From Pseudomonas kermanshahensis (GTDB lineage Bacteria > Pseudomonadota > Gammaproteobacteria > Pseudomonadales > Pseudomonadaceae): DNA of 64,000 nucleotides. The notes under the pieces were generated by a model, which was not told the DNA's origin, did not search any database, and saw nothing but the letters and a program-made list of their open reading frames with translations. Where the stretch lies: contig NZ_JABWRY020000001.1 of the NCBI RefSeq assembly GCF_014269205.2, positions 3,534,001-3,598,000 on the forward strand, written 5' to 3'. How positions within the stretch are numbered: position 1 is the first letter of the stretch; each line of letters opens with the position of its first letter. Below, in pieces: positions 1-64,000 of the stretch. A program made the translations under genes and the position numbers.

Positions 1-752
1 ACCAGCAAGGCATGGTGGATCGCGTTTTCCAACTCGCGGATGTTGCCCGGCCAGCTGTGAGCCAGCAATTTGCGCTCTGCATCCGGGCTGAGCGACGCAC
101 GTTCATAACCCAGGCGCCGGCAATGCTCTTCGATGAAAAATTCTGCCAAGGGCAGGATGTCGCCGGGCCGCTCACGCAGCGGTGGCAGGCGGATGGTGGC
201 GACGTGCAGGCGGTAGAACAGGTCTTCGCGAAAATGCCCCGCCACCACGGCGTCGGCCAGGTTGACGTTGGTCGCGGCCACCAGGCGCACGTTGATCGGG
301 ATCGGTGTACGCGAGCCCAGCCGCACGACTTCGCGCTCCTGCAGCACCCGCAGCAACTTCACCTGCATGTTCAACGGCAGGTCCCCAATCTCGTCGAGAA
401 ACAGCGTGCCGCCATTAGCCGCCTCGAACCAACCGGCCTTGTTCGAGGTGGCACCGGTGAACGCCCCTTTCTCATGGCCGAACAGTTCGCTTTCCACCAG
501 GGTTTCGGCAAAGGCACCGCAGTTCACCGCCACGAACGGTTCGCGGCCACGGCGGCTCAGCTGATGGATGTGGCGAGCGACAAGTTCTTTGCCGGTTCCG
601 GTTTCGCCGATGATCAGGGTATTGGCCTCGCTGGGCGCCAGGCGCTCGATACGGCTGAGCAGCTCCTGGGAGCGAGGGTCCTTGAACACAAGCACGGTGG
701 CACGTACCGACTTGGTCAGCTCTCGGGCATTAGGGTGGGTGATCAGCGACAT
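1..752 (-). CDS. sfnR: SfnR-like sigma54-dependent activator (partial, C-terminus off left edge)
   Basis: Enhancer-binding activator of sigma54 RNA polymerase; about 250 N-terminal residues are visible. The AAA+ domain starts almost at once: Walker A GETGTGKE (49-56), the sigma54-contact loop GAFTGA (96-101), Walker B GTLFLDE (115-121) and the arginine-finger region [10 protein letters not shown] (189-198). There is no receiver, GAF or PAS domain, which is the layout of SfnR, the activator of dimethyl-sulfone use in P. putida; such proteins are usually controlled by their own expression. The start ATG (752-750) is chosen because the homology to SfnR-type N-termini ([15 protein letters not shown]) begins right after it. 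It is divergent from the sulfur operon at 1085 and is the obvious candidate to drive the sigma54 promoters described below. Calling it sfnR rather than a paralogue is inference. Confidence 0.8.
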
Positions 753-804
753 GGGGGCATTCCTGGCAATTGACGCGCAGCCCCATAGTGCCCGAAACAA
801 ATTA

Positions 805-850
805 GATCAAAAAATTATTAATTAATATTTATATATTCCATTTTTAAATA
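805..850. promoter_or_regulatory. AT-rich block with an IHF-like site
   Basis: The intergenic region 753-1084 has a very AT-rich stretch (about 800-850) in otherwise GC-rich DNA. Positions 805-817 match the IHF consensus WATCAA-N4-TTR except for the first base. It lies between the activator gene and the palindrome at 872, so it more likely serves the activator's own promoter (minus strand) or general bending. No clear sigma70 hexamer pair could be assigned. Confidence 0.35.
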
Positions 851-871
851 TCTGATATTCCAACAACCGAC

Positions 872-887
872 TGCTGCTGCAGCAGCA
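872..887. promoter_or_regulatory. Palindrome TGCTG-N3-CAGCA (candidate activator site, operon 1085)
   Basis: A 16-bp perfect palindrome that can be read as two overlapping copies of TGCTG-N3-CAGCA (872-884 and 875-887). It lies about 110 bp upstream of the -24/-12 element at 998, a normal distance for a sigma54 enhancer site. The same motif precedes every other sulfur operon in the window. Confidence 0.6.
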
Positions 888-997
888 ACGCGCCAGCACT
901 GCCCTGCGTGCCGATCAGCAGGCTGGGCTGCACGCCGCGCCCCTCCCATGTGCTGAAGGCCCCGCCGTTAACGGCCTGCAGCCGCCTTTTCGAAGAC

Positions 998-1013
998 TGG
1001 CATGCATTTCGCT
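998..1013 (+). promoter_or_regulatory. Sigma54 promoter, TGGCATGCATTTCGCT
   Basis: The -24 GG (999-1000) and -12 GC (1011-1012) are separated by exactly 10 nt, as sigma54 requires. It is the weakest match of the six (TCGC instead of TTGC). Predicted transcription start is near 1024, about 60 nt before the ATG at 1085. Confidence 0.6.
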
Positions 1014-1084
1014 CCTGGCCTGGCAATGCCTGGTTCGCTGCAGCACGCGGCCCAGACCTGTTGAACCCTTGTTTGGAGCCGCAC

Positions 1085-2158
1085 ATGAACACACTCTGGC
1101 GTCACGGCCTGGCCCTGTTGGGCGGCCTGTTACTCAGCCTGACCACATTGGCCGCCGAGCCACCGGCAGCGGTGCGCATCGCCATCGTTGCCTTCACCCA
1201 AGGCGGCGCGCCGGTCTTCGGGGGCATCCCGGGGCGGGTGATCGAAGACGGCTGGCTCGAACAGCAGTTGGCCGCCCGCGGCGTGAAGCTGCAATGGACC
1301 GCCCTGCCCCACGCCGGCGCGGGGCCACAAATCAACGAAGGTTTCAGCAACGACAGCCTGGACTTCGCCGTACGCGGCGACCTGCCCTCGGTCATCGCTG
1401 GCGCCGGCCAAGTGCCCGGCAAGCTGATCGTGCCGGGTGGCAGCGGCAACAACATTTACCTGGTGGTGCCCAGCGGCTCTGCGGTGCGCAGCATCCAGGA
1501 CCTCAAAGGCAAGCGCCTGGCCCTGCACCGCGGGCGGCCCTGGGAATTTGCCTTCAGCAACTTCCTGGAAAGCCAGGGCCTCAAGCTGACCGACTTCAAG
1601 ATCGCCAACCTCAACCCGCAGGTCGGTGCCGCCGCCGTGTCGGCCGGCAAGGTCGATGCCGCCGTGCTGCTCAACGAAGCCTACGCCCTGGAAGACAAAG
1701 GTGTGGCGCGGATTCTCTGGTCGACCAAGCAAGGCGCCAACGACTGGCGGCTGGTGTCCGACCTGTGGGGCACCGACCGCTTCGTGCAGCAGCACGCCGA
1801 CCTTACGCAGCTGGTGGCCACGGCCTGGGTGCGCGCGGCCTGGTGGATCTCCCAAGCGCAGAACCGCGACGCCTATTACGCGCTGTCGTCCCGCGCCGGG
1901 GTGGCCGAAAGCGTGCTGCGCCGCGATGACCAGGACGACCCGGTGGCCTGGAAAGCGCGCTGGGCGCCGAAAAGCGATGCCCAACTCAAAGCCCACTACG
2001 ACGCCCTGGGCCAATACGCCTTGGCCAACCGCCTGATCCGCACGCCCTACGACATCAGCAGCGACCTGGCCACAGGCTTCACCCGCCAGGCGCTGATCGA
2101 CCTGCAGCTCACCCACTACTGGCCGTCCCTGGACGCTCAAATCAGCCAACAACCTTGA
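1085..2158 (+). CDS. SsuA/NrtA-type periplasmic binding protein of an ABC importer
   Basis: 357-aa periplasmic solute-binding protein of the aliphatic sulfonate/nitrate/taurine class. The N-terminal signal peptide ends near LTTLAAEPPA; the binding-protein fold is shown by NIYLVVPSGSAVRSIQDLKGKRLALHRG and by the C-terminal lobe with RTPYDISSDLATGF. The ATG at 1085 has GGAG 7 nt upstream and gives a proper signal peptide; starts further upstream would bury it. It is the first gene of a plus-strand operon (next gene 11 nt away) behind a sigma54 promoter. No permease or ATPase of its class is adjacent; the only matching importer core is at 33356-35671. The ligand is presumably a sulfonate or related organosulfur anion (inference). 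Confidence 0.85.
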   Translation: MNTLWRHGLALLGGLLLSLTTLAAEPPAAVRIAIVAFTQGGAPVFGGIPGRVIEDGWLEQQLAARGVKLQWTALPHAGAGPQINEGFSNDSLDFAVRGDLPSVIAGAGQVPGKLIVPGGSGNNIYLVVPSGSAVRSIQDLKGKRLALHRGRPWEFAFSNFLESQGLKLTDFKIANLNPQVGAAAVSAGKVDAAVLLNEAYALEDKGVARILWSTKQGANDWRLVSDLWGTDRFVQQHADLTQLVATAWVRAAWWISQAQNRDAYYALSSRAGVAESVLRRDDQDDPVAWKARWAPKSDAQLKAHYDALGQYALANRLIRTPYDISSDLATGFTRQALIDLQLTHYWPSLDAQISQQP

Positions 2159-2169
2159 GAACATCTTCC

Positions 2170-3393
2170 ATGAAATTGCCTGTTTCCATCGTTTTCGGCC
2201 TCAGTGCCCTGGCCTTTTCCATTGGCGCCCTGGCCGCCGACACCTACGCCCCCAAACCCGACCCGCAACAAGGCGACGGCCGCGTTTCGAGCTTCTACAC
2301 CTGGTCCAAGGCAATCCCGGCCACCCCCGGTAAACTGCTGCGCAGCGAGCCGCTGGACTCAGCGCTGAGCTTGCCCAACGCCGCCAGTGCCCAGCGCATC
2401 CTCTACACCTCGCTGGACGGCATCGACGGCAAGACGCCAATCGTGGTCTCTGGCGCGCTGTTCATTCCCAAGGGCCCGGCGCCCGCCGGTGGCTGGCCGG
2501 TCGCCAGTTGGGGCCACGGCACCGTCGGGGTGGCGGATATTTGCGCACCGTCCTGGGCCGGGCGTTCCTACCGCGATGTGCAGTACCTGAACCGCTGGCT
2601 CGAAGAGGGCTATGCCATCGTCGCCACCGACTACCAAGGCCTGGGTGTACCCGGTGGCCACCCGCTGCTGAACAACCGCATGGCCGCCTACGGCATTCTC
2701 GATGCCGCCAAGGCCGTGGTCGCCGGCGTGCCGGGGCTGGCCGACAAGGTCCTGATCATCGGCCAATCCCAGGGTGGCGCTGGTGCCTTTGCAGCCGGTG
2801 CCTATGCCGCAACCTATGCACCCAAACTGGGGGTCAAGGGCAGCATCGGCACCGGCGTGATCTACACCGTGGGGTCGAAAAACGTCGGTGAGCAGGACCA
2901 GAACAAGGTCGACCCGGCCCTGGCCTACGGCTTCTACACCTTGCTCGCCGCACAGCAGTACGACCCGAGCATCGACCCGCGCGACTTCTACACCGACAAG
3001 GCCCTGCCGCTGTTCGAGCAGGCGCGCACCAGTTGCCTGTCGGCACTGGTCAGCGATGTGGTCGGCACCGGCCTGACCCCCGCCAACGCCAAAAAGGACT
3101 ACCAGGGCGACCAGCTCAAACCGTGGCTGGCCCAAGTGTCGTACCCCACCCTCAAACTGGCCCAGCCGATCTTCATCGGCACCGGCGCCGAGGACAAGAC
3201 CCCTGCCGCCGCGACCCAGGTTGCACTGATGCAGGATGCCTGCAAGGCCGGCTCGGTGGTGCAGGGCCACCTGTACAAAGGCCTGGGCCATAGCGAAACG
3301 GTCAACGCCTCACTCAAGGACTCGATCCCCTTCGCCCGCCAGGTCATCAGCGGCCAGCCGGTCACGCCCAACTGCAGCCCCAGCGTCCAGTAA
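2170..3393 (+). CDS. Secreted alpha/beta hydrolase (lipase/esterase-like)
   Basis: 407-aa exported alpha/beta hydrolase of the secretory-lipase type. The signal peptide is MKLPVSIVF...GALAA before DTYAPKP. The nucleophile elbow GQSQGG lies near residue 200, and the catalytic His is probably in GLGHSE near residue 378. Cysteines in ICAPSW, ARTSCLS and QDACKAG suggest disulfides, fitting a periplasmic or extracellular place. The ATG at 2170 is preferred over the in-frame TTG at 2155 because it begins the signal peptide. It sits 11 nt after the binding protein and 12 nt before a monooxygenase gene. It may release organosulfur acids from esters or thioesters before import; this role is inference and the substrate is unknown. 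Confidence 0.75.
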   Translation: MKLPVSIVFGLSALAFSIGALAADTYAPKPDPQQGDGRVSSFYTWSKAIPATPGKLLRSEPLDSALSLPNAASAQRILYTSLDGIDGKTPIVVSGALFIPKGPAPAGGWPVASWGHGTVGVADICAPSWAGRSYRDVQYLNRWLEEGYAIVATDYQGLGVPGGHPLLNNRMAAYGILDAAKAVVAGVPGLADKVLIIGQSQGGAGAFAAGAYAATYAPKLGVKGSIGTGVIYTVGSKNVGEQDQNKVDPALAYGFYTLLAAQQYDPSIDPRDFYTDKALPLFEQARTSCLSALVSDVVGTGLTPANAKKDYQGDQLKPWLAQVSYPTLKLAQPIFIGTGAEDKTPAAATQVALMQDACKAGSVVQGHLYKGLGHSETVNASLKDSIPFARQVISGQPVTPNCSPSVQ

Positions 3394-3405
3394 GGAGGCC
3401 ACCCC

Positions 3406-4605
3406 ATGAGCATCGAATTCTTCACCCGCCTGCCACTGCATGGCGAAACCCAGTACCTGCCTGGCGACCCGCGCAACCGCGGCGACTGGCACGCAGGTGG
3501 CGACAGCAGCGGTGCGGTGTCCGGGTTCGCGGTAGGTGATCACTTCACCTACATCGATTACCTCGGGCAAATCGCCCGCGCTGCGGAAATCAACGGCTTC
3601 GGCGGCGCACTGATGGTCAATGCGCCCACCGGCGAAGAGCCGTGGACCGTGTGCTCGCTGCTGGCACGGGAAACCCGCACGCTCAAGTTCGTCACCGCGT
3701 TCCAGCCTTATCACTACACGCCCTGGGTGGCCGTGCAACAGGCCGCGACCTACCAGCGCGCCACCGGCAACCGGCTGGTATGGAACATCATCAACGGCGG
3801 CTCTGATGCCATCCAGCGCCAGGTCGGCGACTTCGAGGGCCACGACGAGCGTTACGCCCGCGCCACCGAGTTCATGGACGTGGTACGCGGCTACTGGCAC
3901 AACGAGCAATTCCACTACGAGGGCACCTATTACCGTGCCGAGGGCGGCGGGCTGCGCGGGCCGCTGAAAAAAGCCGAGCTGCCGCTGATCTGCACCGCCG
4001 GTTCTTCGCTGGCCGCGCGCGAGTTCGCCGCCAAGCATGCCGACTTCTACCTGATGCGTGCCGAACACCCGGACGAGATTGCCGCGCTGATCGCCGACAT
4101 CCGCGCCCGCGCCTTGAAGTGGGGGCGTACCGACATTCGCTTCGGCCTATCCATCGACGTGATTGCCCGCGAGACCGAAGAGGCCGCGCGGGCCGAGGCC
4201 AAACGTTTCTTCGACGAAGGCGTGGCCAAGGGCACGGTCAAGGCCCGCGCCGCCCATGCTGGCCTGCGCACCGCACGCAAGCTGAGCTACGAGCACGGCT
4301 ACAGCGACAAGGACGAGCAGCAGGCCTTCGACGATTTCTTCATCCACCCCAACGTGTGGACCGGCTTCGGCTATATCGGCATCCCGCCAGGCTGCGCGCT
4401 GGTGGGCAGCTACGCCAACGTGGTGGCGCGCATCCGCGAGTACCACGGCATCGGCATCGACCTGTTCTTCCTTGCCGGCTACCCGCACCTGGAAGAAGCC
4501 TACCGCCTCGGCGAGCATATCTTGCCGCACTTCCGTGGCCAGCGCGCCGCCCTCGCCCGCCCGGCGCCCACCCCCGTGCAACTGCACGCCAGCAACGGGG
4601 GCTGA
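3406..4605 (+). CDS. SsuD-like FMNH2-dependent monooxygenase
   Basis: 399-aa luciferase-like (LLM) flavin monooxygenase of the SsuD/NtaA/DszA group; these use reduced flavin and O2 to cleave C-S or oxidise S and N compounds in the cytoplasm. Family marks: the TFAFQP-like strand KFVTAFQPYHYTPW, the barrel motif GNRLVWNIINGGSD, the ERYARATEF helix, and the C-terminal FLAGYPHLEEAYRLGEHILP matching SsuD FIFSGYPHLEES. A strong AAGGAGG overlaps the upstream stop, 8 nt before the ATG. Closely similar in layout to the protein at 24647. The expected flavin reductase is not in the window. The substrate is not predictable; alkanesulfonate or sulfone are the natural candidates. Confidence 0.88.
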   Translation: MSIEFFTRLPLHGETQYLPGDPRNRGDWHAGGDSSGAVSGFAVGDHFTYIDYLGQIARAAEINGFGGALMVNAPTGEEPWTVCSLLARETRTLKFVTAFQPYHYTPWVAVQQAATYQRATGNRLVWNIINGGSDAIQRQVGDFEGHDERYARATEFMDVVRGYWHNEQFHYEGTYYRAEGGGLRGPLKKAELPLICTAGSSLAAREFAAKHADFYLMRAEHPDEIAALIADIRARALKWGRTDIRFGLSIDVIARETEEAARAEAKRFFDEGVAKGTVKARAAHAGLRTARKLSYEHGYSDKDEQQAFDDFFIHPNVWTGFGYIGIPPGCALVGSYANVVARIREYHGIGIDLFFLAGYPHLEEAYRLGEHILPHFRGQRAALARPAPTPVQLHASNGG

Positions 4606-4609
4606 CGCC

Positions 4610-6163
4610 ATGGCCTGGGACGGTTACCCATTGAGCCGGCGCGCCTTCATTGGCCATGCCGGCGTACTAGCCGGTGGGCTGCTGGCCGGCTGCGGCCCAA
4701 GCGACAGCCCCGGCGACGCGGTTGCTGACCAGCCACGCCATGGCGGGCGCCTGCGTCTTGGCATCATCGATGGCAACCAAAGCGGCAACCTCGACGCCCA
4801 TAAACCGGTCGGCAGCGGCATCGTCCGCGGCTTTGCCTTGTACAGCAAGCTGTGGGAGTGGGACGAGCAGATGCAGCCGCGCCTGGCCCTGGCCGAGTTC
4901 GCCGAGCCCAATGCCGACGCCAGCGGCTGGACGTTGCGGCTCAAGCCTGGGCTGGAGTTTCACCACGGCAAGAGCATCGACGCCGACGACCTGATCTTCT
5001 CCATCAGGCGCCTGACTGACCCGCAGCTGGCCTCGCCCTATGCGGCGCTGCTGCACTGGGTCGACCGCGACAACCTGGTCAAGCTCGACGATCGCACCGT
5101 GCGCCTGGCTTTTCGCGAAGGCCGCAGCTACCTGCCGTTGCCCGAGACGTGGGTCAACTTCGGCGGCATCGTACCGGTGGACTACCACCCGGTCACCAAC
5201 CCGGTCGGTGCCGGCCCTTACAAACTCAAAAGTTTCACCCCGGGCCAACGCTCGCTGTTCACCCGTTTCGACAATTACTACAAGCCCGGCAAACCGTATG
5301 CCGATGAACTGGAGATCATCGACTTCAAGGACCAGACCGGCCGCCTGGCGGCCTTGCGCGCCGGGCAGATCGACATGGCCAACGTCATGTCCACCGAGCA
5401 CCTGCAAGTGCTGCAGGCCGACCCACGCCTGCGCCTGCTGAAGTCGGTGAGCGGCAACTGGTTGTCGTTCGACATGAACACCACCAAAGCGCCCTTCGAC
5501 GACCCGCGGGTGCGTGAGGCGTTTCGCCTGCTGGCAGACCGAGAGGACTTGGTGCGCCGGGCACTCAATGGCCAGGGCCGGGTGGCCAATGACCTGTACG
5601 CCCCTTTCGACCCCACCTTCGACCACAGCCTCGGGCCACGCCCGCATGACCCACAACGGGCGGCGCAATTGCTCCAGGACGCGGGCCACGAAGGCCTGCA
5701 GGTGGAACTGGTCACGACCCCAGGGCCTGGGCTTGCCTCGGCCCTGGTGCTGGCCGAACAGGCACGGCGCATCGGCGTGACGATCACGGTACGCCAGGTC
5801 GACCTGGCGACGTTCCAGGGGCCGCAGCGCGACGACTGGACGTTGAGCACTGGGGGCAGCATCGGTGCGCCGTTTCTGGCCAGCGCCATCCATACCGACG
5901 CGCCGTTCGCCGTGGCCAACAAGACTCACTTCCACGACCCGGCGTTCAGCGAGGCCTTTCTCGCTGCCATGGCCCAGCCCGACCTTGAGAAACGCAAAGC
6001 CCTGGTGCACCGCGCCCAACGCATCCAGTACGAACGCGGCGGCATGCTGATCTGGGGCTTTGCCGACTTGCTCGACAGCGTCAGCACACGGGTCGGTGGG
6101 GCGCAGGCGGAGCAGTCGCTGTTCAGTACCTGGCGGTTCGAGAGCCTGTGGCTCAGGAGCTAA
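4610..6163 (+). CDS. Tat-exported lipoprotein, peptide/organosulfur-binding (SBP family 5)
   Basis: 517-aa DppA/OppA-type binding protein. The N-terminus has a twin-arginine-like motif SRRAFIG followed by a lipobox LLAGC, so it should be a Tat-exported lipoprotein. Family signatures include LRLKPGLEFHHGKSIDADDL and NPVGAGPYKLKSF. The ATG lies 4 nt after the stop of the monooxygenase. It is a clear paralogue of the protein at 14062-15636 (shared HGGRLRxGIIDGxQxGNLDAHKP region). The Dpp-type permeases and ATPase that could serve it are in the opposite-strand operon 10389-14069. The ligand is probably a sulfur-containing peptide or conjugate (inference). Confidence 0.85.
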   Translation: MAWDGYPLSRRAFIGHAGVLAGGLLAGCGPSDSPGDAVADQPRHGGRLRLGIIDGNQSGNLDAHKPVGSGIVRGFALYSKLWEWDEQMQPRLALAEFAEPNADASGWTLRLKPGLEFHHGKSIDADDLIFSIRRLTDPQLASPYAALLHWVDRDNLVKLDDRTVRLAFREGRSYLPLPETWVNFGGIVPVDYHPVTNPVGAGPYKLKSFTPGQRSLFTRFDNYYKPGKPYADELEIIDFKDQTGRLAALRAGQIDMANVMSTEHLQVLQADPRLRLLKSVSGNWLSFDMNTTKAPFDDPRVREAFRLLADREDLVRRALNGQGRVANDLYAPFDPTFDHSLGPRPHDPQRAAQLLQDAGHEGLQVELVTTPGPGLASALVLAEQARRIGVTITVRQVDLATFQGPQRDDWTLSTGGSIGAPFLASAIHTDAPFAVANKTHFHDPAFSEAFLAAMAQPDLEKRKALVHRAQRIQYERGGMLIWGFADLLDSVSTRVGGAQAEQSLFSTWRFESLWLRS

Positions 6164-6185
6164 ACACTAGGCCAGCACGCTCTTC

Positions 6186-6288
6186 TGTGGGAGCGGGCTT
6201 GCCCCGCGAAGCAGGTACCCCGAGTGGATCGCACGGGCTTCGCCCGTGTTCGCAGAGCAAGCCCCACACAAGGGGCGCATAGCGCCCC
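6186..6288. repeat. REP-like hairpins
   Basis: In the 210-bp gap before the TonB gene: a P. putida-type REP core (6186-6210, GGGAGCGGGCTTGCCCCGCGAA), a hairpin CACGGGC/GCCCGTG (6232-6248) and a hairpin GGGGCGC/GCGCCCC (6272-6288). They may slow read-through or shield mRNA ends inside the operon. No promoter was found in this gap. Confidence 0.7.
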
Positions 6289-6373
6289 CGGCAGTCGCCA
6301 TAGGCACCCAATAACCGCAGGCGCGGCTGCGCCCTCGCTTTTCCCATTCCCGAACAGAACGAGGCTCAGCCCC

Positions 6374-8950
6374 ATGCTCCGCGTTGCCTTGCTGCACCCG
6401 ACATTCCAGCCCAGCGCCCTGGCACTGGCCATCCTCGCCGCCAGCGTACCGCTGGCCTACGCCGAGGACACCCAACTGCAAACCGTCACCGTCCAAGCCG
6501 AACAGGCTGACGACGACGCCCTGCCCACGCGCCCACCGGCCTCGATCTACGGCGGCCTGGAAAGCAAAGTCCTCGACACGCCACGCTCGGTCACCCAGAT
6601 CAACGCCGAGCAATTGGCCCGCGACCCGATCCAGAGCTCGGACGACCTGGTCAAATACGCCCCCGGCATCACCCGTGGCGGCGGCCAGAACGCCGGCATC
6701 GCCCCGCAAATGCGCGGGCAAAGCTCCGAGGTGTTCCAGGATGGCCAACGCGCCTACGGCGTACGCCACCCCGCCAACTTCAACGCCTACGAAGGCGCCG
6801 ACATCGTCGCCGGGCCTTCATCAGTCACCTACGGATCGGTCAGTGGCAGCGGCGGCTACATCAACTACCTAAGCAAGAAGCCCGACTTCAACCGCTTCCG
6901 CACCCGCCTGAGTGGCGAAATCGGCAGCTGGATCCCCGATGGCGAATCACGCGATGCCACCCAATTCAGCCTCGACAACACCGGCCCCCTCAATGACAGC
7001 CTGGCCTACCGGGTCAGCATCACCCGCCAGCGCCAGGAAACCTTCTACGACAACGTCGACAACAACTTCGACGCGTTCTACGGCGCCCTCGCCTGGCGCA
7101 ACGACAACCTGCGGGTGGACTGGAACGCCGCCTACGACGACTACTACGACTACAACATCACCCACGGCTGGAACCGCGCCACCCAGGACCTGGTCGACCA
7201 TGGCAGGTACAACGCCGGGCGCGCCACGCCGATCATCCAGAACGGCAACAGCCTGTGGTCGCCGGTGCTGTCATCGGGTGCCAGCGATGCCCAGGTACTC
7301 GGCTGGGTGCAGCGCCAGCGCAACGCGCAGGGCCAGTACCAGGTGGTCGATGGCAGCTTCCAGGGCGCCTCACCCAATACCCAGACCAGCCCAGGCAGCT
7401 TGCGCGGCTGGGTGTACGACCCGTCGCTGGCAGGCAATGGCCAGACCTCGCTGTCGTCACAGACCGGCCAGCGCGCACAGGACCAGAACCGCTCGCGGCG
7501 CTTCACCACACAACTGCGCGTCGAGGGCGACCTGACCCCGTCGATCACCCTGGCCAACAGCACTTTCTACCAGCACTCCACCGACACCACCGACGCGGTG
7601 GGCGCGTTCCAGGTGCAGGGCAAGGACGACATCTTCGACAACCGCTTCGAGTTCCGCGCCCGTGGCCAATGGCAGCTGGGCGGCCTGACGCTGGTCGACG
7701 ACAGCAACACCGGGCTGATCTACCGCCGCGAGACCAACGAGTCGATCGCCGCCAACAACAATTTTGGCTCCACCATCAACGCCTACGACCTCACCCTCGA
7801 CCCGACGCTGAAAAACCCTGGCGACCTGCTTGGCCTGAGTGGGCGCAACCCCGCCGGTGGCAACGGAGCCTGGATCGGCCAGCCCGGCGTGCCACAGTTG
7901 TCCAATTACTATGGCTGGCTCAACCTGCCCGCCATGTACCCGGCAGGGCACGGTTTGTACGCTGAATCGGTAGCGCCCTACACCGCCGACAGCACCTGGA
8001 CCACCCAAACCCTGTTCAGCCAGCACAACCTGCGCCTGGGCGAGCGCGTGGGGCTGAACGTGGGGGCCAGCCGCAGCTGGATCGATGCCCGTATCGAAAA
8101 CCCCTTCGTGCTCGCGGGCGGCAACCCGCGCAAGGACTCGGACAATTACCGGTTGTTCTCGGTACAGGTCAGCCCCTATTTCAAACCCACCGATAACAGC
8201 ACCCTGTACTACACCTTCGACCGCTCCCTCGCCGTCAACACCGGGTTCTTCACCAATGGTTTGGGCTGGGGCAGTGGCGCCGGGGCCAACCAGCTCAACC
8301 CACTGGCGTTCGAGAGCCTTAGCGTGCTGCACGAAGTGGGGCTGAAGGTCGAGGCCATGCCCGACCAGTTGTTCTTCACCTTGGCCGCCTACAAGCAGGC
8401 GCGCGACCAGTCGCCAGACAGCAACAACAACATCGCCCGGTTGATCGTCAAAGGCTGGGAAGCGACCCTGCGCTACCAGGACCCGCACCTGCGCGGCGGC
8501 CTCAACCTCAGCCGCATCAGTGCCTACAACGAGTTCACCAGCCAGGCCGGGTTCGCCTCCGCAGGGTTCATCCCCGACAACGGCACCGTGTTCGGCGATA
8601 ACAACAGCCTCAACCAGCGCCCGTCCGGCAAGTTCGATGCGGTGCAGATTCCTGAGTACAACGCCGGCGGCTATGTCGATTACCGCTTCGATTCCGGGTT
8701 CGGCGTGGAGCTCTCTGGCTGGTGGACCAGCAGCTGGTACCTGAACCTGAGCAAGACGGTGAAGGTGCCCGACGAATACAACCTCGACCTTGCCGCGTAT
8801 TACCGCCAGCCACAGTGGGGCGTGACGCTGCGCATGCTCAACGTCACCGACGAACTGAATTTCGTCAGCGGCCTGGCCGGCTCGACCAACACCTTCCTGC
8901 AACCCATGCCTGGGCGCACCTTGCTGGCCCAGGTCGATTACCAGTTCTGA
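6374..8950 (+). CDS. TonB-dependent outer-membrane receptor
   Basis: 858-aa TonB-dependent receptor. The signal peptide ends at PLAYA before EDTQLQ; a TonB-box-like TVTVQAEQ follows. The plug has VKYAPGITRGGG and GPSSVTYGSVSGSGG; the barrel ends with a terminal Phe (QVDYQF), as outer-membrane proteins do. The ATG at 6374 is chosen because it begins the signal peptide; the open frame continues 50 codons upstream through the REP hairpins without meaning. There is no N-terminal STN domain, so it should not signal through a FecR/FecI pair. Although the fold is siderophore-receptor-like, its place between organosulfur genes suggests uptake of a sulfur compound or complex (inference). Confidence 0.88.
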   Translation: MLRVALLHPTFQPSALALAILAASVPLAYAEDTQLQTVTVQAEQADDDALPTRPPASIYGGLESKVLDTPRSVTQINAEQLARDPIQSSDDLVKYAPGITRGGGQNAGIAPQMRGQSSEVFQDGQRAYGVRHPANFNAYEGADIVAGPSSVTYGSVSGSGGYINYLSKKPDFNRFRTRLSGEIGSWIPDGESRDATQFSLDNTGPLNDSLAYRVSITRQRQETFYDNVDNNFDAFYGALAWRNDNLRVDWNAAYDDYYDYNITHGWNRATQDLVDHGRYNAGRATPIIQNGNSLWSPVLSSGASDAQVLGWVQRQRNAQGQYQVVDGSFQGASPNTQTSPGSLRGWVYDPSLAGNGQTSLSSQTGQRAQDQNRSRRFTTQLRVEGDLTPSITLANSTFYQHSTDTTDAVGAFQVQGKDDIFDNRFEFRARGQWQLGGLTLVDDSNTGLIYRRETNESIAANNNFGSTINAYDLTLDPTLKNPGDLLGLSGRNPAGGNGAWIGQPGVPQLSNYYGWLNLPAMYPAGHGLYAESVAPYTADSTWTTQTLFSQHNLRLGERVGLNVGASRSWIDARIENPFVLAGGNPRKDSDNYRLFSVQVSPYFKPTDNSTLYYTFDRSLAVNTGFFTNGLGWGSGAGANQLNPLAFESLSVLHEVGLKVEAMPDQLFFTLAAYKQARDQSPDSNNNIARLIVKGWEATLRYQDPHLRGGLNLSRISAYNEFTSQAGFASAGFIPDNGTVFGDNNSLNQRPSGKFDAVQIPEYNAGGYVDYRFDSGFGVELSGWWTSSWYLNLSKTVKVPDEYNLDLAAYYRQPQWGVTLRMLNVTDELNFVSGLAGSTNTFLQPMPGRTLLAQVDYQF

Positions 8951-8978
8951 CCCTTCCTCAACGTAAAAGGCCATCGCC

Positions 8979-10067
8979 ATGTCCATTGAATTCGTCGGCA
9001 TGATTTTCCCCCGCCAGTGGTCCGAGACCCGCGGCGTGCGCTCGCCCGACTTCGACCTGCCGTTCATCCGCCACCACGCCCGCGCCCATGAGCATGCCGG
9101 TTTCGACCGGGTACTGATCGCCAGCGGCCCAGGCAGTGCCGACAGCCTGCAGATTGCCGCCTATGCGGCCGCGCACACCGAGCGCCTCGGCTTCATGATC
9201 GCCCACCGCCCTGCCCTGACTGCGCCGACGGTGGCCGCGCGGGCATTCGCCACCCTCGACCACACCACCGGCGGCGGGCGCATTCGCCTGCATGCGATCA
9301 CCGGCATCACGGCCGAGCCACAAGAAGGCGACACACTGCTGGACAAGACCGCGCGTTACCAGCGCGCCGACGAGTACCTGGAGATTGTCCGGCGCACCTG
9401 GACTGCCGAAGAGCCCTTCGACTTCGAAGGCCGCTACTTCACCATCAAGGGCGCTTTTTCGCCGGTTAAGCCGCTGCAGCAGCCGCATATCCCGATTTCC
9501 TTTGGAGGCTCGTCCGACATCGCTTACCAGATCGCCGTCAAACATGCCGACCTGTATGCCCTGTGGGGTGAACCGCTGAGCGGCGTCGCCGAGCAGATCG
9601 CCAAACTCAAGGCTGCGGCGAGTGCCGCTGGCGTGGCGGCGCCACGGGTGAGCTTGTCGGTGCGGCTGATCCTGGGTGCCACCGAGGAGCTGGCCTGGCA
9701 GCGCGCGGAGCAGATCCTCGCGCAGATCAAGGCCAACCCGCAGTTTGCGGCGGACAGCCCCTGGCAGAAGCGCATCAAGGGCACCGGTTCCGAACGCCTG
9801 CTCGCCGCCGCCGCCCGGGCGGACCGGCATGACCGGGCATTGTGGATGCCGACGGCGACAGCGGTGGGGGCTTATGGCGATACCACGGCGCTGGTGGGCA
9901 CGCCGGAGACCGTCGCCCAGGCGTTGCTGGATTATGTCGATTTGGGGGTGAGCACCTTCCTCAACCGCGGGTATGACCCGTTGTACGACACGGTGGATTA
10001 CGGGCGCTGGGTGATTCCGGCGGTGCGGGAGGAAGTGCGGCGGCGGCAGGCGCGATTTGCTGGGTGA
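8979..10067 (+). CDS. SsuD-like flavin monooxygenase
   Basis: 362-aa LLM-family monooxygenase, shorter than and divergent from the one at 3406. Family features: GFDRVLIASGP, the strand LGFMIAHRPALTAPTVAARAFATLDH, DEYLEIVRRTW and ISFGGSSDIAYQIAVKHADLYALWGEP, which parallels SsuD [26 protein letters not shown]. It is the last gene of the operon, 28 nt after the TonB gene. It lacks the long N-terminal insertion (PGDPRNRG) seen in the 3406 and 24647 proteins, so it probably has another substrate. Requires FMNH2 supplied by a reductase encoded elsewhere. Confidence 0.85.
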   Translation: MSIEFVGMIFPRQWSETRGVRSPDFDLPFIRHHARAHEHAGFDRVLIASGPGSADSLQIAAYAAAHTERLGFMIAHRPALTAPTVAARAFATLDHTTGGGRIRLHAITGITAEPQEGDTLLDKTARYQRADEYLEIVRRTWTAEEPFDFEGRYFTIKGAFSPVKPLQQPHIPISFGGSSDIAYQIAVKHADLYALWGEPLSGVAEQIAKLKAAASAAGVAAPRVSLSVRLILGATEELAWQRAEQILAQIKANPQFAADSPWQKRIKGTGSERLLAAAARADRHDRALWMPTATAVGAYGDTTALVGTPETVAQALLDYVDLGVSTFLNRGYDPLYDTVDYGRWVIPAVREEVRRRQARFAG

Positions 10068-10123
10068 TGGTGCCCAGCTGGGGATTGCATCTGGGGTGCC
10101 AGGTGCATGCCTTGGGCCTTGCA

Positions 10124-10366
10124 GCGCCTGGGAGATCGAGCGCCGCCCGCGCGGCGCATCGCGAGCAACGCTCGCTCCTACGTTTGTTTCGGGCCAATTA
10201 TTCCTGGGGCAAACGCGCGCGACCGCCTTGACGCATGACTCGATATCGCGTCGAACAAACAAGGCGTTCGCGCGCGCCTGTCACAGGCGTTATTGGCCAA
10301 AAACAAACGTAGGAGCGAGCGTTGCTCGCGATGCGCCGCGCGGGCGGCGCTCGATCTCACAGGCGC
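10124..10366. repeat. MITE-like element, copy 1 (243 bp with ~66-bp terminal inverted repeats)
   Basis: Arms of about 66 bp (10124-10190 and 10301-10366) are almost perfect inverted repeats; the outer part reads GATCGAGCGCCGCCCGCG and the inner end ACGTTTGTTT. Between them is a ~110-bp core. Copy 2 at 24211-24453 has the same arms and the reverse complement of the same core. It encodes no protein. It fills the gap between the convergent ends of operons 1085-10067 and 18823-10389 and could act as a bidirectional terminator. Confidence 0.85.
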
Positions 10367-10388
10367 CGCCCCACCCAAAGCCATGCAC

Positions 10389-12173
10389 CTAGACGCCCAC
10401 CTGCAACCGAGGCGAATGTTCCACCAAGGTCCGGGTATAGCCATCAACCGGCCGCCCAAGCACCTGCTCAGCCGCCCCCTCTTCCACCACCCTGCCCTGG
10501 CGCAACACCAACACCCGGTCGGCTATCGCCCGCACCACCCCCAAGTCATGGGTGACGAACAACACGGTCAGCCCTTCACGCTGCAAACGCCTCAGCAATG
10601 CCAGGATCGACGCCTGCACCGACACATCCAACGCCGAGGTAATCTCGTCGCAAACCAACAGCCGTGGCTCACAGATCAACGCCCGGGCAATCGCCACGCG
10701 CTGCCGTTCTCCCCCTGACAGGCTGTGCGGATACAGATCGGCCACACGCGCCGGCAGCGACACCCGCGCCAGTACCGCTTCGACCCGATGACGCGCCTCA
10801 TCGCCACGTACAGCGAAGAAATGCGCCAGGGGCGCGCTGAGGGTCTGCGCGATCGTCTGCCGAGGGTTCAACGCCCGGTAGGGGTTCTGGAACACGTACT
10901 GGATCTGGTGACGCAGCCGTGCATCCCGTTGACGTGCGGTGAACGCCAGCGGCTCGCCGCCGTAACGCAGTTGCCCCTGAACGTTCTCGCCCAACCCCGC
11001 GATGGCCCTGGCCAGGCTGGTCTTGCCCGACCCGGACTCGCCCACCAGCGCCAGGCATTCGCCTTGCGCTACCTGCAGTGAAACATCGAACAGCACTTGT
11101 CGGTCGTAAGCCACATCCAGCCCCTGCACCTCCAGCAACACCTCTGCGCTGGGCGCCGCTGCTACCTCGACACCCTGCTCGCCGAGGGGCAGCGGCTCAC
11201 GGTAGGGCGCCAGGCAAGCGACTTGCTGACCGCCCTCGAACGCCAGCAGCGAAGGCTCGATTACCGCACACTCGGCACGTCGCCTGGCACAACGCGGGGC
11301 AAACGCGCAGCCCGCAGGCCGCTGCCCCGGCGCCGGTGCATGGCCGGCGATGGCTTGCAGCGGCTGGCGTCGGGCAATATCAGGAATGGCCGCGAGCAAG
11401 GCACGGGTGTAAGGGTGTGCCGGTGCTTTGAACAAGGTTTCGCGCCCCGCCACTTCCACCAGCCGCCCGGCATACATCACCATCACCCGGTCAACCAGGT
11501 CGCGCGCCACGGCCAGGTCGTGCGTCACGTACAACGCCGCCACACCGTGCCCCCGGCACAGGCGCTTGAGGGTTTCCAGCACATGCGCCTGGGTGGTCAC
11601 ATCGAGCGCCGTGGTCGGCTCGTCGAGCACGATCAGTTTCGGCCGCAGGACAAACGCCAGTGCCAGCATCACCCGCTGTTGCTGCCCCCCGGACAACTGA
11701 TGAGGAAAACGCCGCAGAAAGGCTGCGTCGTCTGGCAAGCCGACATCCACCAGGGTCTCATTGATGCGTTGCTGCAATGAATCTGCAGTCAGCTTGGGCT
11801 GATGCGCCAACACGGTTTCACGCAACAAGGCGCCTATGCGCAGAGCCGGGTTCAGCGCTGTGGCCGGGTCTTGGGCGACGTAGCCCACCAACCCGCCCCG
11901 CGCCAGGCGCAAGGCTTCGCCCTCAAGCTCCAACACCGCCTGCCCCGCCACCGCAATGCGCCCGCCGGTAATCCGCGCACCTTGCCGCGCATGGCACAGC
12001 AAGGCCGTGGCCAGGGTGGTCTTGCCCGAACCGGACTCGCCCACCAACCCCACGATCTCTCCCGCCGCCAGGCTGAACGAGACATCGGCCAGCACATCGA
12101 CCTGCCCGGCCAGTTCCACCCGCAGGTTGCTGACCCGCAACACGTCGCTGTCGACTTTCAACGCCGCCGTCAT
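10389..12173 (-). CDS. Dpp/Opp-type ABC ATPase with two fused nucleotide-binding domains
   Basis: 594-aa DppD-DppF (GsiA-like) fusion powering import of peptides or conjugates. Domain 1: Walker A GESGSGKTT, signature LSGGQQQR, Walker B LIVLDEPTTALD, then the oligopeptide C-terminal segment AHPYTRALLAAIPD with a Cys-containing FAPRC region. Domain 2: Walker A GESGSGKTS, signature LSGGERQR, Walker B LLVCDEITSALD (Cys before the DE). The ATG (12173-12171) overlaps the stop of the upstream permease by 4 nt (ATGA), which fixes the start; the long N-terminal extension of the open frame is the shadow of that permease. Last gene of the minus-strand operon. Confidence 0.92.
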   Translation of the reverse strand: MTAALKVDSDVLRVSNLRVELAGQVDVLADVSFSLAAGEIVGLVGESGSGKTTLATALLCHARQGARITGGRIAVAGQAVLELEGEALRLARGGLVGYVAQDPATALNPALRIGALLRETVLAHQPKLTADSLQQRINETLVDVGLPDDAAFLRRFPHQLSGGQQQRVMLALAFVLRPKLIVLDEPTTALDVTTQAHVLETLKRLCRGHGVAALYVTHDLAVARDLVDRVMVMYAGRLVEVAGRETLFKAPAHPYTRALLAAIPDIARRQPLQAIAGHAPAPGQRPAGCAFAPRCARRRAECAVIEPSLLAFEGGQQVACLAPYREPLPLGEQGVEVAAAPSAEVLLEVQGLDVAYDRQVLFDVSLQVAQGECLALVGESGSGKTSLARAIAGLGENVQGQLRYGGEPLAFTARQRDARLRHQIQYVFQNPYRALNPRQTIAQTLSAPLAHFFAVRGDEARHRVEAVLARVSLPARVADLYPHSLSGGERQRVAIARALICEPRLLVCDEITSALDVSVQASILALLRRLQREGLTVLFVTHDLGVVRAIADRVLVLRQGRVVEEGAAEQVLGRPVDGYTRTLVEHSPRLQVGV

Positions 12174-12997
12174 GGTTGCTTCTCCCCAATACGTGCACTG
12201 ACCCGGCCGATACCTTCCGCCAGAATGTTGGTGCCATAGGCGAACACGGCAATCAGCAGCGCCGGTGCCAATACTGCCCAGGGCTGTACCAGCAGGCCGG
12301 CCTGGTTTTCGTTGATCATCAGCCCCCAGTCCGCCGCCGGCGGCGCTACGCCATAACCCAGGAAGCTCAAGCCCGAGAGCATGCCCACCGCCCAGGTCAG
12401 CATGTTGCCGAAATGCACCAGCAGCGGCGTCAGGATGTTCGGCAGGATTTCGCTGAACAGGATGCGCCAACGTGAGTAGCCCATCATCTGCGCCGCCTCG
12501 ACGAACTCCTGGCCCGCCACCGCCACCGCGCTGCCACGCGCCAGGCGCACGACCCCTGGGGTAAACGCGATGGCCACGGTCAACACGATCAGCCACGGCG
12601 CACGGCCGAGCATCGAGACGATCAGCAACACCAGAATCAGGTCCGGAAAGGCCAGCGAGACATCCGCCGCCCAACTGATCGCCTGGTCCAGGCGGCGGCG
12701 CGAAAAACCGGCCAACAACCCAAGGCTGCCGCCGACGACTAGCGCGAGGGTGGCCGCCGCCACCGACATCCACAGCACCGACACGCCCCCGCTGAGCAAG
12801 CGAGACAACAAGTCGTGGCCAAGAAAATCATGCCCCAGCGGCGCACCGGCAGTCGGCGGCCCATACACCGGCCCGACCATGGCCGTCGGCGCATGCGGCG
12901 CGAGCCAGGGGCCCAGCAGCGCCAGCAACATCACCAGCGCGGTAATCACGGCGCCGCGCCGCACCTGCGGGTCGGCCAGCCAGCGGGTCTCAGTCAT
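12170..12997 (-). CDS. DppC/OppC-type ABC permease
   Basis: 275-aa inner-membrane permease of the peptide/nickel importer class. An N-terminal membrane helix (VITALVMLLALLGPWLAP) and periplasmic stretch with GHDFLGHDLLSRLLSGGVSVL precede the transmembrane core; the ATPase-contact EAA region is EAAQMMGYSRWRILFSEILPN. It overlaps DppB upstream by 8 nt and the ATPase downstream by 4 nt, so the three products are probably translationally coupled. Works with the permease at 12990, the ATPase at 10389 and the lipoprotein at 14062. Confidence 0.92.
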   Translation of the reverse strand: MTETRWLADPQVRRGAVITALVMLLALLGPWLAPHAPTAMVGPVYGPPTAGAPLGHDFLGHDLLSRLLSGGVSVLWMSVAAATLALVVGGSLGLLAGFSRRRLDQAISWAADVSLAFPDLILVLLIVSMLGRAPWLIVLTVAIAFTPGVVRLARGSAVAVAGQEFVEAAQMMGYSRWRILFSEILPNILTPLLVHFGNMLTWAVGMLSGLSFLGYGVAPPAADWGLMINENQAGLLVQPWAVLAPALLIAVFAYGTNILAEGIGRVSARIGEKQP

Positions 12998-14069
12998 GGG
13001 TTGCCTCCTGGGCAGGTGTACGGCGTGCGCGTCGCCACCACGGGCGAATGCCGCGCCGGTTGCGGCGGATCAGCTTGACCCGGCGCGCGGTGCGCAGCTT
13101 GGGGGTGAGCAGGACAGTCAGCAGGTCGGCCAGCAGGTTGATCAGCACCACAGCCAGGGTGATGACCAGCACCACGCCCTGGATCATTGGCAGGTCGCGC
13201 ATCTGAATCGCCGCATTGAGGGCCGTGCCGATGCCGGGGTAGCTGAAGATCACTTCGGCCAACAGCGCGCCGCCGACCAGCGTGCGCAGGGTCAGCGCCA
13301 CGCCCTGGATGGCCGGGGTCAGGGCGTTGGGCAAGGTATGGCGCCAGACGATGCGCCGCTCCGGTATACCGCGCAAGCGTGCGGCCACCACGTAGTCGGA
13401 CTCCAGCGCCTCGATCATCGAGGCGCGGACCATCCGTGTCAGGTACGGCAGCGCCGACAGGCTCAGGGCAACCACCGGCAGCACCAACGATGGCAACTGC
13501 CGCCACAAGGGCAATTGCGGGTCGAGGATCGACACCGCCGGCAGCCAGCCCATGCCGGGCATGGAAAACAACAGCACCAGGCCGATGGCCAGCAGAAAGC
13601 TCGGCGTGGCCTTCAACAGGATCAAGGCCGACAACCCCCAGCGGTCCAGCGGCCGGTCACGGCGCAGCGCCAGGCTCACGCCCAGGGTCAGCGCCATTGG
13701 CACCACCAGCGCCAGCACGCCGGCCAGCAAGGCCAGGGTGTGGCCGAGCCGCCCGAACAGCAGCTGTGCCACCGGCACCTGCGAGTCCAGCGAGATGCCC
13801 AGGTCACCGCGCAATGCCGCCCCTAACCAACGCAGATACTGCACCAGGATCGGCTGGTCGAGGCCCAGCTGGCGCTGCAAGGTCACGATGCTGTCCAGTG
13901 GCGCATCGGGGCCAAGGATGACCCGCGCCGGGTCCGAGGGCAGCGCCTGGGTGGCGATGAACACCACCAGGCTGATGACCCAGGCGGTCAGCAGGCCGTA
14001 GCCCAGACGGCCAATGAACCAGGCCAGCCAGGCCGGCGTACGTGGGGAACGGTGAGCGTGATCAGGCAT
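12990..14069 (-). CDS. DppB/OppB-type ABC permease
   Basis: 359-aa permease with about six membrane helices: N-terminal helix (LLTAWVISLVVFIATQAL), the conserved LGLDQPILVQYLRWLGAALRGDLG loop, and an EAA region ALESDYVVAARLRGIPERRIVWRHTLPN. The C-terminal tail RRVKLIRRNRRGIRPWWRRARRTP is unusually basic and may be cytoplasmic or contact nucleic acid or lipid; its meaning is unknown. It overlaps the binding-protein gene by 8 nt. Confidence 0.92.
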   Translation of the reverse strand: MPDHAHRSPRTPAWLAWFIGRLGYGLLTAWVISLVVFIATQALPSDPARVILGPDAPLDSIVTLQRQLGLDQPILVQYLRWLGAALRGDLGISLDSQVPVAQLLFGRLGHTLALLAGVLALVVPMALTLGVSLALRRDRPLDRWGLSALILLKATPSFLLAIGLVLLFSMPGMGWLPAVSILDPQLPLWRQLPSLVLPVVALSLSALPYLTRMVRASMIEALESDYVVAARLRGIPERRIVWRHTLPNALTPAIQGVALTLRTLVGGALLAEVIFSYPGIGTALNAAIQMRDLPMIQGVVLVITLAVVLINLLADLLTVLLTPKLRTARRVKLIRRNRRGIRPWWRRARRTPAQEATHD

Positions 14070-15636
14070 GGTTCAACCAGAGTTCGTCGAAGCGCCAGGA
14101 GGCGAAGGTGGTCTGTTCGGGGGCGAGCCCGCCGACCTTGGCGGACGCTGCATCGAGCACGTCCGAGAAGCCCCAGATCAACAGCCCGCCACGTTCGTGC
14201 TGGATTACCTGGGCTTCATGCACCAAGGCCTTGCGCCGCTCCAGGTCGGGCTGCGCCAGCGCCTGGCCATACAGTTCGGTAAACCGTGGGTCGTGAAAAT
14301 TGCTGCGGTTGTAGATGGCTTGCGGCGCATCGTTGTGCAGCGCCGAGGCGAGGAAACCGCGGGCCGGCGTCGAACCCGGTGACAGCTGCCACTGCTCGCG
14401 CTGTGGGCCATTGAACACCGAGCCGTCGACCTGGTTGACCTTGACCTGCACCCCCGCCTTCTGCGCCTGCTGGGCAAACACCAACGCCGCGTTTACCCCT
14501 GGCCCTGGTGTGGTGGTCAGCTCGACACGCAAGTCGTCCTGCCCGGCCTGGCGCAGCAGTGAACGGGCCTGATCAAGGTCGTACGGGCGCTGGGCGATCG
14601 TGTGGTTGTAAGTCGGGTCGTGTGGCGAATACAGGTCGTTGGCGATACGGCCGAAACCATTGAGCCCACGCGCCACCAGCTCTTGCCGGTCGGCGAGCAG
14701 GCGGAACGCCTGGCGCACACGTACGTCCTGGAATGGCGCCTTGGCCAGGTTCAGGTTGAAACCGGTAAACGAGGTGCTGGGCGAAGCGTACAGGCGCAGG
14801 CGCGGGTCAGCCTTGAGCAAGGCACTGTGCTCGGCCTGCACCCCGCTGGCCACGTCGATCTGCCCTGCGCGCAAGGCCGCCGCACGCGAGACCTGGTCTT
14901 TGAATTCGATGATCTCCAGCTCATCCGCATAAGGGCGGTTGGGTTTGTAGTAGTTTTCGAAGCGGGTGTAGAGCGAGCGTTGGCCAGGGATGAAGCTTTT
15001 GAGCTTGTAGGGCCCGGCGCCGACCGGGTTGGTCAACGGATGATAATCGGTCGGCACGATGCCGCCGAAACTGATCAGCGTTTCATCCAAGGGATAGAAG
15101 CTTTGCCCCTGCTTGAAGCGGATCTCGATCGTACGCGCATCCAGCTTGCGCAGCGCCTGGCGGTCGATGGCGCCGACCAGCCCGGCAAACGGCGAGGCCA
15201 ACTGCGGGTCGGTCAAACGCAGGATCGAGAACAGCATGTCGTCGGCGGTGATGCTTTTGCCATGGTGAAATTCCAGCCCTGGCTTGAGGCGGATGGTCCA
15301 GGCACTGGCATCGGCATTCGGTTCGGCGAACTCGGCCAGGGCCAGGCGCGTGCTGACATCCGGGTTCCATTCCCAGAACTTGGCGTACAGCGCCCAGCCG
15401 CGGATGATGCCGCCGCCCACCGGCTTGTGCGCATCGAGGTTGCCCGCCTGGTCACCGTCGATGATGCCCACGCGCAACCGCCCACCATGTACCGGCGTGG
15501 TGGGTAATGCGATACCGTCAGCCGTGGCAGCGGGCGCGCCGCCATCGCAGCCGCTGAGCAGCCCGCCACCGAGCAGCAGGCCGCCCCCGACGGCCAGGCT
15601 GTTGCCGAGAAACACCCGGCGCGAAAACTCACTCAT
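14062..15636 (-). CDS. Tat-exported lipoprotein, peptide/organosulfur-binding (SBP family 5)
   Basis: 524-aa DppA-type binding protein of the adjacent importer. Tat-like motif SRRVFLG and lipobox LLSGC mark a Tat lipoprotein. Strongly similar to the 4610-6163 protein throughout (LRLKPGLEFHHGKSI, NPVGAGPYKLKSF, GGLLIWGFSDVLD). The ATG at 15636 has AAGGAG 6 nt upstream; the GTG one codon before is less likely. Two related lipoproteins and one transporter core suggest alternative ligand capture for the same importer (inference). Confidence 0.88.
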   Translation of the reverse strand: MSEFSRRVFLGNSLAVGGGLLLGGGLLSGCDGGAPAATADGIALPTTPVHGGRLRVGIIDGDQAGNLDAHKPVGGGIIRGWALYAKFWEWNPDVSTRLALAEFAEPNADASAWTIRLKPGLEFHHGKSITADDMLFSILRLTDPQLASPFAGLVGAIDRQALRKLDARTIEIRFKQGQSFYPLDETLISFGGIVPTDYHPLTNPVGAGPYKLKSFIPGQRSLYTRFENYYKPNRPYADELEIIEFKDQVSRAAALRAGQIDVASGVQAEHSALLKADPRLRLYASPSTSFTGFNLNLAKAPFQDVRVRQAFRLLADRQELVARGLNGFGRIANDLYSPHDPTYNHTIAQRPYDLDQARSLLRQAGQDDLRVELTTTPGPGVNAALVFAQQAQKAGVQVKVNQVDGSVFNGPQREQWQLSPGSTPARGFLASALHNDAPQAIYNRSNFHDPRFTELYGQALAQPDLERRKALVHEAQVIQHERGGLLIWGFSDVLDAASAKVGGLAPEQTTFASWRFDELWLNHA

Positions 15637-15646
15637 CACCTTCTCC

Positions 15647-16834
15647 TTACGCCGGTTGGGCTACGGTCGGCTTAGTGCGGGCGCTCAGGCGCGGCACCTC
15701 GAACCCGTGGTCCAGGTCGAGCAGCGGGAACAGCAGGTCGGCCACCCGGTGGGCTTCGTCGATCAGCGGGAAGCCCGACAGGATGAACGCCGACGTTCCT
15801 TGGGCTTCGTACTCGCGGATGCGCTCGGCCACCTGTTCGGCGCTGCCGACCAGGTAGGTGCCCGCAGCCGGGCCAAGGATGTTGAAGCCGAACAGGCTGG
15901 GGCCCAGCCAGACGTTGGGGTAGATCTCCAGCTCGCGGGCAGTGGGCAGGCGCCCGGCGCGAATGCTGTCGAGGTTGCGCTGAATGCGCGGGTCGTCGCT
16001 GACGTAGGTGTCCAGGGTCTGCCCTGCCGGCAATTGACGCTCGATGGCCGCGCGGGCGGTGGCCAGCGAAGTGCGCTGCAGCAGGCGTTCGGCATGCGCC
16101 CAGGCTTCTTCTTCGGTCTCGCGCACGATGACTTGCAGGCGTGTGCCGTAGGTCAGCTCGCGGCCGATTTTTGCTGCCTCGGCGGCCACCCTGCGGAACT
16201 TGTCGCCTAGCTTTTGCGGGGTATCGGCAAAGCTCAAGTAGACGTCAAGTAACTGCACCGAATGGGCCACGCCCGGCGCCGATGTGCCCGCGCCCCACAG
16301 CGGGATGCCAGGCTTTTGCTTGGGTGGGTGCCAACCGCCCAAAGGGTGGCTGGCCGCCGCAGGTGAGCGTGGCGAGAGCTTGACGTAACGGCCGTCGTAG
16401 CCTGCCGTTTCACCGGCGTAAAAGCCTTGGAACGCGCGCCAGTACTCCAGGCTGAAGTCGTAACGTTCATCGTGAGGGTAATGTACGCCCAGCGTGGCCA
16501 GGCCGGCGTCGTTGCCGTTGACCACATTGAACAGCAAGCGGCCGTTGGAAAACTGGTCGAAGGTCAGTGCCCACTTGGCCAACACCGCAGGCGACAGCTC
16601 GCCTGGGTGTTGTGCGACCAGAAAGCGCAGGCGTGACGTGGCGTCGATCAGCGCGGCCGATACCGCAAGGCTTTCGTTGGGGCTGGAGCCGAGCAGCGAG
16701 CCGTAGAAGCCCAGGCGATCGGCGGCGATGGCCAGTTGCTTGAGGTGCTCGAAGTCGGTTTTCCAGCGGCCTTCGGGCTCCCAGGGATAGGGGCCGTCGG
16801 GGGTGGTGAGGTACCAGAGGATTTTTACTGCCAT
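15647..16834 (-). CDS. SsuD-like flavin monooxygenase
   Basis: 395-aa LLM-family monooxygenase resembling SsuD: MAVKILWYLTTPDGPYPW at the start, LRFLVAQHPGELSPAVLAKWALTFDQ, NGRLLFNVVNGND, HDERYDFSLEYWRAF, then the C-terminal TSAFILSGFPLIDEAHRVADLLFP. It has an insertion (SPRSPAAASHPLGGWHPPKQKPG) before the GAGTSAPGVAHSVQLLDVYLSF segment. It lies 10 nt upstream of the binding-protein gene in the minus operon. Substrate unknown; flavin reductase not nearby. Confidence 0.87.
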   Translation of the reverse strand: MAVKILWYLTTPDGPYPWEPEGRWKTDFEHLKQLAIAADRLGFYGSLLGSSPNESLAVSAALIDATSRLRFLVAQHPGELSPAVLAKWALTFDQFSNGRLLFNVVNGNDAGLATLGVHYPHDERYDFSLEYWRAFQGFYAGETAGYDGRYVKLSPRSPAAASHPLGGWHPPKQKPGIPLWGAGTSAPGVAHSVQLLDVYLSFADTPQKLGDKFRRVAAEAAKIGRELTYGTRLQVIVRETEEEAWAHAERLLQRTSLATARAAIERQLPAGQTLDTYVSDDPRIQRNLDSIRAGRLPTARELEIYPNVWLGPSLFGFNILGPAAGTYLVGSAEQVAERIREYEAQGTSAFILSGFPLIDEAHRVADLLFPLLDLDHGFEVPRLSARTKPTVAQPA

Positions 16835-16884
16835 GGGAGTGGTCCTTGCTTGGAGTGAAATACCAAACTGTCACTCGTCCCCCT

Positions 16885-16976
16885 GTAGGAGCAGCCTTGT
16901 GCTGCGAAGAGGCCAGTCCAGGCGCAGCAACTGCATCTGGCGGGCCGGCCTCTTCGCAGCACAAGGCTGCTCCTAC
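16885..16976. repeat. Long perfect inverted repeat (30-bp arms)
   Basis: Arms 16885-16914 and 16947-16976 are perfect inverted repeats (GTAGGAGCAGCCTTGTGCTG...) around a 32-nt loop. It fills most of the 174-bp gap between the aldolase-like and monooxygenase genes in one operon. The same arms recur at 36067-36160. As RNA it forms a very stable hairpin that may set unequal expression of the two halves of the operon. Confidence 0.9.
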
Positions 16977-17008
16977 AAAGGAGGGCGTGGTGGGCTTGGA
17001 ACTGCGAA

Positions 17009-17740
17009 TCAGCTGCGCCGATCGATACCCGGCACCAGCCCCAGCTCGGTAGCGCGCTCGTATAACCCACTCATCTTCCACTGCTGCGTCAGCACCCCAG
17101 GCCCGTACGGCCGCGAACCGCCCAGCGCATCGGCCAGCAGCTGAATCTGCGCGCCTTCTTCCAACAGCAGGATGAACTCGGCCGTCGCACGAAGCCCCTG
17201 CTTACCCCACACCGTCGAGCCGCCATTGGCTTCGAGAATGGCCAGGTTGAACGGGTTTTCGGCGATCTTGTCGAGGATGAAGTCCACCTCGGCCTGGCGC
17301 CGGTCGATGTACACCGGCAGCTCCCGCGCCAGCTGATAGCGCTGCACCGGCACGTAGTGGAACGGCAAGGTACGGTGGGTCTGGGCCCAGGCGCCGAGGT
17401 ATGGGCTGTGCACATGCGAGATCGTGGTGATGTCAGCGTGGGTCTGGAACAGTTTGGTGTAGCGCCCCAGCCCGCCTTTACCCTTGCCGACGATCACGTT
17501 GCCGGAGAAGTCGGTCACGGTCGCCTGCAGCGGTTTGCGGTGGTTCCACGGGCCGCCGTAGTTGACGGACACCAGCAGGTCTTCACCGGGCACACGCTCG
17601 ATGAAGCCGACAGTGCCATTGGCGGTGATGGTGTTGGTCTCGCGGAATACGGTAAACGCCGCTTCGGCTTCGGCGACCACCTGGTCGATGAAAGCTTGCA
17701 GTTCGGCAGTGACGGGGCGTTCGTTGATCAGTACGGTCAT
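17009..17740 (-). CDS. Class II aldolase/adducin-family protein with an incomplete metal site
   Basis: 243-aa protein of the class II aldolase fold (fuculose-phosphate aldolase type). The HxH zinc pair is present (His109, His111 in SHVHSPYLGAW), but the usual NHG bearing the third zinc ligand is NGG (residues 172-174, in LEANGGSTVWGK). The normal C-terminal helix with an EE pair (FILLLEEGAQI) is kept. The ATG at 17740 has GGAG 7 nt upstream; the TTG two codons before is not needed. It lies between the DszB-like gene (27 nt) and the hairpin repeat in a sulfur operon. It could process a carbonyl product of desulfonation, but with the His missing the chemistry may be changed or lost. Confidence 0.75.
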   Translation of the reverse strand: MTVLINERPVTAELQAFIDQVVAEAEAAFTVFRETNTITANGTVGFIERVPGEDLLVSVNYGGPWNHRKPLQATVTDFSGNVIVGKGKGGLGRYTKLFQTHADITTISHVHSPYLGAWAQTHRTLPFHYVPVQRYQLARELPVYIDRRQAEVDFILDKIAENPFNLAILEANGGSTVWGKQGLRATAEFILLLEEGAQIQLLADALGGSRPYGPGVLTQQWKMSGLYERATELGLVPGIDRRS

Positions 17741-17767
17741 GTTCAATCTCCGGAGGCGGATGCAAAG

Positions 17768-18823
17768 TCAGGCGCGGCGCTGGGCCAGCAGTTCATGGGC
17801 AGCCTGCAGGGGCCGTGGGTCGACCCAGTCGGCGATGCTGAAGTCGGCTTCGAGGAAGCCATGCAGGTAGAGAAAGTCCTTTTGCGTGCCCAGAAACGCC
17901 AGGCGCTGCTCGGACAGGTCCGGCGCCAAGGTGGTGTGAAACGCGCCGCGATAAGCATCGGCAACACCCTGGCTGCCGGCGCGGGTCTCGTCCTCGAGGA
18001 AGCTGTTGAGCGCATCGCGGTTGCCGGCCGCCCATTCGGCAGCGCGCAGGGTCTGGGCCAGGAAGCGCGCGACCAGCTCGAAGTGGTTGTCGAGCAGGCT
18101 CTGGTGCACGGTGATCGGCCTTGGCGTGCCGTTGTTGATTCGGTGGCGCGGGTCGGCTAGCAGGTCGAGATCGACGCCCACCACCAGGCCCAGGCGCCGC
18201 GCCGCATCGGCAGCGGCCGCGCCCTTGACGTAGACGGCATCGACCTCGCCGCGCGCCAGGTAATCCAGGCCCGACCACAGGCGCTGCAGGCCCAGCTGCG
18301 GGGTGGCGGCGCTGGCCTGGTCGAGCAGCGCCACTTCCACCAGTTGCACGTCGTCCAGGTGCAGGCCGGCCGAGGCCAGGGCGCCTTTATAGCCGTGCAG
18401 GCTCATGGCCCGGGCGATGCTACCGGGGCGGCTGTCAGCCCAGGCCGGCAGTGCCAGGCGCTTGCCGCGCAGGTCGGCGGCGTTGCGGATGCCTGAGTCC
18501 GGGCGGACCAGGATGGTCTGCCATTCCTCGATCCAGGTCAGGCCGATCAGCCGGCTCGGTGAGCCTGCTGCACGGGCGGCCAAGGCCGGCACGTTGCCGC
18601 CTTCGCGAAACAGCCCCGGGAGCTGGTGATCGTAGTGGTGATGGCCGAGCTGACGGGTTTCCTGCAGGGTCGAGACCGGCAGGCCGTCGGGGGCGAATTC
18701 TTCGTCCAGCCAACCCAGCTTGTAGGCGATGCCCGAAGCGGTGGGCACCGGGCAGCGGGTAAACCAGATGCGGTCCAGGGCAGTGGGGTCGTCGGTTTGC
18801 GTTGCGGCATTAGCGAGTGTCAT
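17768..18823 (-). CDS. DszB-like sulfinate desulfinase (binding-protein fold enzyme)
   Basis: 351-aa protein of the binding-protein fold without any signal peptide, so cytoplasmic. It matches DszB (2-hydroxybiphenyl-2-sulfinate desulfinase): the catalytic segment FTRCPVPTA carries Cys24 as in DszB SNCPVPNA, and His63 and Arg73 in HYDHQLPGLFREGGNVP lie at the same spacing (10 residues) as DszB His60 and Arg70. Further family marks: INNGTPRPITVHQSL near residue 230. First gene of the minus operon, 34 nt from its sigma54 promoter. DszB releases sulfite from an aryl sulfinate; the substrate here is unknown. A binding-only role cannot be excluded, but the triad argues for catalysis. Confidence 0.75.
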   Translation of the reverse strand: MTLANAATQTDDPTALDRIWFTRCPVPTASGIAYKLGWLDEEFAPDGLPVSTLQETRQLGHHHYDHQLPGLFREGGNVPALAARAAGSPSRLIGLTWIEEWQTILVRPDSGIRNAADLRGKRLALPAWADSRPGSIARAMSLHGYKGALASAGLHLDDVQLVEVALLDQASAATPQLGLQRLWSGLDYLARGEVDAVYVKGAAAADAARRLGLVVGVDLDLLADPRHRINNGTPRPITVHQSLLDNHFELVARFLAQTLRAAEWAAGNRDALNSFLEDETRAGSQGVADAYRGAFHTTLAPDLSEQRLAFLGTQKDFLYLHGFLEADFSIADWVDPRPLQAAHELLAQRRA

Positions 18824-18856
18824 GGGGTGGCTCCTTGGGCGTCGTGAAAGCGCTAT

Positions 18857-18872
18857 TGCAGCGTGCGTGCCA
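18857..18872 (-). promoter_or_regulatory. Sigma54 promoter (minus strand), TGGCACGCACGCTGCA
   Basis: Read on the minus strand, -24 GG and -12 GC are 10 nt apart and the -24 part is the full TGGCACG consensus. The -12 GC is about 34 nt before the ATG of the DszB-like gene at 18823. It should start the operon 18823-10389. Confidence 0.75.
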
Positions 18873-18982
18873 ACCGCTGGAGGCCTTTATTTACGGGGAC
18901 TTGAGTGTCATTTACAGGCGTTGGGTGCTGGGCACGGAGCAGGATTGCGGGCGGGGTGCTGCCAGATCAGCAGGCGAGCTGT

Positions 18983-18995
18983 TGCTGGGGCAGCA
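18983..18995. promoter_or_regulatory. Palindrome TGCTGGGGCAGCA (shared candidate activator site)
   Basis: TGCTG-N3-CAGCA with GGG in the middle, placed between two divergent sigma54 promoters (111 bp from the minus one, 42 bp from the plus one). A related pair of half-sites with a 6-nt spacer lies at 18957-18972 (TGCTG-N6-CAGCA). One site could drive both operons. Confidence 0.6.
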
Positions 18996-19036
18996 GGCGC
19001 GGCCCGAAGCCAAGCAACACGGGGCCTGGTGAGTCA

Positions 19037-19052
19037 TGGCAAAGAACTTGCT
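19037..19052 (+). promoter_or_regulatory. Sigma54 promoter, TGGCAAAGAACTTGCT
   Basis: -24 GG (19038-19039) and -12 GC (19050-19051) are 10 nt apart with a full TTGCT at -12. The ATG of the DszC-like gene is 150 nt downstream, an unusually long leader that contains a REP pair. Confidence 0.75.
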
Positions 19053-19079
19053 CAAGGCTATGGGACCGCGGTGCGGCCA

Positions 19080-19165
19080 TTCGCGGGCAAGCCCGCTCCC
19101 ACAGGACCTTCATTGCCCTTGAAACCGGCACTTCACCTGTAGGAGCGGGCTTGCCCGCGAAGCAG
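19080..19165. repeat. Inverted REP pair in the leader of the DszC-like gene
   Basis: Two REP cores in opposite orientation (TTCGCGGGCAAGCCCGCTCCC at 19080-19101 region and GGAGCGGGCTTGCCCGCGAAG at 19142-19162 region) around about 40 bp. Transcribed as part of the 5' leader of the gene at 19202 if the sigma54 promoter is right. Confidence 0.8.
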
Positions 19166-19201
19166 GCGCACTGGCCCTTGAAGACCCTTGCGAGACGACC
19201 C

Positions 19202-20434
19202 ATGAGCGCCATCGAACCCAGCCCTATCCACCGCCTGACCAGCGAAGCCGAAGCCATCGCCGCCGCCCGCGAGGTCGCCGCGCAAATCGCCGTGCTCGCC
19301 GCCGACCCCAGCAACAACGGCCAGCTGCCGCGCCGCCAGGCCGACCTGCTGTCCAGCAGCGGTCTCACCGCCATCGCCGTACCGGCCGAATTCGGCGGCC
19401 TTGGCGCTTCGGTGCAAACCATCGTCGAAACCGTGCGCCTGATCTCCACCGCAGACGGCGGTGTCGGCCAACTGCTGCAGATCCACAACGTGATGCTGCG
19501 CGGCATCTTCACCAGCTACGCCGACGACGTGCGCGACCGCCTGATCGCCGACGTATTGGCCGGCAAGCGTTTCGGCAATGCCTTGGCCGAGGTGGGCGGC
19601 AAGAACAAGTTCGCCCTGAAAACCCGGGTCGAGCGCCGCGCCGATGGCAAGCTGGTGCTCAATGGCAGCAAGTTCTACTCCACCGGCTCTTACCTGGCCG
19701 ACTGGATCTCGCTGACGGCCGCCAGCGAAGACGGCGGCGTCGGTGTGCTGCTGCACCGCGACACACCTGGGCTGACCCTGGTCGATGACTGGCAGGCCTT
19801 CGGCCAGCAGAACTCGGTGAGCGGCACGGTCAACTTCGACGAGATCGTGCTCGACGAGCGTTACCTGTCGCGGCGAACCGGCCCGATGAAGCGCACAGGG
19901 CTGACCTTCCCGCAGATTCTTCATGCCGCCATCGACACCGGTATCGCCGCCGGCGCGCTGCAGGCAGGCGTCGACTACCTGCGCGAGCATGCCCGGGCCT
20001 GGGTGGAAAGTGGCGTGGACCGCGCCAGTGACGAGCCGCACGTGATTCGCCAGATTGGCGAGTACGCCGTGGCGCTGCGCGGTGCCGAGTCGGTACTGCG
20101 CGATGCCGCACGGGTGTTCGACGCGCATGAGCGCGACCCGGAGGACAAAGCCCTGCAGGATGAACTGATTCTCTCGGTGGCCACTGCCCGCGCCCACTCC
20201 GATGCGGCGTCACTGAAGATCTCCAGCGACCTGTTTTCCCTGCTCGGGGCCAGTGCCTCGTTGAGCAAGTGGAACCTCGACCGCTTCTGGCGCAACGCCC
20301 GGGTGCATACCACCCATGACCCCATTCGCTGGCGGCTGCACAACGTCGGCAACTACTACCTCAATGGCGCCGACCCAGGGGAGTACACCGCCGTGCTCAA
20401 TGCCAAGGAAACCCAGGGCGCAACGCGCCGTTGA
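19202..20434 (+). CDS. DszC/SfnB-like flavin monooxygenase (acyl-CoA dehydrogenase fold)
   Basis: 410-aa protein with acyl-CoA-dehydrogenase fold, but with the marks of the flavin-dependent S-monooxygenase DszC: His95 in LLQIHNV (DszC His92), Ser160 in FYSTGS (DszC Ser163), and the C-terminal DRFWRNARVHTTHDP with His369 and His372 (DszC His388 and His391 in RTHSLHDP). It lacks the catalytic Glu context of a true dehydrogenase. DszC oxidises a thioether to sulfoxide and sulfone with FMNH2 and O2; here the substrate is unknown. The ATG at 19202 begins the family-like N-terminus; earlier in-frame sequence is REP DNA. First gene of an operon with the ABC exporter pair. Confidence 0.82.
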   Translation: MSAIEPSPIHRLTSEAEAIAAAREVAAQIAVLAADPSNNGQLPRRQADLLSSSGLTAIAVPAEFGGLGASVQTIVETVRLISTADGGVGQLLQIHNVMLRGIFTSYADDVRDRLIADVLAGKRFGNALAEVGGKNKFALKTRVERRADGKLVLNGSKFYSTGSYLADWISLTAASEDGGVGVLLHRDTPGLTLVDDWQAFGQQNSVSGTVNFDEIVLDERYLSRRTGPMKRTGLTFPQILHAAIDTGIAAGALQAGVDYLREHARAWVESGVDRASDEPHVIRQIGEYAVALRGAESVLRDAARVFDAHERDPEDKALQDELILSVATARAHSDAASLKISSDLFSLLGASASLSKWNLDRFWRNARVHTTHDPIRWRLHNVGNYYLNGADPGEYTAVLNAKETQGATRR

Positions 20435-20444
20435 ACCTAACCCT

Positions 20445-20551
20445 GGGGGCCGCTGCGCGGCCCATCGCAGGCAAGCCAGCGCCCACACACCAAGCCACGC
20501 CACCGTCACTGTGGGAGCTGGCTTGCCTGCGATGGGCTGCGTAGCAGCCCC
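20445..20551. repeat. Long imperfect inverted REP pair
   Basis: GGGGGCCGCTGCGCGGCCCATCG... and its inverse ...CGATGGGCTGCGTAGCAGCCCC flank about 30 bp in the 133-bp gap between the DszC-like gene and the exporter. It may uncouple exporter level from the first gene. Confidence 0.8.
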
Positions 20552-20567
20552 AGTACCGAGCCTCTAC

Positions 20568-22343
20568 ATGAACCACCCTCTTCTTCGCGCCCTGGCCATC
20601 TACCGTGAAATGCCCTGGCGCTTCGGCCTCGTGACCGCCTTGTACATCGCCGGCAACCTTGGCCTGGTCTGGCAGCAATGGCTGATCGGCCACGCGGTCG
20701 ACGATGTCAGCGCTGGCCGCGCTGTGGTACGCCTGCCCGACGGCAGCCTGGATGCCGCCGTGGCCTGGCACTGGCTGTGGCTGCTGCTGGCCATCGCCCT
20801 GGGCCGTGGTGTGCTGCAATACGCCGCCGCGGTGCTGTCGCTGGTGCTTAGCCAGGCGCTGCTGACGCGCCTGCGCGAGCGCATCCTCACGCAGGTCCAG
20901 CGCCTGCACCTGGGCTACCACTGGCGCCACGGCATGGGTGAACTGGTGACCCGCACCACCCGCGACGCCGACAAGGTACGCGATGCGCTGATCACCTTCT
21001 GGCGACAGATCATCGAAACCCCCTTGGTGGTAATGGCCGCCGTGGGGCTGCTGAGCTGGTATGACCCACTGCTCGGCCTGGTGCCGCTGCTGTTGACCGG
21101 GGCCGGGCTGTGGCTGTTCGTCGTGCAGACCGATCGCCTGGTCACGCTCGATCGCGCCGTGGGCGCTGCCTACGACCAGGTCAGCCAGGACCTGGCAGAA
21201 GGCATCGGTGGCGTGCGCGTGATCAAGGCGTTCGGCCTGGAGGGCCAGCGCATCGAGCGGTTCGCCCACCAGGTTGGCGTGTTCACCGGCCACGCGCGCG
21301 CGGCCCTGGCCTATGCCAGCTCACGCATCCCGCTGCCACAGGCGGTGGTAGCGCTGGGGCATGTGTGGATCCTGGTGTACGGCGCCCACCGCGTGGCGGC
21401 GGGCGCGCTGGGCATCGGCGAGCTGGTCACTTCGCTGCTGGTGGCCACCACGCTGGTGTTCCGTATCGAAGGCATCGGCCGGGTCATGCAGACCTTCGCC
21501 GATGCCCGCGCCAGCGCCGAGCGCATCTGGCAACTGCTGGACGAGCAACCGGCGATCCTTGGCGGCCAGGCCACCCTGCCCCCTGGGCCATTGGGCCTGA
21601 AACTGGCCCAGGTGCGCGTCAGCGCCCCTACGGGCGAGCGCGCCATCCTGCAGGACTGCTCGCTGACCCTGCAGCCCGGCGAGGTGGTGGCACTGGTCGG
21701 CGCCACGGGCACCGGCAAGAGCCTGCTGGCCAGCCTGCTGCCGCGCCTGGCCGACGTGCAAGGCGGCGCCGTGCTGGTCGGCAGTGACGCAATGGGCTGG
21801 CAGGATGTGCGCGCGCTCGACCTGGCCGACCTGCGCCGACGCGTCCAGGTGTTGCCGCAAGAAAGCTTCCTGTTCTCTGACAGCCTGGCGGCCAACCTGC
21901 GCCTGGCGGCAGCCGATGCCAGCGCCGCTGAGTTGCGCGAAGGGCTGCGCCTGGCGGCGGCAGACGATGTACTCGAACGCTTGCCCCATGGCCTCGACAC
22001 GCCGTTGGGCGACCGTGGCGTGACCCTCTCCGGCGGCCAGCGCCAACGCCTGTGCCTTGCCCGCGCACTGCTCGGCGCGCCGGACATCCTGTGCCTGGAC
22101 GACGCCACCAGCGCCCTGGATGCCCTGGGTGAGCGCCAGGTGCTGCACAACATCCGCCGCCTGCGCGGTGACACGGGCCAGGGGCCGACCTTGCTGCTGA
22201 TCACCAGCCGCCTTTCGACCCTGCTGTTGGCCGACCGGGTACTGATGCTGGAGAACGGCCGCATCAGCGCCAGTGGCACCCATGCCGAGCTGAGCGCGAA
22301 CAATGCCCACTACCGCGACCTGCTGGGGATCGACCATGAGTAA
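20568..22343 (+). CDS. ABC exporter half-transporter, degenerate-site subunit
   Basis: 591-aa type I ABC exporter: six-helix membrane domain (residues about 1-310) then a nucleotide-binding domain. Walker A is GATGTGKS (about 380), the signature LSGGQRQR (about 487) is normal, but Walker B reads LCLDDATSALD with Asp in place of the catalytic Glu, and the switch-loop His is Ser (TSRLST). These are marks of the degenerate partner in heterodimeric exporters (TM287/288, LmrCD, MdlAB). The ATG at 20568 is followed at once by the family N-terminus. It overlaps the next gene by 8 nt. It may expel a desulfurised product or a drug-like sulfur compound (inference from the operon). Confidence 0.88.
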   Translation: MNHPLLRALAIYREMPWRFGLVTALYIAGNLGLVWQQWLIGHAVDDVSAGRAVVRLPDGSLDAAVAWHWLWLLLAIALGRGVLQYAAAVLSLVLSQALLTRLRERILTQVQRLHLGYHWRHGMGELVTRTTRDADKVRDALITFWRQIIETPLVVMAAVGLLSWYDPLLGLVPLLLTGAGLWLFVVQTDRLVTLDRAVGAAYDQVSQDLAEGIGGVRVIKAFGLEGQRIERFAHQVGVFTGHARAALAYASSRIPLPQAVVALGHVWILVYGAHRVAAGALGIGELVTSLLVATTLVFRIEGIGRVMQTFADARASAERIWQLLDEQPAILGGQATLPPGPLGLKLAQVRVSAPTGERAILQDCSLTLQPGEVVALVGATGTGKSLLASLLPRLADVQGGAVLVGSDAMGWQDVRALDLADLRRRVQVLPQESFLFSDSLAANLRLAAADASAAELREGLRLAAADDVLERLPHGLDTPLGDRGVTLSGGQRQRLCLARALLGAPDILCLDDATSALDALGERQVLHNIRRLRGDTGQGPTLLLITSRLSTLLLADRVLMLENGRISASGTHAELSANNAHYRDLLGIDHE

Positions 22344-24195
22344 TGCACCCAACAACGCCCCCAGCGATATCGAGATCGAGCAGCACCTGGCGCGCCAGGC
22401 CCTGGACCGTGGCATGTTCCACCGCCTGTTGCCGCTGCTGCGGCCCATTCGCCGGCAAATCCTGGCGGTGATCGGCATCGAACTGCTGCTGGTGTTCACC
22501 GTGTTCCTGCGGCCCTGGTTCGTCCGCGAGCTGCTCGACAAGGGGTTGGTGGCCAGCGCCGATCACTGGTTGCTGGACGAACGCCTGGTGCTGTGGCTCG
22601 GCCTGGGCCTGGCGGCCAGCTGGCTGGGGCGCTTCCTGCTGGCAGGCGTGTCGCAGTTCATTGCTGGGCGGGCGGCGATCCGCGTGCTCAACGACCTGCG
22701 GGTGAAGGTGTTTGCCCACGTGCAGGCGCTGTCGGTGAGCTACTTCGACCAGACCCGCGCCGGGCGCATCATTTCTCGCGTTGACCGTGATGTCGATGCG
22801 CTCGAACCGTTGTTGGTGCAAGGCCCGCCAGAACTGCTCGGCGCCCTGCTGCGCTGCGGCCTGGCGGCGGTGATGCTGTGGCGCATCGAGCCGAGCTTCT
22901 TCTACAGCCTGGCCGCCACGGTGCCACTGCTGGCGTTGGCCACCTGGCGCTTCAAACGGGTGTCGCAACGCAACTGGGCCAAGGTCGCCGAACAGCGCAG
23001 CCGCTTCACCGCGCACCTGGTCGAGAGCGTCAGCGGCGTGCGCTTGATTCAGCAATGTGGCCAGGAACAAAAAAACCAGACGCGCTACCGGCGCCTGCTC
23101 GAGGACTTCAATCAGGCCCTGATCCGCGGCAGCCTGCGCGCCGGCTGGTTCGCGCCGTTCACGGCACTGCTGAGCACGGCAGGCATGGCCGTATTGCTGC
23201 TGGTAGGCGCCCACGGCCTGGCCGAAGGCAAGGTCACTGTCGGCCAGGTGGCCGAGAGCCTGTTCTACGTGTTCCTGTTCCTGGGGCCACTGCAAGAGCT
23301 GTCGGACCTGTTCGAGCGCTATGCCACCGGCAGTGCGTCGGCGCAGCGGATCTTCCTGCTGCTCGACACCCGCCCACAGGTACTCGACCCGCAATCACAC
23401 CGCCCGCTGGCCAGGGCACGCGGCCAGGTGGACTTCGAACAGGTAGGCTTCGCCTACACCCCAAACGGCCCGCGCCCGGTGATCGATGGCCTCGACCTGC
23501 ACATCCGCGCCGGTGAAGTGTTGGCCATCGTCGGCCCGTCCGGGCATGGCAAAAGTACCTTGGTGCAGTTGCTGACGCGTTTCTACGAAGTGCAACGCGG
23601 CGCCGTGAAACTGGACGGCATCGACCTGCGCGAACTGGCCCAGCATGACCTGCGGCGCAACGTCGGCGTGGTGCTGCAGGACAACGTGCTGTTCAGCGGC
23701 AGCATCCTCGACAACCTGCGCCTGGCAGCACCTGGTGCCGACGATGCACGCCTGGTGGCAGCCGCCCGCGAACTGGGTGCAGACGAAGTGCTCGAACGCC
23801 TGCCGCAGCGCTACCACACCGAAGTCGGGCCCCTGGGCGCGCACCTGAGCCATGGCCAACGGCAACTGGTGTGCCTGGTGCGCGCCTACCTGGCCGACCC
23901 GGCGGTACTGGTGCTAGACGAGGCCACCTCGGCGGTGGATGTGCACACCGAGCGGCGTATCCAGCAGGCCTTGCGGCGGCTTTGCCAAGGGCGCACGGCG
24001 ATCATCATCGCCCACCGCCTGGCGACCATCCGCGATGCCGACCGCATCGCCGTGGTCCGCCATGGGCAGGTGGTGGAGCAAGGGGCGCATGCCGAGCTGA
24101 TTGAGCGTGGGGGGGCTTATGCGGCGTTGTATGAGGCGTACTTGCGCAGTGCCGGGGAGGTTGTGGCCGAGAGGGGCGAGTCGTGCCAGGTGTAA
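22336..24195 (+). CDS. ABC exporter half-transporter, partner subunit
   Basis: 619-aa type I ABC exporter with a ~40-residue N-terminal extension, six-helix domain and nucleotide-binding domain. Walker A GPSGHGKST (about 399), normal Walker B LVLDEATSAVD with Glu, and normal switch His (AHRLATI), but the signature is LSHGQRQL instead of LSGGQ (about 504). With the 20568 partner this gives one consensus site (this Walker A/B with the partner's LSGGQ) and one degenerate site. Translation is probably coupled through the 8-nt overlap. Last gene of the DszC-like operon. Confidence 0.9.
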   Translation: MSNAPNNAPSDIEIEQHLARQALDRGMFHRLLPLLRPIRRQILAVIGIELLLVFTVFLRPWFVRELLDKGLVASADHWLLDERLVLWLGLGLAASWLGRFLLAGVSQFIAGRAAIRVLNDLRVKVFAHVQALSVSYFDQTRAGRIISRVDRDVDALEPLLVQGPPELLGALLRCGLAAVMLWRIEPSFFYSLAATVPLLALATWRFKRVSQRNWAKVAEQRSRFTAHLVESVSGVRLIQQCGQEQKNQTRYRRLLEDFNQALIRGSLRAGWFAPFTALLSTAGMAVLLLVGAHGLAEGKVTVGQVAESLFYVFLFLGPLQELSDLFERYATGSASAQRIFLLLDTRPQVLDPQSHRPLARARGQVDFEQVGFAYTPNGPRPVIDGLDLHIRAGEVLAIVGPSGHGKSTLVQLLTRFYEVQRGAVKLDGIDLRELAQHDLRRNVGVVLQDNVLFSGSILDNLRLAAPGADDARLVAAARELGADEVLERLPQRYHTEVGPLGAHLSHGQRQLVCLVRAYLADPAVLVLDEATSAVDVHTERRIQQALRRLCQGRTAIIIAHRLATIRDADRIAVVRHGQVVEQGAHAELIERGGAYAALYEAYLRSAGEVVAERGESCQV

Positions 24196-24210
24196 GGTTT
24201 GGGAGGTGCA

Positions 24211-24453
24211 GCGCCTGGGAGATCGAGCGCCGCCCGCGCGGCGCATCGCGAGCAACGCTCGCTCCTACGTTTGTTTTCGGCCAATAACGCCTGTGACAGG
24301 CGCGCGCGAACGCCTTGTTTGTTCGACGCAGTACCGAGCCATTAGCCAAGGCGGTCGCGCGCGTTTGCCCCAGGAATGATTGGCCCGAAACAAACGTAGG
24401 AGCGAGCGTTGCTCGCGATGCGCCGCGCGGGCGGCGCTCGATCTCCCAGGCAC
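24211..24453. repeat. MITE-like element, copy 2 (inverted relative to copy 1)
   Basis: Same ~66-bp terminal inverted repeats as 10124-10366, and a core that is the reverse complement of the first core apart from the central ~20 bp. It lies 15 bp after the exporter stop and upstream of the palindrome and sigma54 promoter of the next operon. Confidence 0.85.
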
Positions 24454-24490
24454 CGCAAAACTCAAGCCCTGCCCCCCGCAGCCCCCATGC

Positions 24491-24532
24491 TGCTCTCCCA
24501 GCATCCACTGCTTCCCGGTTGCTGCCACAGCA
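24491..24532. promoter_or_regulatory. Palindrome TGCTGCCACAGCA plus a weaker copy
   Basis: Perfect TGCTG-N3-CAGCA at 24520-24532, and a one-mismatch copy TGCTCTCCCAGCA at 24491-24503, 17 bp further upstream. The main site ends 57 bp before the -24 element. Two sites in tandem fit an oligomeric sigma54 activator. Confidence 0.6.
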
Positions 24533-24589
24533 GCACCCCACCCATCTCCTGCACCGCAAGCCCCCGCCGCACAAGCCCAACGCCACGCA

Positions 24590-24605
24590 TGGCACAGCCG
24601 TTGCA
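24590..24605 (+). promoter_or_regulatory. Sigma54 promoter, TGGCACAGCCGTTGCA
   Basis: Near-perfect sigma54 element: TGGCAC at -24 and TTGCA at -12, GG and GC 10 nt apart. The -12 GC is 42 nt before the ATG at 24647. Confidence 0.8.
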
Positions 24606-24646
24606 CCACCCTCCCCATCCGCACAACCTCCCCTTCAGGAGCCCCC

Positions 24647-25798
24647 ATGACCACCGAATTTTTCTGGCGCCTGCCCTTGGGCACCGATGGCCCGCAGTTG
24701 TCCACCGACCGCCACAACCGTGGCAACCCGCAGCACCGCCCCGGCAACATCGCCCCCGGTCGCCTGCCCAACGGCGAAAGCGACGGCTTTACCTACATCG
24801 ACTACATCGCCCAGGTGGCCAAGGCCGCCGAGCTGGCAGGTTTCGAGGGTGCCTTGCTGCCCACCGGCCCCGAGCCGTGGATCGCTGCTGCAGCGCTGGC
24901 CCGCGAAACCCGCCGCATACGCTTTCTGATCGCGTTCCAGGCCACCTGGACCTTGCCCGCCTATGCGGCACAGCAGGCTGCGATCCTGCAAAACCTCAGC
25001 GGTGGCAGGCTGGACTGGAACATCATCACCGGCGGCAACCCGGCCAGCCAGCGGGCCAACGGCGACTTCCTCGAACATGACCTGCGCTACAAGCGCACCG
25101 GTGAGTTCCTCGACGTGATCCAGGGCCTATGGGCACAGGACAAATTTTCCTACGACGGCGACATCTATCGCCTGGAAAACGGCAGCCTGCCACCCGGCCT
25201 GCAGCACGAGCGCAAACCGGGCGTGTACTTCTCCGGGTTTTCCGATGCAGCGCTGGACGTGGCGGCGCGCCACGCCGATGTGTACCTCAACTGGGCCGAG
25301 CCGATCGACACGCTCAAACCGCACATCGAGCGGGTCAGGGAACTGGCCGACAAACAAGGGCGCACCGTGCGCTTCGGCCTGCGCGTCGACCTGTTCGCCC
25401 GTGAGACCGAGGAACAGGCGTGGCGGGAATTGCGCCAGCAGTTCGAGCGCCTGGAAGGCAAGGCCAGCGCCTCGGCCAAGGGCTTCGTGACCGGCTCCGA
25501 CTCGGTCGGCGGCGCTCGCCAGGCGGCCTATCACCAAGGCTTGCAAGGCTTCGACGAACTGATCCTGGCGCGCAACCTGTGGGCCGGCTTCGCCAAGGCC
25601 AAGCCCGGCCCGACCGTGGGCCTGGTGGGCAGCCACCAGAACATCGCCGAGCGCCTGGCCGAATACCGTGATGCGGGTTTCAGCACGTTCATTCTGGCCA
25701 GCAACCCGCACCTGGAAGAAGCCTTGCGCATCGGCCAGGAAGTGCTGCCCCTGGTGCAACAGGCTGCCGCCACCACCCCCTTCAAGGCCAGCGCCTGA
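24647..25798 (+). CDS. SsuD/DszA-type flavin monooxygenase
   Basis: 383-aa LLM-family monooxygenase. Marks: FFWRLPLGTDGPQ at the start, an SsuD-like insertion (RHNRGNPQHRPGNI), FLIAFQATWTLPAYAAQQAA, GRLDWNIITGGNP, DLRYKRTGEFLDVIQGLW, and the C-terminal FSTFILASNPHLEEALRIGQEVLP. Closest in the window to the 3406 protein. The ATG has AGGAG 6 nt upstream and follows the sigma54 promoter by 42 nt; the longer open frame upstream runs through the repeat. In operon with two DszB-like genes, so a plausible scheme is monooxygenase making a sulfinate that the desulfinase cleaves (as DszA then DszB). Confidence 0.88.
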   Translation: MTTEFFWRLPLGTDGPQLSTDRHNRGNPQHRPGNIAPGRLPNGESDGFTYIDYIAQVAKAAELAGFEGALLPTGPEPWIAAAALARETRRIRFLIAFQATWTLPAYAAQQAAILQNLSGGRLDWNIITGGNPASQRANGDFLEHDLRYKRTGEFLDVIQGLWAQDKFSYDGDIYRLENGSLPPGLQHERKPGVYFSGFSDAALDVAARHADVYLNWAEPIDTLKPHIERVRELADKQGRTVRFGLRVDLFARETEEQAWRELRQQFERLEGKASASAKGFVTGSDSVGGARQAAYHQGLQGFDELILARNLWAGFAKAKPGPTVGLVGSHQNIAERLAEYRDAGFSTFILASNPHLEEALRIGQEVLPLVQQAAATTPFKASA

Positions 25799-25816
25799 AC
25801 CCGACGGAGCCGGAAC

Positions 25817-26881
25817 ATGAGCACACCCCTCGATACCCTTTGGTACACCCGCTGTCCAGTCCCCACCGGCCTGGGCATCGCCGTGCAGCAAGGCTGGCTG
25901 CAGGATGACCTGGCCAGCCTTGGCACCCAGGTACAATCCCTGCGCGAAGCCGACCAGCAGGCCGTGCGCGAATCGCACTTCGACCACAGCCTGCTCAACT
26001 CGGTCCGCCACGGTGGCAGCATCCCGGCCATCTGGGCCCGCGCGCAAGGCCGCGAAACCCGTGTGATCGGCCTGTCGTGGGCCGATGAAGCGCAGTTGAT
26101 CCTGACCCGCCCGGACAGCGGCATCCACACGGTCAAGGACCTCAAGGGCCGGCGCTTCGGCCTGCCCGACTGGGCCTCGGCGCAGATCGACTTCACCCGC
26201 GCACAAGCCCTGCGCGGGCTGGAAAACGCCCTGAAACTCGAAGGCCTGCAAGTGGGCGACGTCGCGCTGGTCAACTACCGCTACGACGGCACCTTCAGCG
26301 ACCGCCCAGTGCGCAATGTGGCGGGTACACCGGTGTCCAGCACGCAAAGCGAAGGCCGCAACCTGGAGTTGGCCGGGCTGTTGCGCGGCGAGGTCGATGC
26401 GATCTTTCTCAAGGGCGCGAGCGCCGTGCAACTGGCCCATGCCTTTGCCCTGCACACGGTCATAGACACCGGCAGCCACCCCGACCCGTTGATCCGCAGC
26501 AACAACGGCACGCCGCGCACCCTCGCCGTGGACAGCCACCTGTTGGCGCAACACCCGCAGGTGGTGCGCACCCTGCTCTCGTCCGTACTGCGCGCCGAAC
26601 GCTGGGCCCATCAACACCCGGACGAAACCCGCCGCTACCTGGCCCGTGAAACCAACAGCAGCGAATACTGGGTCACGGTCGCGTACGGCGCCGATGCCCA
26701 CCTGCGCCTAAGCACCCGCCTGGATGACCAGGCTATCGACGCCCTGCAGGATTTTGTCGAATTTCTCAAACGCTGGCGCTTCATCCCCAACCGGTTCGAG
26801 GTACGTGACTGGATCGCCCGCCAACCCCTGGACCACTTGCTGGCCCCCACTCCCCTGGACAGGAAGCCCGTTACCCCATGA
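25817..26881 (+). CDS. DszB-like sulfinate desulfinase
   Basis: 354-aa cytoplasmic binding-protein-fold enzyme, no signal peptide. The full DszB-type triad is present: Cys13 in YTRCPVPTG, His54 and Arg64 in SHFDHSLLNSVRHGG. Conserved later segments: DFTRAQALRGLENALKLEGL and DTGSHPDPLIRSNNGTPRTL. It lies 18 nt after the monooxygenase stop, and its stop overlaps the next gene by 4 nt (ATGA). Close paralogue of the 26878 protein, more distant from the 17768 one. Predicted to release sulfite from an organic sulfinate; the organic part is unknown. Confidence 0.78.
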   Translation: MSTPLDTLWYTRCPVPTGLGIAVQQGWLQDDLASLGTQVQSLREADQQAVRESHFDHSLLNSVRHGGSIPAIWARAQGRETRVIGLSWADEAQLILTRPDSGIHTVKDLKGRRFGLPDWASAQIDFTRAQALRGLENALKLEGLQVGDVALVNYRYDGTFSDRPVRNVAGTPVSSTQSEGRNLELAGLLRGEVDAIFLKGASAVQLAHAFALHTVIDTGSHPDPLIRSNNGTPRTLAVDSHLLAQHPQVVRTLLSSVLRAERWAHQHPDETRRYLARETNSSEYWVTVAYGADAHLRLSTRLDDQAIDALQDFVEFLKRWRFIPNRFEVRDWIARQPLDHLLAPTPLDRKPVTP

Positions 26882-27936
26882 CCAAGCCATTGGAAACGCT
26901 CTGGTACACCCACAGCCCTGTGCCCACCGGGCTCGGCATCGCCGTGCAATCCGGGCGCCTGGCCGAGGCCTTTGCGCCGTTCGGCACCAACATCCAGTCA
27001 TTGCGCGAATCCAGCGAACGGGAAGTGCGCGAAGCCCACTACGACCACCACCTGCAGAACTCAGTACGCCACGGCGGCAACATCCCAGCAATCTGGGCCT
27101 ACGCCAGTGGTGTCGAGACCCGCGTGCTGGGGTTGTCGTGGAGCGATGAAGTGCAACTGATCCTGACCACCGAAGAAAGCGGTGTGCGCAGTATCCGCGA
27201 CCTGAAAAACCGCCGCTTCGGCTTGCCCAAGTGGGCCAACGTGCAGATCGATTTCACCCGCGCCCAGGCCCTGCGCGGGCTGGAAAACGCGCTGAAGCTC
27301 GAAGGCTTGAGCGTGGCGGATGTCGAACTGGTCGACTACCCCTACGGCGGTACCTACAGCGACGACGCCAAGCAGCACCTGTATGGCGCCGAAGTGAGCC
27401 TGGACACCAGCCGTTTCAGCCGCCGCAACAACGAACTGATCGGCCTGCTGCGCGGCGACATCGACGCGATCTTCCTCAAGGGCGCCCATGCGGTGCACCT
27501 GGCCCACGAGTTTGGCCTGCGTGTAGTCGTCGATACCGGCAGCCACCCCGACCCGCTGATCCGCAGCAACAACGGCACACCGCGCACCTTGACCGTGGAC
27601 CGGCATTTGCTGGAAGAGCACTTCGATGCCAGCCGTACACTGGTCGACACGGTGTTGCGCACCGAGCAGTGGGCGTGGGCCAACCCGGAAGAGACCCGGC
27701 GCTTCCTTGCCCGTGAGCTGAACACCAGCGAGTACTGGGTGGCCGCGGCTTATGGCGACGATGCCCACCGGCGCTTGCGCACGACCCTGGACAGCCGCTC
27801 GATCGATGCGCTGCAGGACTTTACCGAGTTCCTGTTCAGGTGGGGGTTCATACCGCGCCGGTTCGATGTGCGGGAGTGGATCGACTTCAGCGTGCTGGAG
27901 CGTGTGATCGGCTCGACTTCGCGGTTGGCTGTGTGA
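26878..27936 (+). CDS. DszB-like paralogue with the catalytic Cys replaced by Ser
   Basis: 352-aa protein colinear with the upstream paralogue (long identical runs such as DFTRAQALRGLENALKLEGL). His54 and Arg64 of the triad are kept (AHYDHHLQNSVRHGG), but the nucleophile position reads YTHSPVPTG: Ser13 (codon AGC) instead of Cys. In DszB the equivalent Cys27Ser protein is inactive. The gene looks healthy (no frameshift, coupled by ATGA), so a non-catalytic partner, a sulfur-ligand sensor or carrier, or a different reaction is likely rather than decay. Confidence 0.78.
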   Translation: MTKPLETLWYTHSPVPTGLGIAVQSGRLAEAFAPFGTNIQSLRESSEREVREAHYDHHLQNSVRHGGNIPAIWAYASGVETRVLGLSWSDEVQLILTTEESGVRSIRDLKNRRFGLPKWANVQIDFTRAQALRGLENALKLEGLSVADVELVDYPYGGTYSDDAKQHLYGAEVSLDTSRFSRRNNELIGLLRGDIDAIFLKGAHAVHLAHEFGLRVVVDTGSHPDPLIRSNNGTPRTLTVDRHLLEEHFDASRTLVDTVLRTEQWAWANPEETRRFLARELNTSEYWVAAAYGDDAHRRLRTTLDSRSIDALQDFTEFLFRWGFIPRRFDVREWIDFSVLERVIGSTSRLAV

Positions 27937-27949
27937 CCCTGGGGGCGCT

Positions 27950-28060
27950 ATGCGCCCCATTCGCGGGACCAGCCCGCTCCCACAGGTGCGGCGCTAGCCT
28001 TGGAGGCTACACAGTTCGGGTGGGAGCCGGCTTGCCGGCGATAGGGCCGCAACGCGGCCC
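27950..28060. repeat. REP doublet (BIME-like), copy A
   Basis: GGGGGCGCTATGCGCCCC hairpin, then two REP cores in inverted orientation around a ~45-bp spacer (GCGGCGCTAGCCTTGGAGGC). The spacer recurs in inverse orientation at 33031-33081, on the other side of the two TonB genes. It lies just after the DszB-like gene and may end that transcript. Confidence 0.8.
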
Positions 28061-28080
28061 CAACACGCTCAACCAAACGC

Positions 28081-28093
28081 TGCTGCCCCAGCA
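28081..28093. promoter_or_regulatory. Palindrome TGCTGCCCCAGCA (operon 28240)
   Basis: TGCTG-N3-CAGCA, part of a 17-bp palindrome (GCTGCTG-CCC-CAGCAGC), 88 bp upstream of the -24 element. An additional half-site TGCTG lies at 28113-28117. Confidence 0.6.
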
Positions 28094-28162
28094 GCACCCG
28101 CCAAGCACCCCACTGCTGCCCTACCGGCAACAGCCCCCTAAAAAACCAATTAAATTCATATA

Positions 28163-28175
28163 ATTCAAAAACTTA
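28163..28175. promoter_or_regulatory. IHF-like site between palindrome and promoter
   Basis: ATTCAAAAACTTA fits WATCAA-N4-TTR with one mismatch, inside an AT-rich run (28139-28180) between the palindrome and the sigma54 promoter. This is the usual place for IHF bending in such promoters. Confidence 0.4.
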
Positions 28176-28181
28176 CAAACA

Positions 28182-28197
28182 TGGCACAGTCCCTGCT
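28182..28197 (+). promoter_or_regulatory. Sigma54 promoter, TGGCACAGTCCCTGCT
   Basis: Full TGGCAC at -24, CTGCT at -12, GG and GC 10 nt apart. The -12 GC is 44 nt before the ATG of the TonB gene. Confidence 0.75.
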
Positions 28198-28239
28198 CTA
28201 GCTCTCCCCAACAACGCTTTACATACGGGGAGATTCACC

Positions 28240-30483
28240 ATGCACCAGCTCCACCCACTGGCCCGCCAGATCAGCCTCGCGCTGCTGCTGGCCGGCACCG
28301 GCGGCCAGGCCGTCGCCGCCAACGAAGACGCCAAGACCGAGCCCGCCCTGGAAACCGTCACCGTCACGGCCCAGCACCGCGAGCAGACCCTGCAGGAAGT
28401 CCCGGTCGCCGTGTCGGCGATCAAGGGCACCAGCATCACTGCCGACGGCGTGCGCTCGATGGGCGACATCACCACCTTCGTGCCCAACGCCTCGGCCAAG
28501 AACCCCGACGGCGATGGCCGGCCGCGGTGGTACATCCGTGGCCTGGGCACCGGTGACACCGGCGCCGCGACGGTCTACCCAGTGGGCATCTACGCCGACG
28601 ACGTCTACCTCAATGCACCGATCGCCGGCGGCGGCCCGCTGTTCGACCTCGAACGCATCGAGATCCTGCGCGGGCCGCAGGGCACCCTGTATGGCAAGAA
28701 CACCACGGCGGGCGCGGTCAACGTGATCTCGAAGAAGCCGACCTTCGACACCGACGGCTACGGCACAGTCGGCGTCGGCAGCAAGAACGAACGGATCCTC
28801 ACCGGTGCCATCGGCGGCGCGCTGGTGGACGAAAAACTGGCCGGCCGGGTGTCGCTGTACTCCGAAGAACGCGATGGCTTCCAGCACAACGACTTCGACG
28901 GCAACACCTATGGCGACGTCAACAAGAAAGCCATCCGCCTGCAGTTCCTCGCCCAGCTCAACCCCGACCTGGACGCCTTGCTGAAGCTGCACAGCCGCCA
29001 GTTCAAGGGCGATGGCAGCAACGGCTCGCTGCCGGTGGGCCGCTACTACAACGTCGGTTACGAGCGCCCCAATGGCCGCGACATTTCGCTCAACGTCAAC
29101 GAGGACTACCGCCTCGACCACGACGGCGCGTCGCTGACCTTCAACTGGTACCTGGGCGACTACACCCTGACCTCGATCAGCGCCTACGACTACATCCGCA
29201 ACCGCTCGACCAGCGACGCCGACTACACCCCATACGAGGTCAACGGCGCGTCGATCACCGACAACAGCTACCGCCAGTGGTCGCAGGAGCTGCGCCTGGC
29301 ATCGCCGGAAGACCGCCCGCTGCACTGGCTGGCAGGCGCGCACTACTTCCATGAGGACCTCGACAGCGCGGCCCAGCGCATCGTCACCCCGGGCCCGACA
29401 CCCAACGGCACCGGTTCGAACCAGGTCGGCACCACCGCGTTCCGCGACCTGGGCTATGACCACCGCACCGACAGCTACGCGCTGTTTGGCAACCTCACCT
29501 ACGACTTCACCGATGACTTCAGCGTGACGGGTGGCCTGCGCTGGACCCAGGAGAAAAAAGACATCGACCTGGACCTGACCCAGTTGACCCGCACCACCGC
29601 CAACGGCCCGCTGATCCCGCTGGCAGGCGTGGGCACCAACGGCAATCGCCAGGAAGACAAGACTTGGGAAGCCTGGACTTACGACCTGACCCCCGAGTAC
29701 CGCATCAACGACAACCTGCGGGTGTTCTTCCGCTATGCCCATGGCTTCCGCTCTGGTGGCTTCAACACAGGGCTATCGACCAGCCTTGCACAGCTGACCA
29801 CGGTGGACCCGGAAGAGCTGGATGCCTACGAGTTGGGCCTGAAATCCGAGTGGTTCGACCGCCGCCTGACGGTTAACGCCAACGTCTTCTACTACGACTA
29901 CAAGGACATTCAGGTGAACCTGCTGACGGTCAACAACGGCGTGCTCACCACCGCCTTGACCAACGGCGCCAAGGGCAAGGTAAAAGGGGCGGAGCTGGAG
30001 ATCGAAGGCCAGCCGACCGACCGCCTGCACGTGCGTGCGGCGGTGTCCTTCCTCGACACCGAATACACCGACTTCAAGAACACCAACCCCACCACTGGCG
30101 CGGTGACCGGCGACTACAGCGGCAACAGCTTCGTGCGCTCGCCACGCAACGTGGTGTCGCTGGGTGCCGACTACACCTTTCCGTTGCAGGTCGGCGGCAA
30201 GCTGGTAGCCGGCGGCGACGTGAGTTTCCGCGACAAGGAATACTTCCTTGCCGACCGCCAGAGCAGCGCTGACGAAACCCTCAGCCAGCCCCACTACACC
30301 CTGGCCAACGCCCGCCTGACCTGGTTCAGCCCCGACGACAAGCTGAGCGTGACCGGCTTCGTCAACAACCTCACCGACCGCCGCTACCAGGTGCATGGCC
30401 GGCCTAACGGGACTGCCGGGCAGTACGTGATCACCTATGGCGACCCACGCACGGTCGGGCTGAGTGTCACCAGCCGCTTCTGA
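28240..30483 (+). CDS. TonB-dependent outer-membrane receptor
   Basis: 747-aa receptor. The signal peptide ends near GQAVAA before NEDAK, and the TonB box is ETVTVTAQ (about residues 39-46). The plug carries RWYIRGLGTGDTG and LRGPQGTLYGKNTTAG; the barrel ends in Phe (SVTSRF). Similar receptors of this subgroup (IPR000531/plug type with GTLYGKNTTAG) often take up varied organic nutrients rather than siderophores. GGGGAG precedes the ATG. Its sigma54 promoter and palindrome place it under the same control as the sulfur enzymes, so organosulfur uptake is the likely job (inference). Confidence 0.9.
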   Translation: MHQLHPLARQISLALLLAGTGGQAVAANEDAKTEPALETVTVTAQHREQTLQEVPVAVSAIKGTSITADGVRSMGDITTFVPNASAKNPDGDGRPRWYIRGLGTGDTGAATVYPVGIYADDVYLNAPIAGGGPLFDLERIEILRGPQGTLYGKNTTAGAVNVISKKPTFDTDGYGTVGVGSKNERILTGAIGGALVDEKLAGRVSLYSEERDGFQHNDFDGNTYGDVNKKAIRLQFLAQLNPDLDALLKLHSRQFKGDGSNGSLPVGRYYNVGYERPNGRDISLNVNEDYRLDHDGASLTFNWYLGDYTLTSISAYDYIRNRSTSDADYTPYEVNGASITDNSYRQWSQELRLASPEDRPLHWLAGAHYFHEDLDSAAQRIVTPGPTPNGTGSNQVGTTAFRDLGYDHRTDSYALFGNLTYDFTDDFSVTGGLRWTQEKKDIDLDLTQLTRTTANGPLIPLAGVGTNGNRQEDKTWEAWTYDLTPEYRINDNLRVFFRYAHGFRSGGFNTGLSTSLAQLTTVDPEELDAYELGLKSEWFDRRLTVNANVFYYDYKDIQVNLLTVNNGVLTTALTNGAKGKVKGAELEIEGQPTDRLHVRAAVSFLDTEYTDFKNTNPTTGAVTGDYSGNSFVRSPRNVVSLGADYTFPLQVGGKLVAGGDVSFRDKEYFLADRQSSADETLSQPHYTLANARLTWFSPDDKLSVTGFVNNLTDRRYQVHGRPNGTAGQYVITYGDPRTVGLSVTSRF

Positions 30484-30494
30484 TTTTTCTGCCT

Positions 30495-30517
30495 TTGGGG
30501 CTGCTGTGCAGCCCCAA
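30495..30517 (+). terminator. Perfect hairpin between the two TonB genes
   Basis: TTGGGGCTGC / GCAGCCCCAA, 10-bp stem with a 3-nt loop, 12 nt after the stop of the first TonB gene. No T-run follows, so it is more likely an attenuating or mRNA-stabilising hairpin than a full terminator. Confidence 0.55.
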
Positions 30518-30547
30518 GGCACCCACGCCTTCTAAAAGGACATCCCC

Positions 30548-32995
30548 ATGCCCCACCACACCCCCTTGGCCAGCGCCATCGCCCTGGCCATCGGCAGCCT
30601 TGCCGTGCCCGCATTCGCCGCCGAACCCGCCACCAACCTCGACACCGTGGTCGTGGTCGGCACCCACCGCAGCGACGTCACCGCCCTGCAAAGCGCTGCG
30701 CCCGTCGACGTCCTGAGTGGCGAAAAACTGCAGGAAACCGGCGCCAGCGACCTGTCCGCCGCGCTCACGGCCTTGTCACCGTCGTTCAGCTTCCCGCAAT
30801 CGCCACAAGGCGCCTTTGCCGGCTCCATCGCCCAGGGCGCCTCGCTGCGCGGCCTGGCTTCCGACCAGGTGCTGGTGCTGGTCAACGGCAAACGCCGCCA
30901 CACCAGCGCCAACGTTACCCGCCAAGGCCTGGTCAACGCCCGCGGCGCGGCGGCAGTGGACCTCAGCTTGATCCCGCTGTCGGCCATCGAGCGGGTAGAG
31001 ATCCTGCGCGATGGCGCCGCCGCCCAATACGGTTCGGACGCCATCGCCGGGGTGATCAACATCGTCCTCAAGGAACGCGACGACGGCGGCAACGCCGGCT
31101 ACCGCTTCGGCGGCTACAAGAAAGGCGATGGCCTGCAACGCAAGCTCAGTGGCTGGAAAGGCTTTACCCTGCCCAACGACGGCTTCCTTACCCTGGCCTT
31201 CGACGCTGGCAGCCAGGACCCAGCCAGCGACACGCGCGACGACAACCGCCTGTTCTATCCCGGCTCGACCAGCATCGACACCCCGCGTGAGCAGAACAAC
31301 CGCTACCGCAACTGGCGCTGGGGCTCGGGCAACGTCTCGGACCAGTACAACTTCACCGCCAACGCCGAGATGGGCCTGAGCGAGGGCCTTAGCGCTTATG
31401 GCTTCGCCACCTACGCGCACAAGAACACCGACGCCGAGAACTTTTTCGACCCGCCCACCACCCTGCGTAACAACTACGGCAGCGTGGCGCTGGCGCGCTA
31501 CCCCGACGGCCGCTTGCCAATAACCCGCTATGGCCTGGAAGACTTCGCCGTCACCAGTGGCCTGCGCCTGGAGAATGAAGCACTGGGCAATTTCGACCTG
31601 GCGCTGAACTACGGCAACAACCGCGTCGACTCCACCGACCGCGACGCCATCAACCCCAGCTGGGGCACCGCCAGCCCCTCGACCATCTACACCGGCCGGC
31701 GCGAAGCCGACCAGACCAACCTGACCCTGGACTGGACACGCGACTTCGCCAACGACTGGCTGTTCAAGCCACTGACCGTTTCAGCAGGGCTGGCCTGGCG
31801 CCAGGAGAACTTCGACCTGACCGAGGGTGACGCCGCCGGCTGGTCCAACGGGCCGCTGTTCAACACCGTCGACCCGGTTTCTGGCCGGCGTATTCCCGGT
31901 TATTACTCGGGCATCACCCAGGTCGATGCCGTCTCGCTCGACCGCCGGGTGATCGGCGCCTACTTGGATGTCGAAGCCCAGTTCACCGAGAAATTCCAGG
32001 CCGGCGTGGCGGTACGTAGCGAGCACTACTCGGACTTTGGCGACACCACCAACGGCAAACTGTCGCTGCGCTATGACTTCACACCCGAAATCGCCGCCCG
32101 GGCCAGCGCCAGCACCGGCTACCGCGCGCCTTCACTGGTGCAGAGCGGGTTGTCCTCGTTCAGCGTGCAGGTGGTGGAGCAACCGCCGGGCAGTGGCAAC
32201 TGGGTCGAGGTGCAACAGCGCACCCTGCGAGCCGACAGCCCGGAAGCGGCGCTGTTGGGTGGCAAGTCGCTCAAGCCCGAAGAGTCGACCAACTTCTCCG
32301 TGGGCCTGGTCTGGCGCCCGCTGCCCAACGCTTCGGTGACGCTGGATGCCTACCGCATCGACATCGACAACCGCATCACCTTGTCCGACCAGTTGCCGTC
32401 GTCAGTGGTCACGCCGATTTTTGCCGGCACGCCCTACGCCAATATCCAGAGTGCGGCGTTCTACACCAACATCGCCGACACCCGCACGGATGGCTTCGAG
32501 CTGGCCGGCCACTACCAGCTAGAGCTGGGCGGTTGGGGCCGGCTGGACTTCAACGGCGGCTATGCGCGCAACAACACCCGTATCACCGGGCTGGACGACG
32601 TGGGCAGCATCCCCGGCAACCAGATCATCGGCCGCAACACCCAAGGCCTGATCGAGGACGGTACGCCCAAGGACAAACTGACCCTGAGCGCCAACTGGCT
32701 GTATGACGGCTGGAGCGTCACCGTGGCCCAACGCCGTTATGGCGAATGGCAGAGCCGCAACGCCGCCAACCCGGCGCTGGACCAGACGTTTGCGGCGCAG
32801 TGGGTGACCGACCTGGATGTGTCGTACCGCTTCGACCTGGGACTGACCTTGTCGGCGGGCGCGATCAACCTGTTCGACAGCCACCCAGACAAGCTCGAAG
32901 GCGCGCAGCTGTATGGGGTGCCGAAGTATTCCATCACCAGCCCCGAGGGAGCGCAGGGGGCGTTCTACTACACCAGCGTCAGTTACGATTTCTGA
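30548..32995 (+). CDS. TonB-dependent outer-membrane receptor
   Basis: 815-aa receptor of the BtuB/CirA-like plug group. The signal peptide ends AFAAEPA; a TonB-box-like DTVVVVGTH follows. Plug motifs: ASLRGLASDQVLVLVNGKRR and LRDGAAAQYGSDAIAG; terminal Phe in SVSYDF. AAGGA lies 8 nt before the ATG. It follows the first TonB gene by 64 bp with only a hairpin between and has no promoter of its own that I can see, so it is probably co-transcribed. Two different plug types in tandem suggest two related ligands. Confidence 0.9.
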   Translation: MPHHTPLASAIALAIGSLAVPAFAAEPATNLDTVVVVGTHRSDVTALQSAAPVDVLSGEKLQETGASDLSAALTALSPSFSFPQSPQGAFAGSIAQGASLRGLASDQVLVLVNGKRRHTSANVTRQGLVNARGAAAVDLSLIPLSAIERVEILRDGAAAQYGSDAIAGVINIVLKERDDGGNAGYRFGGYKKGDGLQRKLSGWKGFTLPNDGFLTLAFDAGSQDPASDTRDDNRLFYPGSTSIDTPREQNNRYRNWRWGSGNVSDQYNFTANAEMGLSEGLSAYGFATYAHKNTDAENFFDPPTTLRNNYGSVALARYPDGRLPITRYGLEDFAVTSGLRLENEALGNFDLALNYGNNRVDSTDRDAINPSWGTASPSTIYTGRREADQTNLTLDWTRDFANDWLFKPLTVSAGLAWRQENFDLTEGDAAGWSNGPLFNTVDPVSGRRIPGYYSGITQVDAVSLDRRVIGAYLDVEAQFTEKFQAGVAVRSEHYSDFGDTTNGKLSLRYDFTPEIAARASASTGYRAPSLVQSGLSSFSVQVVEQPPGSGNWVEVQQRTLRADSPEAALLGGKSLKPEESTNFSVGLVWRPLPNASVTLDAYRIDIDNRITLSDQLPSSVVTPIFAGTPYANIQSAAFYTNIADTRTDGFELAGHYQLELGGWGRLDFNGGYARNNTRITGLDDVGSIPGNQIIGRNTQGLIEDGTPKDKLTLSANWLYDGWSVTVAQRRYGEWQSRNAANPALDQTFAAQWVTDLDVSYRFDLGLTLSAGAINLFDSHPDKLEGAQLYGVPKYSITSPEGAQGAFYYTSVSYDF

Positions 32996-33012
32996 TCAGC
33001 GACCGCGCTGGC

Positions 33013-33105
33013 ATCTTCGCGGGCAAGCCCGCTCCCACCCGAACCGTGTAGCCTCCAAAGCTAGCGCCGCACCTGTGGGAGCTGGCTTGCCAGCGATGAG
33101 GCCAG
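33013..33105. repeat. REP doublet (BIME-like), copy B (inverted relative to copy A)
   Basis: REP core, ~45-bp spacer (GTGTAGCCTCCAAAGCTAGC), inverted REP core. The 33031-33081 part is the reverse complement of the copy at 27950-28060 with two or three differences. Together they bracket the TonB pair. Confidence 0.8.
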
Positions 33106-33173
33106 AACAAGCACCACAAGACAGTTGCTCTCACAGGGTCAGCAACTCGCTTGCGATCTTTGTACTCTGCGTA

Positions 33174-33201
33174 CTTGTGGGAGCGGGCTTGCCCGCGAAG
33201 A
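33174..33201. repeat. Single REP core
   Basis: CTTGTGGGAGCGGGCTTGCCCGCGAAG, a lone REP element upstream of the importer-core operon. Confidence 0.75.
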
Positions 33202-33228
33202 AGCCAGAACGTAGTGCTGACGACCTGC

Positions 33229-33260
33229 TGCTGGAGCAGCAGCCCTGTGCTGCTCCAGCA
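33229..33260. promoter_or_regulatory. Two TGCTG-N3-CAGCA palindromes (operon 33356)
   Basis: TGCTGGAGCAGCA at 33229-33241 (inside an 18-bp palindrome 33225-33242) and TGCTGCTCCAGCA at 33248-33260, 19 bp apart centre to centre (about two helix turns). They end 42 bp before the -24 element. This is the clearest tandem arrangement of the motif in the window. Confidence 0.65.
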
Positions 33261-33302
33261 TCACCTCCTTTTCATCCCCCGTATTTCCGGGCCTTCAGCG
33301 CC

Positions 33303-33318
33303 TGGCACAGCTCTTGCG
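33303..33318 (+). promoter_or_regulatory. Sigma54 promoter, TGGCACAGCTCTTGCG
   Basis: Near-perfect TGGCAC at -24 and TTGC at -12 with GG-N10-GC. The -12 GC is 39 nt before the ATG at 33356. Confidence 0.8.
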
Positions 33319-33355
33319 ATAGCCCTTTGTATCGTCTGCTCCCCCAAGGCCCGCC

Positions 33356-34108
33356 ATGCGCTTGCTCTCGCCCCTCTCCTGGTTGATCTCACCTGCAGCC
33401 CTGCTCGCACTCTGGGCCGTGCTGGCCAACGCTGGGCTGTTCCCTGTCAACCTGCTGGTGCCACCGCTGGAGGTCTGGCACAGCTTCACCGAACTGCTGG
33501 CCACCGGCGAGCTGCAGGAGCACCTATCCGGCAGCCTTTCGCGTCTGGCCCTGGGCTTTGTCGGCGGCGCGCTCGGCGGCCTGGCATTCGGCACGGCACT
33601 GGCCTTGTCATACACCGTGGAGGCCTACTGCGCACCGCTGTTTCACACGCTTCGCCAAGTGCCCAGCATCGCCTTGATCCCGATGTTCGTGCTGCTGTTT
33701 GGCGTCGATGAAACCTTCAAGATCGTCATCGTCGCCAAGACCGCGTTCTTCCCCGTGGCCTTGGCCACCTGTGAAGGGGTACGCGCGATCCCGCGCAGTC
33801 ACTTCGAGGTCGCAGCGGTGTACCGCCTGCGCTGGACCACGTTGGTCGGCCGTATTGCCCTGCCCGCTGCCGTGCCCGCGATCGTCACCGGCCTGCGCGT
33901 GGCGTTGACCCGCGCCTGGGTGGTACTGGTGGCCTGCGAGCTGCTGGCCGCCGACAGCGGGCTGGGGCAGATGATCGAAATGGGCCGGCAGATGCTGCGT
34001 ATCGATGTCGTGATGGTCGGGGTGGTGATCACCGGTGTGATCGGCTTCACCCTGGATTTTGCCCTGCGCCGCGTGGAGCGGCGCTTGTCTGGCTGGCAAA
34101 GCCGCTGA
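33356..34108 (+). CDS. SsuC/TauC-type ABC permease
   Basis: 250-aa inner-membrane permease of the nitrate/sulfonate/taurine importer class. Five or six helices; typical LRQVPSIALIPMFVLLFGVDETFKI segment and ATPase-contact region EVAAVYRLRWTTLVGRIALPAAVP. First gene of a three-gene importer core with the permease at 34119 and the ATPase at 34886. No binding protein in this operon; the SsuA-like protein at 1085 is the likely partner because it has the same type of promoter. Confidence 0.9.
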   Translation: MRLLSPLSWLISPAALLALWAVLANAGLFPVNLLVPPLEVWHSFTELLATGELQEHLSGSLSRLALGFVGGALGGLAFGTALALSYTVEAYCAPLFHTLRQVPSIALIPMFVLLFGVDETFKIVIVAKTAFFPVALATCEGVRAIPRSHFEVAAVYRLRWTTLVGRIALPAAVPAIVTGLRVALTRAWVVLVACELLAADSGLGQMIEMGRQMLRIDVVMVGVVITGVIGFTLDFALRRVERRLSGWQSR

Positions 34109-34118
34109 GGAGGCAGTA

Positions 34119-34874
34119 ATGAAGCTACACAACACCCGAGGCCTGGTGCTGCCATTGCTGCTGCTCGGCGCCTGGGAATACGCCTCGCGCCAGGACGCCG
34201 CCGGCGCCTACGCCTTCGTGCCACTGGCGCAGGTGGGGTTGGCATGGGTCGAACTGCTGGGCAGCGGCGAGCTGCTGATCAACCTGTGGGCAAGCCTGGT
34301 GCGCACCTGCACCGGCCTGGCGGTGGGCATTGTCGGTGGCATCGGGCTGGGCGCGCTGATGGCCCTGTCCGCCCCTGCCAACCGCCTGATCGCGCCGCTG
34401 TTCCATGCCCTGCGCCAGGTGCCGATGCTGGGCTGGATCCCGTTGATCGCCCTGTGGCTGGGCAACGGCGAAAGCGCCAAGCTGCTGATCGTCAGCCTTG
34501 CGGCTTTGTACCCCATGGTGATCAACACCTTCGAAAGCCTGCGCCAGGTCGAGGGCCAGCACCGTGAAGCCGCCCGCGTGCTGATGCTCAGCCGCGCCCA
34601 GCAGCTGCGCCTGATCCTGCTGCCTGCCGCCTTGCCGGGCATCGCCGCTGGCGTGCTGCAGGCACTGGCATTCGCCTGGGTGACCTCGGTCGGCAGCGAG
34701 CTTTTCCTGTCTTCCGGTGCCGGCCTCGGCAGCCTGATGATGACCGCCGAAGCCGGCGCGCGCATGGAGATCATCGTGGTCTGCGTGCTGTGCATCGGCC
34801 TGTGCGGGTACCTGATGTCCTGGCTCTGCACCCTCCTCTCCCGCCGCCTGCTGCGCTGGCGCCCGACCCGTTGA
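34119..34874 (+). CDS. SsuC/TauC-type ABC permease (second)
   Basis: 251-aa permease of the same class: [25 protein letters not shown] and [29 protein letters not shown]. The ATG at 34119 has GAGGAGG 6-8 nt upstream, better than earlier in-frame codons. Two different permeases would make a heterodimeric membrane domain, unlike classical SsuABC with one permease gene. Confidence 0.9.
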
Positions 34875-34885
34875 AAGGCCCGACC

Positions 34886-35671
34886 ATGAACGCCATCGCC
34901 CATGCTCTACCCACCACCGCCACCCACGGCGCACTGACCCTTCGTGGCCTGAGCAAAACCTACGCCCTCAAGGGCAAGCCGATGCAAGTGCTCAAGGACA
35001 TCGAGCTGAACATCCAACCTGGCGAATTCGTCAGCATTGTCGGCGCCAGCGGCTGTGGCAAGTCCACGCTGCTGCGGCTGATCGTCGGCCTCGACCAGGA
35101 CTATCACGGGCAGATCCTGCTCGACCAGCAACCCGTACGCGGGCCGGGCCTGGAACGCGGCATCGTGTTCCAGGACCACCGCCTGTTCCCATGGATGACC
35201 TTGCAGCAGAACATCGCCCTGGCCCTGAAAAACCACACCATGCCAGCCACGCACAAGGCCCGCCTGGTGGCTGAGCATATCGAGCTGGTGGGCCTGAGCG
35301 GTTACGAACACGCCTACCCGCACCAGCTCTCCGGGGGCATGGCCCAACGCGCGGCCATTGCCCGGGCGCTGGTGAACAAACCCAAGGTGCTGCTGCTCGA
35401 CGAGCCGCTCGGCGCCCTCGATGCCCTGACCCGGGTGAGGCTGCAGCAAGAGCTGCAGCGCATCTGGGTGCAGGAGCGGTGCACCGTGATCATGGTCACC
35501 CATGACATCGAGGAGGCGCTGTACCTGGGTGACCGGGTGATCGTGATGGATGCCCACCCTGGCAGAATCCGAGAGGACCTGCACATCGACCTGCCGCACC
35601 CGCGTGAGCGCGACAGTGCGGTGCTGCACGCGTACAAGCAGCGGTTGCTGGGTGAGCTGGTGGGGCATTGA
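34886..35671 (+). CDS. SsuB/TauB-type ABC ATPase
   Basis: 261-aa importer ATPase: Walker [11 protein letters not shown]-loop FQDHRLFPW, signature LSGGMAQR, Walker [13 protein letters not shown], switch His VTHDIEEA. The ATG lies 11 nt after the permease stop. It completes the importer core for organosulfur anions. Sequence class fits SsuB/TauB; the actual substrate depends on the binding protein. Confidence 0.92.
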
Positions 35672-35728
35672 GCTGCGCCTGTGCTAATGTCGGTCGACTT
35701 GCTTGCCCATCAACATGGAGCCCCCTAC

Positions 35729-36025
35729 ATGGACGTACGTTGCACATCGATCGAGGACGTTCGCTCGCGCATCGACCACATCGACCAGAACCTGGTCGCG
35801 CTGCTCGCCCAACGCGGCCAACTGGTCGCCCAGGCAGCCACCTTCAAGAAGACCAGCGACGATGTGCGCGCACCGGCGCGGGTCGAGCAGGTGATTGCCA
35901 AGGTGCGTGCAATTGCCAGCGATACCGGGGCGTCGCCCGACGTGGTGGAACGGGTGTACCGGGCGATGATTGCGGCCTTTATCGATGAAGAGCTGAAACT
36001 GCATGCCGCATTGAGCCGTGAGTGA
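35729..36025 (+). CDS. Chorismate mutase (AroQ/PchB)-family small protein
   Basis: 98-aa all-helical protein of the AroQ fold. N-terminal SIEDVRSRIDHIDQNLVALLAQR matches the first helix of chorismate mutases and PchB, FKKTSDDVRAPARV the second (the conserved Lys), and VERVYRAMIAAFIDEELKLHA the third. The ATG at 35729 has GGAG 8 nt upstream; the GTG at 35681 would add 16 unlike residues. It lies 57 bp after the importer ATPase on the same strand and may be co-transcribed. Whether it is a mutase, an isochorismate lyase or a repurposed protein cannot be told from sequence. Confidence 0.75.
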   Translation: MDVRCTSIEDVRSRIDHIDQNLVALLAQRGQLVAQAATFKKTSDDVRAPARVEQVIAKVRAIASDTGASPDVVERVYRAMIAAFIDEELKLHAALSRE

Positions 36026-36066
36026 ACCGCGGTCGCTTCCATACCCCTTCGTCATGCGCGAACCCG

Positions 36067-36160
36067 GTAGGAGCAGCCTTGTGCTGCGAAGAGGCCGGTG
36101 ACAGCAGCAAAAATACGCTGTGCTGTTACCGGCCTCTTCGCAGCACAAGGCTGCTCCTAC
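36067..36160. repeat. Long perfect inverted repeat (33-bp arms), probable bidirectional terminator
   Basis: Arms 36067-36099 and 36128-36160 (GTAGGAGCAGCCTTGTGCTG...ACCGGT side) with a 28-nt loop that itself contains GACAGCAGC/GCTGTGCTGT. Same arm family as 16885-16976. It lies between the convergent ends of the sulfur island (36025) and the giant peroxidase gene (36202). Confidence 0.9.
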
Positions 36161-36201
36161 ACGGGAACGCGTCAATCCTGAGAGCACGAACGCTCAGCCA
36201 C

Positions 36202-39200
36202 TCACCCCGCCAGAATGAAGTCTGCCGCCGTCACCGTCGTGGCGTCGGCCACCCCCACCAGGCGGATCGAGTCGGCAGCGCCGATGCTGACCAGCGTATC
36301 AGCGCCGACATCGGCGATGGTGACGCTGGCAGCGAAGGTGGCAGCCGTGATATTGAGCGCGGTGATGTCCAGCCGGTCCTGGCCGCCCGACGCGATGGCA
36401 TCGAAGTTGATGATCAGGTCGTTGCCAAAGCCTGCAGCGAACTGGAAGACATCATTGCCGTCAGTGGCAATCATCGTGTCGTTGCCCGCCCCACCTGTGA
36501 CCGTATCGTTGCCAGCGGCACCGTTGATGAAGTCGTTGCCGGCCCCGCCCAGCAAGGTGTCGTTGCCGACGTCACCAAACAGCGTGTCGTTGCCATCGCC
36601 ACCCTGCAGCAAATCGACGCCGACACCACCGTCCAGGGTGTCGTTGCCCAGGCCACCCAGCAGCGTGTCGTTGCCAGCGCCCCCCAGCAGTGAGTCATTG
36701 CCATCACCGCCATCGAGGCTGTCATCGCCACCGCCGCCGTTCAAGGTATCGATGCCCAGCCCACCAAACAGCTGGTCGTTGCCGGCATCACCGTTGAGCG
36801 TGTCGTTGCCCGCGTTGCCATTGAGGATGTCGTTGCCGCCGTCACCATTGAGCGTGTCATTACCTGCCCCGCCGTTGATGAGGTTGGCCAGCCCATTACC
36901 CGTGGCGGTGAAGTTGCCCACCCCGGTAAAGGTCAGGTTCTCGACGTTGCCGGCCAGGGTGTAGGTACCCAGCGAGGTCTGCACGGTATCGGTACCGGCA
37001 CCCGACGCTTCGACCACCACATCGTTGGCATTGTCGACCACGTAGGTGTCATTGCCGACGCCACCGACCAGGCGGTCGGCCCCCGCACCGCCATTGAGCA
37101 CATCGTTGGCTGCCCCCCCAGTGAGGGTGTTGGCCAAAGCGTTGCCGGTGCCGGTGAAGCTGCTGCTGCCGGTGTAGGTCAGGTTCTCGACATTCGCCGT
37201 CAGCGTGTAGCTTGCCAGGCTGGTCTGCACCAGGTCGGTCCCGCCGTTCAGCGCCTCGGTCACCGTGTCACCGGCGTTGTCGACCACGAACGTGTCGTTG
37301 CCGGCACCACCGTTCATGGCGTCCGCACCAAGCCCGCCGTTGAGGGTGTCGTTGCCATCGTCGCCGTTGAGGATGTCGGGGTCGTCACCGCCGTTGAGCA
37401 CGTCATTACCCAGGCCGCCGAACAGCTGGTCCGCACCGCCCAATCCGTTGAGGGTATCGTTACCGCCCAGGCCCGAGATCACGTCGTTACCCGCCGCACC
37501 GGTCAGGGTGTTGGCCGCGTTGGTACCGACCAGGGTCACACCGGGCGGCACTACCACGGGCGCGGTTGCTGCCGACGTCAACGTCTCCAGCGTGCCGAAG
37601 CCGTCGGTGTAGCGCACGATCACCCGCAGTTGCTGGTTACCCTGGGCAAAGCCCGGGGTGAAGGTGGCCGCCGTTGCGCCGACGATGTTGCTGAAGCTGC
37701 TGCCGCTGCCTTGCTGCCACTGGAAGCTGAACGCACCCAGCCCGTCGAGGTCGGCAATGCCAGCGGTGAGCGCGGTCAGCACCTGGCCGCGGTCCGGTGT
37801 GGTGTCGCTGATCAGCACCGCGCCTGTCGGTGCATCGTTGACGTTGGCCACCGGGTCGAGGATGTCGGAGGCAACACTTTCGTGCACGCCGAAGTCATCC
37901 ACGTAGCTGACCACCACCCGCATGTTCTGCCCCACCTGCGCCTGGGTCAGGACGAAGGTGCTGTTAATGGCACCGGCAATGTTGACCCAGCCAACGCCCC
38001 GGTTCGATTGCCACTGGAAGGTGAACTGCGGGTTGCTCAGGCCGTCGGCATCGACAATGGTGGCCGGGTTGGCCGTCAGCGTCTGGTTCTGTATCAGCAA
38101 GCCGGTCACGGCCGGCCCGGCGCTCGGCGCGCTGTTGGGCGCCGAGTCGACGATTTCCAGGGTGCCCTTGGCATCCTGATACACCGCCCGCACCCGAATG
38201 CTCAGCCCCGCCACATCGTCGGTCACCCGGTAGGTGCTGCCGATGGCCCGCGACACTTCGCCGGCCGCGACGAAGGTGATGTCCTCATACACCCCAGAAC
38301 CCGGCAATTGCTCAACCTGCCAGTAGTAAGCCACTGGGCCGTTGACCGCGCCGGTCGGGTTGCTTGCACTGGTGTTGTCCGCATCGTGCACGGCCAGGTC
38401 AGTGACCCGCAGCAGCTGGCCAGCCACCGGTGTGTCATCGCGTACGCCGGTGGCATCGTCGAGGATCACCAAGTGGCCCGACGGGCCTGCGTTGGCGGCC
38501 GTGCCGACACCGGAGGCGATGGCCCGGTCGGAGAACTGCAGCCGCTCGATGCCGGTCAGCCGATCGACGCCGTCACGCCCTGCTACCAGGTCAGTGACAA
38601 TCACGGTATTGCCGTCGACCACAACGTTGTAGTCCGTCGCCACGCCTGAGAACAGCGCAGTGTCGAAGTTGTCAGTGCCTTTCAGGATCTCCCGCGTGAT
38701 CACCAGTTGCCCAGGGTTGTAGGTGCCGTTGAGCATGAACGGCACCATCGGTTCCATGCTGTCGAACGAGGCGATTTCCGGGCCGGTGCCATCGCTGTTG
38801 GCGCGTACGCTGATGCGCACGTTGAGCCACTTGTCACCGTCGAGGATATCGTCACCGCCGCGGCCTTCGATCAGGTCGCTGCCGCTGCCGCCAAGGATGA
38901 TGTTGCCGCCGTCGTAGAACGTCGCGCCAGCGGCCAGCAGATCGGCCAGGCCGTTGATCAGGCTGATGTTGGTCAGCACGCTGCCATTGGCACCGGCGGT
39001 GGGCAGCGAGGCGGCATCTTCGTTGTCGCCGCGCAGGAAGTCACCGTGCGCCGAGCCTGACAGGCCCTCCATGATGTCGAAACGCACCAGCGCCGATGCC
39101 CCCGAACCCGGTACCGGCGGCACATCGAAGAAGCGGTCGCTGTAGTCGATGGTCACGCCTTGGGCGAGCCCCTTGAAGGTCGCCCAATCGTAGCCGGAGC

Positions 39201-42200
39201 CGCCGATATAGCGGTCACCGAAGCCGAGGCTGCCGACCATGATGTCGTCGCCCCCTTCGCCGTTGAACTTGTCGTTCTCGTTACCACCGACAAACACATC
39301 GTTGCCGATGATCGGGTCGTTGCCGAGCGGGTCGAAGTTGTCGCCAGGGGCACCGTCCGAGGTGCCCTTCTCGATCCAGTCGTCCCCTTCGTTGCCCATG
39401 TCCTGTTCGTTGGCCTTGCTGCCCAGGATAAAGTCATTGCCCTGGCCGCCGATGGCCTCGGAGGCGTCTTCACCGGTGACGATGAAGTCGTTGCCGAAAC
39501 CGCCTATGATCAGGTTGATGCCATTACCGCCGTGCAGCACGTCGTTGCCGTCGCCGCCCTGGATATTGTCGTCACCGCCCATGTCGCTGATGATGTCGTC
39601 GCCAGCACCGCCGCGCAGTTGGTCGTTGCCGTTGCCGCCTTCGATGCGGTCATTGCCGGCATCGCCCCAGACCGTGTCGTCCCCCCCGCCGGAGACGAGC
39701 ACATCGGCGCCGTTGGTGCCACCCAGCACAATGTGCTCGTCACCGGCATAGCGGATGTAGTTGCTGTCCGGCCCTGCGGTCAGCGGGCTGTCGCGGAACA
39801 CCACCTGCTGGCCGTTCTCGCCCAGCGGGTCGGCATTGCCCAGGCCATCGTTGTACTGCTTGCTGCGGTCCACTTCGAGGTAGAACGCCGGGTCCGAGAA
39901 CACCAGCCCTGGCAAGTGGGTGGCCGAGGTGTTGGCCATGATCAGCTTGGCGAACGAGTTGCTTTCCAGTTCCGCGTTCATCGACAGGCCAGCGGTGCGC
40001 TCCAGGTAGTAGAAGCGGTCGCCGTCCTGGAGTTTTTCCAGCTGGTTCTCGAACACGAAGTTGAACGTTGAACCGAGCATGCCGCCGAACGGGGTTTTTG
40101 CCTCGGCCAGGCCGCCGATCCACAGGTCGATGGCGTCGACACCGGTCACCGTGACGCCCTTCAGGTCATCGGCCGTGCCCAGCACGCCGTCCTTGCCGGG
40201 CCGTGTCACGTTGGCCCAGGCCCCGGTGCCGTTGAGGAAGTCGAGCCGGTCAAGCGGCGAACCGTCGCCACCGAACACCAGCGCCATCGCCGCCGCACGC
40301 TTGTCCACCAGGGTGGTTGCCCCGGTGATGGTGCTGTGCGTGCCATAGGCGGCGATGAAGTTGATCAACGACTCCGGATGCTTGAGGTGTTGCACCAGAT
40401 CGACCCAACTGGTGTACGGCTTGAGTTGGGTATCGCCGGTTTGCCCATAGATGTCGCGGCGTACGGCGTTGAGCGAAGGGATACCGACATCGCGGCCACG
40501 GGCGATGTTGATCGCCGGCAGGTCGAGCGGCAGCCCGAGCAGGTTGTTGCGCAGCGCCTCGGTGACGAACTCGTCGATTTCGTTACCGGCCTGGCGGGTA
40601 ACCCCGCGCACGATGGCACTGGTCGCATCCTCGGGGGTGACGCCACTGGCGGCGTACGCCAGCGGGTTGAGGAACGCGGCGATCAGGCCCAACTGCTGGT
40701 CGGGGTCGGCGCTGGAGGGGTCTTTGACCACGTTGAAGTCGATGTCGAAACGGTCGACGGTCTCGGTCAGCATCGAGTGGCCGAAGCGGTACACGGTGTG
40801 CGCGAACTCGGCGACGATCGAGGCGTCGAGGTCGACGTCGTACACCTGGGTCGGGGCGAAGAACAGGTCGACACGCGGTTGGATGGTGCGGGCAAACTCC
40901 TCGAACACCAGGTGCTGGTACTGCATCTCGGTACCGAACTTGGCTGCCTGGAACAACCGCTCGCCATTCCACACCAGTGCATCGATCTCGGCCTGGCTGG
41001 CCGGCAGTGCGTTGACAGGGTTGAGCAGCCACTCGTTGAGGAAGGCCACGTCGCCCGAGTCGAGCACGGTGTCCTTGGTCTGCGCCACCAGCCGGTTGTG
41101 CTCGGCGTGGAAGATCGCGTGCACGGCGGTCAGGCCGATGTTTTCATTAACCCGGCCGTCGCCCGCGATGTAGTGCGCATCCAGCAACTCGTTGTCGTAG
41201 GCCAGGTTGGCGCCGGTCTGCGGGTTGACCGGGACGGCGTTGCCGACCTGGATACCGGCATCGGGTGCCAACACACCGCCGTTGAACACGGGCACTGCAT
41301 TGTGGGCGATGTCGGCGAGGAACTCGTGCCCCGTGCGCACGGCGTTGGTCAGGTCGATCGGCGCCAACGGGTTGCCTTCGACCAGCACGTCGTCCGCCGT
41401 GCCGCCCAGGCCATCGGCGCCCTTCATGACCACCATCGGGTAGCCATTTGGCCCTTTGATGAAGTTGCCGTAGGCATCGGTCGCCAGCAGCGGCACGTTG
41501 TTGACGTCGGCATCGGTGAGGTGAATGCCGAGCAGGTCATTGGCCTGCGCCTTGACCACTTTCCAGGTCGCCATGCCGCCGATTTCGCTGTCGTCGGCAC
41601 TGCCGAACTTGCCATCAGCGCCCAGGTCGCGGTTGGTGATCAACCGGCCCGTGGCGACGGGGCCATGGTCTGTCATCTGATAGCCACGCAGGAACACCTG
41701 GTGCGACGGGTGCGAGCTGTAGGTCTGGTTCTGGTCCACGAACGGCGTGGTGGTGTTGCTGTGCTCATGGATATCGTCGGCGTTGCCGAGAATGCCATCC
41801 GGCCCTGGCTGATTGGTGGCACGGGTCAGCACCATGAAGTTGGTGTGGCCACCCGGCACATACAGCGGGTCATCCGGTTGCAGCGGAATGTACACGGTAC
41901 CCGAACCGCCCTTGGTGACCAGGTCCAGGCCATGGTCGAAGAACTGGCCAAAGAAGGTCATCCAGGCGTTGAACGGCGCAGACAGCCCGGCATCCGCCGT
42001 GGTGTTCTCGAACAGGTACACGTCGTGGTCGTCATTGGTGCCGAACTGCCCGTCCAGGCCGGGGCTGGCGACGACCCGCACGCCATCCTTGAGCACATCG
42101 TCGTTACCCGGCGTGCCGAAGTTGAGCACGCCATCGGCGCCAGGGTCATAGGCCGTGGCATAGGCAGCCGGGTTGTTCGAGGTCTGGTCGACGATCAGGT

Positions 42201-45200
42201 TGCTGATGGTACGCGGCTGTGAGTCGAACACTGCGCCGCTGGTTTGTTGGTAGGACGACCCTGGAATGGCCGGCGAGCCTGGGCCGAAGAAGCCGGCTGG
42301 CGCGCCTTCAGCGGGGTTGAACACCGGGTCGGTGAGGCGTGGGAAGACATTATCGGCCGCCCCGAACTGGGTGTTGTTGATGCCGTTGAGGTTCATCAGG
42401 TTGTTGTTCGAACCGTCGACTGCTCGCAGCCCCAGGGGTGCACGGATGTTCGGTATCAGCGAGAGGATGTCCTGCCCGGCAGCATCAGCCTCGGCGATCT
42501 TGATTTGCGCGAGAATGAAGTTGAGGTCGGAACGGACCATGTGCAGGCCCGCGCCACCTTCGCTGGCGTCAACCACCGGCGTCGGCGCGGTCGGCACCAC
42601 GGGGGCGCCCGCCTCGACCACGGCCGTGGGTTGCGAGAACAGCACTTCAGTGGTGCCGTGCGCATCCTGGTAGATCGCCTTCACCCGCAGTGACAGCCCG
42701 GCAAGGTCTGGCGAGACCTTGAACGCCGTGCCATCGGCGCTCTGGAACGCCAGGTCGCCGGCCGGCAGCAGGATGATGTCCTCGAACACACCGCTGCCCG
42801 GGTCCGCTTCGAACTGCCAGTAGTAGGACACCGAGGTGTTGTTGAGCACGCCTTGCGGATTGGTCAGCGACACATTGTCGCCATCGCGCACCCCGGCCAT
42901 GCTCACGGTCAGCATGTCGCCCACGGTGATCGCGCCAGCGTTGTTGTCGGTGACAGTCGGGCTGCCGGTTGGCTGCGCATTCACCCCAGTCACCAGCACG
43001 CGCTGGCCATCGGCAAATTGCAGGCGCTCAATATGCAGCAGGGTGTCGACGCCGTCACGCCCGGCAACGGTGTCGGTCACCGTCCACACATCGTCCGACA
43101 CATCGGCTGTGCCACGGTTGTTCTGGGTAACCACGTAGTCGGCCTGAACACCGGAGAATACAGCGGTATCGAACGCCGAGCCGCCCGTCGAAGTGCCCGG
43201 CAGGATTTCCCGCACGGCCTTGAGCTGGCCTGGGTTATAGGTGCGGTCGAGCATGAACGGGATCATGTCGACCATGCTGTCGAAGCTGGCGATTTCCGGC
43301 CCGGTATGGTTGACGTCGCCGGCGGCATACACCGCGATGCGCACGTTGATCCACTTGTCGCCGTCGATCAGGTCATCGCCGCCTCGGCCCTCGATCAGGT
43401 CGCTGCCATTGCCACCGAGGATGATGTTGCCGGTGGCAAAGCCGGTGGTGGGCAAACCCGCGTCAGCCAGGAACTGCTGCAGCCCGTGGATCAGCGCCAC
43501 GTTGGTCAGCGCACTGCCAGTGGCACCGCCGTGGTTGAGGATGGTGACTGCATCGACGTCGTCACCCTTGAGCACATCGCCAAACTTGGAACCGGACAAC
43601 CCTTCGACTTCGGCAAAGCGGTCGAGGATCGAGGCCGGCGAGGCGCCGACCGGGTTGAACACGCCGGCGTTCTGGTTCGGCGCGTTGCCATGGGGCTGCG
43701 CCAGCGCGGCCAGGCTCAGGTCGACAGTGACGCCGACCTGGTCATTCTTGTAGGTGACCCAGTCGAAACCGGACATGCCGTCCATCTTGTCCTGGGCATC
43801 GCTGCCGACAAAGATGTCATCGCCACCTTCGCCGATCATCTCGTCGAAGCCACCACCCCCGACGAAGATGTCGTTGCCGACCACTTCGTCACCCAGCAGC
43901 GGCGCGAAGTTGTCGCCGGGCGCACCGTCCTGGGTGCCCTTCTCGATCCAGTCATCGCCTTCGTTGCCGGTGGGCGGCAGGTTGGTCTTGGCGCCGAGGA
44001 TGAAGTCGTCGCCCTGGCCGCCGAACGTGGTGCTGATGTCTTCGGTGGTGATGATGAAGTCTTGGCCATCGCCGCCCAGGATCAGGTTGCCGGCAACGCC
44101 CATGCTGCCGGCGACGATGACATCGTTGCCGGCGTTGCCTTCCAGGCGGTTGTCGCCGAACGAATCGGTGATGATGTCATCGCCCGCGCCACCCAGCACC
44201 GCATCATTGCCGGCGCCCCCTTCGAGGCGGTCATCGCCGCCGTCGCCGTAGAGCGTGTCGTCACCCTCGCTGGAGATGATGATGTCATTGCCCGCAGTGC
44301 CCCCCAGAACCACATGGTCCAGGCCGGTGTAATGCAGGTAGTTGCTGTCGGGGCCCACGGTATCCGGGTTGTCGCGGATCACCAGCGGGACGATTTCCTG
44401 GCCGTAGATCATGATGCCGCCGGTAGGGTCGGCCTTGCCGTCGGCACCCAGCCCGGTGAACTGGTTGGCCTGGTTCACTTCGAGGGTGAACGTCGGCGTC
44501 AGGAACACCGTGTTGGACAGGTGCGTGACGTCGGAGTTGAGCATGATCAGCTTGGCAAAGGAGTTGTTTTCAAGCTCCGTGCCGAAGTTCAGGCCCGCTG
44601 TACGCGACAAGTAGTAGAAGCGGTCGCCGTTCTGCAGCGCCTCCAACTGGGTTTCGAAGACGAAGTTGAAGCTCGAACCCAGCATGCCGCCGAACGGCAT
44701 CTTCTGCTCGGCCAGGCCACCGACCCAGAAGTCGATGGTGTCGACACCGGTGATGGTCACCCCGCTCACGTCGTCCGCAGTGCCCAGCACGCCGTCTTTG
44801 CCGGCCCGGGTCACGTTGGCCCAGGCGCCGGTGCCGTTGAGGAAGTCCAGGCGGTCGAGCGGCGCGTCATCGCCCCCGAACACCAAGGCCACAGCGGCGG
44901 CACGTTTGTCGGCCAGCGTGGTCGCCCCGGTGATCGTCGCATGGGTGCCATAGGCGGCGATGAAGTTGACCAGCGATGCCGGGTGCTTGAGGTGGTCGGC
45001 AAAGTCGACCCAACTGATGTAGGCCTTGAGTTGGCTGTCGCCGGTCGCGGCATAGAACTCACGGCGCGCCTCGTTCAGCGAGGGGATGCCGGTGTCGCGC
45101 CCACGGGCAAGGTTCAGCGCCGGCAGGTCGAGCGGCAGGCCCAGCAGGTTGTTGCGCAGGGCTTCAGTGACGAACTCATCGATCTCGTTGCCGACCTGGC

Positions 45201-47028
45201 GCGTCACGCCGCGAATGATTGCCCCTGCCGCTTCATCGGCCGTCGCCCCGCTGCCAGCGAATGCCAGCGGGTTGAGGAAGGCAGCGATCAGGCCAAGCTG
45301 CTGGTCGGGGTTGTTGGGGTCGGTAAGGACGGGGTTGAACTCGGGGTCGAAGCGATCGACGGTCTCGGTCAGCATCGAGTGGCCGAAGCGGTACACCACG
45401 TGGGCGAACTCGGCGAGGATGGCCGGGTTGATCGAGGTGTCATAACCGTTAGGCGCCAGAAACTCGTCGATCTGCGGCTGGATGGTGCGGGCGAACTCCT
45501 CGAACACCAGGTGCTGGTACTGCATCTCGGTGCCGAACTTGGCGGCCTGGAACAGGCGTTCGCCATCCCACACCAGCGCGGCGATGGCGGCAGGTGTGGT
45601 CGGCAGCACGGCAACGTCATCCACCAGCCATTCGTTGAGGAAGGCCAGGTCGCCTGCGGCGAGGATGGTGTCCTTGGATTGCTGGACCAAGCGGTTGTGC
45701 TCGGAGTGGAACACGTGGTGCACGGCGGTCAGGCCGATGTTCTCGTTCACCCGGCCGTCGCCGGCGATGTAGTGGGCGTCGAGCAGTTCGTTGTCGTAGG
45801 TCAGGTTGTTGCCACCTGGGCCCACCAGCTGCGCGTTGCCCACCGCGGTGTCGCCGTCGGCCTGCAGCACGCCGCCGACCACGACGGGCGCGGCGTTGTG
45901 GGCGATATCGTCGAGGAAGCCGTGCCCGGTGCTGACGGCATTGGCCAGGCTGATCGGCGCGGCGCGATTGCCCTCGACCAGTTGGGTTACGTCATCGGCC
46001 GTGCCGGCAACCCCATCAGCGCCATTGCTGACGCGCATCACCACCTGCGGCATGCCATTGGGCCCGCGCAGGAAGTTGCCATAGGCATCGGTCGCCAGCA
46101 GCGGCACGCTGTGTACGTCGGCATCGGTCAGGTTGATACCGAGCAGGTCGCGGGCCTGGGCTTTGACCACGGCCCAGGTGGCCATGCCGCCATTTTCGCC
46201 ATTGCCATCGTCGGCCGTGCCGAACTTGCCGTCGGCGCCGAGATCGCGGTTGGTGATCAGCCGCCCAGTGGCAATCGGGTCGCCCGCGGCGTTGAGCATG
46301 TATTCGCGCAGGAACACCTGGTGCGAGGGGTGCGAGCTGTAGGTCTGGCTCTGGTCCACGAACGGCGAGGTGGTGTTGGGCTGGCCATCGTCGGCCGTGC
46401 CCAGCACACCATCCGCGCCGGCCGTGCGCACGGCACGTGGCAGCACCATGAAGTTGGTCGGGCTGTTGGGCACGTACAACGGGTCGTCCGGCTGCAACGG
46501 GATGAACACGATGTCGGTGGTACTCTTGGTCACCAAGTCCAGGCCGTGATCGAAGAACTGGCCGAAGAAAGTCATCCAGGCGTTGAAACCGGCCGTCAGG
46601 CCCGCGTCTGCAGACTGGTTGGGGATGAAGAACACGGGCTTGTCGTCAGCCGTGCCGAACACCCCATCGAGGCCAGGGCTCATCACCGGCGCCGCGCCGC
46701 CATTGGCTTCTACGGCGGCGGGGTTGTTCGGCGTCTGGTCGACGATCAGGTTGCTGATGGTGCGCGGCTGCCCGTCGACCACCGTGCCGGTGCCGGCATA
46801 GGCCGCGCGGTAGGACGCATCAAGCAAACGCAGGAAGGAATTGTCGGCGGCACCGAACTCACTTTGCCCGGCCACCAGGTTGTTGTAGCTGCCGTCCACG
46901 GTGCGCAAGCCAAACGGCACCTGGCTGTTGGGCAGCAGATCGATGAGATTGGCGCCCTTGGCGTGGGCTTCGGCGATGAAGATCTGCTTGAGGATGAACT
47001 CCAGGTCCGACTTGCTGAAATTAGCCAT
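36202..47028 (-). CDS. pehA: Giant secreted animal-type heme peroxidase with RTX repeats
   Basis: 3608-aa protein, type I secretion substrate. It is an internal tandem duplication: unit 1 (residues about 1-1480) and unit 2 (about 1490-2850). Each unit has an animal-type heme peroxidase domain (FFGQFFDHGLDLV with the distal His, HxxFHxEHNRL, YRFGHSMLTETVDRF with the proximal His), then RTX calcium repeats (GGxGxDxxx) and an Ig/cadherin-like segment. Ten GxDGxxGxxDD calcium motifs are inserted in the peroxidase regions. The C-terminal third has Ig-like repeats, a long RTX block (about 3170-3530) and a secretion tail (QDRLDITALN...). It matches the P. putida PehA type as I remember it. Secreted by the divergent operon at 47484. 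Possible oxidative or antimicrobial role outside the cell. Confidence 0.88.
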   Translation of the reverse strand: MANFSKSDLEFILKQIFIAEAHAKGANLIDLLPNSQVPFGLRTVDGSYNNLVAGQSEFGAADNSFLRLLDASYRAAYAGTGTVVDGQPRTISNLIVDQTPNNPAAVEANGGAAPVMSPGLDGVFGTADDKPVFFIPNQSADAGLTAGFNAWMTFFGQFFDHGLDLVTKSTTDIVFIPLQPDDPLYVPNSPTNFMVLPRAVRTAGADGVLGTADDGQPNTTSPFVDQSQTYSSHPSHQVFLREYMLNAAGDPIATGRLITNRDLGADGKFGTADDGNGENGGMATWAVVKAQARDLLGINLTDADVHSVPLLATDAYGNFLRGPNGMPQVVMRVSNGADGVAGTADDVTQLVEGNRAAPISLANAVSTGHGFLDDIAHNAAPVVVGGVLQADGDTAVGNAQLVGPGGNNLTYDNELLDAHYIAGDGRVNENIGLTAVHHVFHSEHNRLVQQSKDTILAAGDLAFLNEWLVDDVAVLPTTPAAIAALVWDGERLFQAAKFGTEMQYQHLVFEEFARTIQPQIDEFLAPNGYDTSINPAILAEFAHVVYRFGHSMLTETVDRFDPEFNPVLTDPNNPDQQLGLIAAFLNPLAFAGSGATADEAAGAIIRGVTRQVGNEIDEFVTEALRNNLLGLPLDLPALNLARGRDTGIPSLNEARREFYAATGDSQLKAYISWVDFADHLKHPASLVNFIAAYGTHATITGATTLADKRAAAVALVFGGDDAPLDRLDFLNGTGAWANVTRAGKDGVLGTADDVSGVTITGVDTIDFWVGGLAEQKMPFGGMLGSSFNFVFETQLEALQNGDRFYYLSRTAGLNFGTELENNSFAKLIMLNSDVTHLSNTVFLTPTFTLEVNQANQFTGLGADGKADPTGGIMIYGQEIVPLVIRDNPDTVGPDSNYLHYTGLDHVVLGGTAGNDIIISSEGDDTLYGDGGDDRLEGGAGNDAVLGGAGDDIITDSFGDNRLEGNAGNDVIVAGSMGVAGNLILGGDGQDFIITTEDISTTFGGQGDDFILGAKTNLPPTGNEGDDWIEKGTQDGAPGDNFAPLLGDEVVGNDIFVGGGGFDEMIGEGGDDIFVGSDAQDKMDGMSGFDWVTYKNDQVGVTVDLSLAALAQPHGNAPNQNAGVFNPVGASPASILDRFAEVEGLSGSKFGDVLKGDDVDAVTILNHGGATGSALTNVALIHGLQQFLADAGLPTTGFATGNIILGGNGSDLIEGRGGDDLIDGDKWINVRIAVYAAGDVNHTGPEIASFDSMVDMIPFMLDRTYNPGQLKAVREILPGTSTGGSAFDTAVFSGVQADYVVTQNNRGTADVSDDVWTVTDTVAGRDGVDTLLHIERLQFADGQRVLVTGVNAQPTGSPTVTDNNAGAITVGDMLTVSMAGVRDGDNVSLTNPQGVLNNTSVSYYWQFEADPGSGVFEDIILLPAGDLAFQSADGTAFKVSPDLAGLSLRVKAIYQDAHGTTEVLFSQPTAVVEAGAPVVPTAPTPVVDASEGGAGLHMVRSDLNFILAQIKIAEADAAGQDILSLIPNIRAPLGLRAVDGSNNNLMNLNGINNTQFGAADNVFPRLTDPVFNPAEGAPAGFFGPGSPAIPGSSYQQTSGAVFDSQPRTISNLIVDQTSNNPAAYATAYDPGADGVLNFGTPGNDDVLKDGVRVVASPGLDGQFGTNDDHDVYLFENTTADAGLSAPFNAWMTFFGQFFDHGLDLVTKGGSGTVYIPLQPDDPLYVPGGHTNFMVLTRATNQPGPDGILGNADDIHEHSNTTTPFVDQNQTYSSHPSHQVFLRGYQMTDHGPVATGRLITNRDLGADGKFGSADDSEIGGMATWKVVKAQANDLLGIHLTDADVNNVPLLATDAYGNFIKGPNGYPMVVMKGADGLGGTADDVLVEGNPLAPIDLTNAVRTGHEFLADIAHNAVPVFNGGVLAPDAGIQVGNAVPVNPQTGANLAYDNELLDAHYIAGDGRVNENIGLTAVHAIFHAEHNRLVAQTKDTVLDSGDVAFLNEWLLNPVNALPASQAEIDALVWNGERLFQAAKFGTEMQYQHLVFEEFARTIQPRVDLFFAPTQVYDVDLDASIVAEFAHTVYRFGHSMLTETVDRFDIDFNVVKDPSSADPDQQLGLIAAFLNPLAYAASGVTPEDATSAIVRGVTRQAGNEIDEFVTEALRNNLLGLPLDLPAINIARGRDVGIPSLNAVRRDIYGQTGDTQLKPYTSWVDLVQHLKHPESLINFIAAYGTHSTITGATTLVDKRAAAMALVFGGDGSPLDRLDFLNGTGAWANVTRPGKDGVLGTADDLKGVTVTGVDAIDLWIGGLAEAKTPFGGMLGSTFNFVFENQLEKLQDGDRFYYLERTAGLSMNAELESNSFAKLIMANTSATHLPGLVFSDPAFYLEVDRSKQYNDGLGNADPLGENGQQVVFRDSPLTAGPDSNYIRYAGDEHIVLGGTNGADVLVSGGGDDTVWGDAGNDRIEGGNGNDQLRGGAGDDIISDMGGDDNIQGGDGNDVLHGGNGINLIIGGFGNDFIVTGEDASEAIGGQGNDFILGSKANEQDMGNEGDDWIEKGTSDGAPGDNFDPLGNDPIIGNDVFVGGNENDKFNGEGGDDIMVGSLGFGDRYIGGSGYDWATFKGLAQGVTIDYSDRFFDVPPVPGSGASALVRFDIMEGLSGSAHGDFLRGDNEDAASLPTAGANGSVLTNISLINGLADLLAAGATFYDGGNIILGGSGSDLIEGRGGDDILDGDKWLNVRISVRANSDGTGPEIASFDSMEPMVPFMLNGTYNPGQLVITREILKGTDNFDTALFSGVATDYNVVVDGNTVIVTDLVAGRDGVDRLTGIERLQFSDRAIASGVGTAANAGPSGHLVILDDATGVRDDTPVAGQLLRVTDLAVHDADNTSASNPTGAVNGPVAYYWQVEQLPGSGVYEDITFVAAGEVSRAIGSTYRVTDDVAGLSIRVRAVYQDAKGTLEIVDSAPNSAPSAGPAVTGLLIQNQTLTANPATIVDADGLSNPQFTFQWQSNRGVGWVNIAGAINSTFVLTQAQVGQNMRVVVSYVDDFGVHESVASDILDPVANVNDAPTGAVLISDTTPDRGQVLTALTAGIADLDGLGAFSFQWQQGSGSSFSNIVGATAATFTPGFAQGNQQLRVIVRYTDGFGTLETLTSAATAPVVVPPGVTLVGTNAANTLTGAAGNDVISGLGGNDTLNGLGGADQLFGGLGNDVLNGGDDPDILNGDDGNDTLNGGLGADAMNGGAGNDTFVVDNAGDTVTEALNGGTDLVQTSLASYTLTANVENLTYTGSSSFTGTGNALANTLTGGAANDVLNGGAGADRLVGGVGNDTYVVDNANDVVVEASGAGTDTVQTSLGTYTLAGNVENLTFTGVGNFTATGNGLANLINGGAGNDTLNGDGGNDILNGNAGNDTLNGDAGNDQLFGGLGIDTLNGGGGDDSLDGGDGNDSLLGGAGNDTLLGGLGNDTLDGGVGVDLLQGGDGNDTLFGDVGNDTLLGGAGNDFINGAAGNDTVTGGAGNDTMIATDGNDVFQFAAGFGNDLIINFDAIASGGQDRLDITALNITAATFAASVTIADVGADTLVSIGAADSIRLVGVADATTVTAADFILAG

Positions 47029-47483
47029 TTAGATTGCCCTCGATCTATCGGGAGAAAGACACAGGGCAACAGGGTCCATCCCGCGCCCAGTCAGTGCTGA
47101 CGTGCGCAGTTCGTGGTTCGGTTTTCCGGGATCGGTGGTGCGATGACTTCTGGTCAAGCGCGGCCCGTTGGAGCGGCCCGAATAATCAAGACTAAAGTCG
47201 TAGGTTCAAACCTTGTCAATAAGCCGTCGAAAAAATGACTCTCGATGATAATGCGTTGCAACTCGCTGTTTTTACTTGACTTATAAAAAGTTCAAAGAAT
47301 TTATAGAGCGAAATGATATTACAAGATATTTCGTTGCAACCTACGCTCGTGCTTGTGGGGCACCGCAGCGTTTTCGGATGATTCGCCTACAGAGCGACCC
47401 GCCTGCGTGCCGTCCAGAAGCCACATCTAGAGCAGTCCAGAGCGCCGCAACGGCCTCCGGTTTGGTACAGAGGGAGGCCCCAG
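47029..47483. promoter_or_regulatory. Divergent promoter region, pehA / type I secretion operon
   Basis: 455 bp without a gene. It is AT-rich around 47190-47340 in contrast to its surroundings. A sigma70-like pair on the plus strand is TTGACT (47276-47281) with ATTTAT (47299-47304), 17 nt apart; the match at -10 is weak. No convincing Fur or OxyR site was seen. The peroxidase ATG on the minus side has GAGGG about 10 nt upstream. Confidence 0.35.
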
Positions 47484-49220
47484 ATGCACAAGCAGCCGCG
47501 CACCCGTTCCGAGCTGGCCGAGGCGCTCTTTCGCCTGCGCCGCAGCTTCTACTCACTGGCAGGCTTCAGCGGCGTGATAAACGTCATGATGTTGACGCCA
47601 GCTGTCTACATGCTCCAGGTCTACGACCGCGCCCTGGTCAGCCGTAACGTCACCACATTGACGATGCTCACCGTGCTGGTGGTCGGGCTGTTCCTGCTGA
47701 TGTCCGCCCTGGAAATGATCCGCACCCGCGTGTTGATCCGGGTCGGCAACTGCCTGGACATGGACCTCAACCGGCGCATCTTCAGCGCCGCCTTCGAGCG
47801 CAATCTGAACCGCGCCGGTGGCAACCCGGCCCAGGCCCTGCAAGACCTGGCACAGGTCCGCCAGTTCTTGACCGGCAATGGCCTGTTCGCCTTCTTCGAT
47901 GCACCGTGGACGCCCATCTACCTGCTGGTGTGCTACCTGATCCACCCGCTGCTGGGGCTGGTCACGATGATCGGCTCGATGATCCTCGCCGGCCTGGCGT
48001 ACCTCACCGAAAAGGCCACCCACAAGCCGTTGGCCGAGGCCAACCACGCGGCGCTGTCGTCTGCCAACTACGCCAACAACAACCTGCGCAATGCCGAAGT
48101 CATCGAGGCCATGGGCATGCTGCCGTCGATCAGCAAGCGTTGGTACCAGAGCCATCTGCGCATCCTGCAGATGCAGACGCTGGCGTCCGACCGTGCGGCC
48201 TTGATCAGCAGCACCGGGCGCTTCGTGCGCATCACCCTGCAATCGCTGATCCTCGGCACCGGTGCGCTGCTGGCGATCGAAGGCAAGATCACCCCGGGCA
48301 TGATGATCGCCTGCTCGATCCTCACCGGTCGCGCACTGGGGCCGGTGGAACAAGTCATCGCCTCGTGGAAGCAACTGCTTGGCTGCCGCTCAGCCTGGGG
48401 GCGGCTGACCGAGCTGCTGCAGGACTACCCACGCCGCCCACCGAGCATGTCGCTGCAACGGCCCCTGGGCATGCTCGCCGTGGAGAACGTGTTTGCTGGC
48501 GCCCCCGGCACCAACACCACCATTCTGCGCGGGGTGAGCTTCAGCCTGGCGCCGGGCGAAAGCCTCGGCATCATCGGCCCCTCCGCCTCGGGCAAGTCCA
48601 CCCTCGCCCGCCTGCTGGTTGGCGTCTGGCCGACCCAGGCCGGCAAGGTGCGCCTGGACGGCGCCGACATGTTCACCTGGAACAAAGGCGAACTGGGCCC
48701 GTGGCTCGGCTACCTGCCGCAAGACGTCGAACTGTTCGAAGGGACCATCGCCGACAACATCGCGCGGTTTGCCGAGGTGGACAGCGATGCGGTCATCCGC
48801 GCAGCCAAGAGCACCGGCGTGCACGAGATGATCCTGCGCTTCCCGCAGGGCTACGACACCCGCCTGGGCACCGATGGCAGCCCGCTTTCCGGTGGCCAGA
48901 AACAGCGTATTGCCCTGGCCCGTGCGTTGTATGGCGAACCTAACCTGGTGGTGCTGGATGAGCCCAACGCCAACCTTGACGATGTTGGGGAAAAGGCCCT
49001 GGTCGATGCCCTGGGCGAACTCAAAGGCCGTGGCGCCACGGTGGTGCTGGTTTCTCACCGGCCCAACGTGCTGTGCGCCGTCGACAAGGTGCTGATGCTG
49101 CGTGACGGCGGCGTGCAGATGCTGGGCACGCGCGACGAAGTCTTTGCCGCCCTGCGCAAGGCAAGCGTGATACCGGCGGCCGCAGCAGCGCCGCTGGCTT
49201 CGGTAAAAGTACGGGAGTAA
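47484..49220 (+). CDS. Type I secretion ABC transporter (PrtD/HasD class)
   Basis: 578-aa inner-membrane ABC protein with the PrtD-type membrane domain (MLTPAVYMLQVYDRALVSRNVTTL near residue 35) and a nucleotide-binding domain: Walker A GPSASGKST, signature LSGGQKQR, Walker B LVVLDEPNANLD. No peptidase domain at the N-terminus, fitting RTX-tail substrates. GGGAGG precedes the ATG. First gene of a three-gene secretion operon divergent from the peroxidase, its presumed cargo. Confidence 0.93.
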   Translation: MHKQPRTRSELAEALFRLRRSFYSLAGFSGVINVMMLTPAVYMLQVYDRALVSRNVTTLTMLTVLVVGLFLLMSALEMIRTRVLIRVGNCLDMDLNRRIFSAAFERNLNRAGGNPAQALQDLAQVRQFLTGNGLFAFFDAPWTPIYLLVCYLIHPLLGLVTMIGSMILAGLAYLTEKATHKPLAEANHAALSSANYANNNLRNAEVIEAMGMLPSISKRWYQSHLRILQMQTLASDRAALISSTGRFVRITLQSLILGTGALLAIEGKITPGMMIACSILTGRALGPVEQVIASWKQLLGCRSAWGRLTELLQDYPRRPPSMSLQRPLGMLAVENVFAGAPGTNTTILRGVSFSLAPGESLGIIGPSASGKSTLARLLVGVWPTQAGKVRLDGADMFTWNKGELGPWLGYLPQDVELFEGTIADNIARFAEVDSDAVIRAAKSTGVHEMILRFPQGYDTRLGTDGSPLSGGQKQRIALARALYGEPNLVVLDEPNANLDDVGEKALVDALGELKGRGATVVLVSHRPNVLCAVDKVLMLRDGGVQMLGTRDEVFAALRKASVIPAAAAAPLASVKVRE

Positions 49221-49226
49221 CCGATC

Positions 49227-50567
49227 ATGCACATGAGCCAACCGACCGAGTTGATCCCTGCCGAGGCTAAGCGCCTGATCGACCTGGATGCCGGCAAGCC
49301 GGTGCGCTGGGGCCTGTGGCTGGTGCTGGCCGGCTTCGGCGGCTTTTTGCTGTGGGCCTGGCTGGCGCCGCTGGATGCCGGCGTGGTGGCCACCGGCACG
49401 GTCAAGGTCACCAGCAATCGCAAGGCCGTGCAGCACTTGAGCGGCGGCACCGTGGAGGCGATCCTGGTGCGCGAAGGCGACGTGGTGAAAAAGGACCAGG
49501 AACTGGTTCGCCTCGATGCCCTGCGAGCCGTGGCCGAACAGGGCGCAGTCAGCGCCCAGTACATTGTCAGCAAGACCGTGGAAAACCGCCTCGAAGCCGA
49601 GCGCGACAACCGCGACTCGGTAACCTTCGACCCCGCGCTGCTCAAGCGCTTCAGCGCAGACCCACGCCTGCTGGCTGCCATGGACTTGCAGCAGCGCTTG
49701 CTGGACACCCGCCGCGCCGGCCTGGCGGGCGAGCTCAGCATCCTCGAAGAGAACCTGGCGGCATCGGCCGTGCAGCTCAAAGGCCTGCAGCAGGTGTACG
49801 GCGCCCGCGCCTCGCAGATCAACTTCCTCGGCCAGGAGCTGCAAGGGACCCGCGTGCTGGCCGCCGAAGGTTATGTGCCGCGCAACCGCCTGCTGGAACT
49901 GGAGCGCAGCAACGCCGACCTCTCCGCCGGCCAGGCCGAGAACCTCAACAACATCGCCCGGGTGCGCAGCCAGGCCACCGAGATCAAGCTACGCATGCTT
50001 CAGCGCCAGCACGATTACTTGAAAGAGGTCGAGTCGCAACTGACCGACACCGCCAAGGAAAACACCACCCTGGCCGACCGCTTGCGTGCATTGGACTACG
50101 AAGTGACTCACACGGTGATCCGCTCACCCATCGATGGCATGGTCCAGGCGCTGGGCATCGCCACGGTCGGCGGGGTTATCCAGCCTGGCGCCAAGCTGAT
50201 GGAAATCGTCCCGCTCGACGAGCCGTTGCAGGTCGACGCGATGATCCCGGTGCAGGCCATCGACAAAATGGTCCCAGGGCTTGCCGTGGACATCGCCTTC
50301 CCGGCCTTCAACCACGCTCAGACCCCAAACATCCCCGGCCGTGTGAAAACCATCTCTGCCGACCGCCTGCTCGATGAAGAAAGCAAGCAGCCGTTCTACC
50401 TGGCGCAGGTGGACGTTTCACCCGCCGGCATGAGCTTGCTGGGCAGCAACCACATACGCCCCGGTATGCCGGCCACCGTCACCATCAAGACCGGCGAGCG
50501 CAACCTGCTCAGCTACCTGCTCAAACCCATGCTCGAACGCGTCGACAGCGCGTTCAAGGAGCAATGA
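49227..50567 (+). CDS. Type I secretion membrane-fusion protein (HlyD/PrtE class)
   Basis: 446-aa adaptor: one N-terminal membrane helix (WGLWLVLAGFGGFLLWAWLAPL), lipoyl halves around GTVKVTSNRKAVQHLSGGTVEAILV and THTVIRSPIDGMVQAL, a coiled-coil hairpin between, and the C-terminal RPGMPATVTIKTGERNLLSYLLKP typical of HlyD-type proteins. It starts 6 nt after the ATPase stop; a second in-frame ATG at 49233 is possible. Confidence 0.92.
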   Translation: MHMSQPTELIPAEAKRLIDLDAGKPVRWGLWLVLAGFGGFLLWAWLAPLDAGVVATGTVKVTSNRKAVQHLSGGTVEAILVREGDVVKKDQELVRLDALRAVAEQGAVSAQYIVSKTVENRLEAERDNRDSVTFDPALLKRFSADPRLLAAMDLQQRLLDTRRAGLAGELSILEENLAASAVQLKGLQQVYGARASQINFLGQELQGTRVLAAEGYVPRNRLLELERSNADLSAGQAENLNNIARVRSQATEIKLRMLQRQHDYLKEVESQLTDTAKENTTLADRLRALDYEVTHTVIRSPIDGMVQALGIATVGGVIQPGAKLMEIVPLDEPLQVDAMIPVQAIDKMVPGLAVDIAFPAFNHAQTPNIPGRVKTISADRLLDEESKQPFYLAQVDVSPAGMSLLGSNHIRPGMPATVTIKTGERNLLSYLLKPMLERVDSAFKEQ

Positions 50568-50568
50568 G

Positions 50569-51897
50569 ATGAACCGCCACTGCCTGATGTTGTGCCTGTT
50601 GGGGTTGTCCTTACCAGCCAGTGCCATGGACCTGAAGCAAGCCTGGGACCTGCTGCAGTACCAAGGGCCCATCTACCATGCCGCCGAGCATGAGAAACAA
50701 GCAGGCCTGGAAAACCGGGCCATCGGCCAAGCCGGCCTGCTGCCGCAGATCAATGCCACGGCCTATTACAATAAGGTCAATGGCTCGCAGCGTCAGAGCG
50801 GCCAGGACAACGACCTGAACTACGACTCCAAAGGCGCCAGCGTGCGCCTGCGCCAACCGCTGTTCAACAAGCAGAAGATGGCCGAATACCGCCAGGGCCA
50901 ACAGCGTGCCGACTACAGCGTCGCGGTGTTCGATGCCAAGAGCCAGGATGCCGCGGTGCGCCTGGCAGACAGTTATTTCGATGTGCTGTTGGCCAGCGAA
51001 ACCATCACCCTGGCCAGGGCCAAGCTGAACGCTTTCGAGGAGCAGCTTGCGTCAGCGAAACGGCGCATGGAGCTGGGCGCCGGCACGGTGACCGACATCG
51101 ACGAATCGGTCGCTCGCCGCGACCTGGCAGAAGCCGACCTGATCGAGGCGCAGGACAACCTGGTCAACGCCCGCCGCAAGCTCGAGGAGTACATCGGTGA
51201 AACCCCGGCATCGCTGACCACCTTGCAGCCAGGCTTCACCACCCCGCCGCTGCTACCGGGCAACCTGCAGGACTGGCTGGTCAAAGCACAAACCGACAGC
51301 CCGCTGATTCACGCCCGCCGGCACAGCTACGAACTGGCAGAAGAAGAGGTGAACCGGGCCAAGGCCGGGCACTGGCCGACCCTGGACTTCGTTGCCGGTT
51401 ACACCGCGGGCAGCAGCCAATCGATTTCAGAGCTGAACCAGCGCAACCAGTACAGCTCGATCGGCTTGGAACTGAACATCCCGTTGTACAGCGGCGGCAG
51501 CACCAGCGCGCTGACCCGCCAGGCCAGCGCCAACAGTTCGAAAGCGCTGGACGAGCTCGACGCCACCCGCCAGGAAGTCATCTCCGGCACCACCCGTGAG
51601 TACCGAGGTGTGCAGAGTGGCGCCATGCGTATCCATGCGCTGGAAAAGGCCGTCGCGTCCAACGAACGTTCGCTGACTTCAACACGCAAAGGCTTCAAGG
51701 AGGGCGGTACCAGTACCAACTCGGATGTGCTTAATGCGGAGGAATTGCTGTTCGACGCACGGCATGACCTGTTCGAGGCCAAGTTGAACTACCTGATGTC
51801 ACGCCTGCGCCTGGCGTCATCGGTGGGCAGCCTGGGGGACGACGATATCGAGCTGGTCAACAATTACCTTGGGCCGGAGTTGATGGTGAGTAACTGA
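50569..51897 (+). CDS. TolC-family outer-membrane channel
   Basis: 442-aa TolC-type protein. Signal peptide MNRHCLMLCLLGLSLPASA before MDLKQAWDLL. Two repeats of the TolC fold, with LRLRQPLFNKQKMAEYRQG and IPLYSGGSTSALTRQA as matching strand regions. The start ATG follows the upstream stop by 1 nt. It completes the type I secretion machine. Confidence 0.92.
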   Translation: MNRHCLMLCLLGLSLPASAMDLKQAWDLLQYQGPIYHAAEHEKQAGLENRAIGQAGLLPQINATAYYNKVNGSQRQSGQDNDLNYDSKGASVRLRQPLFNKQKMAEYRQGQQRADYSVAVFDAKSQDAAVRLADSYFDVLLASETITLARAKLNAFEEQLASAKRRMELGAGTVTDIDESVARRDLAEADLIEAQDNLVNARRKLEEYIGETPASLTTLQPGFTTPPLLPGNLQDWLVKAQTDSPLIHARRHSYELAEEEVNRAKAGHWPTLDFVAGYTAGSSQSISELNQRNQYSSIGLELNIPLYSGGSTSALTRQASANSSKALDELDATRQEVISGTTREYRGVQSGAMRIHALEKAVASNERSLTSTRKGFKEGGTSTNSDVLNAEELLFDARHDLFEAKLNYLMSRLRLASSVGSLGDDDIELVNNYLGPELMVSN

Positions 51898-51919
51898 CCT
51901 GCTCTGGCTTTGTTTAAGC

Positions 51920-52047
51920 TTGAGATTGTTGGTGGCGCTTAAGGCCTTGTAACGCAGGCGGTAATAGCCTTGGTAGCATGAGATCGCCAGCATCTTCAGG
52001 AACAGCACGACCACACAGACCGCATAGACAGACAGGGCATCGTGCAT
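51920..52047 (-). pseudogene. N-terminal remnant of a MAPEG-family membrane protein
   Basis: From the ATG at 52047 the minus strand encodes DALSVYAVCVVVLFLKMLAI followed by SCYQGYYRLRYKAL, the N-terminal first helix and loop of MAPEG (glutathione/eicosanoid) proteins. Similarity stops after about 43 codons, where the frame runs into the 3' end of the tolC gene. The remaining three quarters of the family length are missing, so it is a truncated remnant. Confidence 0.55.
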
Positions 52048-52164
52048 CACGCCCCTCGTGAGCATGATGTGCCGAGCGCCTGCCAAAGCCTTCAAACACG
52101 ATGTACAGAAGCGGCCCCACGGACACAAACACAGCCGTGAGCAGCAAAAAAGGGGCAACCCGTA

Positions 52165-52515
52165 ACTACGATCGTCCTTTCGAACGGGCATACCTTGGTC
52201 AACACGGAGGAAGTCCGCACAATCGCTTGGCAACGTGCCTCACGCGAAGCCGCCGGCAACGCGGCGCTGGCGAGCCTATTGGCGCAACTGCCGACACCCG
52301 AAGCGGGTACCGCATTCGTATCGTCGTCGCCCGTGGTGCTGACTCGGCTGCGCTCGAGCCAAGACGAGTTGAAATTTCTCTCGACGTTCACGACGTTTGG
52401 CATGTCTCAGGATATAACAGTGGCATCGCTGCGCATCGAGCACTTGATACCCGCCGATGCGCAAACCTGGCAAGCCATGACATTGGCCTGCAGTGATACG
52501 ACGAATACTCAGTGA
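52165..52515 (+). pseudogene. C-terminal remnant of an XRE/MmyB-type transcription regulator
   Basis: Open frame ending at 52515 with the C-terminal signature of MmyB-like ligand-binding domains: LKFLSTFTTFGMSQDITVAS and LRIEHLIPADAQTWQAM; upstream, AWQRASREAAGNAALASLLAQL also fits the family. The helix-turn-helix half and any ATG start are absent (only TTG at 52195), so it is a 5'-truncated relic. It ends just before chrA. Region 51898-52529 otherwise holds no gene. Confidence 0.6.
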
Positions 52516-52529
52516 GTGGGGGAAACACG

Positions 52530-53894
52530 ATGGCTGAGCGCAGTCCTGAGTCTGTCGACACCGCTTCTGCTCCACCCGTCAGTATGTTTGAAGCCTTACT
52601 GTTCTGGCTGAAGCTGGGCTTCATCAGCTTCGGCGGCCCAGCAGGGCAAATTTCGATCATGCATCAGGAATTGGTCGAGCGACGCCGCTGGATCAGCGAA
52701 CGGCGCTTTTTGCATGCGCTCAACTATTGCATGCTGCTGCCCGGCCCCGAGGCCCAGCAATTGGCGACGTACATCGGCTGGCTGATGCATCGGACCTGGG
52801 GCGGGGTGATTGCCGGCACATTGTTCGTGCTGCCGTCGCTATTCATCCTGATAGGCCTTTCGTGGGTTTACATCGCCTACGGTGAAGTGCCGGTGGTGGC
52901 GGGCATTTTCTATGGCATCAAACCGGCAGTGACCGCCATCGTTGTCCACGCGGCCCACCGTATCGGAGCGCGAGCGCTGAAAAACGGTTGGTTGTGGGCA
53001 ATCGCAGCGGCCGCCTTCGTGGCTATTTTCGCGCTGAACGTGCCGTTCCCGCTCATCGTTTTGTTGGCTGCATTGCTGGGTTACATCGGCGGGCGCCTTA
53101 TGCCGAATGCATTCGTGCTCGGCGGGGGCCACAGCGCTGCCACTGCGCACCACGGCGCTGCCTTGATCGACGATGGCACGCCCCCTCCCGAACATGCACG
53201 TTTCAACTGGAAACGCCTGCTGGGCCTACTGCTGATAGGTGGCGCCCTGTGGCTACTGCCCATGGGCATGTTGGCTGCGGTGTTTGGCTGGCATGGAACG
53301 CTGACGCAGATGGCCTGGTTTTTCACCAAAGCGGCGCTACTGACATTCGGCGGCGCCTACGCCGTATTACCCTACGTCTACCAAGGTGCAATCGGCAGCT
53401 ACGGCTGGCTCTCACCCACACAGATGATCGATGGCCTGGCATTAGGTGAAACCACGCCTGGGCCGCTGATCATGGTAGTCGCCTTCGTAGGGTTCGTCGG
53501 CGGCTACCAGCACCCCATGTGGGGGGCCGAGCATGCATTCATGGCGGGTGCGGCAGCGGCGTGCCTGGTCACCTGGTTCACTTTTTTACCCTCGTTTCTG
53601 TTCATTCTCGCAGGCGGCCCACTGGTGGAGTCGACTCATAACGAGATGAAGTTTACAGCGCCACTGACCGCCATCACTGCCGCCGTCGTGGGTGTCATCC
53701 TGAACCTAGCCTTGTTCTTCGGCTACCACGTACTCTGGCCTGCAGGATTCAGCGGGCCTTTCGACTGGCCTTCAGCGGTAATTGCAGTGTCCGCGGCAGT
53801 CGCGTTGTTCCGCTTCAGGCGCGGAGTGATCAGCGTACTGATTGCCTGCGCAATGGCGGGCCTTGCAACACACCTCTTGGCGGGGGCACAGTGA
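52530..53894 (+). CDS. chrA: Chromate transporter ChrA
   Basis: 454-aa inner-membrane protein with two CHR domains. First half: LGFISFGGPAGQISIMHQEL and LLPGPEAQQLATYIGWLMH; second half: KAALLTFGGAYAVLPYVYQG and GETTPGPLIMVVAFVGF. This is the long, two-domain type of bacterial chromate efflux carrier. The ATG at 52530 is preferred (GGGGGAA upstream) over the GTG at 52512 that overlaps the relic. Its stop is 35 nt before the methyltransferase start chosen here. Confidence 0.9.
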   Translation: MAERSPESVDTASAPPVSMFEALLFWLKLGFISFGGPAGQISIMHQELVERRRWISERRFLHALNYCMLLPGPEAQQLATYIGWLMHRTWGGVIAGTLFVLPSLFILIGLSWVYIAYGEVPVVAGIFYGIKPAVTAIVVHAAHRIGARALKNGWLWAIAAAAFVAIFALNVPFPLIVLLAALLGYIGGRLMPNAFVLGGGHSAATAHHGAALIDDGTPPPEHARFNWKRLLGLLLIGGALWLLPMGMLAAVFGWHGTLTQMAWFFTKAALLTFGGAYAVLPYVYQGAIGSYGWLSPTQMIDGLALGETTPGPLIMVVAFVGFVGGYQHPMWGAEHAFMAGAAAACLVTWFTFLPSFLFILAGGPLVESTHNEMKFTAPLTAITAAVVGVILNLALFFGYHVLWPAGFSGPFDWPSAVIAVSAAVALFRFRRGVISVLIACAMAGLATHLLAGAQ

Positions 53895-53929
53895 TGTTAG
53901 ACAGCGAGCCCAGCGATGAGGGACTACCC

Positions 53930-54598
53930 ATGCTCGACGCCGAAACGCACCTGCTCAACAGCTGGCAGCACAACGCCCAAGCCTGGATCGACGCGGTGCG
54001 CAGTGGCGCCATCGAGAGCCGTCGGCAGGTGACCGACCAGGCTATCCTGCTGGCCATTCTCAGCCGGCAACCCGAGCGCGTGCTCGACCTTGGGTGTGGT
54101 GAAGGCTGGTTGCTGCGGGCGCTGGCCGATCGCGGCATCGAGGCGGTCGGCGTGGATGGCGACAACACCCTGGTGGAGGCGGCCCGTGCGGCAGGCTCCG
54201 CCGAGGTACACCTTGCCAGTTACGCACAGCTGGCCGAGGGCGACGTCAGCGTTGGCCGTGACTACGATTTGGTTTGTGCCAATTTTGCGTTGTTGCAGCA
54301 GGACGTCATCCCCTTGTTGGCGGCGATGAATGGGCTGCTGGCTCCGGGTGGTGCAGTGGTGATCCAGACGTTGCACCCCTGGAGTGTGGCTGCGGGGGAT
54401 TATCAGGATGGCTGGCGGGAAGAGTCATTCGCAGGGTTTGCCGGGGACTGGCGGCCGATGCCTTGGTACTTCCGCACTTTGGCCAGTTGGCTGAATGCAT
54501 TGGACATGGCCGGGCTGCGCCTGGTCAGCCTGCAGGAGCCGCAGCACCCGCAAAGTGCGGTGCCGCAGGCGTTGTTGATGGTGGCCGAAGGGCGGTGA
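53930..54598 (+). CDS. Class I SAM-dependent methyltransferase
   Basis: 222-aa methyltransferase. Motif I VLDLGCGEGWLLRAL (about 51-65), an acidic end of strand 2 (AVGVDGDN) and motif IV region DLVCANFALLQQD. The ATG at 53930 has GAGGGA 6 nt upstream; an alternative ATG at 53894 overlaps the chrA stop. The target is not evident (UbiG/BioC-like small-molecule type). It may be co-transcribed with chrA. Confidence 0.82.
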   Translation: MLDAETHLLNSWQHNAQAWIDAVRSGAIESRRQVTDQAILLAILSRQPERVLDLGCGEGWLLRALADRGIEAVGVDGDNTLVEAARAAGSAEVHLASYAQLAEGDVSVGRDYDLVCANFALLQQDVIPLLAAMNGLLAPGGAVVIQTLHPWSVAAGDYQDGWREESFAGFAGDWRPMPWYFRTLASWLNALDMAGLRLVSLQEPQHPQSAVPQALLMVAEGR

Positions 54599-54633
54599 AC
54601 CCTGTGTGGCATTGCAAGCGAGTTGCCGCCCCT

Positions 54634-54720
54634 TGTGGGAGCGGGCTCGCCCCGCGAACACCGGCAAAGCCGGTGCCATAAACCGCGTAGCCCCATTCGC
54701 GGGACAAGCCCGCTCCCACA
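54634..54720. repeat. Inverted REP pair
   Basis: TTGTGGGAGCGGGCTCGCCCCGCGAA at 54634 and its inverse TTCGCGGGACAAGCCCGCTCCCACA ending 54720, between the convergent ends of the methyltransferase and quiC. Probable transcription end zone. Confidence 0.8.
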
Positions 54721-54761
54721 GGGTTGTGACAATCACAGAACGCGACTGCCACTTGAGACGC

Positions 54762-56669
<1,908 letters not shown>

Positions 56670-57135
56670 GGCGGGAGTTCCTTGTTGTTAGGGGACGACG
56701 GCGCAGGAAAACCACGGTAACGGTGCCTGGCATGATGGATTATTCGCAGGTAAAGTCGCCTCATCAATCTCTTTGTACGGAATGGTTAGTTTTGTGTTCG
56801 ATTACCGAACAAAACCGGATTTCGCGAATTGCTAGACCGCCACCCCGTGGTCAACATGAAACCAGACGCAGGCACACCGACCGCCGCCTTCTTGCCAGAC
56901 GGTCGTTCGGCAGAACCTGCGCTACCAAGCCCAACGCCACAACATAATAAGTTCAATAAAACCGGGTACCGACCTATGAACACTGCTCTCGCCTTGCGAT
57001 CCGCACCTGTCTCCTGGCTGCCTGTCACAGCCTTGGCGCGGAATACGCCCGCACTTCACGTTTGACCCCACTCCCGAGATAACCCCACGCTCGCCTTGCG
57101 CCGTGCGGGAACCAACAAGAACAACGGAGACACCG
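56670..57135. promoter_or_regulatory. Divergent control region quiC / MFS, with palindromic operator
   Basis: 466 bp without a convincing gene. At 56795-56811 there is TGTTCG-ATTAC-CGAACA, a perfect 6-bp inverted repeat that resembles IclR-type operators (PcaR-type GTTCGATAATCGCAC). It lies 125 bp from the quiC start and 325 bp from the MFS start. No IclR-family regulator is in the window, so any such factor is encoded elsewhere. Confidence 0.5.
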
Positions 57136-58509
57136 ATGGCTCACTCCAGCTCTCAAGCCAAGAAAGCGACCGCCAGTGGATGGATAGGCTCGGCACTCGA
57201 GTACTACGACTTTTTCATCTATGCACAGGCTGCGGCCCTGATTTTCCCGCAAATCTTCTTCCCTAACACCGACCCGAAAATGGCGATCATCGCCTCGCTG
57301 GCCACTTACGGTGTCGGCTACCTGGCCCGCCCGGTCGGCGCCATCGTGCTCGGCCACTGGGGTGATACCCGCGGGCGCAAGAACGTACTGCTGCTGTGCA
57401 TGTTCCTGATGGGTGTGTCGACCATGGCTGTCGGCCTGCTGCCGACGTACCACGACATCGGTATCCTCGCCCCCGCCTTGCTGGTGCTGCTGCGCCTGGT
57501 CCAGGGCTTCGCGGTAGCCGGCGAGATCTCCGGTGCCAGTTCGATGATCATGGAGCACGCGCCGTTCGGCCGACGAGGCTACTACGCGAGCTTTACCCTG
57601 CAGGGCGTACAAGCCGGCCAGGTCTTGGCGGCGGCGGTGTTCCTGCCACTGGCCTACTTCATGCCAAGTGAAGCCTTCAACGATTGGGGCTGGAGGATTC
57701 CGTTCCTGATGAGCGCCGTGGTGCTGATCGCCGGTTTCATCATCCGTAAAGAAGTGCACGAAACGCCTGCCTTCGTGAAGGAAGAGAAGCAGGATAAAGT
57801 TGCCAAATCGCCAGTCAGCGAGGCCTTCCGCCACAGCTGGAAACACATGGTGCTGGTGATGTTCATGGCCCTGATGAACGTGATCCCGGTCGTCGCGACC
57901 ATTTTCGGTGCGGCCTACGCGGTGCAGCCGGCCTATGGCATCGGCTTCGACAAGAGCGTGTACCTGTGGATTCCGGTGGTCGGCAACATCGTCGCGGTGT
58001 TGGTGATTCCATTCGTCGGCAACCTTTCCGACAAGATCGGCCGTCGCCCGACCATGATCGCCGGGTGCCTGGGTTCGGGCCTGCTGGCCTTCGTCTACCT
58101 GTATGCGATCAGCATCCAGAACGTACCGCTGGCCTTCGCTGCCTCGATCGTGATGTGGGGCATGGTCTACCAGGGCTACAACGCGGTGTTCCCAAGCTTC
58201 TACCCTGAGCTGTTCCAGACCCGCTACCGTGTTTCGGCCATGGCCATTGCGCAGAACATCGGCACCATGCTGACGGCCATGCTGCCGGCGCTGTTCGCCC
58301 TGGTGGCGCCACCGGGCTCGGACAACATTCCACTGGTCGTGGGTGGCATGGCGTTCTTCATCACCTGCATCTGCGCCCTGGCGGCGTACATCGCACCGGA
58401 AACCCATCGCCTGTCGATGGAAGACCTCGGCAACCCGCAAGCCAAGCCGATGGAAAAGGCCGCGTACGAAGCCAGCCGTAAAGGCAGCTTGCAGACTGCA
58501 AGCCACTGA
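57136..58509 (+). CDS. MFS transporter, metabolite:H+ symporter (shikimate/dehydroshikimate-type)
   Basis: 457-aa twelve-helix carrier of the MHS (ShiA/ProP) family: SGWIGSALEYYDFFIYAQAAAL at helix 1, GHWGDTRGRKNVLL in loop 2-3 (motif A), LLRLVQGFAVAGE in helix 4, and GNLSDKIGRRPTMI in loop 8-9. The ATG at 57136 has GGAGA 8 nt upstream and starts a short hydrophilic N-terminus. Its pairing with quiC suggests uptake of shikimate, dehydroshikimate or quinate. Confidence 0.88.
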   Translation: MAHSSSQAKKATASGWIGSALEYYDFFIYAQAAALIFPQIFFPNTDPKMAIIASLATYGVGYLARPVGAIVLGHWGDTRGRKNVLLLCMFLMGVSTMAVGLLPTYHDIGILAPALLVLLRLVQGFAVAGEISGASSMIMEHAPFGRRGYYASFTLQGVQAGQVLAAAVFLPLAYFMPSEAFNDWGWRIPFLMSAVVLIAGFIIRKEVHETPAFVKEEKQDKVAKSPVSEAFRHSWKHMVLVMFMALMNVIPVVATIFGAAYAVQPAYGIGFDKSVYLWIPVVGNIVAVLVIPFVGNLSDKIGRRPTMIAGCLGSGLLAFVYLYAISIQNVPLAFAASIVMWGMVYQGYNAVFPSFYPELFQTRYRVSAMAIAQNIGTMLTAMLPALFALVAPPGSDNIPLVVGGMAFFITCICALAAYIAPETHRLSMEDLGNPQAKPMEKAAYEASRKGSLQTASH

Positions 58510-58517
58510 TCGATCGC

Positions 58518-58626
58518 AGGGGGCTGCTGCGCAGCCCATTCGCGGCGCAAGGCCGCTCCCACAGGTGTGCGCAAATCCCTGTAGGAGCGGCCTTGCGTCG
58601 CGAACGGGCCGCAAAGCGGCCCCAGC
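58518..58626. repeat. Inverted REP-like pair
   Basis: GGGGGCTGCTGCGCAGCCCATTCGCGGCGCAAGGCCGCTCCC and its inverse (GGAGCGGCCTTGCGTCGCGAACGGGCCGC...) between the convergent MFS and decarboxylase genes. Likely serves as a two-way transcription end. Confidence 0.75.
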
Positions 58627-58630
58627 GTTT

Positions 58631-60043
58631 TCAGCCCTTGATCACTTCCTGCAGCCGCTGCCACAGACTTTCAACATGCTCCCGCTCGGTCGGCAATGCG
58701 CCAATCGACACCCGCACCATCCACCGCCCATCAAGGGTAGCCGGCGTTACATACGCCTCCCCAGAACCATTGAGCCGCTCGGCCCAAGCCTTGGTATGCG
58801 CATCCAGCGCCTCCCCTTCCAGCCCCGCCGGCCGATGCTGGATGCACAGCGTCTGCAACTGCACGGGTGCCAATAGCGTCCAACCCGGTGTCGCCTCGAC
58901 CTGCCCAGCAAGCCACTGAGCGTTATCCAAATCACGGCGCAAGCGCGCCTGCAGCGCTTCGACGCCTTCGCTGCGCAACATGAACCACAGTTTCAAAGCG
59001 CGGAACCGCCGGCCCAGTGGAATACCCCAATCACGCAGGTTCTTGACCTCCCCATCCACCGCCGACTGCAGGTAGCTGGGGTTGGTGCTCATCACCCGGA
59101 TCAGGTGCTGCGGGTCGCGCACGTAATAGATCGAACAATCAAAGGCCACACCCAGCCATTTGTGCGCGTTGACCACCACCGAGTCGGCCAGCTCGATGCC
59201 GTCCCACATCCAGCGGCACTCGGGCAGAATCATCGCCGACCCCGCCATGGCCGAGTCAACGTGCAACCACAGGCCATGGGCCTGGGTGATTTCACCAATC
59301 GGGCGCAGTGGGTCGAGTGCCGTGGTGGCGGTGGTGCCGGTGGTCGCGACGACCGCACAAGGCTGATTACCTGCCGCCAGGTCCTGCTCTATCGCCGCCC
59401 GCAGCGCGTCTGGCTGCAGGGCGAACTGCGCGTCGGTGGGGATCAGGCGAATGTTGTCACGGCCAAAACCGGCCAGCAGTGCGGCCTTGTCCACCGAGCT
59501 GTGGGCGTGGGCGCTGACGTAAACGATCAGCGGCTTGGCCTGGGCCTGCAGGCCACCGCGGACCAACGCGTAATCGCTGGCCCGTTCGCGGGCGCAGATC
59601 AGCGCCACCAGGGTGCTGGTCGAGGCGGTGTCCTGGATCACCCCGCTCCATTGCCCTGAAAGGCCGAGCAACTGGCGCAGCCAGTCGAGGGTGGTTTCTT
59701 CCAGCTCGCTCAAGGCTGGGCTGGACTGCCAGGACAGGCCCAATACACCCAGGCCGGTACTGAGAAAATCGCCCAGCACCGATGACAACGTGCCGTTGGA
59801 CGGGAAGTAACCGTAGAAATCCGGGTGCTGCCAGTGCGACAGACCTGGCATGACCAGGTTGTTGACGTCGTCGAGAATCGCCTCGAAAGGTTCGCCCTGC
59901 TGCGGGGCGCCTGCCGGCAGGGCCGCTTTCAGGTAGCCCGGTTCGACTTGGGCCATGACCGGGCGTTCGCCCACGGTTTGGCGGTAGTCGGCGATCAGGT
60001 CGATCAATTGGTGGCCGTACTGGCGGAATTGTTCTGGGGTCAC
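58631..60043 (-). CDS. ddc: PLP-dependent aromatic amino-acid decarboxylase
   Basis: 470-aa group II decarboxylase (AADC fold). PLP Lys is in VNAHKWLGVAFDCS (about residue 295), the His stacking on PLP in VSAHAHSSVDKAALLAG, and PLP-binding DSAMAG near 245. The N-terminal MTPEQFRQYGHQLIDLIADY is typical. P. putida has a homologue known as a DOPA decarboxylase, so L-DOPA or an aromatic amino acid is the best guess. Downstream of the LysR gene on the same strand (87 bp). Confidence 0.88.
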   Translation of the reverse strand: MTPEQFRQYGHQLIDLIADYRQTVGERPVMAQVEPGYLKAALPAGAPQQGEPFEAILDDVNNLVMPGLSHWQHPDFYGYFPSNGTLSSVLGDFLSTGLGVLGLSWQSSPALSELEETTLDWLRQLLGLSGQWSGVIQDTASTSTLVALICARERASDYALVRGGLQAQAKPLIVYVSAHAHSSVDKAALLAGFGRDNIRLIPTDAQFALQPDALRAAIEQDLAAGNQPCAVVATTGTTATTALDPLRPIGEITQAHGLWLHVDSAMAGSAMILPECRWMWDGIELADSVVVNAHKWLGVAFDCSIYYVRDPQHLIRVMSTNPSYLQSAVDGEVKNLRDWGIPLGRRFRALKLWFMLRSEGVEALQARLRRDLDNAQWLAGQVEATPGWTLLAPVQLQTLCIQHRPAGLEGEALDAHTKAWAERLNGSGEAYVTPATLDGRWMVRVSIGALPTEREHVESLWQRLQEVIKG

Positions 60044-60130
60044 GGGCGGTCTCCATTGGGCACTGGCAATACAGGCCCATCAGTCTAGGTGCCACCCGCC
60101 CTGCAAAGAACCCCGCTTCGTGCATACCTC

Positions 60131-61075
60131 CTATGGCGTTGGCGCATGCCCCCCTTGCACGCCGAACTGGGACTGGCGCCAGAGCTCGAATACCCGGTTG
60201 CGCAACCAGCGGTGCTCGGCCGAGGCCTGCAGGCGCTGGTGCCAGACCACCCAGTAACGCTGGCTGTGATCGATGAAGCCCAACGGTCGCCAGGCCAGGT
60301 CATGCAAACGGCACAGTTGCCGGGCGATGTGCTCCGGGACCGTGGCCACCGCCTGGCTATTGCCGATCACCTGCACGGTGGCCGAAAAAAACGGCACTTC
60401 CAGGCTGACCCGCCGCTGCAGGCCCTGGGCGCGCAGGTGGCGGTCGATGAAGCTGTCCTTGTCGCCACCCCCGGAAATGCGCACATGCTTGTGCGCCAGA
60501 TACGCTGCCTGGCTGAGCGTTTCATGGGCGGTCAACGGGTGGTCGCGGCGCATCAGGCACACCGCGCGGTCCTCGCCGAGCAGACGACCATGCAGGTTGG
60601 GCGGCGACTCGTCGAACAAGGTGGTGGCCAGGTCGATCTCGCCACTGGCCAGCAACGCGTACTGGCCAGCCTGCCAGGTGCGGTATTCGAGGGACACGCC
60701 GGGCGCTTCGTGCTCCAGCGCCGCCACCAGCAGCGGCAGCATATGCTCGGCGACGTAGTCCGAGGCCGCCAGGCAGAAACGGCGCTCGCAGCGAGCGGGG
60801 TCGAACACAGCCGGTTGGCGCAGGGCGTGCAGCTCTTCTAGGACCTGGCGCAGTGGCTCGACCAGGGCTTCGGCATGCTCGCTGAGCACGTAACCACGGC
60901 CTTGGCGCACCAGCAGCGGGTCGTCGAATGCTTCGCGCAGGTGGGCCAGTTGACGGCTCAGGGCAGATTGGCTGACACCCAGGCGCTCGGCGGCGTGGCT
61001 GAGGTTCTTGAGCTGCAGGAGGCAGTCGAGGGTGCGTAGATGGGCGAGACTCAGGGAGGCAAAAGTTGAGTTCAT
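60131..61075 (-). CDS. LysR-family transcriptional regulator
   Basis: 314-aa LysR protein: helix-turn-helix LSHAAERLGVSQSALSRQLAHLR (about 24-46), then a substrate-binding domain (FCLAASDYVAEHMLPLLVAAL, HKHVRISGGGDKDSFID). It lies directly upstream of the decarboxylase on the same strand, so it probably controls that gene; a LysR box was not looked for successfully in the 87-bp gap. Confidence 0.9.
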   Translation of the reverse strand: MNSTFASLSLAHLRTLDCLLQLKNLSHAAERLGVSQSALSRQLAHLREAFDDPLLVRQGRGYVLSEHAEALVEPLRQVLEELHALRQPAVFDPARCERRFCLAASDYVAEHMLPLLVAALEHEAPGVSLEYRTWQAGQYALLASGEIDLATTLFDESPPNLHGRLLGEDRAVCLMRRDHPLTAHETLSQAAYLAHKHVRISGGGDKDSFIDRHLRAQGLQRRVSLEVPFFSATVQVIGNSQAVATVPEHIARQLCRLHDLAWRPLGFIDHSQRYWVVWHQRLQASAEHRWLRNRVFELWRQSQFGVQGGHAPTP

Positions 61076-61097
61076 GCAGGCTCCCCTTCAAATTCAC

Positions 61098-61207
61098 CGG
61101 CCCATTCGCGGGACAAGCCCGCTCCCACAGAGCCCCGCCGTGTTTGAGGTTAGCGGAGGCCTGTGGGAGCGGGCTTGCCCCGCGAATGGGCCGCAAAGCG
61201 GCCCCGG
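61098..61207. repeat. Inverted REP pair
   Basis: CGGCCCATTCGCGGGACAAGCCCGCTCCCACA and its inverse TGTGGGAGCGGGCTTGCCCCGCGAATGGGCCG with ~45 bp between, in the gap between the LysR start and the YebC stop. The inverse copy is followed by GCAAAGCGGCCCC. Confidence 0.8.
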
Positions 61208-61210
61208 CTT

Positions 61211-61921
61211 TTAGTCGGTCAGGCCGACATAGACGTTCTGCACGTCATCGTTCTCATCGATCGCCTCGAGGAACGCCTCGACCTCGGCCAATGCCTCAGC
61301 GCTCAGGCTGGCAGCACTTACCGGGTTCTTCGGGGTGTAGCCGATCTTTGCCGATGTCACGGTAAAGCCATGCTCCGGCAGGGCCTTTTGCACCGCGTCC
61401 AGGTCGGTGGTGTCGGTGATGAACAGGGTCGAACCCTCCTCTTCCCCTTCCTCGAAGTCCTGGGCACCGGCTTCGATGGCGGCCATTTCCGGGTCGGCAC
61501 CTTCGGTCGGGGTGGCTTCGATCAGGCCGACATGGTTGAAGTCCCAGGCTACCGAACCGCTCGCACCCAACTGGCCCTTGCGGAACAGCACGCGGATCTG
61601 CGCGACGGTACGGTTGATGTTGTCTGTCAGGCACTCGACGATCAGCGGCACCTGGTGCGGCGCGAAACCTTCGTAGCTGACCGCGTGGTACTGCACGGCA
61701 TCACCGTCCAGGCCAGCACCTTTACGGATTGCCCGGTCCAGGGTCTCGCGGGTCATCGAGGCCTTTTTGGCCTGCACGATCGCCAGGCGCAGGCGCGGGT
61801 TCATGTCGGGATCTGCGCCCGATTTGGCAGCGATCTGGATCTCTTTGGACAGCTTGCCCATGATCTTGCCTTTGGCATTGGCCGCTGTTTCTCTATGTTT
61901 GGCTTTCCACTGTGCGCCCAT
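61211..61921 (-). CDS. YebC/PmpR-family protein (YebC2/YeeN type)
   Basis: 236-aa member of the YebC family: [27 protein letters not shown] at the N-terminus, the RAIRKGAG helix, [15 protein letters not shown] and the acidic C-terminal end [14 protein letters not shown]. The [11 protein letters not shown] variant of the N-terminus (instead of MAGHSKWAN) marks the YeeN-like subgroup. Members act as regulators or help translation of Pro-rich stretches; which applies here is not visible. Confidence 0.9.
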
Positions 61922-62015
61922 GTCGACTCTCTTGTTTCAACGGCCAGTTCAGGAAGCGACCGGCCAAAAGTGGGTGCAGTTTATACGCCCTCGGGCATGT
62001 GATCGACAAGAAATC

Positions 62016-63407
62016 TCATGCTTTGTCGGCCTTCCCCGCCGCCGCCGCAAAACGTGCCAGGCGTACATCGAGGTGCCGTGGCCGCAGCCCGCGGTCCTCG
62101 GCGCGCTCCTTGCGGCGAATGGCATTGCGCACCATCAGCGACCCCAGGTAGCGAATCGGCTCTGGCGGAAACAGCCCCAGCGGCCCCTGGACCAATGGCG
62201 AGCGGGTCCAGGGGTTGTCCAGCCCCAGCGCCAGCGACGACAGGATTTGCCCCCCCATGTGGCACGGCCCGACGCCGCTGCCGGAATAGCCAAAGCCATA
62301 GAACACGTTGCCCTGCCCGTCTAACCGGCCAAAGAACGGCAAGCCCGTGACAGAGCGGTCCGACGGGCCGTTCCAGCTGGCCGCCAAGGGCACGTCCGCC
62401 AACGCCGGAAAAAACTCGCCCAGGCTTTCACGCAGCAGCGGCCGGTAGGGTGAGGGCTGGTCGAATACCGGCAGCATGCGCCCGCCATAGGCGAAGGTAT
62501 TGCCGCCCTTGCCGAGCATCAGTCGGCCATCGGAGGTGTTGTGGTAGTAATGCACGAAAATGCGCGAATCGAGCACGCTGACGCCGCTGTCCAGGCCGAT
62601 TTCGCGCAACAGTTCCGGGCACGGCTCGGTGATAATCATGTCGCTGGACACAATCGCTACACTGCGCTCGAACTGGGGGAACGCCCGCGCCATCCAGGCA
62701 TTGAGGCCCAACACTACACGGTCGGCGTGCACCGTGCCGTGGGCCGTGCGCACCTGTACCGGCGCACCGTGCGCCAGGCCCGTCATGGCCGTGCCTTCGT
62801 GAATGCGCACGCCACGCTGCAACGCCACCCGCCGCAGGCCGCGCACCAACTGCCCGGGCTGCACGGTGGCGGCGGCCGGGGAGAACCAGCCTTCCAGGTG
62901 TCGCGCCGACCCCGCCAGGCGTTGCACCTGGTCCAGCGGCAGCCGCTGGAACGAATTCACCCCCTGCTGCTCCAGCGCGGCGATCACCGCATCGGTGGCA
63001 CCGACCTGGGCCGAGTTGGTGGCGGTGTACAGCGTGCCGTCCAGGCGGTAGTCACAGTCGATGCCATTGACCGCGCAAAACGCGCCGATGGCACCGATGC
63101 TGCGTTCCGACTCGTGTACCAGGCGCACCGCTTCGGCCGCCCCAAACAGGCGCTCGAGGGTGAAGTACTTGGCCGACCACGACAGCGCACAACCGCCATT
63201 GCGACCACTGGCGCCAGCGCCGCAGATGTCGGCCTCGATCAGCACGACATCCAGCGCCGGCACCGCCTCCTTGAGCATCAACGCAGTCCACAGGCCGGTG
63301 TAGCCGCCGCCGACAATGCACACATCGCAACGGCTGTCGCCTTGCAGCGGCGGGCACGCCGCTTCCTGCGCCGAATCCAGGGCCTGTTGCAGCCAGAAGG
63401 GTCTCAT
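62016..63407 (-). CDS. FAD-dependent amino-group oxidoreductase (DAO/OrdL-like)
   Basis: 463-aa flavoprotein of the D-amino-acid-oxidase fold: dinucleotide motif CIVGGGYTGLWTALML (about 28-43), GASGRNGGCALSW, and C-terminal FAD-contact GFGYSGSGVGPCHMGGQIL. The ATG at 63407 has GGAAAG upstream and gives the usual short N-terminus; the longer open frame goes into the MFS gene. It lies 14 bp after that MFS gene on the same strand. Substrate may be an aminated compound such as a polyamine or aminophosphonate (open). Confidence 0.82.
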   Translation of the reverse strand: MRPFWLQQALDSAQEAACPPLQGDSRCDVCIVGGGYTGLWTALMLKEAVPALDVVLIEADICGAGASGRNGGCALSWSAKYFTLERLFGAAEAVRLVHESERSIGAIGAFCAVNGIDCDYRLDGTLYTATNSAQVGATDAVIAALEQQGVNSFQRLPLDQVQRLAGSARHLEGWFSPAAATVQPGQLVRGLRRVALQRGVRIHEGTAMTGLAHGAPVQVRTAHGTVHADRVVLGLNAWMARAFPQFERSVAIVSSDMIITEPCPELLREIGLDSGVSVLDSRIFVHYYHNTSDGRLMLGKGGNTFAYGGRMLPVFDQPSPYRPLLRESLGEFFPALADVPLAASWNGPSDRSVTGLPFFGRLDGQGNVFYGFGYSGSGVGPCHMGGQILSSLALGLDNPWTRSPLVQGPLGLFPPEPIRYLGSLMVRNAIRRKERAEDRGLRPRHLDVRLARFAAAAGKADKA

Positions 63408-63421
63408 TCGCTCACTTTCCT

Positions 63422-64000
63422 TTAGGTACGCAGTGGCTTGATTGCCATGCTGGTGTTTGGTGCCACGTCGTTGCGCTGCACCGCGGTGGCCGGGCGGCTG
63501 TTCCAGTGCGGCAGCAGCACCAGCGCCGAGAACAGTGCGCAACCGGCGAACACGATGAACACCGTGACGCCGTCGAAATAACCCGGCAGCAGCCCGCCAA
63601 GCACGGCGCCCACCGAGCCGCAGCCGTTGACGAAGCCTGCTGCGGTGGCACCTGCCTTGGCGGTGCCGAAGTCGATGGCCGCAGCGCCGCTGATCATCGA
63701 GTCAGGGCCATACAAGGTCAGGCCCATGACGAACAGCAGGCCCACCACCAGCATCACGCTGCCGGTGTGCATGGCCGCCATGAACGCGGCTAGCGTCACC
63801 GTCAACAGCACCAAGCTGATCACGCACGCCGGCATGCGCCGTGCGCCGAACAGTTTGTCGGAGGCCAGGCCAATCATGATCGGCCCCAGCAGCCCAGCCA
63901 GTTCGAAGGCCGTGGGGATGATCGCCGCGCCGACCTTGCCCACCGACGGCATTTGCTCGAAGACGATCACTGGCCCCCACAGCAGAATGGCGTAGCGCGC
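63422..64000 (-). CDS. MFS transporter, OPA/PgtP-like (partial, N-terminus off right edge)
   Basis: About the last 192 residues of a major-facilitator carrier; the gene continues past the right edge. The visible half has GPIMIGLASDKLFGARRMPA (loop motif), LYGPDSMISGAAAIDFGTAKAGATAAGFVNGCGSVGAVLGGLLPG, which resembles phosphoglycerate/glycerol-phosphate antiporters. It is co-oriented and nearly touching the FAD oxidoreductase, which suggests that it imports the oxidase substrate (a phosphorylated or phosphonate compound is possible). Confidence 0.8.
   Translation of the reverse strand, partial: ARYAILLWGPVIVFEQMPSVGKVGAAIIPTAFELAGLLGPIMIGLASDKLFGARRMPACVISLVLLTVTLAAFMAAMHTGSVMLVVGLLFVMGLTLYGPDSMISGAAAIDFGTAKAGATAAGFVNGCGSVGAVLGGLLPGYFDGVTVFIVFAGCALFSALVLLPHWNSRPATAVQRNDVAPNTSMAIKPLRT

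Follow-up and report, generated by a model that had tools for sequence, protein, structure and literature searches.

Recurrent dyads of the form TGCTGC-N4-GCAGCA precede sigma54-like promoters throughout a gene cluster in a 64,000-nucleotide stretch of the Pseudomonas kermanshahensis genome (hereafter the window). These dyads are very probably the upstream activator sites of the enhancer-binding protein encoded beside them, a sister of SfnR, which would bind them and drive the neighboring organosulfur genes.

Dyads, promoters and genes in the window

The window holds eight copies of TGCTG-N3-CAGCA, whereas 100 shuffles gave a mean of 0.18 and a maximum of 1. A sequence-only reading of this DNA had listed seven positions of the 13-mer, each of which proved exact, and had placed a sigma54 promoter 40–110 bp downstream of them; we found a sigma54-like site at 42–114 bp in all seven cases (7/7). 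Across the genome the 13-mer occurs 75 times, 64 times in predicted genes and 11 times between genes, and the seven listed positions are among these 11; downstream of the other four between-gene copies in this genome-wide scan there was no sigma54-like site (0/4). The genome-wide scan for the motif near a sigma54 promoter that had been proposed as a check returned eight combined matches (four with gaps of 40–70 and four with gaps of 85–115), all of them within the cluster. Gene and promoter calls were home-made, with a sigma54 promoter matrix built on a consensus. The eighth 13-mer of the window (17082–17094), absent from the earlier list, lies within a predicted gene (17009–17740, minus strand), has no sigma54-like site near it, and departs from the 16-bp dyad at 2 of 12 letters; being coding and without a promoter, it was dropped as a regulatory site. 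Further inverted repeats are present in the region.

The true unit is the 16-bp dyad TGCTGC-N4-GCAGCA, and the 13-bp palindrome with a three-base centre, as originally described, is an off-centre fragment of it. An unbiased pentamer enumeration ranks this dyad first; the base frequencies of the cluster were drawn from consensus-selected sites, so their arm columns are biased in a way that the enumeration is not. The 13-mer was rejected as the unit because N6 spacing is as common as N3, and because the 16-mer of locus L191 is perfect although no exact 13-mer is present there. The positions 872–884 and 875–887, entered separately, are a single site in two registers, and the original list lacked two partner dyads with one mismatch each (18957–18972 and 24488–24503). 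The sites are as follows, with matches to the 12 dyad letters or the promoter score (dyads have no strand).

872–887: dyad TGCTGCTGCAGCAGCA, 12/12
905–920: weak partner dyad in a conserved block, 33 bp from 872, only the outer TGC-N10-GCA retained; position presumed
998–1013, plus strand: sigma54-like promoter, score 13.4
18857–18872, minus strand: sigma54-like promoter, score 16.9
18957–18972: dyad TGCTGCCAGATCAGCA, 11/12
18980–18995: dyad TGTTGCTGGGGCAGCA, 11/12, 23 bp from 18957
19037–19052, plus strand: sigma54-like promoter, score 14.5
24488–24503: dyad TGCTGCTCTCCCAGCA, 11/12
24520–24535: dyad TGCTGCCACAGCAGCA, 12/12, 32 bp from 24488
24590–24605, plus strand: sigma54-like promoter, score 18.2, the highest in the window
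28081–28096: dyad TGCTGCCCCAGCAGCA, 12/12
28114–28129: weak partner dyad TGCTGCCCTACCGGCA, 10/12, 33 bp from 28081
28182–28197, plus strand: sigma54-like promoter, score 15.7
33226–33241: dyad TGCTGCTGGAGCAGCA, 12/12
33248–33263: dyad TGCTGCTCCAGCATCA, 11/12, 22 bp from 33226
33303–33318, plus strand: sigma54-like promoter, score 14.1

Dyads are mostly in tandem, two or three helical turns apart (tandem spacing: 60/83 vs. 8/83). Dyad-to-promoter distances are periodic, with a best period of 10.6 bp among the periods of 6–16 tried (P = 2e-4 or 0.0026, depending on the null model, both soft because the relatives are not independent), which is the helical-turn phasing looked for in a sigma54 upstream activator sequence. 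The pair at 18957/18980 sits between two divergent promoters and is able to serve both. The genes of the cluster are listed below.

1–752, minus strand: 5′ portion of the gene for the sigma54 activator (the sister of SfnR), continuing past the left edge to about G000:C1:3533691
1085–10067, plus strand: six genes, a presumed operon from their spacing, for an SsuA-like binding protein, a lipase-like protein, an SsuD-like monooxygenase, a family 5 binding protein, a TonB plug protein and an SsuD-like monooxygenase
17009–17740, minus strand: class II aldolase-like protein
17768–18823, minus strand: DszB-like protein
19202–24195, plus strand: SfnB/DszC-like oxidoreductase and two ABC transporters with fused membrane/ATPase domains
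24647–27936, plus strand: three genes, for an SsuD-like monooxygenase and two SsuA-like binding proteins
28240–32995, plus strand: two TonB-dependent receptors
33356–35671, plus strand: three genes, for two SsuC-like permeases and an SsuB/SaoA-like ATPase

The minus-strand transcript of 17009–18823 may run on to 10389.

Conservation and association with the activator gene

Dyads stand upstream of -24/-12 promoters at all six promoters of the window and, at two mismatches or fewer, at 87 of 93 sigma54-like promoters in 26 cluster stretches from 25 genomes, hand-picked, mostly on long contigs, from the 38 other carriers of the activator (controls: 2/93 and 2/93); at this threshold the dyad is absent from 6/93. 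In 29 orthologous loci, a supplied subset of the 39 orthologous genes with the window's own gene set apart, the 872 site is retained as an exact or one-mismatch 13-mer in 28 and the promoter at 998 in 27, dyad and promoter both being absent from one locus (L192/G032). The activator gene adjoins the cluster in the relatives examined, and in two genomes (G130 and G007) the site is still there though distant from the activator gene.

Over 249 genomes, the combined pattern at 40–70 bp was found in 23/39 carriers of the activator vs. 23/210 noncarriers; the 16 of 39 carriers without it are explained in part by the use of other distances. Among the 30 matched loci supplied, a dyad precedes an intergenic promoter in 14/17 carriers and 0/13 noncarriers. 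The 16-mer taken alone has at least one match in 247/249 genomes of the genus, chance and coding matches dominating, and these counts were given no weight in the association. The proposal of a single local regulon of about 20 genes, for which we count at least 19, is supported by the way the motif co-occurs with promoters, is conserved, keeps helical phase and goes with the activator gene.

The activator, its operator and competing explanations

The activator (370 aa) has a sigma54 AAA+ domain with GAFTGA, a lid domain, and a helix-turn-helix that is below threshold in Pfam; the Pfam search of the 370 aa found no N-terminal sensor or receiver domain. It thus has the make-up of a sensor-less sigma54 enhancer-binding protein (group IV, the SfnR type). 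Judged from sequence, translation likely starts at the ATG at 752, and the TTG at 800 is a possible start; the proteins of relatives begin at what is residue 17 in the longer reading. A conserved AT-rich block lies upstream of the gene, and control by CysB would be a guess, made by analogy with SfnR. Orthologues are 78–96% identical, and the next group follows after a gap, at 64% and below; the orthologue group and the SfnR group coexist in one genome. The recognition helix is identical in 26 orthologues, the reading pattern having caught 26 of 38 loci. The activator occurs in many Pseudomonas species, and most database entries label it merely a sigma54 regulator; P. aeruginosa has an 81% relative of it. 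In a GTDB scan, the closest Pseudomonas relatives among the matches listed were at SfnR level (62%), and five GTDB loci (six GTDB loci plus L082 were taken) had no intergenic dyad with one mismatch or fewer. A PDB search with the stand-alone helix-turn-helix fragment gave no useful match.

Promoters of sfnG, a target gene of SfnR, carry TGTTGC-N4-GCAACA, one letter per half away from TGCTGC-N4-GCAGCA. In the sfnG set (the 30 best-scoring of 118 genomes), TGTTGC fits better in 25/30, whereas at the cluster promoters TGCTGC is better in 62/93, worse in 1 and tied in 30, so the two do not share an operator. An SfnR-like activator had been named as the natural candidate for the binder; gene association makes this likely, with the correction that the protein is a paralogue distinct from SfnR, being in a sister group beyond the identity gap and having an operator unlike that of sfnG. 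The chief binder might instead be SfnR itself, encoded elsewhere in the genome, with the local activator otherwise employed. SfnR is 62% identical, the operator presumed for it is built to the same geometry, and half-sites of hybrid type do occur (C..A 15 and T..G 10, of 60); however, genomes with an SfnR-group protein and no activator orthologue have no motif excess (15/124 vs. 8/86), and together with the differing dyad preference this led us to reject SfnR as main binder, a role we regard as improbable. It is likely that two paralogous activators split the organosulfur genes through one symmetric base (TGTTGC for SfnR, TGCTGC for its sister), that hybrids permit cross-talk, and that the sister's tandem, phased sites survive rearrangements across Pseudomonas.

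Binding by the activator is something we infer, and the genome is rich in other sigma54 activators (24 matches), any of which might bind the dyads. Such a regulator is nevertheless quite unlikely, since the motif tracks the activator gene over the 249 genomes, with adjacency in relatives, and since the promoters are of the sigma54 type, which require an activator of this kind. That perfect or near-perfect palindromes between genes, in a region with other inverted repeats, are RNA hairpins (terminators) or copied REP-type repeats is very unlikely, and we rejected it: the genes on either side of the sites at 872 and 18957–18995 diverge, leaving no transcript end there, the flanks are not copied and the centres vary, and positions are phased to promoters. 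The earlier view of a conserved binding site rather than a copied repeat is supported. Random occurrence of a frequent pentamer pair, in a genome rich in GC, would account for the many exact 13-mers in predicted genes, 17082 among them, but as an origin of the cluster's sites chance is scarcely credible, given the excess over shuffles, the exclusive pairing with sigma54-like sites and the conservation in relatives; the genome-wide combined-pattern counts refute it.

Under the reading that we prefer, in which the SfnR sister binds the dyads, the activator, having no sensor domain, would probably be active as soon as it is produced. Its dimers would occupy the dyads, aid assembly of the AAA+ ring, and reach the sigma54 RNA polymerase from one helix face at -24/-12 promoters some 40–120 bp away. 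The predicted targets, presumably for organosulfur uptake and C-S cleavage, should be switched on when sulfate is limiting. The activator would thereby gain an exact operator and therefore a predictable target list, and DszB-like, DszC-like and alkanesulfonate monooxygenase-like proteins, transporters and TonB receptors would be tied into one unit.

Relation to known systems

The nearest likeness is to SfnR with sfnFG/sfnECR in Pseudomonas putida, where a sigma54 activator likewise has no sensor domain and serves organosulfur genes, and where a 16-bp dyad with the same geometry precedes sigma54-like promoters. The two differ in the recognition helix (ISRNIVRARL vs. LSRNITRTRL), in the dyad and in the target set, as well as in being only 62% identical, and the one-base gap between the sister dyads offers a clean case of paralogous activators diverging. 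The operon of the paralogue taken as SfnR also encodes a reductase of the MsuE family (above the family cut-off) and a protein resembling DszC/SfnB. SfnR2 of P. aeruginosa is reportedly another SfnR paralogue for organosulfur use; the 81% relative in that species is a candidate for SfnR2, and if the two are the same, the activator already has a name. The three 13-mer strings had no match in the literature text searched, outside which lie the SfnR studies (Endoh 2005; Kouzuma 2008; Habe 2007; Lundgren 2019). One paper contains both TGTTGC and SfnR.

According to a review, DszR, also a sigma54 activator, binds two contiguous sequences upstream of a desulfurization promoter (PMC11550978). Dsz-like enzymes are found in the present cluster too, a further likeness to DszR/dszEABC, but they are distant from DszB and DszC. 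NtrC and NifA enhancers have TGC or TGT outer triplets, occur as tandem sites, and loop to sigma54 promoters. The dyads share with them the outer triplets, the tandem arrangement and the promoter type, and differ in the inner letters and in an activator that has no receiver or sensor domain.

The dyad and its sigma54-like promoters

We counted the 13-mer TGCTG-N3-CAGCA in the window, which spans G000:C1:3534001-3598000, and in the whole genome (6.15 Mb), calling genes with a home-made codon-usage caller and scoring sigma54 sites with a matrix built from the consensus. The window holds 8 matches, against 0.18 in shuffles; all seven positions listed by the sequence-only reading are exact, and the eighth (17082-17094) lies within an aldolase-like gene with no promoter nearby. 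By these gene calls, 64 of the 75 matches genome-wide are within genes and 11 are intergenic. Seven of the 11 are the reported sites, each of which is followed 42-114 bp downstream by a sigma54-like sequence; none of the remaining four is. The motif combined with -24/-12 letters had four matches in the whole genome at a gap of 40-70 bp and four at 85-115 bp, every one in this cluster, to which motif plus promoter is thus confined. The palindrome does recur upstream of sigma54-like promoters, as the earlier reading held, and the genome-wide and shuffle counts exclude chance.

To define the unit, we paired every pentamer with its reverse complement, 0-12 bases apart, and counted the pairs in 391 intergenic regions taken from 27 cluster stretches (the own cluster and longer stretches from 25 of the 38 other genomes carrying an activator orthologue). 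The top pairs were TGCTG-N6-CAGCA (60 regions) and TGCTG-N3-CAGCA (58), the maximum in 20 shuffles being 6 regions. Both are sub-matches of TGCTGC-N4-GCAGCA, and this 16-bp dyad replaces the 13-bp palindrome as the unit. Eight intergenic dyads occur in the window at one mismatch or fewer, the only further match being at 340, within a gene. Exact 16-mers number 10 in the own genome: four in the window and six outside (five coding, one intergenic without a promoter).

Intergenic dyads of the window (one mismatch at most, except 28114) and their partners
872, with a weak TGC-N10-GCA partner at 905 (spotted by eye, also in the alignment)
18957 and 18980, 23 bp apart
24488 and 24520, 32 bp apart
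28081 and 28114, 33 bp apart; 28114 has two mismatches
33226 and 33248, 22 bp apart

Across the cluster stretches, a second dyad (three mismatches or fewer, or exact outer triplets) lay 21-23 or 32-34 bp from 60 of 83 primary sites, vs. 8 at control offsets. The distance from dyad to -24 element showed a best period of 10.6 bp (scan 6-16, R = 0.60, 44 modes), as predicted by contact from a fixed helix face; P = 2 × 10^-4 with modes shifted independently and P = 0.0026 with whole target classes shifted, the exact values being soft as the genomes are related. According to a review (PMC11550978), the sigma54 activator DszR acts on the dsz genes from two contiguous sequences that it binds upstream, a close functional parallel. 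Directly upstream of dyads 24488/24520 lies a 122-nt inverted repeat (24196-24468; 86% complementary, 29-nt loop).

Dyad and activator across Pseudomonas

The activator (5' part of the gene at 1..752, minus strand, the rest lying beyond the left edge) has an AAA+ sigma54 domain with GAFTGA and lacks a sensor domain, so its level is likely the switch. Its closest named relatives are from Pseudomonas (e.g., P. capeferrum and P. putida). Of 249 Pseudomonas genomes, 39 have an orthologue (40 genes in total, 78-96% identity); a clear gap divides these from the SfnR group, which reaches at most 64%. Among 29 orthologous loci, the 13-mer beside the activator gene was exact in 23, had one mismatch in five and was absent from one (L192); a sigma54-like site was present in 27, and in the alignment the dyad is distinct amid diverged flanks.

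In 26 of the 27 stretches (G032 had none) we found 93 sigma54-like promoters before genes. The dyad lies within 180 bp upstream of 87 of them at two mismatches or fewer (80 at one or fewer, 33 at none), vs. 2/93 downstream and 2/93 one kb upstream. The 40-70 bp combined pattern was found in 23/39 carriers vs. 23/210 non-carriers (Fisher P = 3 × 10^-10; P = 1 × 10^-9 leaving out the own genome). In the 30 matches listed, a dyad preceded an intergenic promoter at 14/17 carrier loci (all but G194, G027, and G226) vs. 0/13 non-carrier loci.

Several stretches differ in gene order (G128, G159, G194, G013, G193). The DszB-like/SfnB-like gene pair is on a contig separate from the activator gene in two genomes: in G130 the pair is on C13 (at least 118 kb), 54 kb from the contig start, with C193 holding the activator gene; in G007 at least 89 kb separate the activator gene from both ends of its contig. 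Both pairs retain dyads and promoters, so local linkage is not the whole explanation.

Relation to SfnR

We took a 62% paralogue of the activator as SfnR for two reasons: its operon also encodes a DszC/SfnB-like protein and an MsuE-family reductase, and in at least 10 genomes among the matches listed a member of its group is found no more than 8 kb from sfnG. Non-carriers with and without an SfnR-group protein at the threshold did not differ in the frequency of the 40-70 bp pattern (15/124 vs. 8/86; hand counts, P = 0.65). The gene sfnG, reportedly an SfnR target (Endoh 2005), lies elsewhere in the own genome (C1:3909580), with TGTTGGCCCCGCAACA 85 bp upstream of its promoter. In the best 30 of 118 genomes, TGTTGC-N4-GCAACA was found at sfnG promoters in 15 within one mismatch and 20 within two, mostly 83-86 or 100 bp ahead of the sigma54-like site, vs. 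one and nine for the TGCTGC dyad; neither was found at L274, L275, and L281 of this set. The better fit was TGTTGC at 25 of these promoters and TGCTGC at two (three ties), vs. TGCTGC at 62 cluster promoters and TGTTGC at one (30 ties). At the sfnG loci (L263-L292 and L302), TGTTGC-N4-GCAACA is likely the SfnR operator.

The activator and all 26 orthologues read have ISRNIVRARL as recognition helix, vs. LSRNITRTRL in the own SfnR. Given these different helices and the opposite preferences, the two proteins appear to have sister operators that are one base apart in each half-site. Hybrid half-sites (C..A 15, T..G 10 of 60 sites) leave room for cross-talk. An 81% relative in P. aeruginosa with an identical helix could be the published SfnR2 or another protein.

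SfnR is reportedly under CysB regulation (Endoh 2003). Upstream of the activator gene, most of the 29 loci share a well-conserved AT-rich block (AATTATTAATTAATATTTAT, 790-860); our guess is a CysB site or a promoter. A 71-aa open frame elsewhere in the own genome (L083 5317-5532; G000:C1:1735320-1735532, minus strand) matches the activator in its DNA-binding end alone, at 82-85% identity, with no separate counterpart in 19 other carriers tested; it may be a remnant or a stand-alone competitor.

Predicted regulon and its surroundings

The suggestion of a local regulon of some 20 genes is supported, the dyads predicting at least 19 genes with operon limits drawn from spacing.

Predicted transcripts
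1085-10067, six genes
18823-17009, leftward, two genes and perhaps others as far as 10389
19202-24195, three genes
24647-27936, three genes
28240-32995, two TonB receptors
33356-35671, three genes

Family matches to SsuA-like binding proteins, SsuD-like monooxygenases, SfnB/DszC-like and DszB-like proteins and SsuC/SsuB-like transport, with the sulfur families under curated cut-offs, point to organosulfur use. In the window scans, neither a dyad nor a sigma54 site belonged to the leftward run at 10389-16834 (monooxygenase, family 5 binding protein, two permeases, double ABC ATPase), which may be transcribed by read-through from 18857. A 36-nt REP-like inverted repeat (16884-16977), located between the aldolase-like and monooxygenase genes, may terminate or punctuate this leftward transcript. 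Farther right, type I secretion genes (PrtD and HlyD families) lie next to a 3608-aa open frame (36202-50567, minus strand); together they resemble a large secreted protein and its exporter, outside the regulon.
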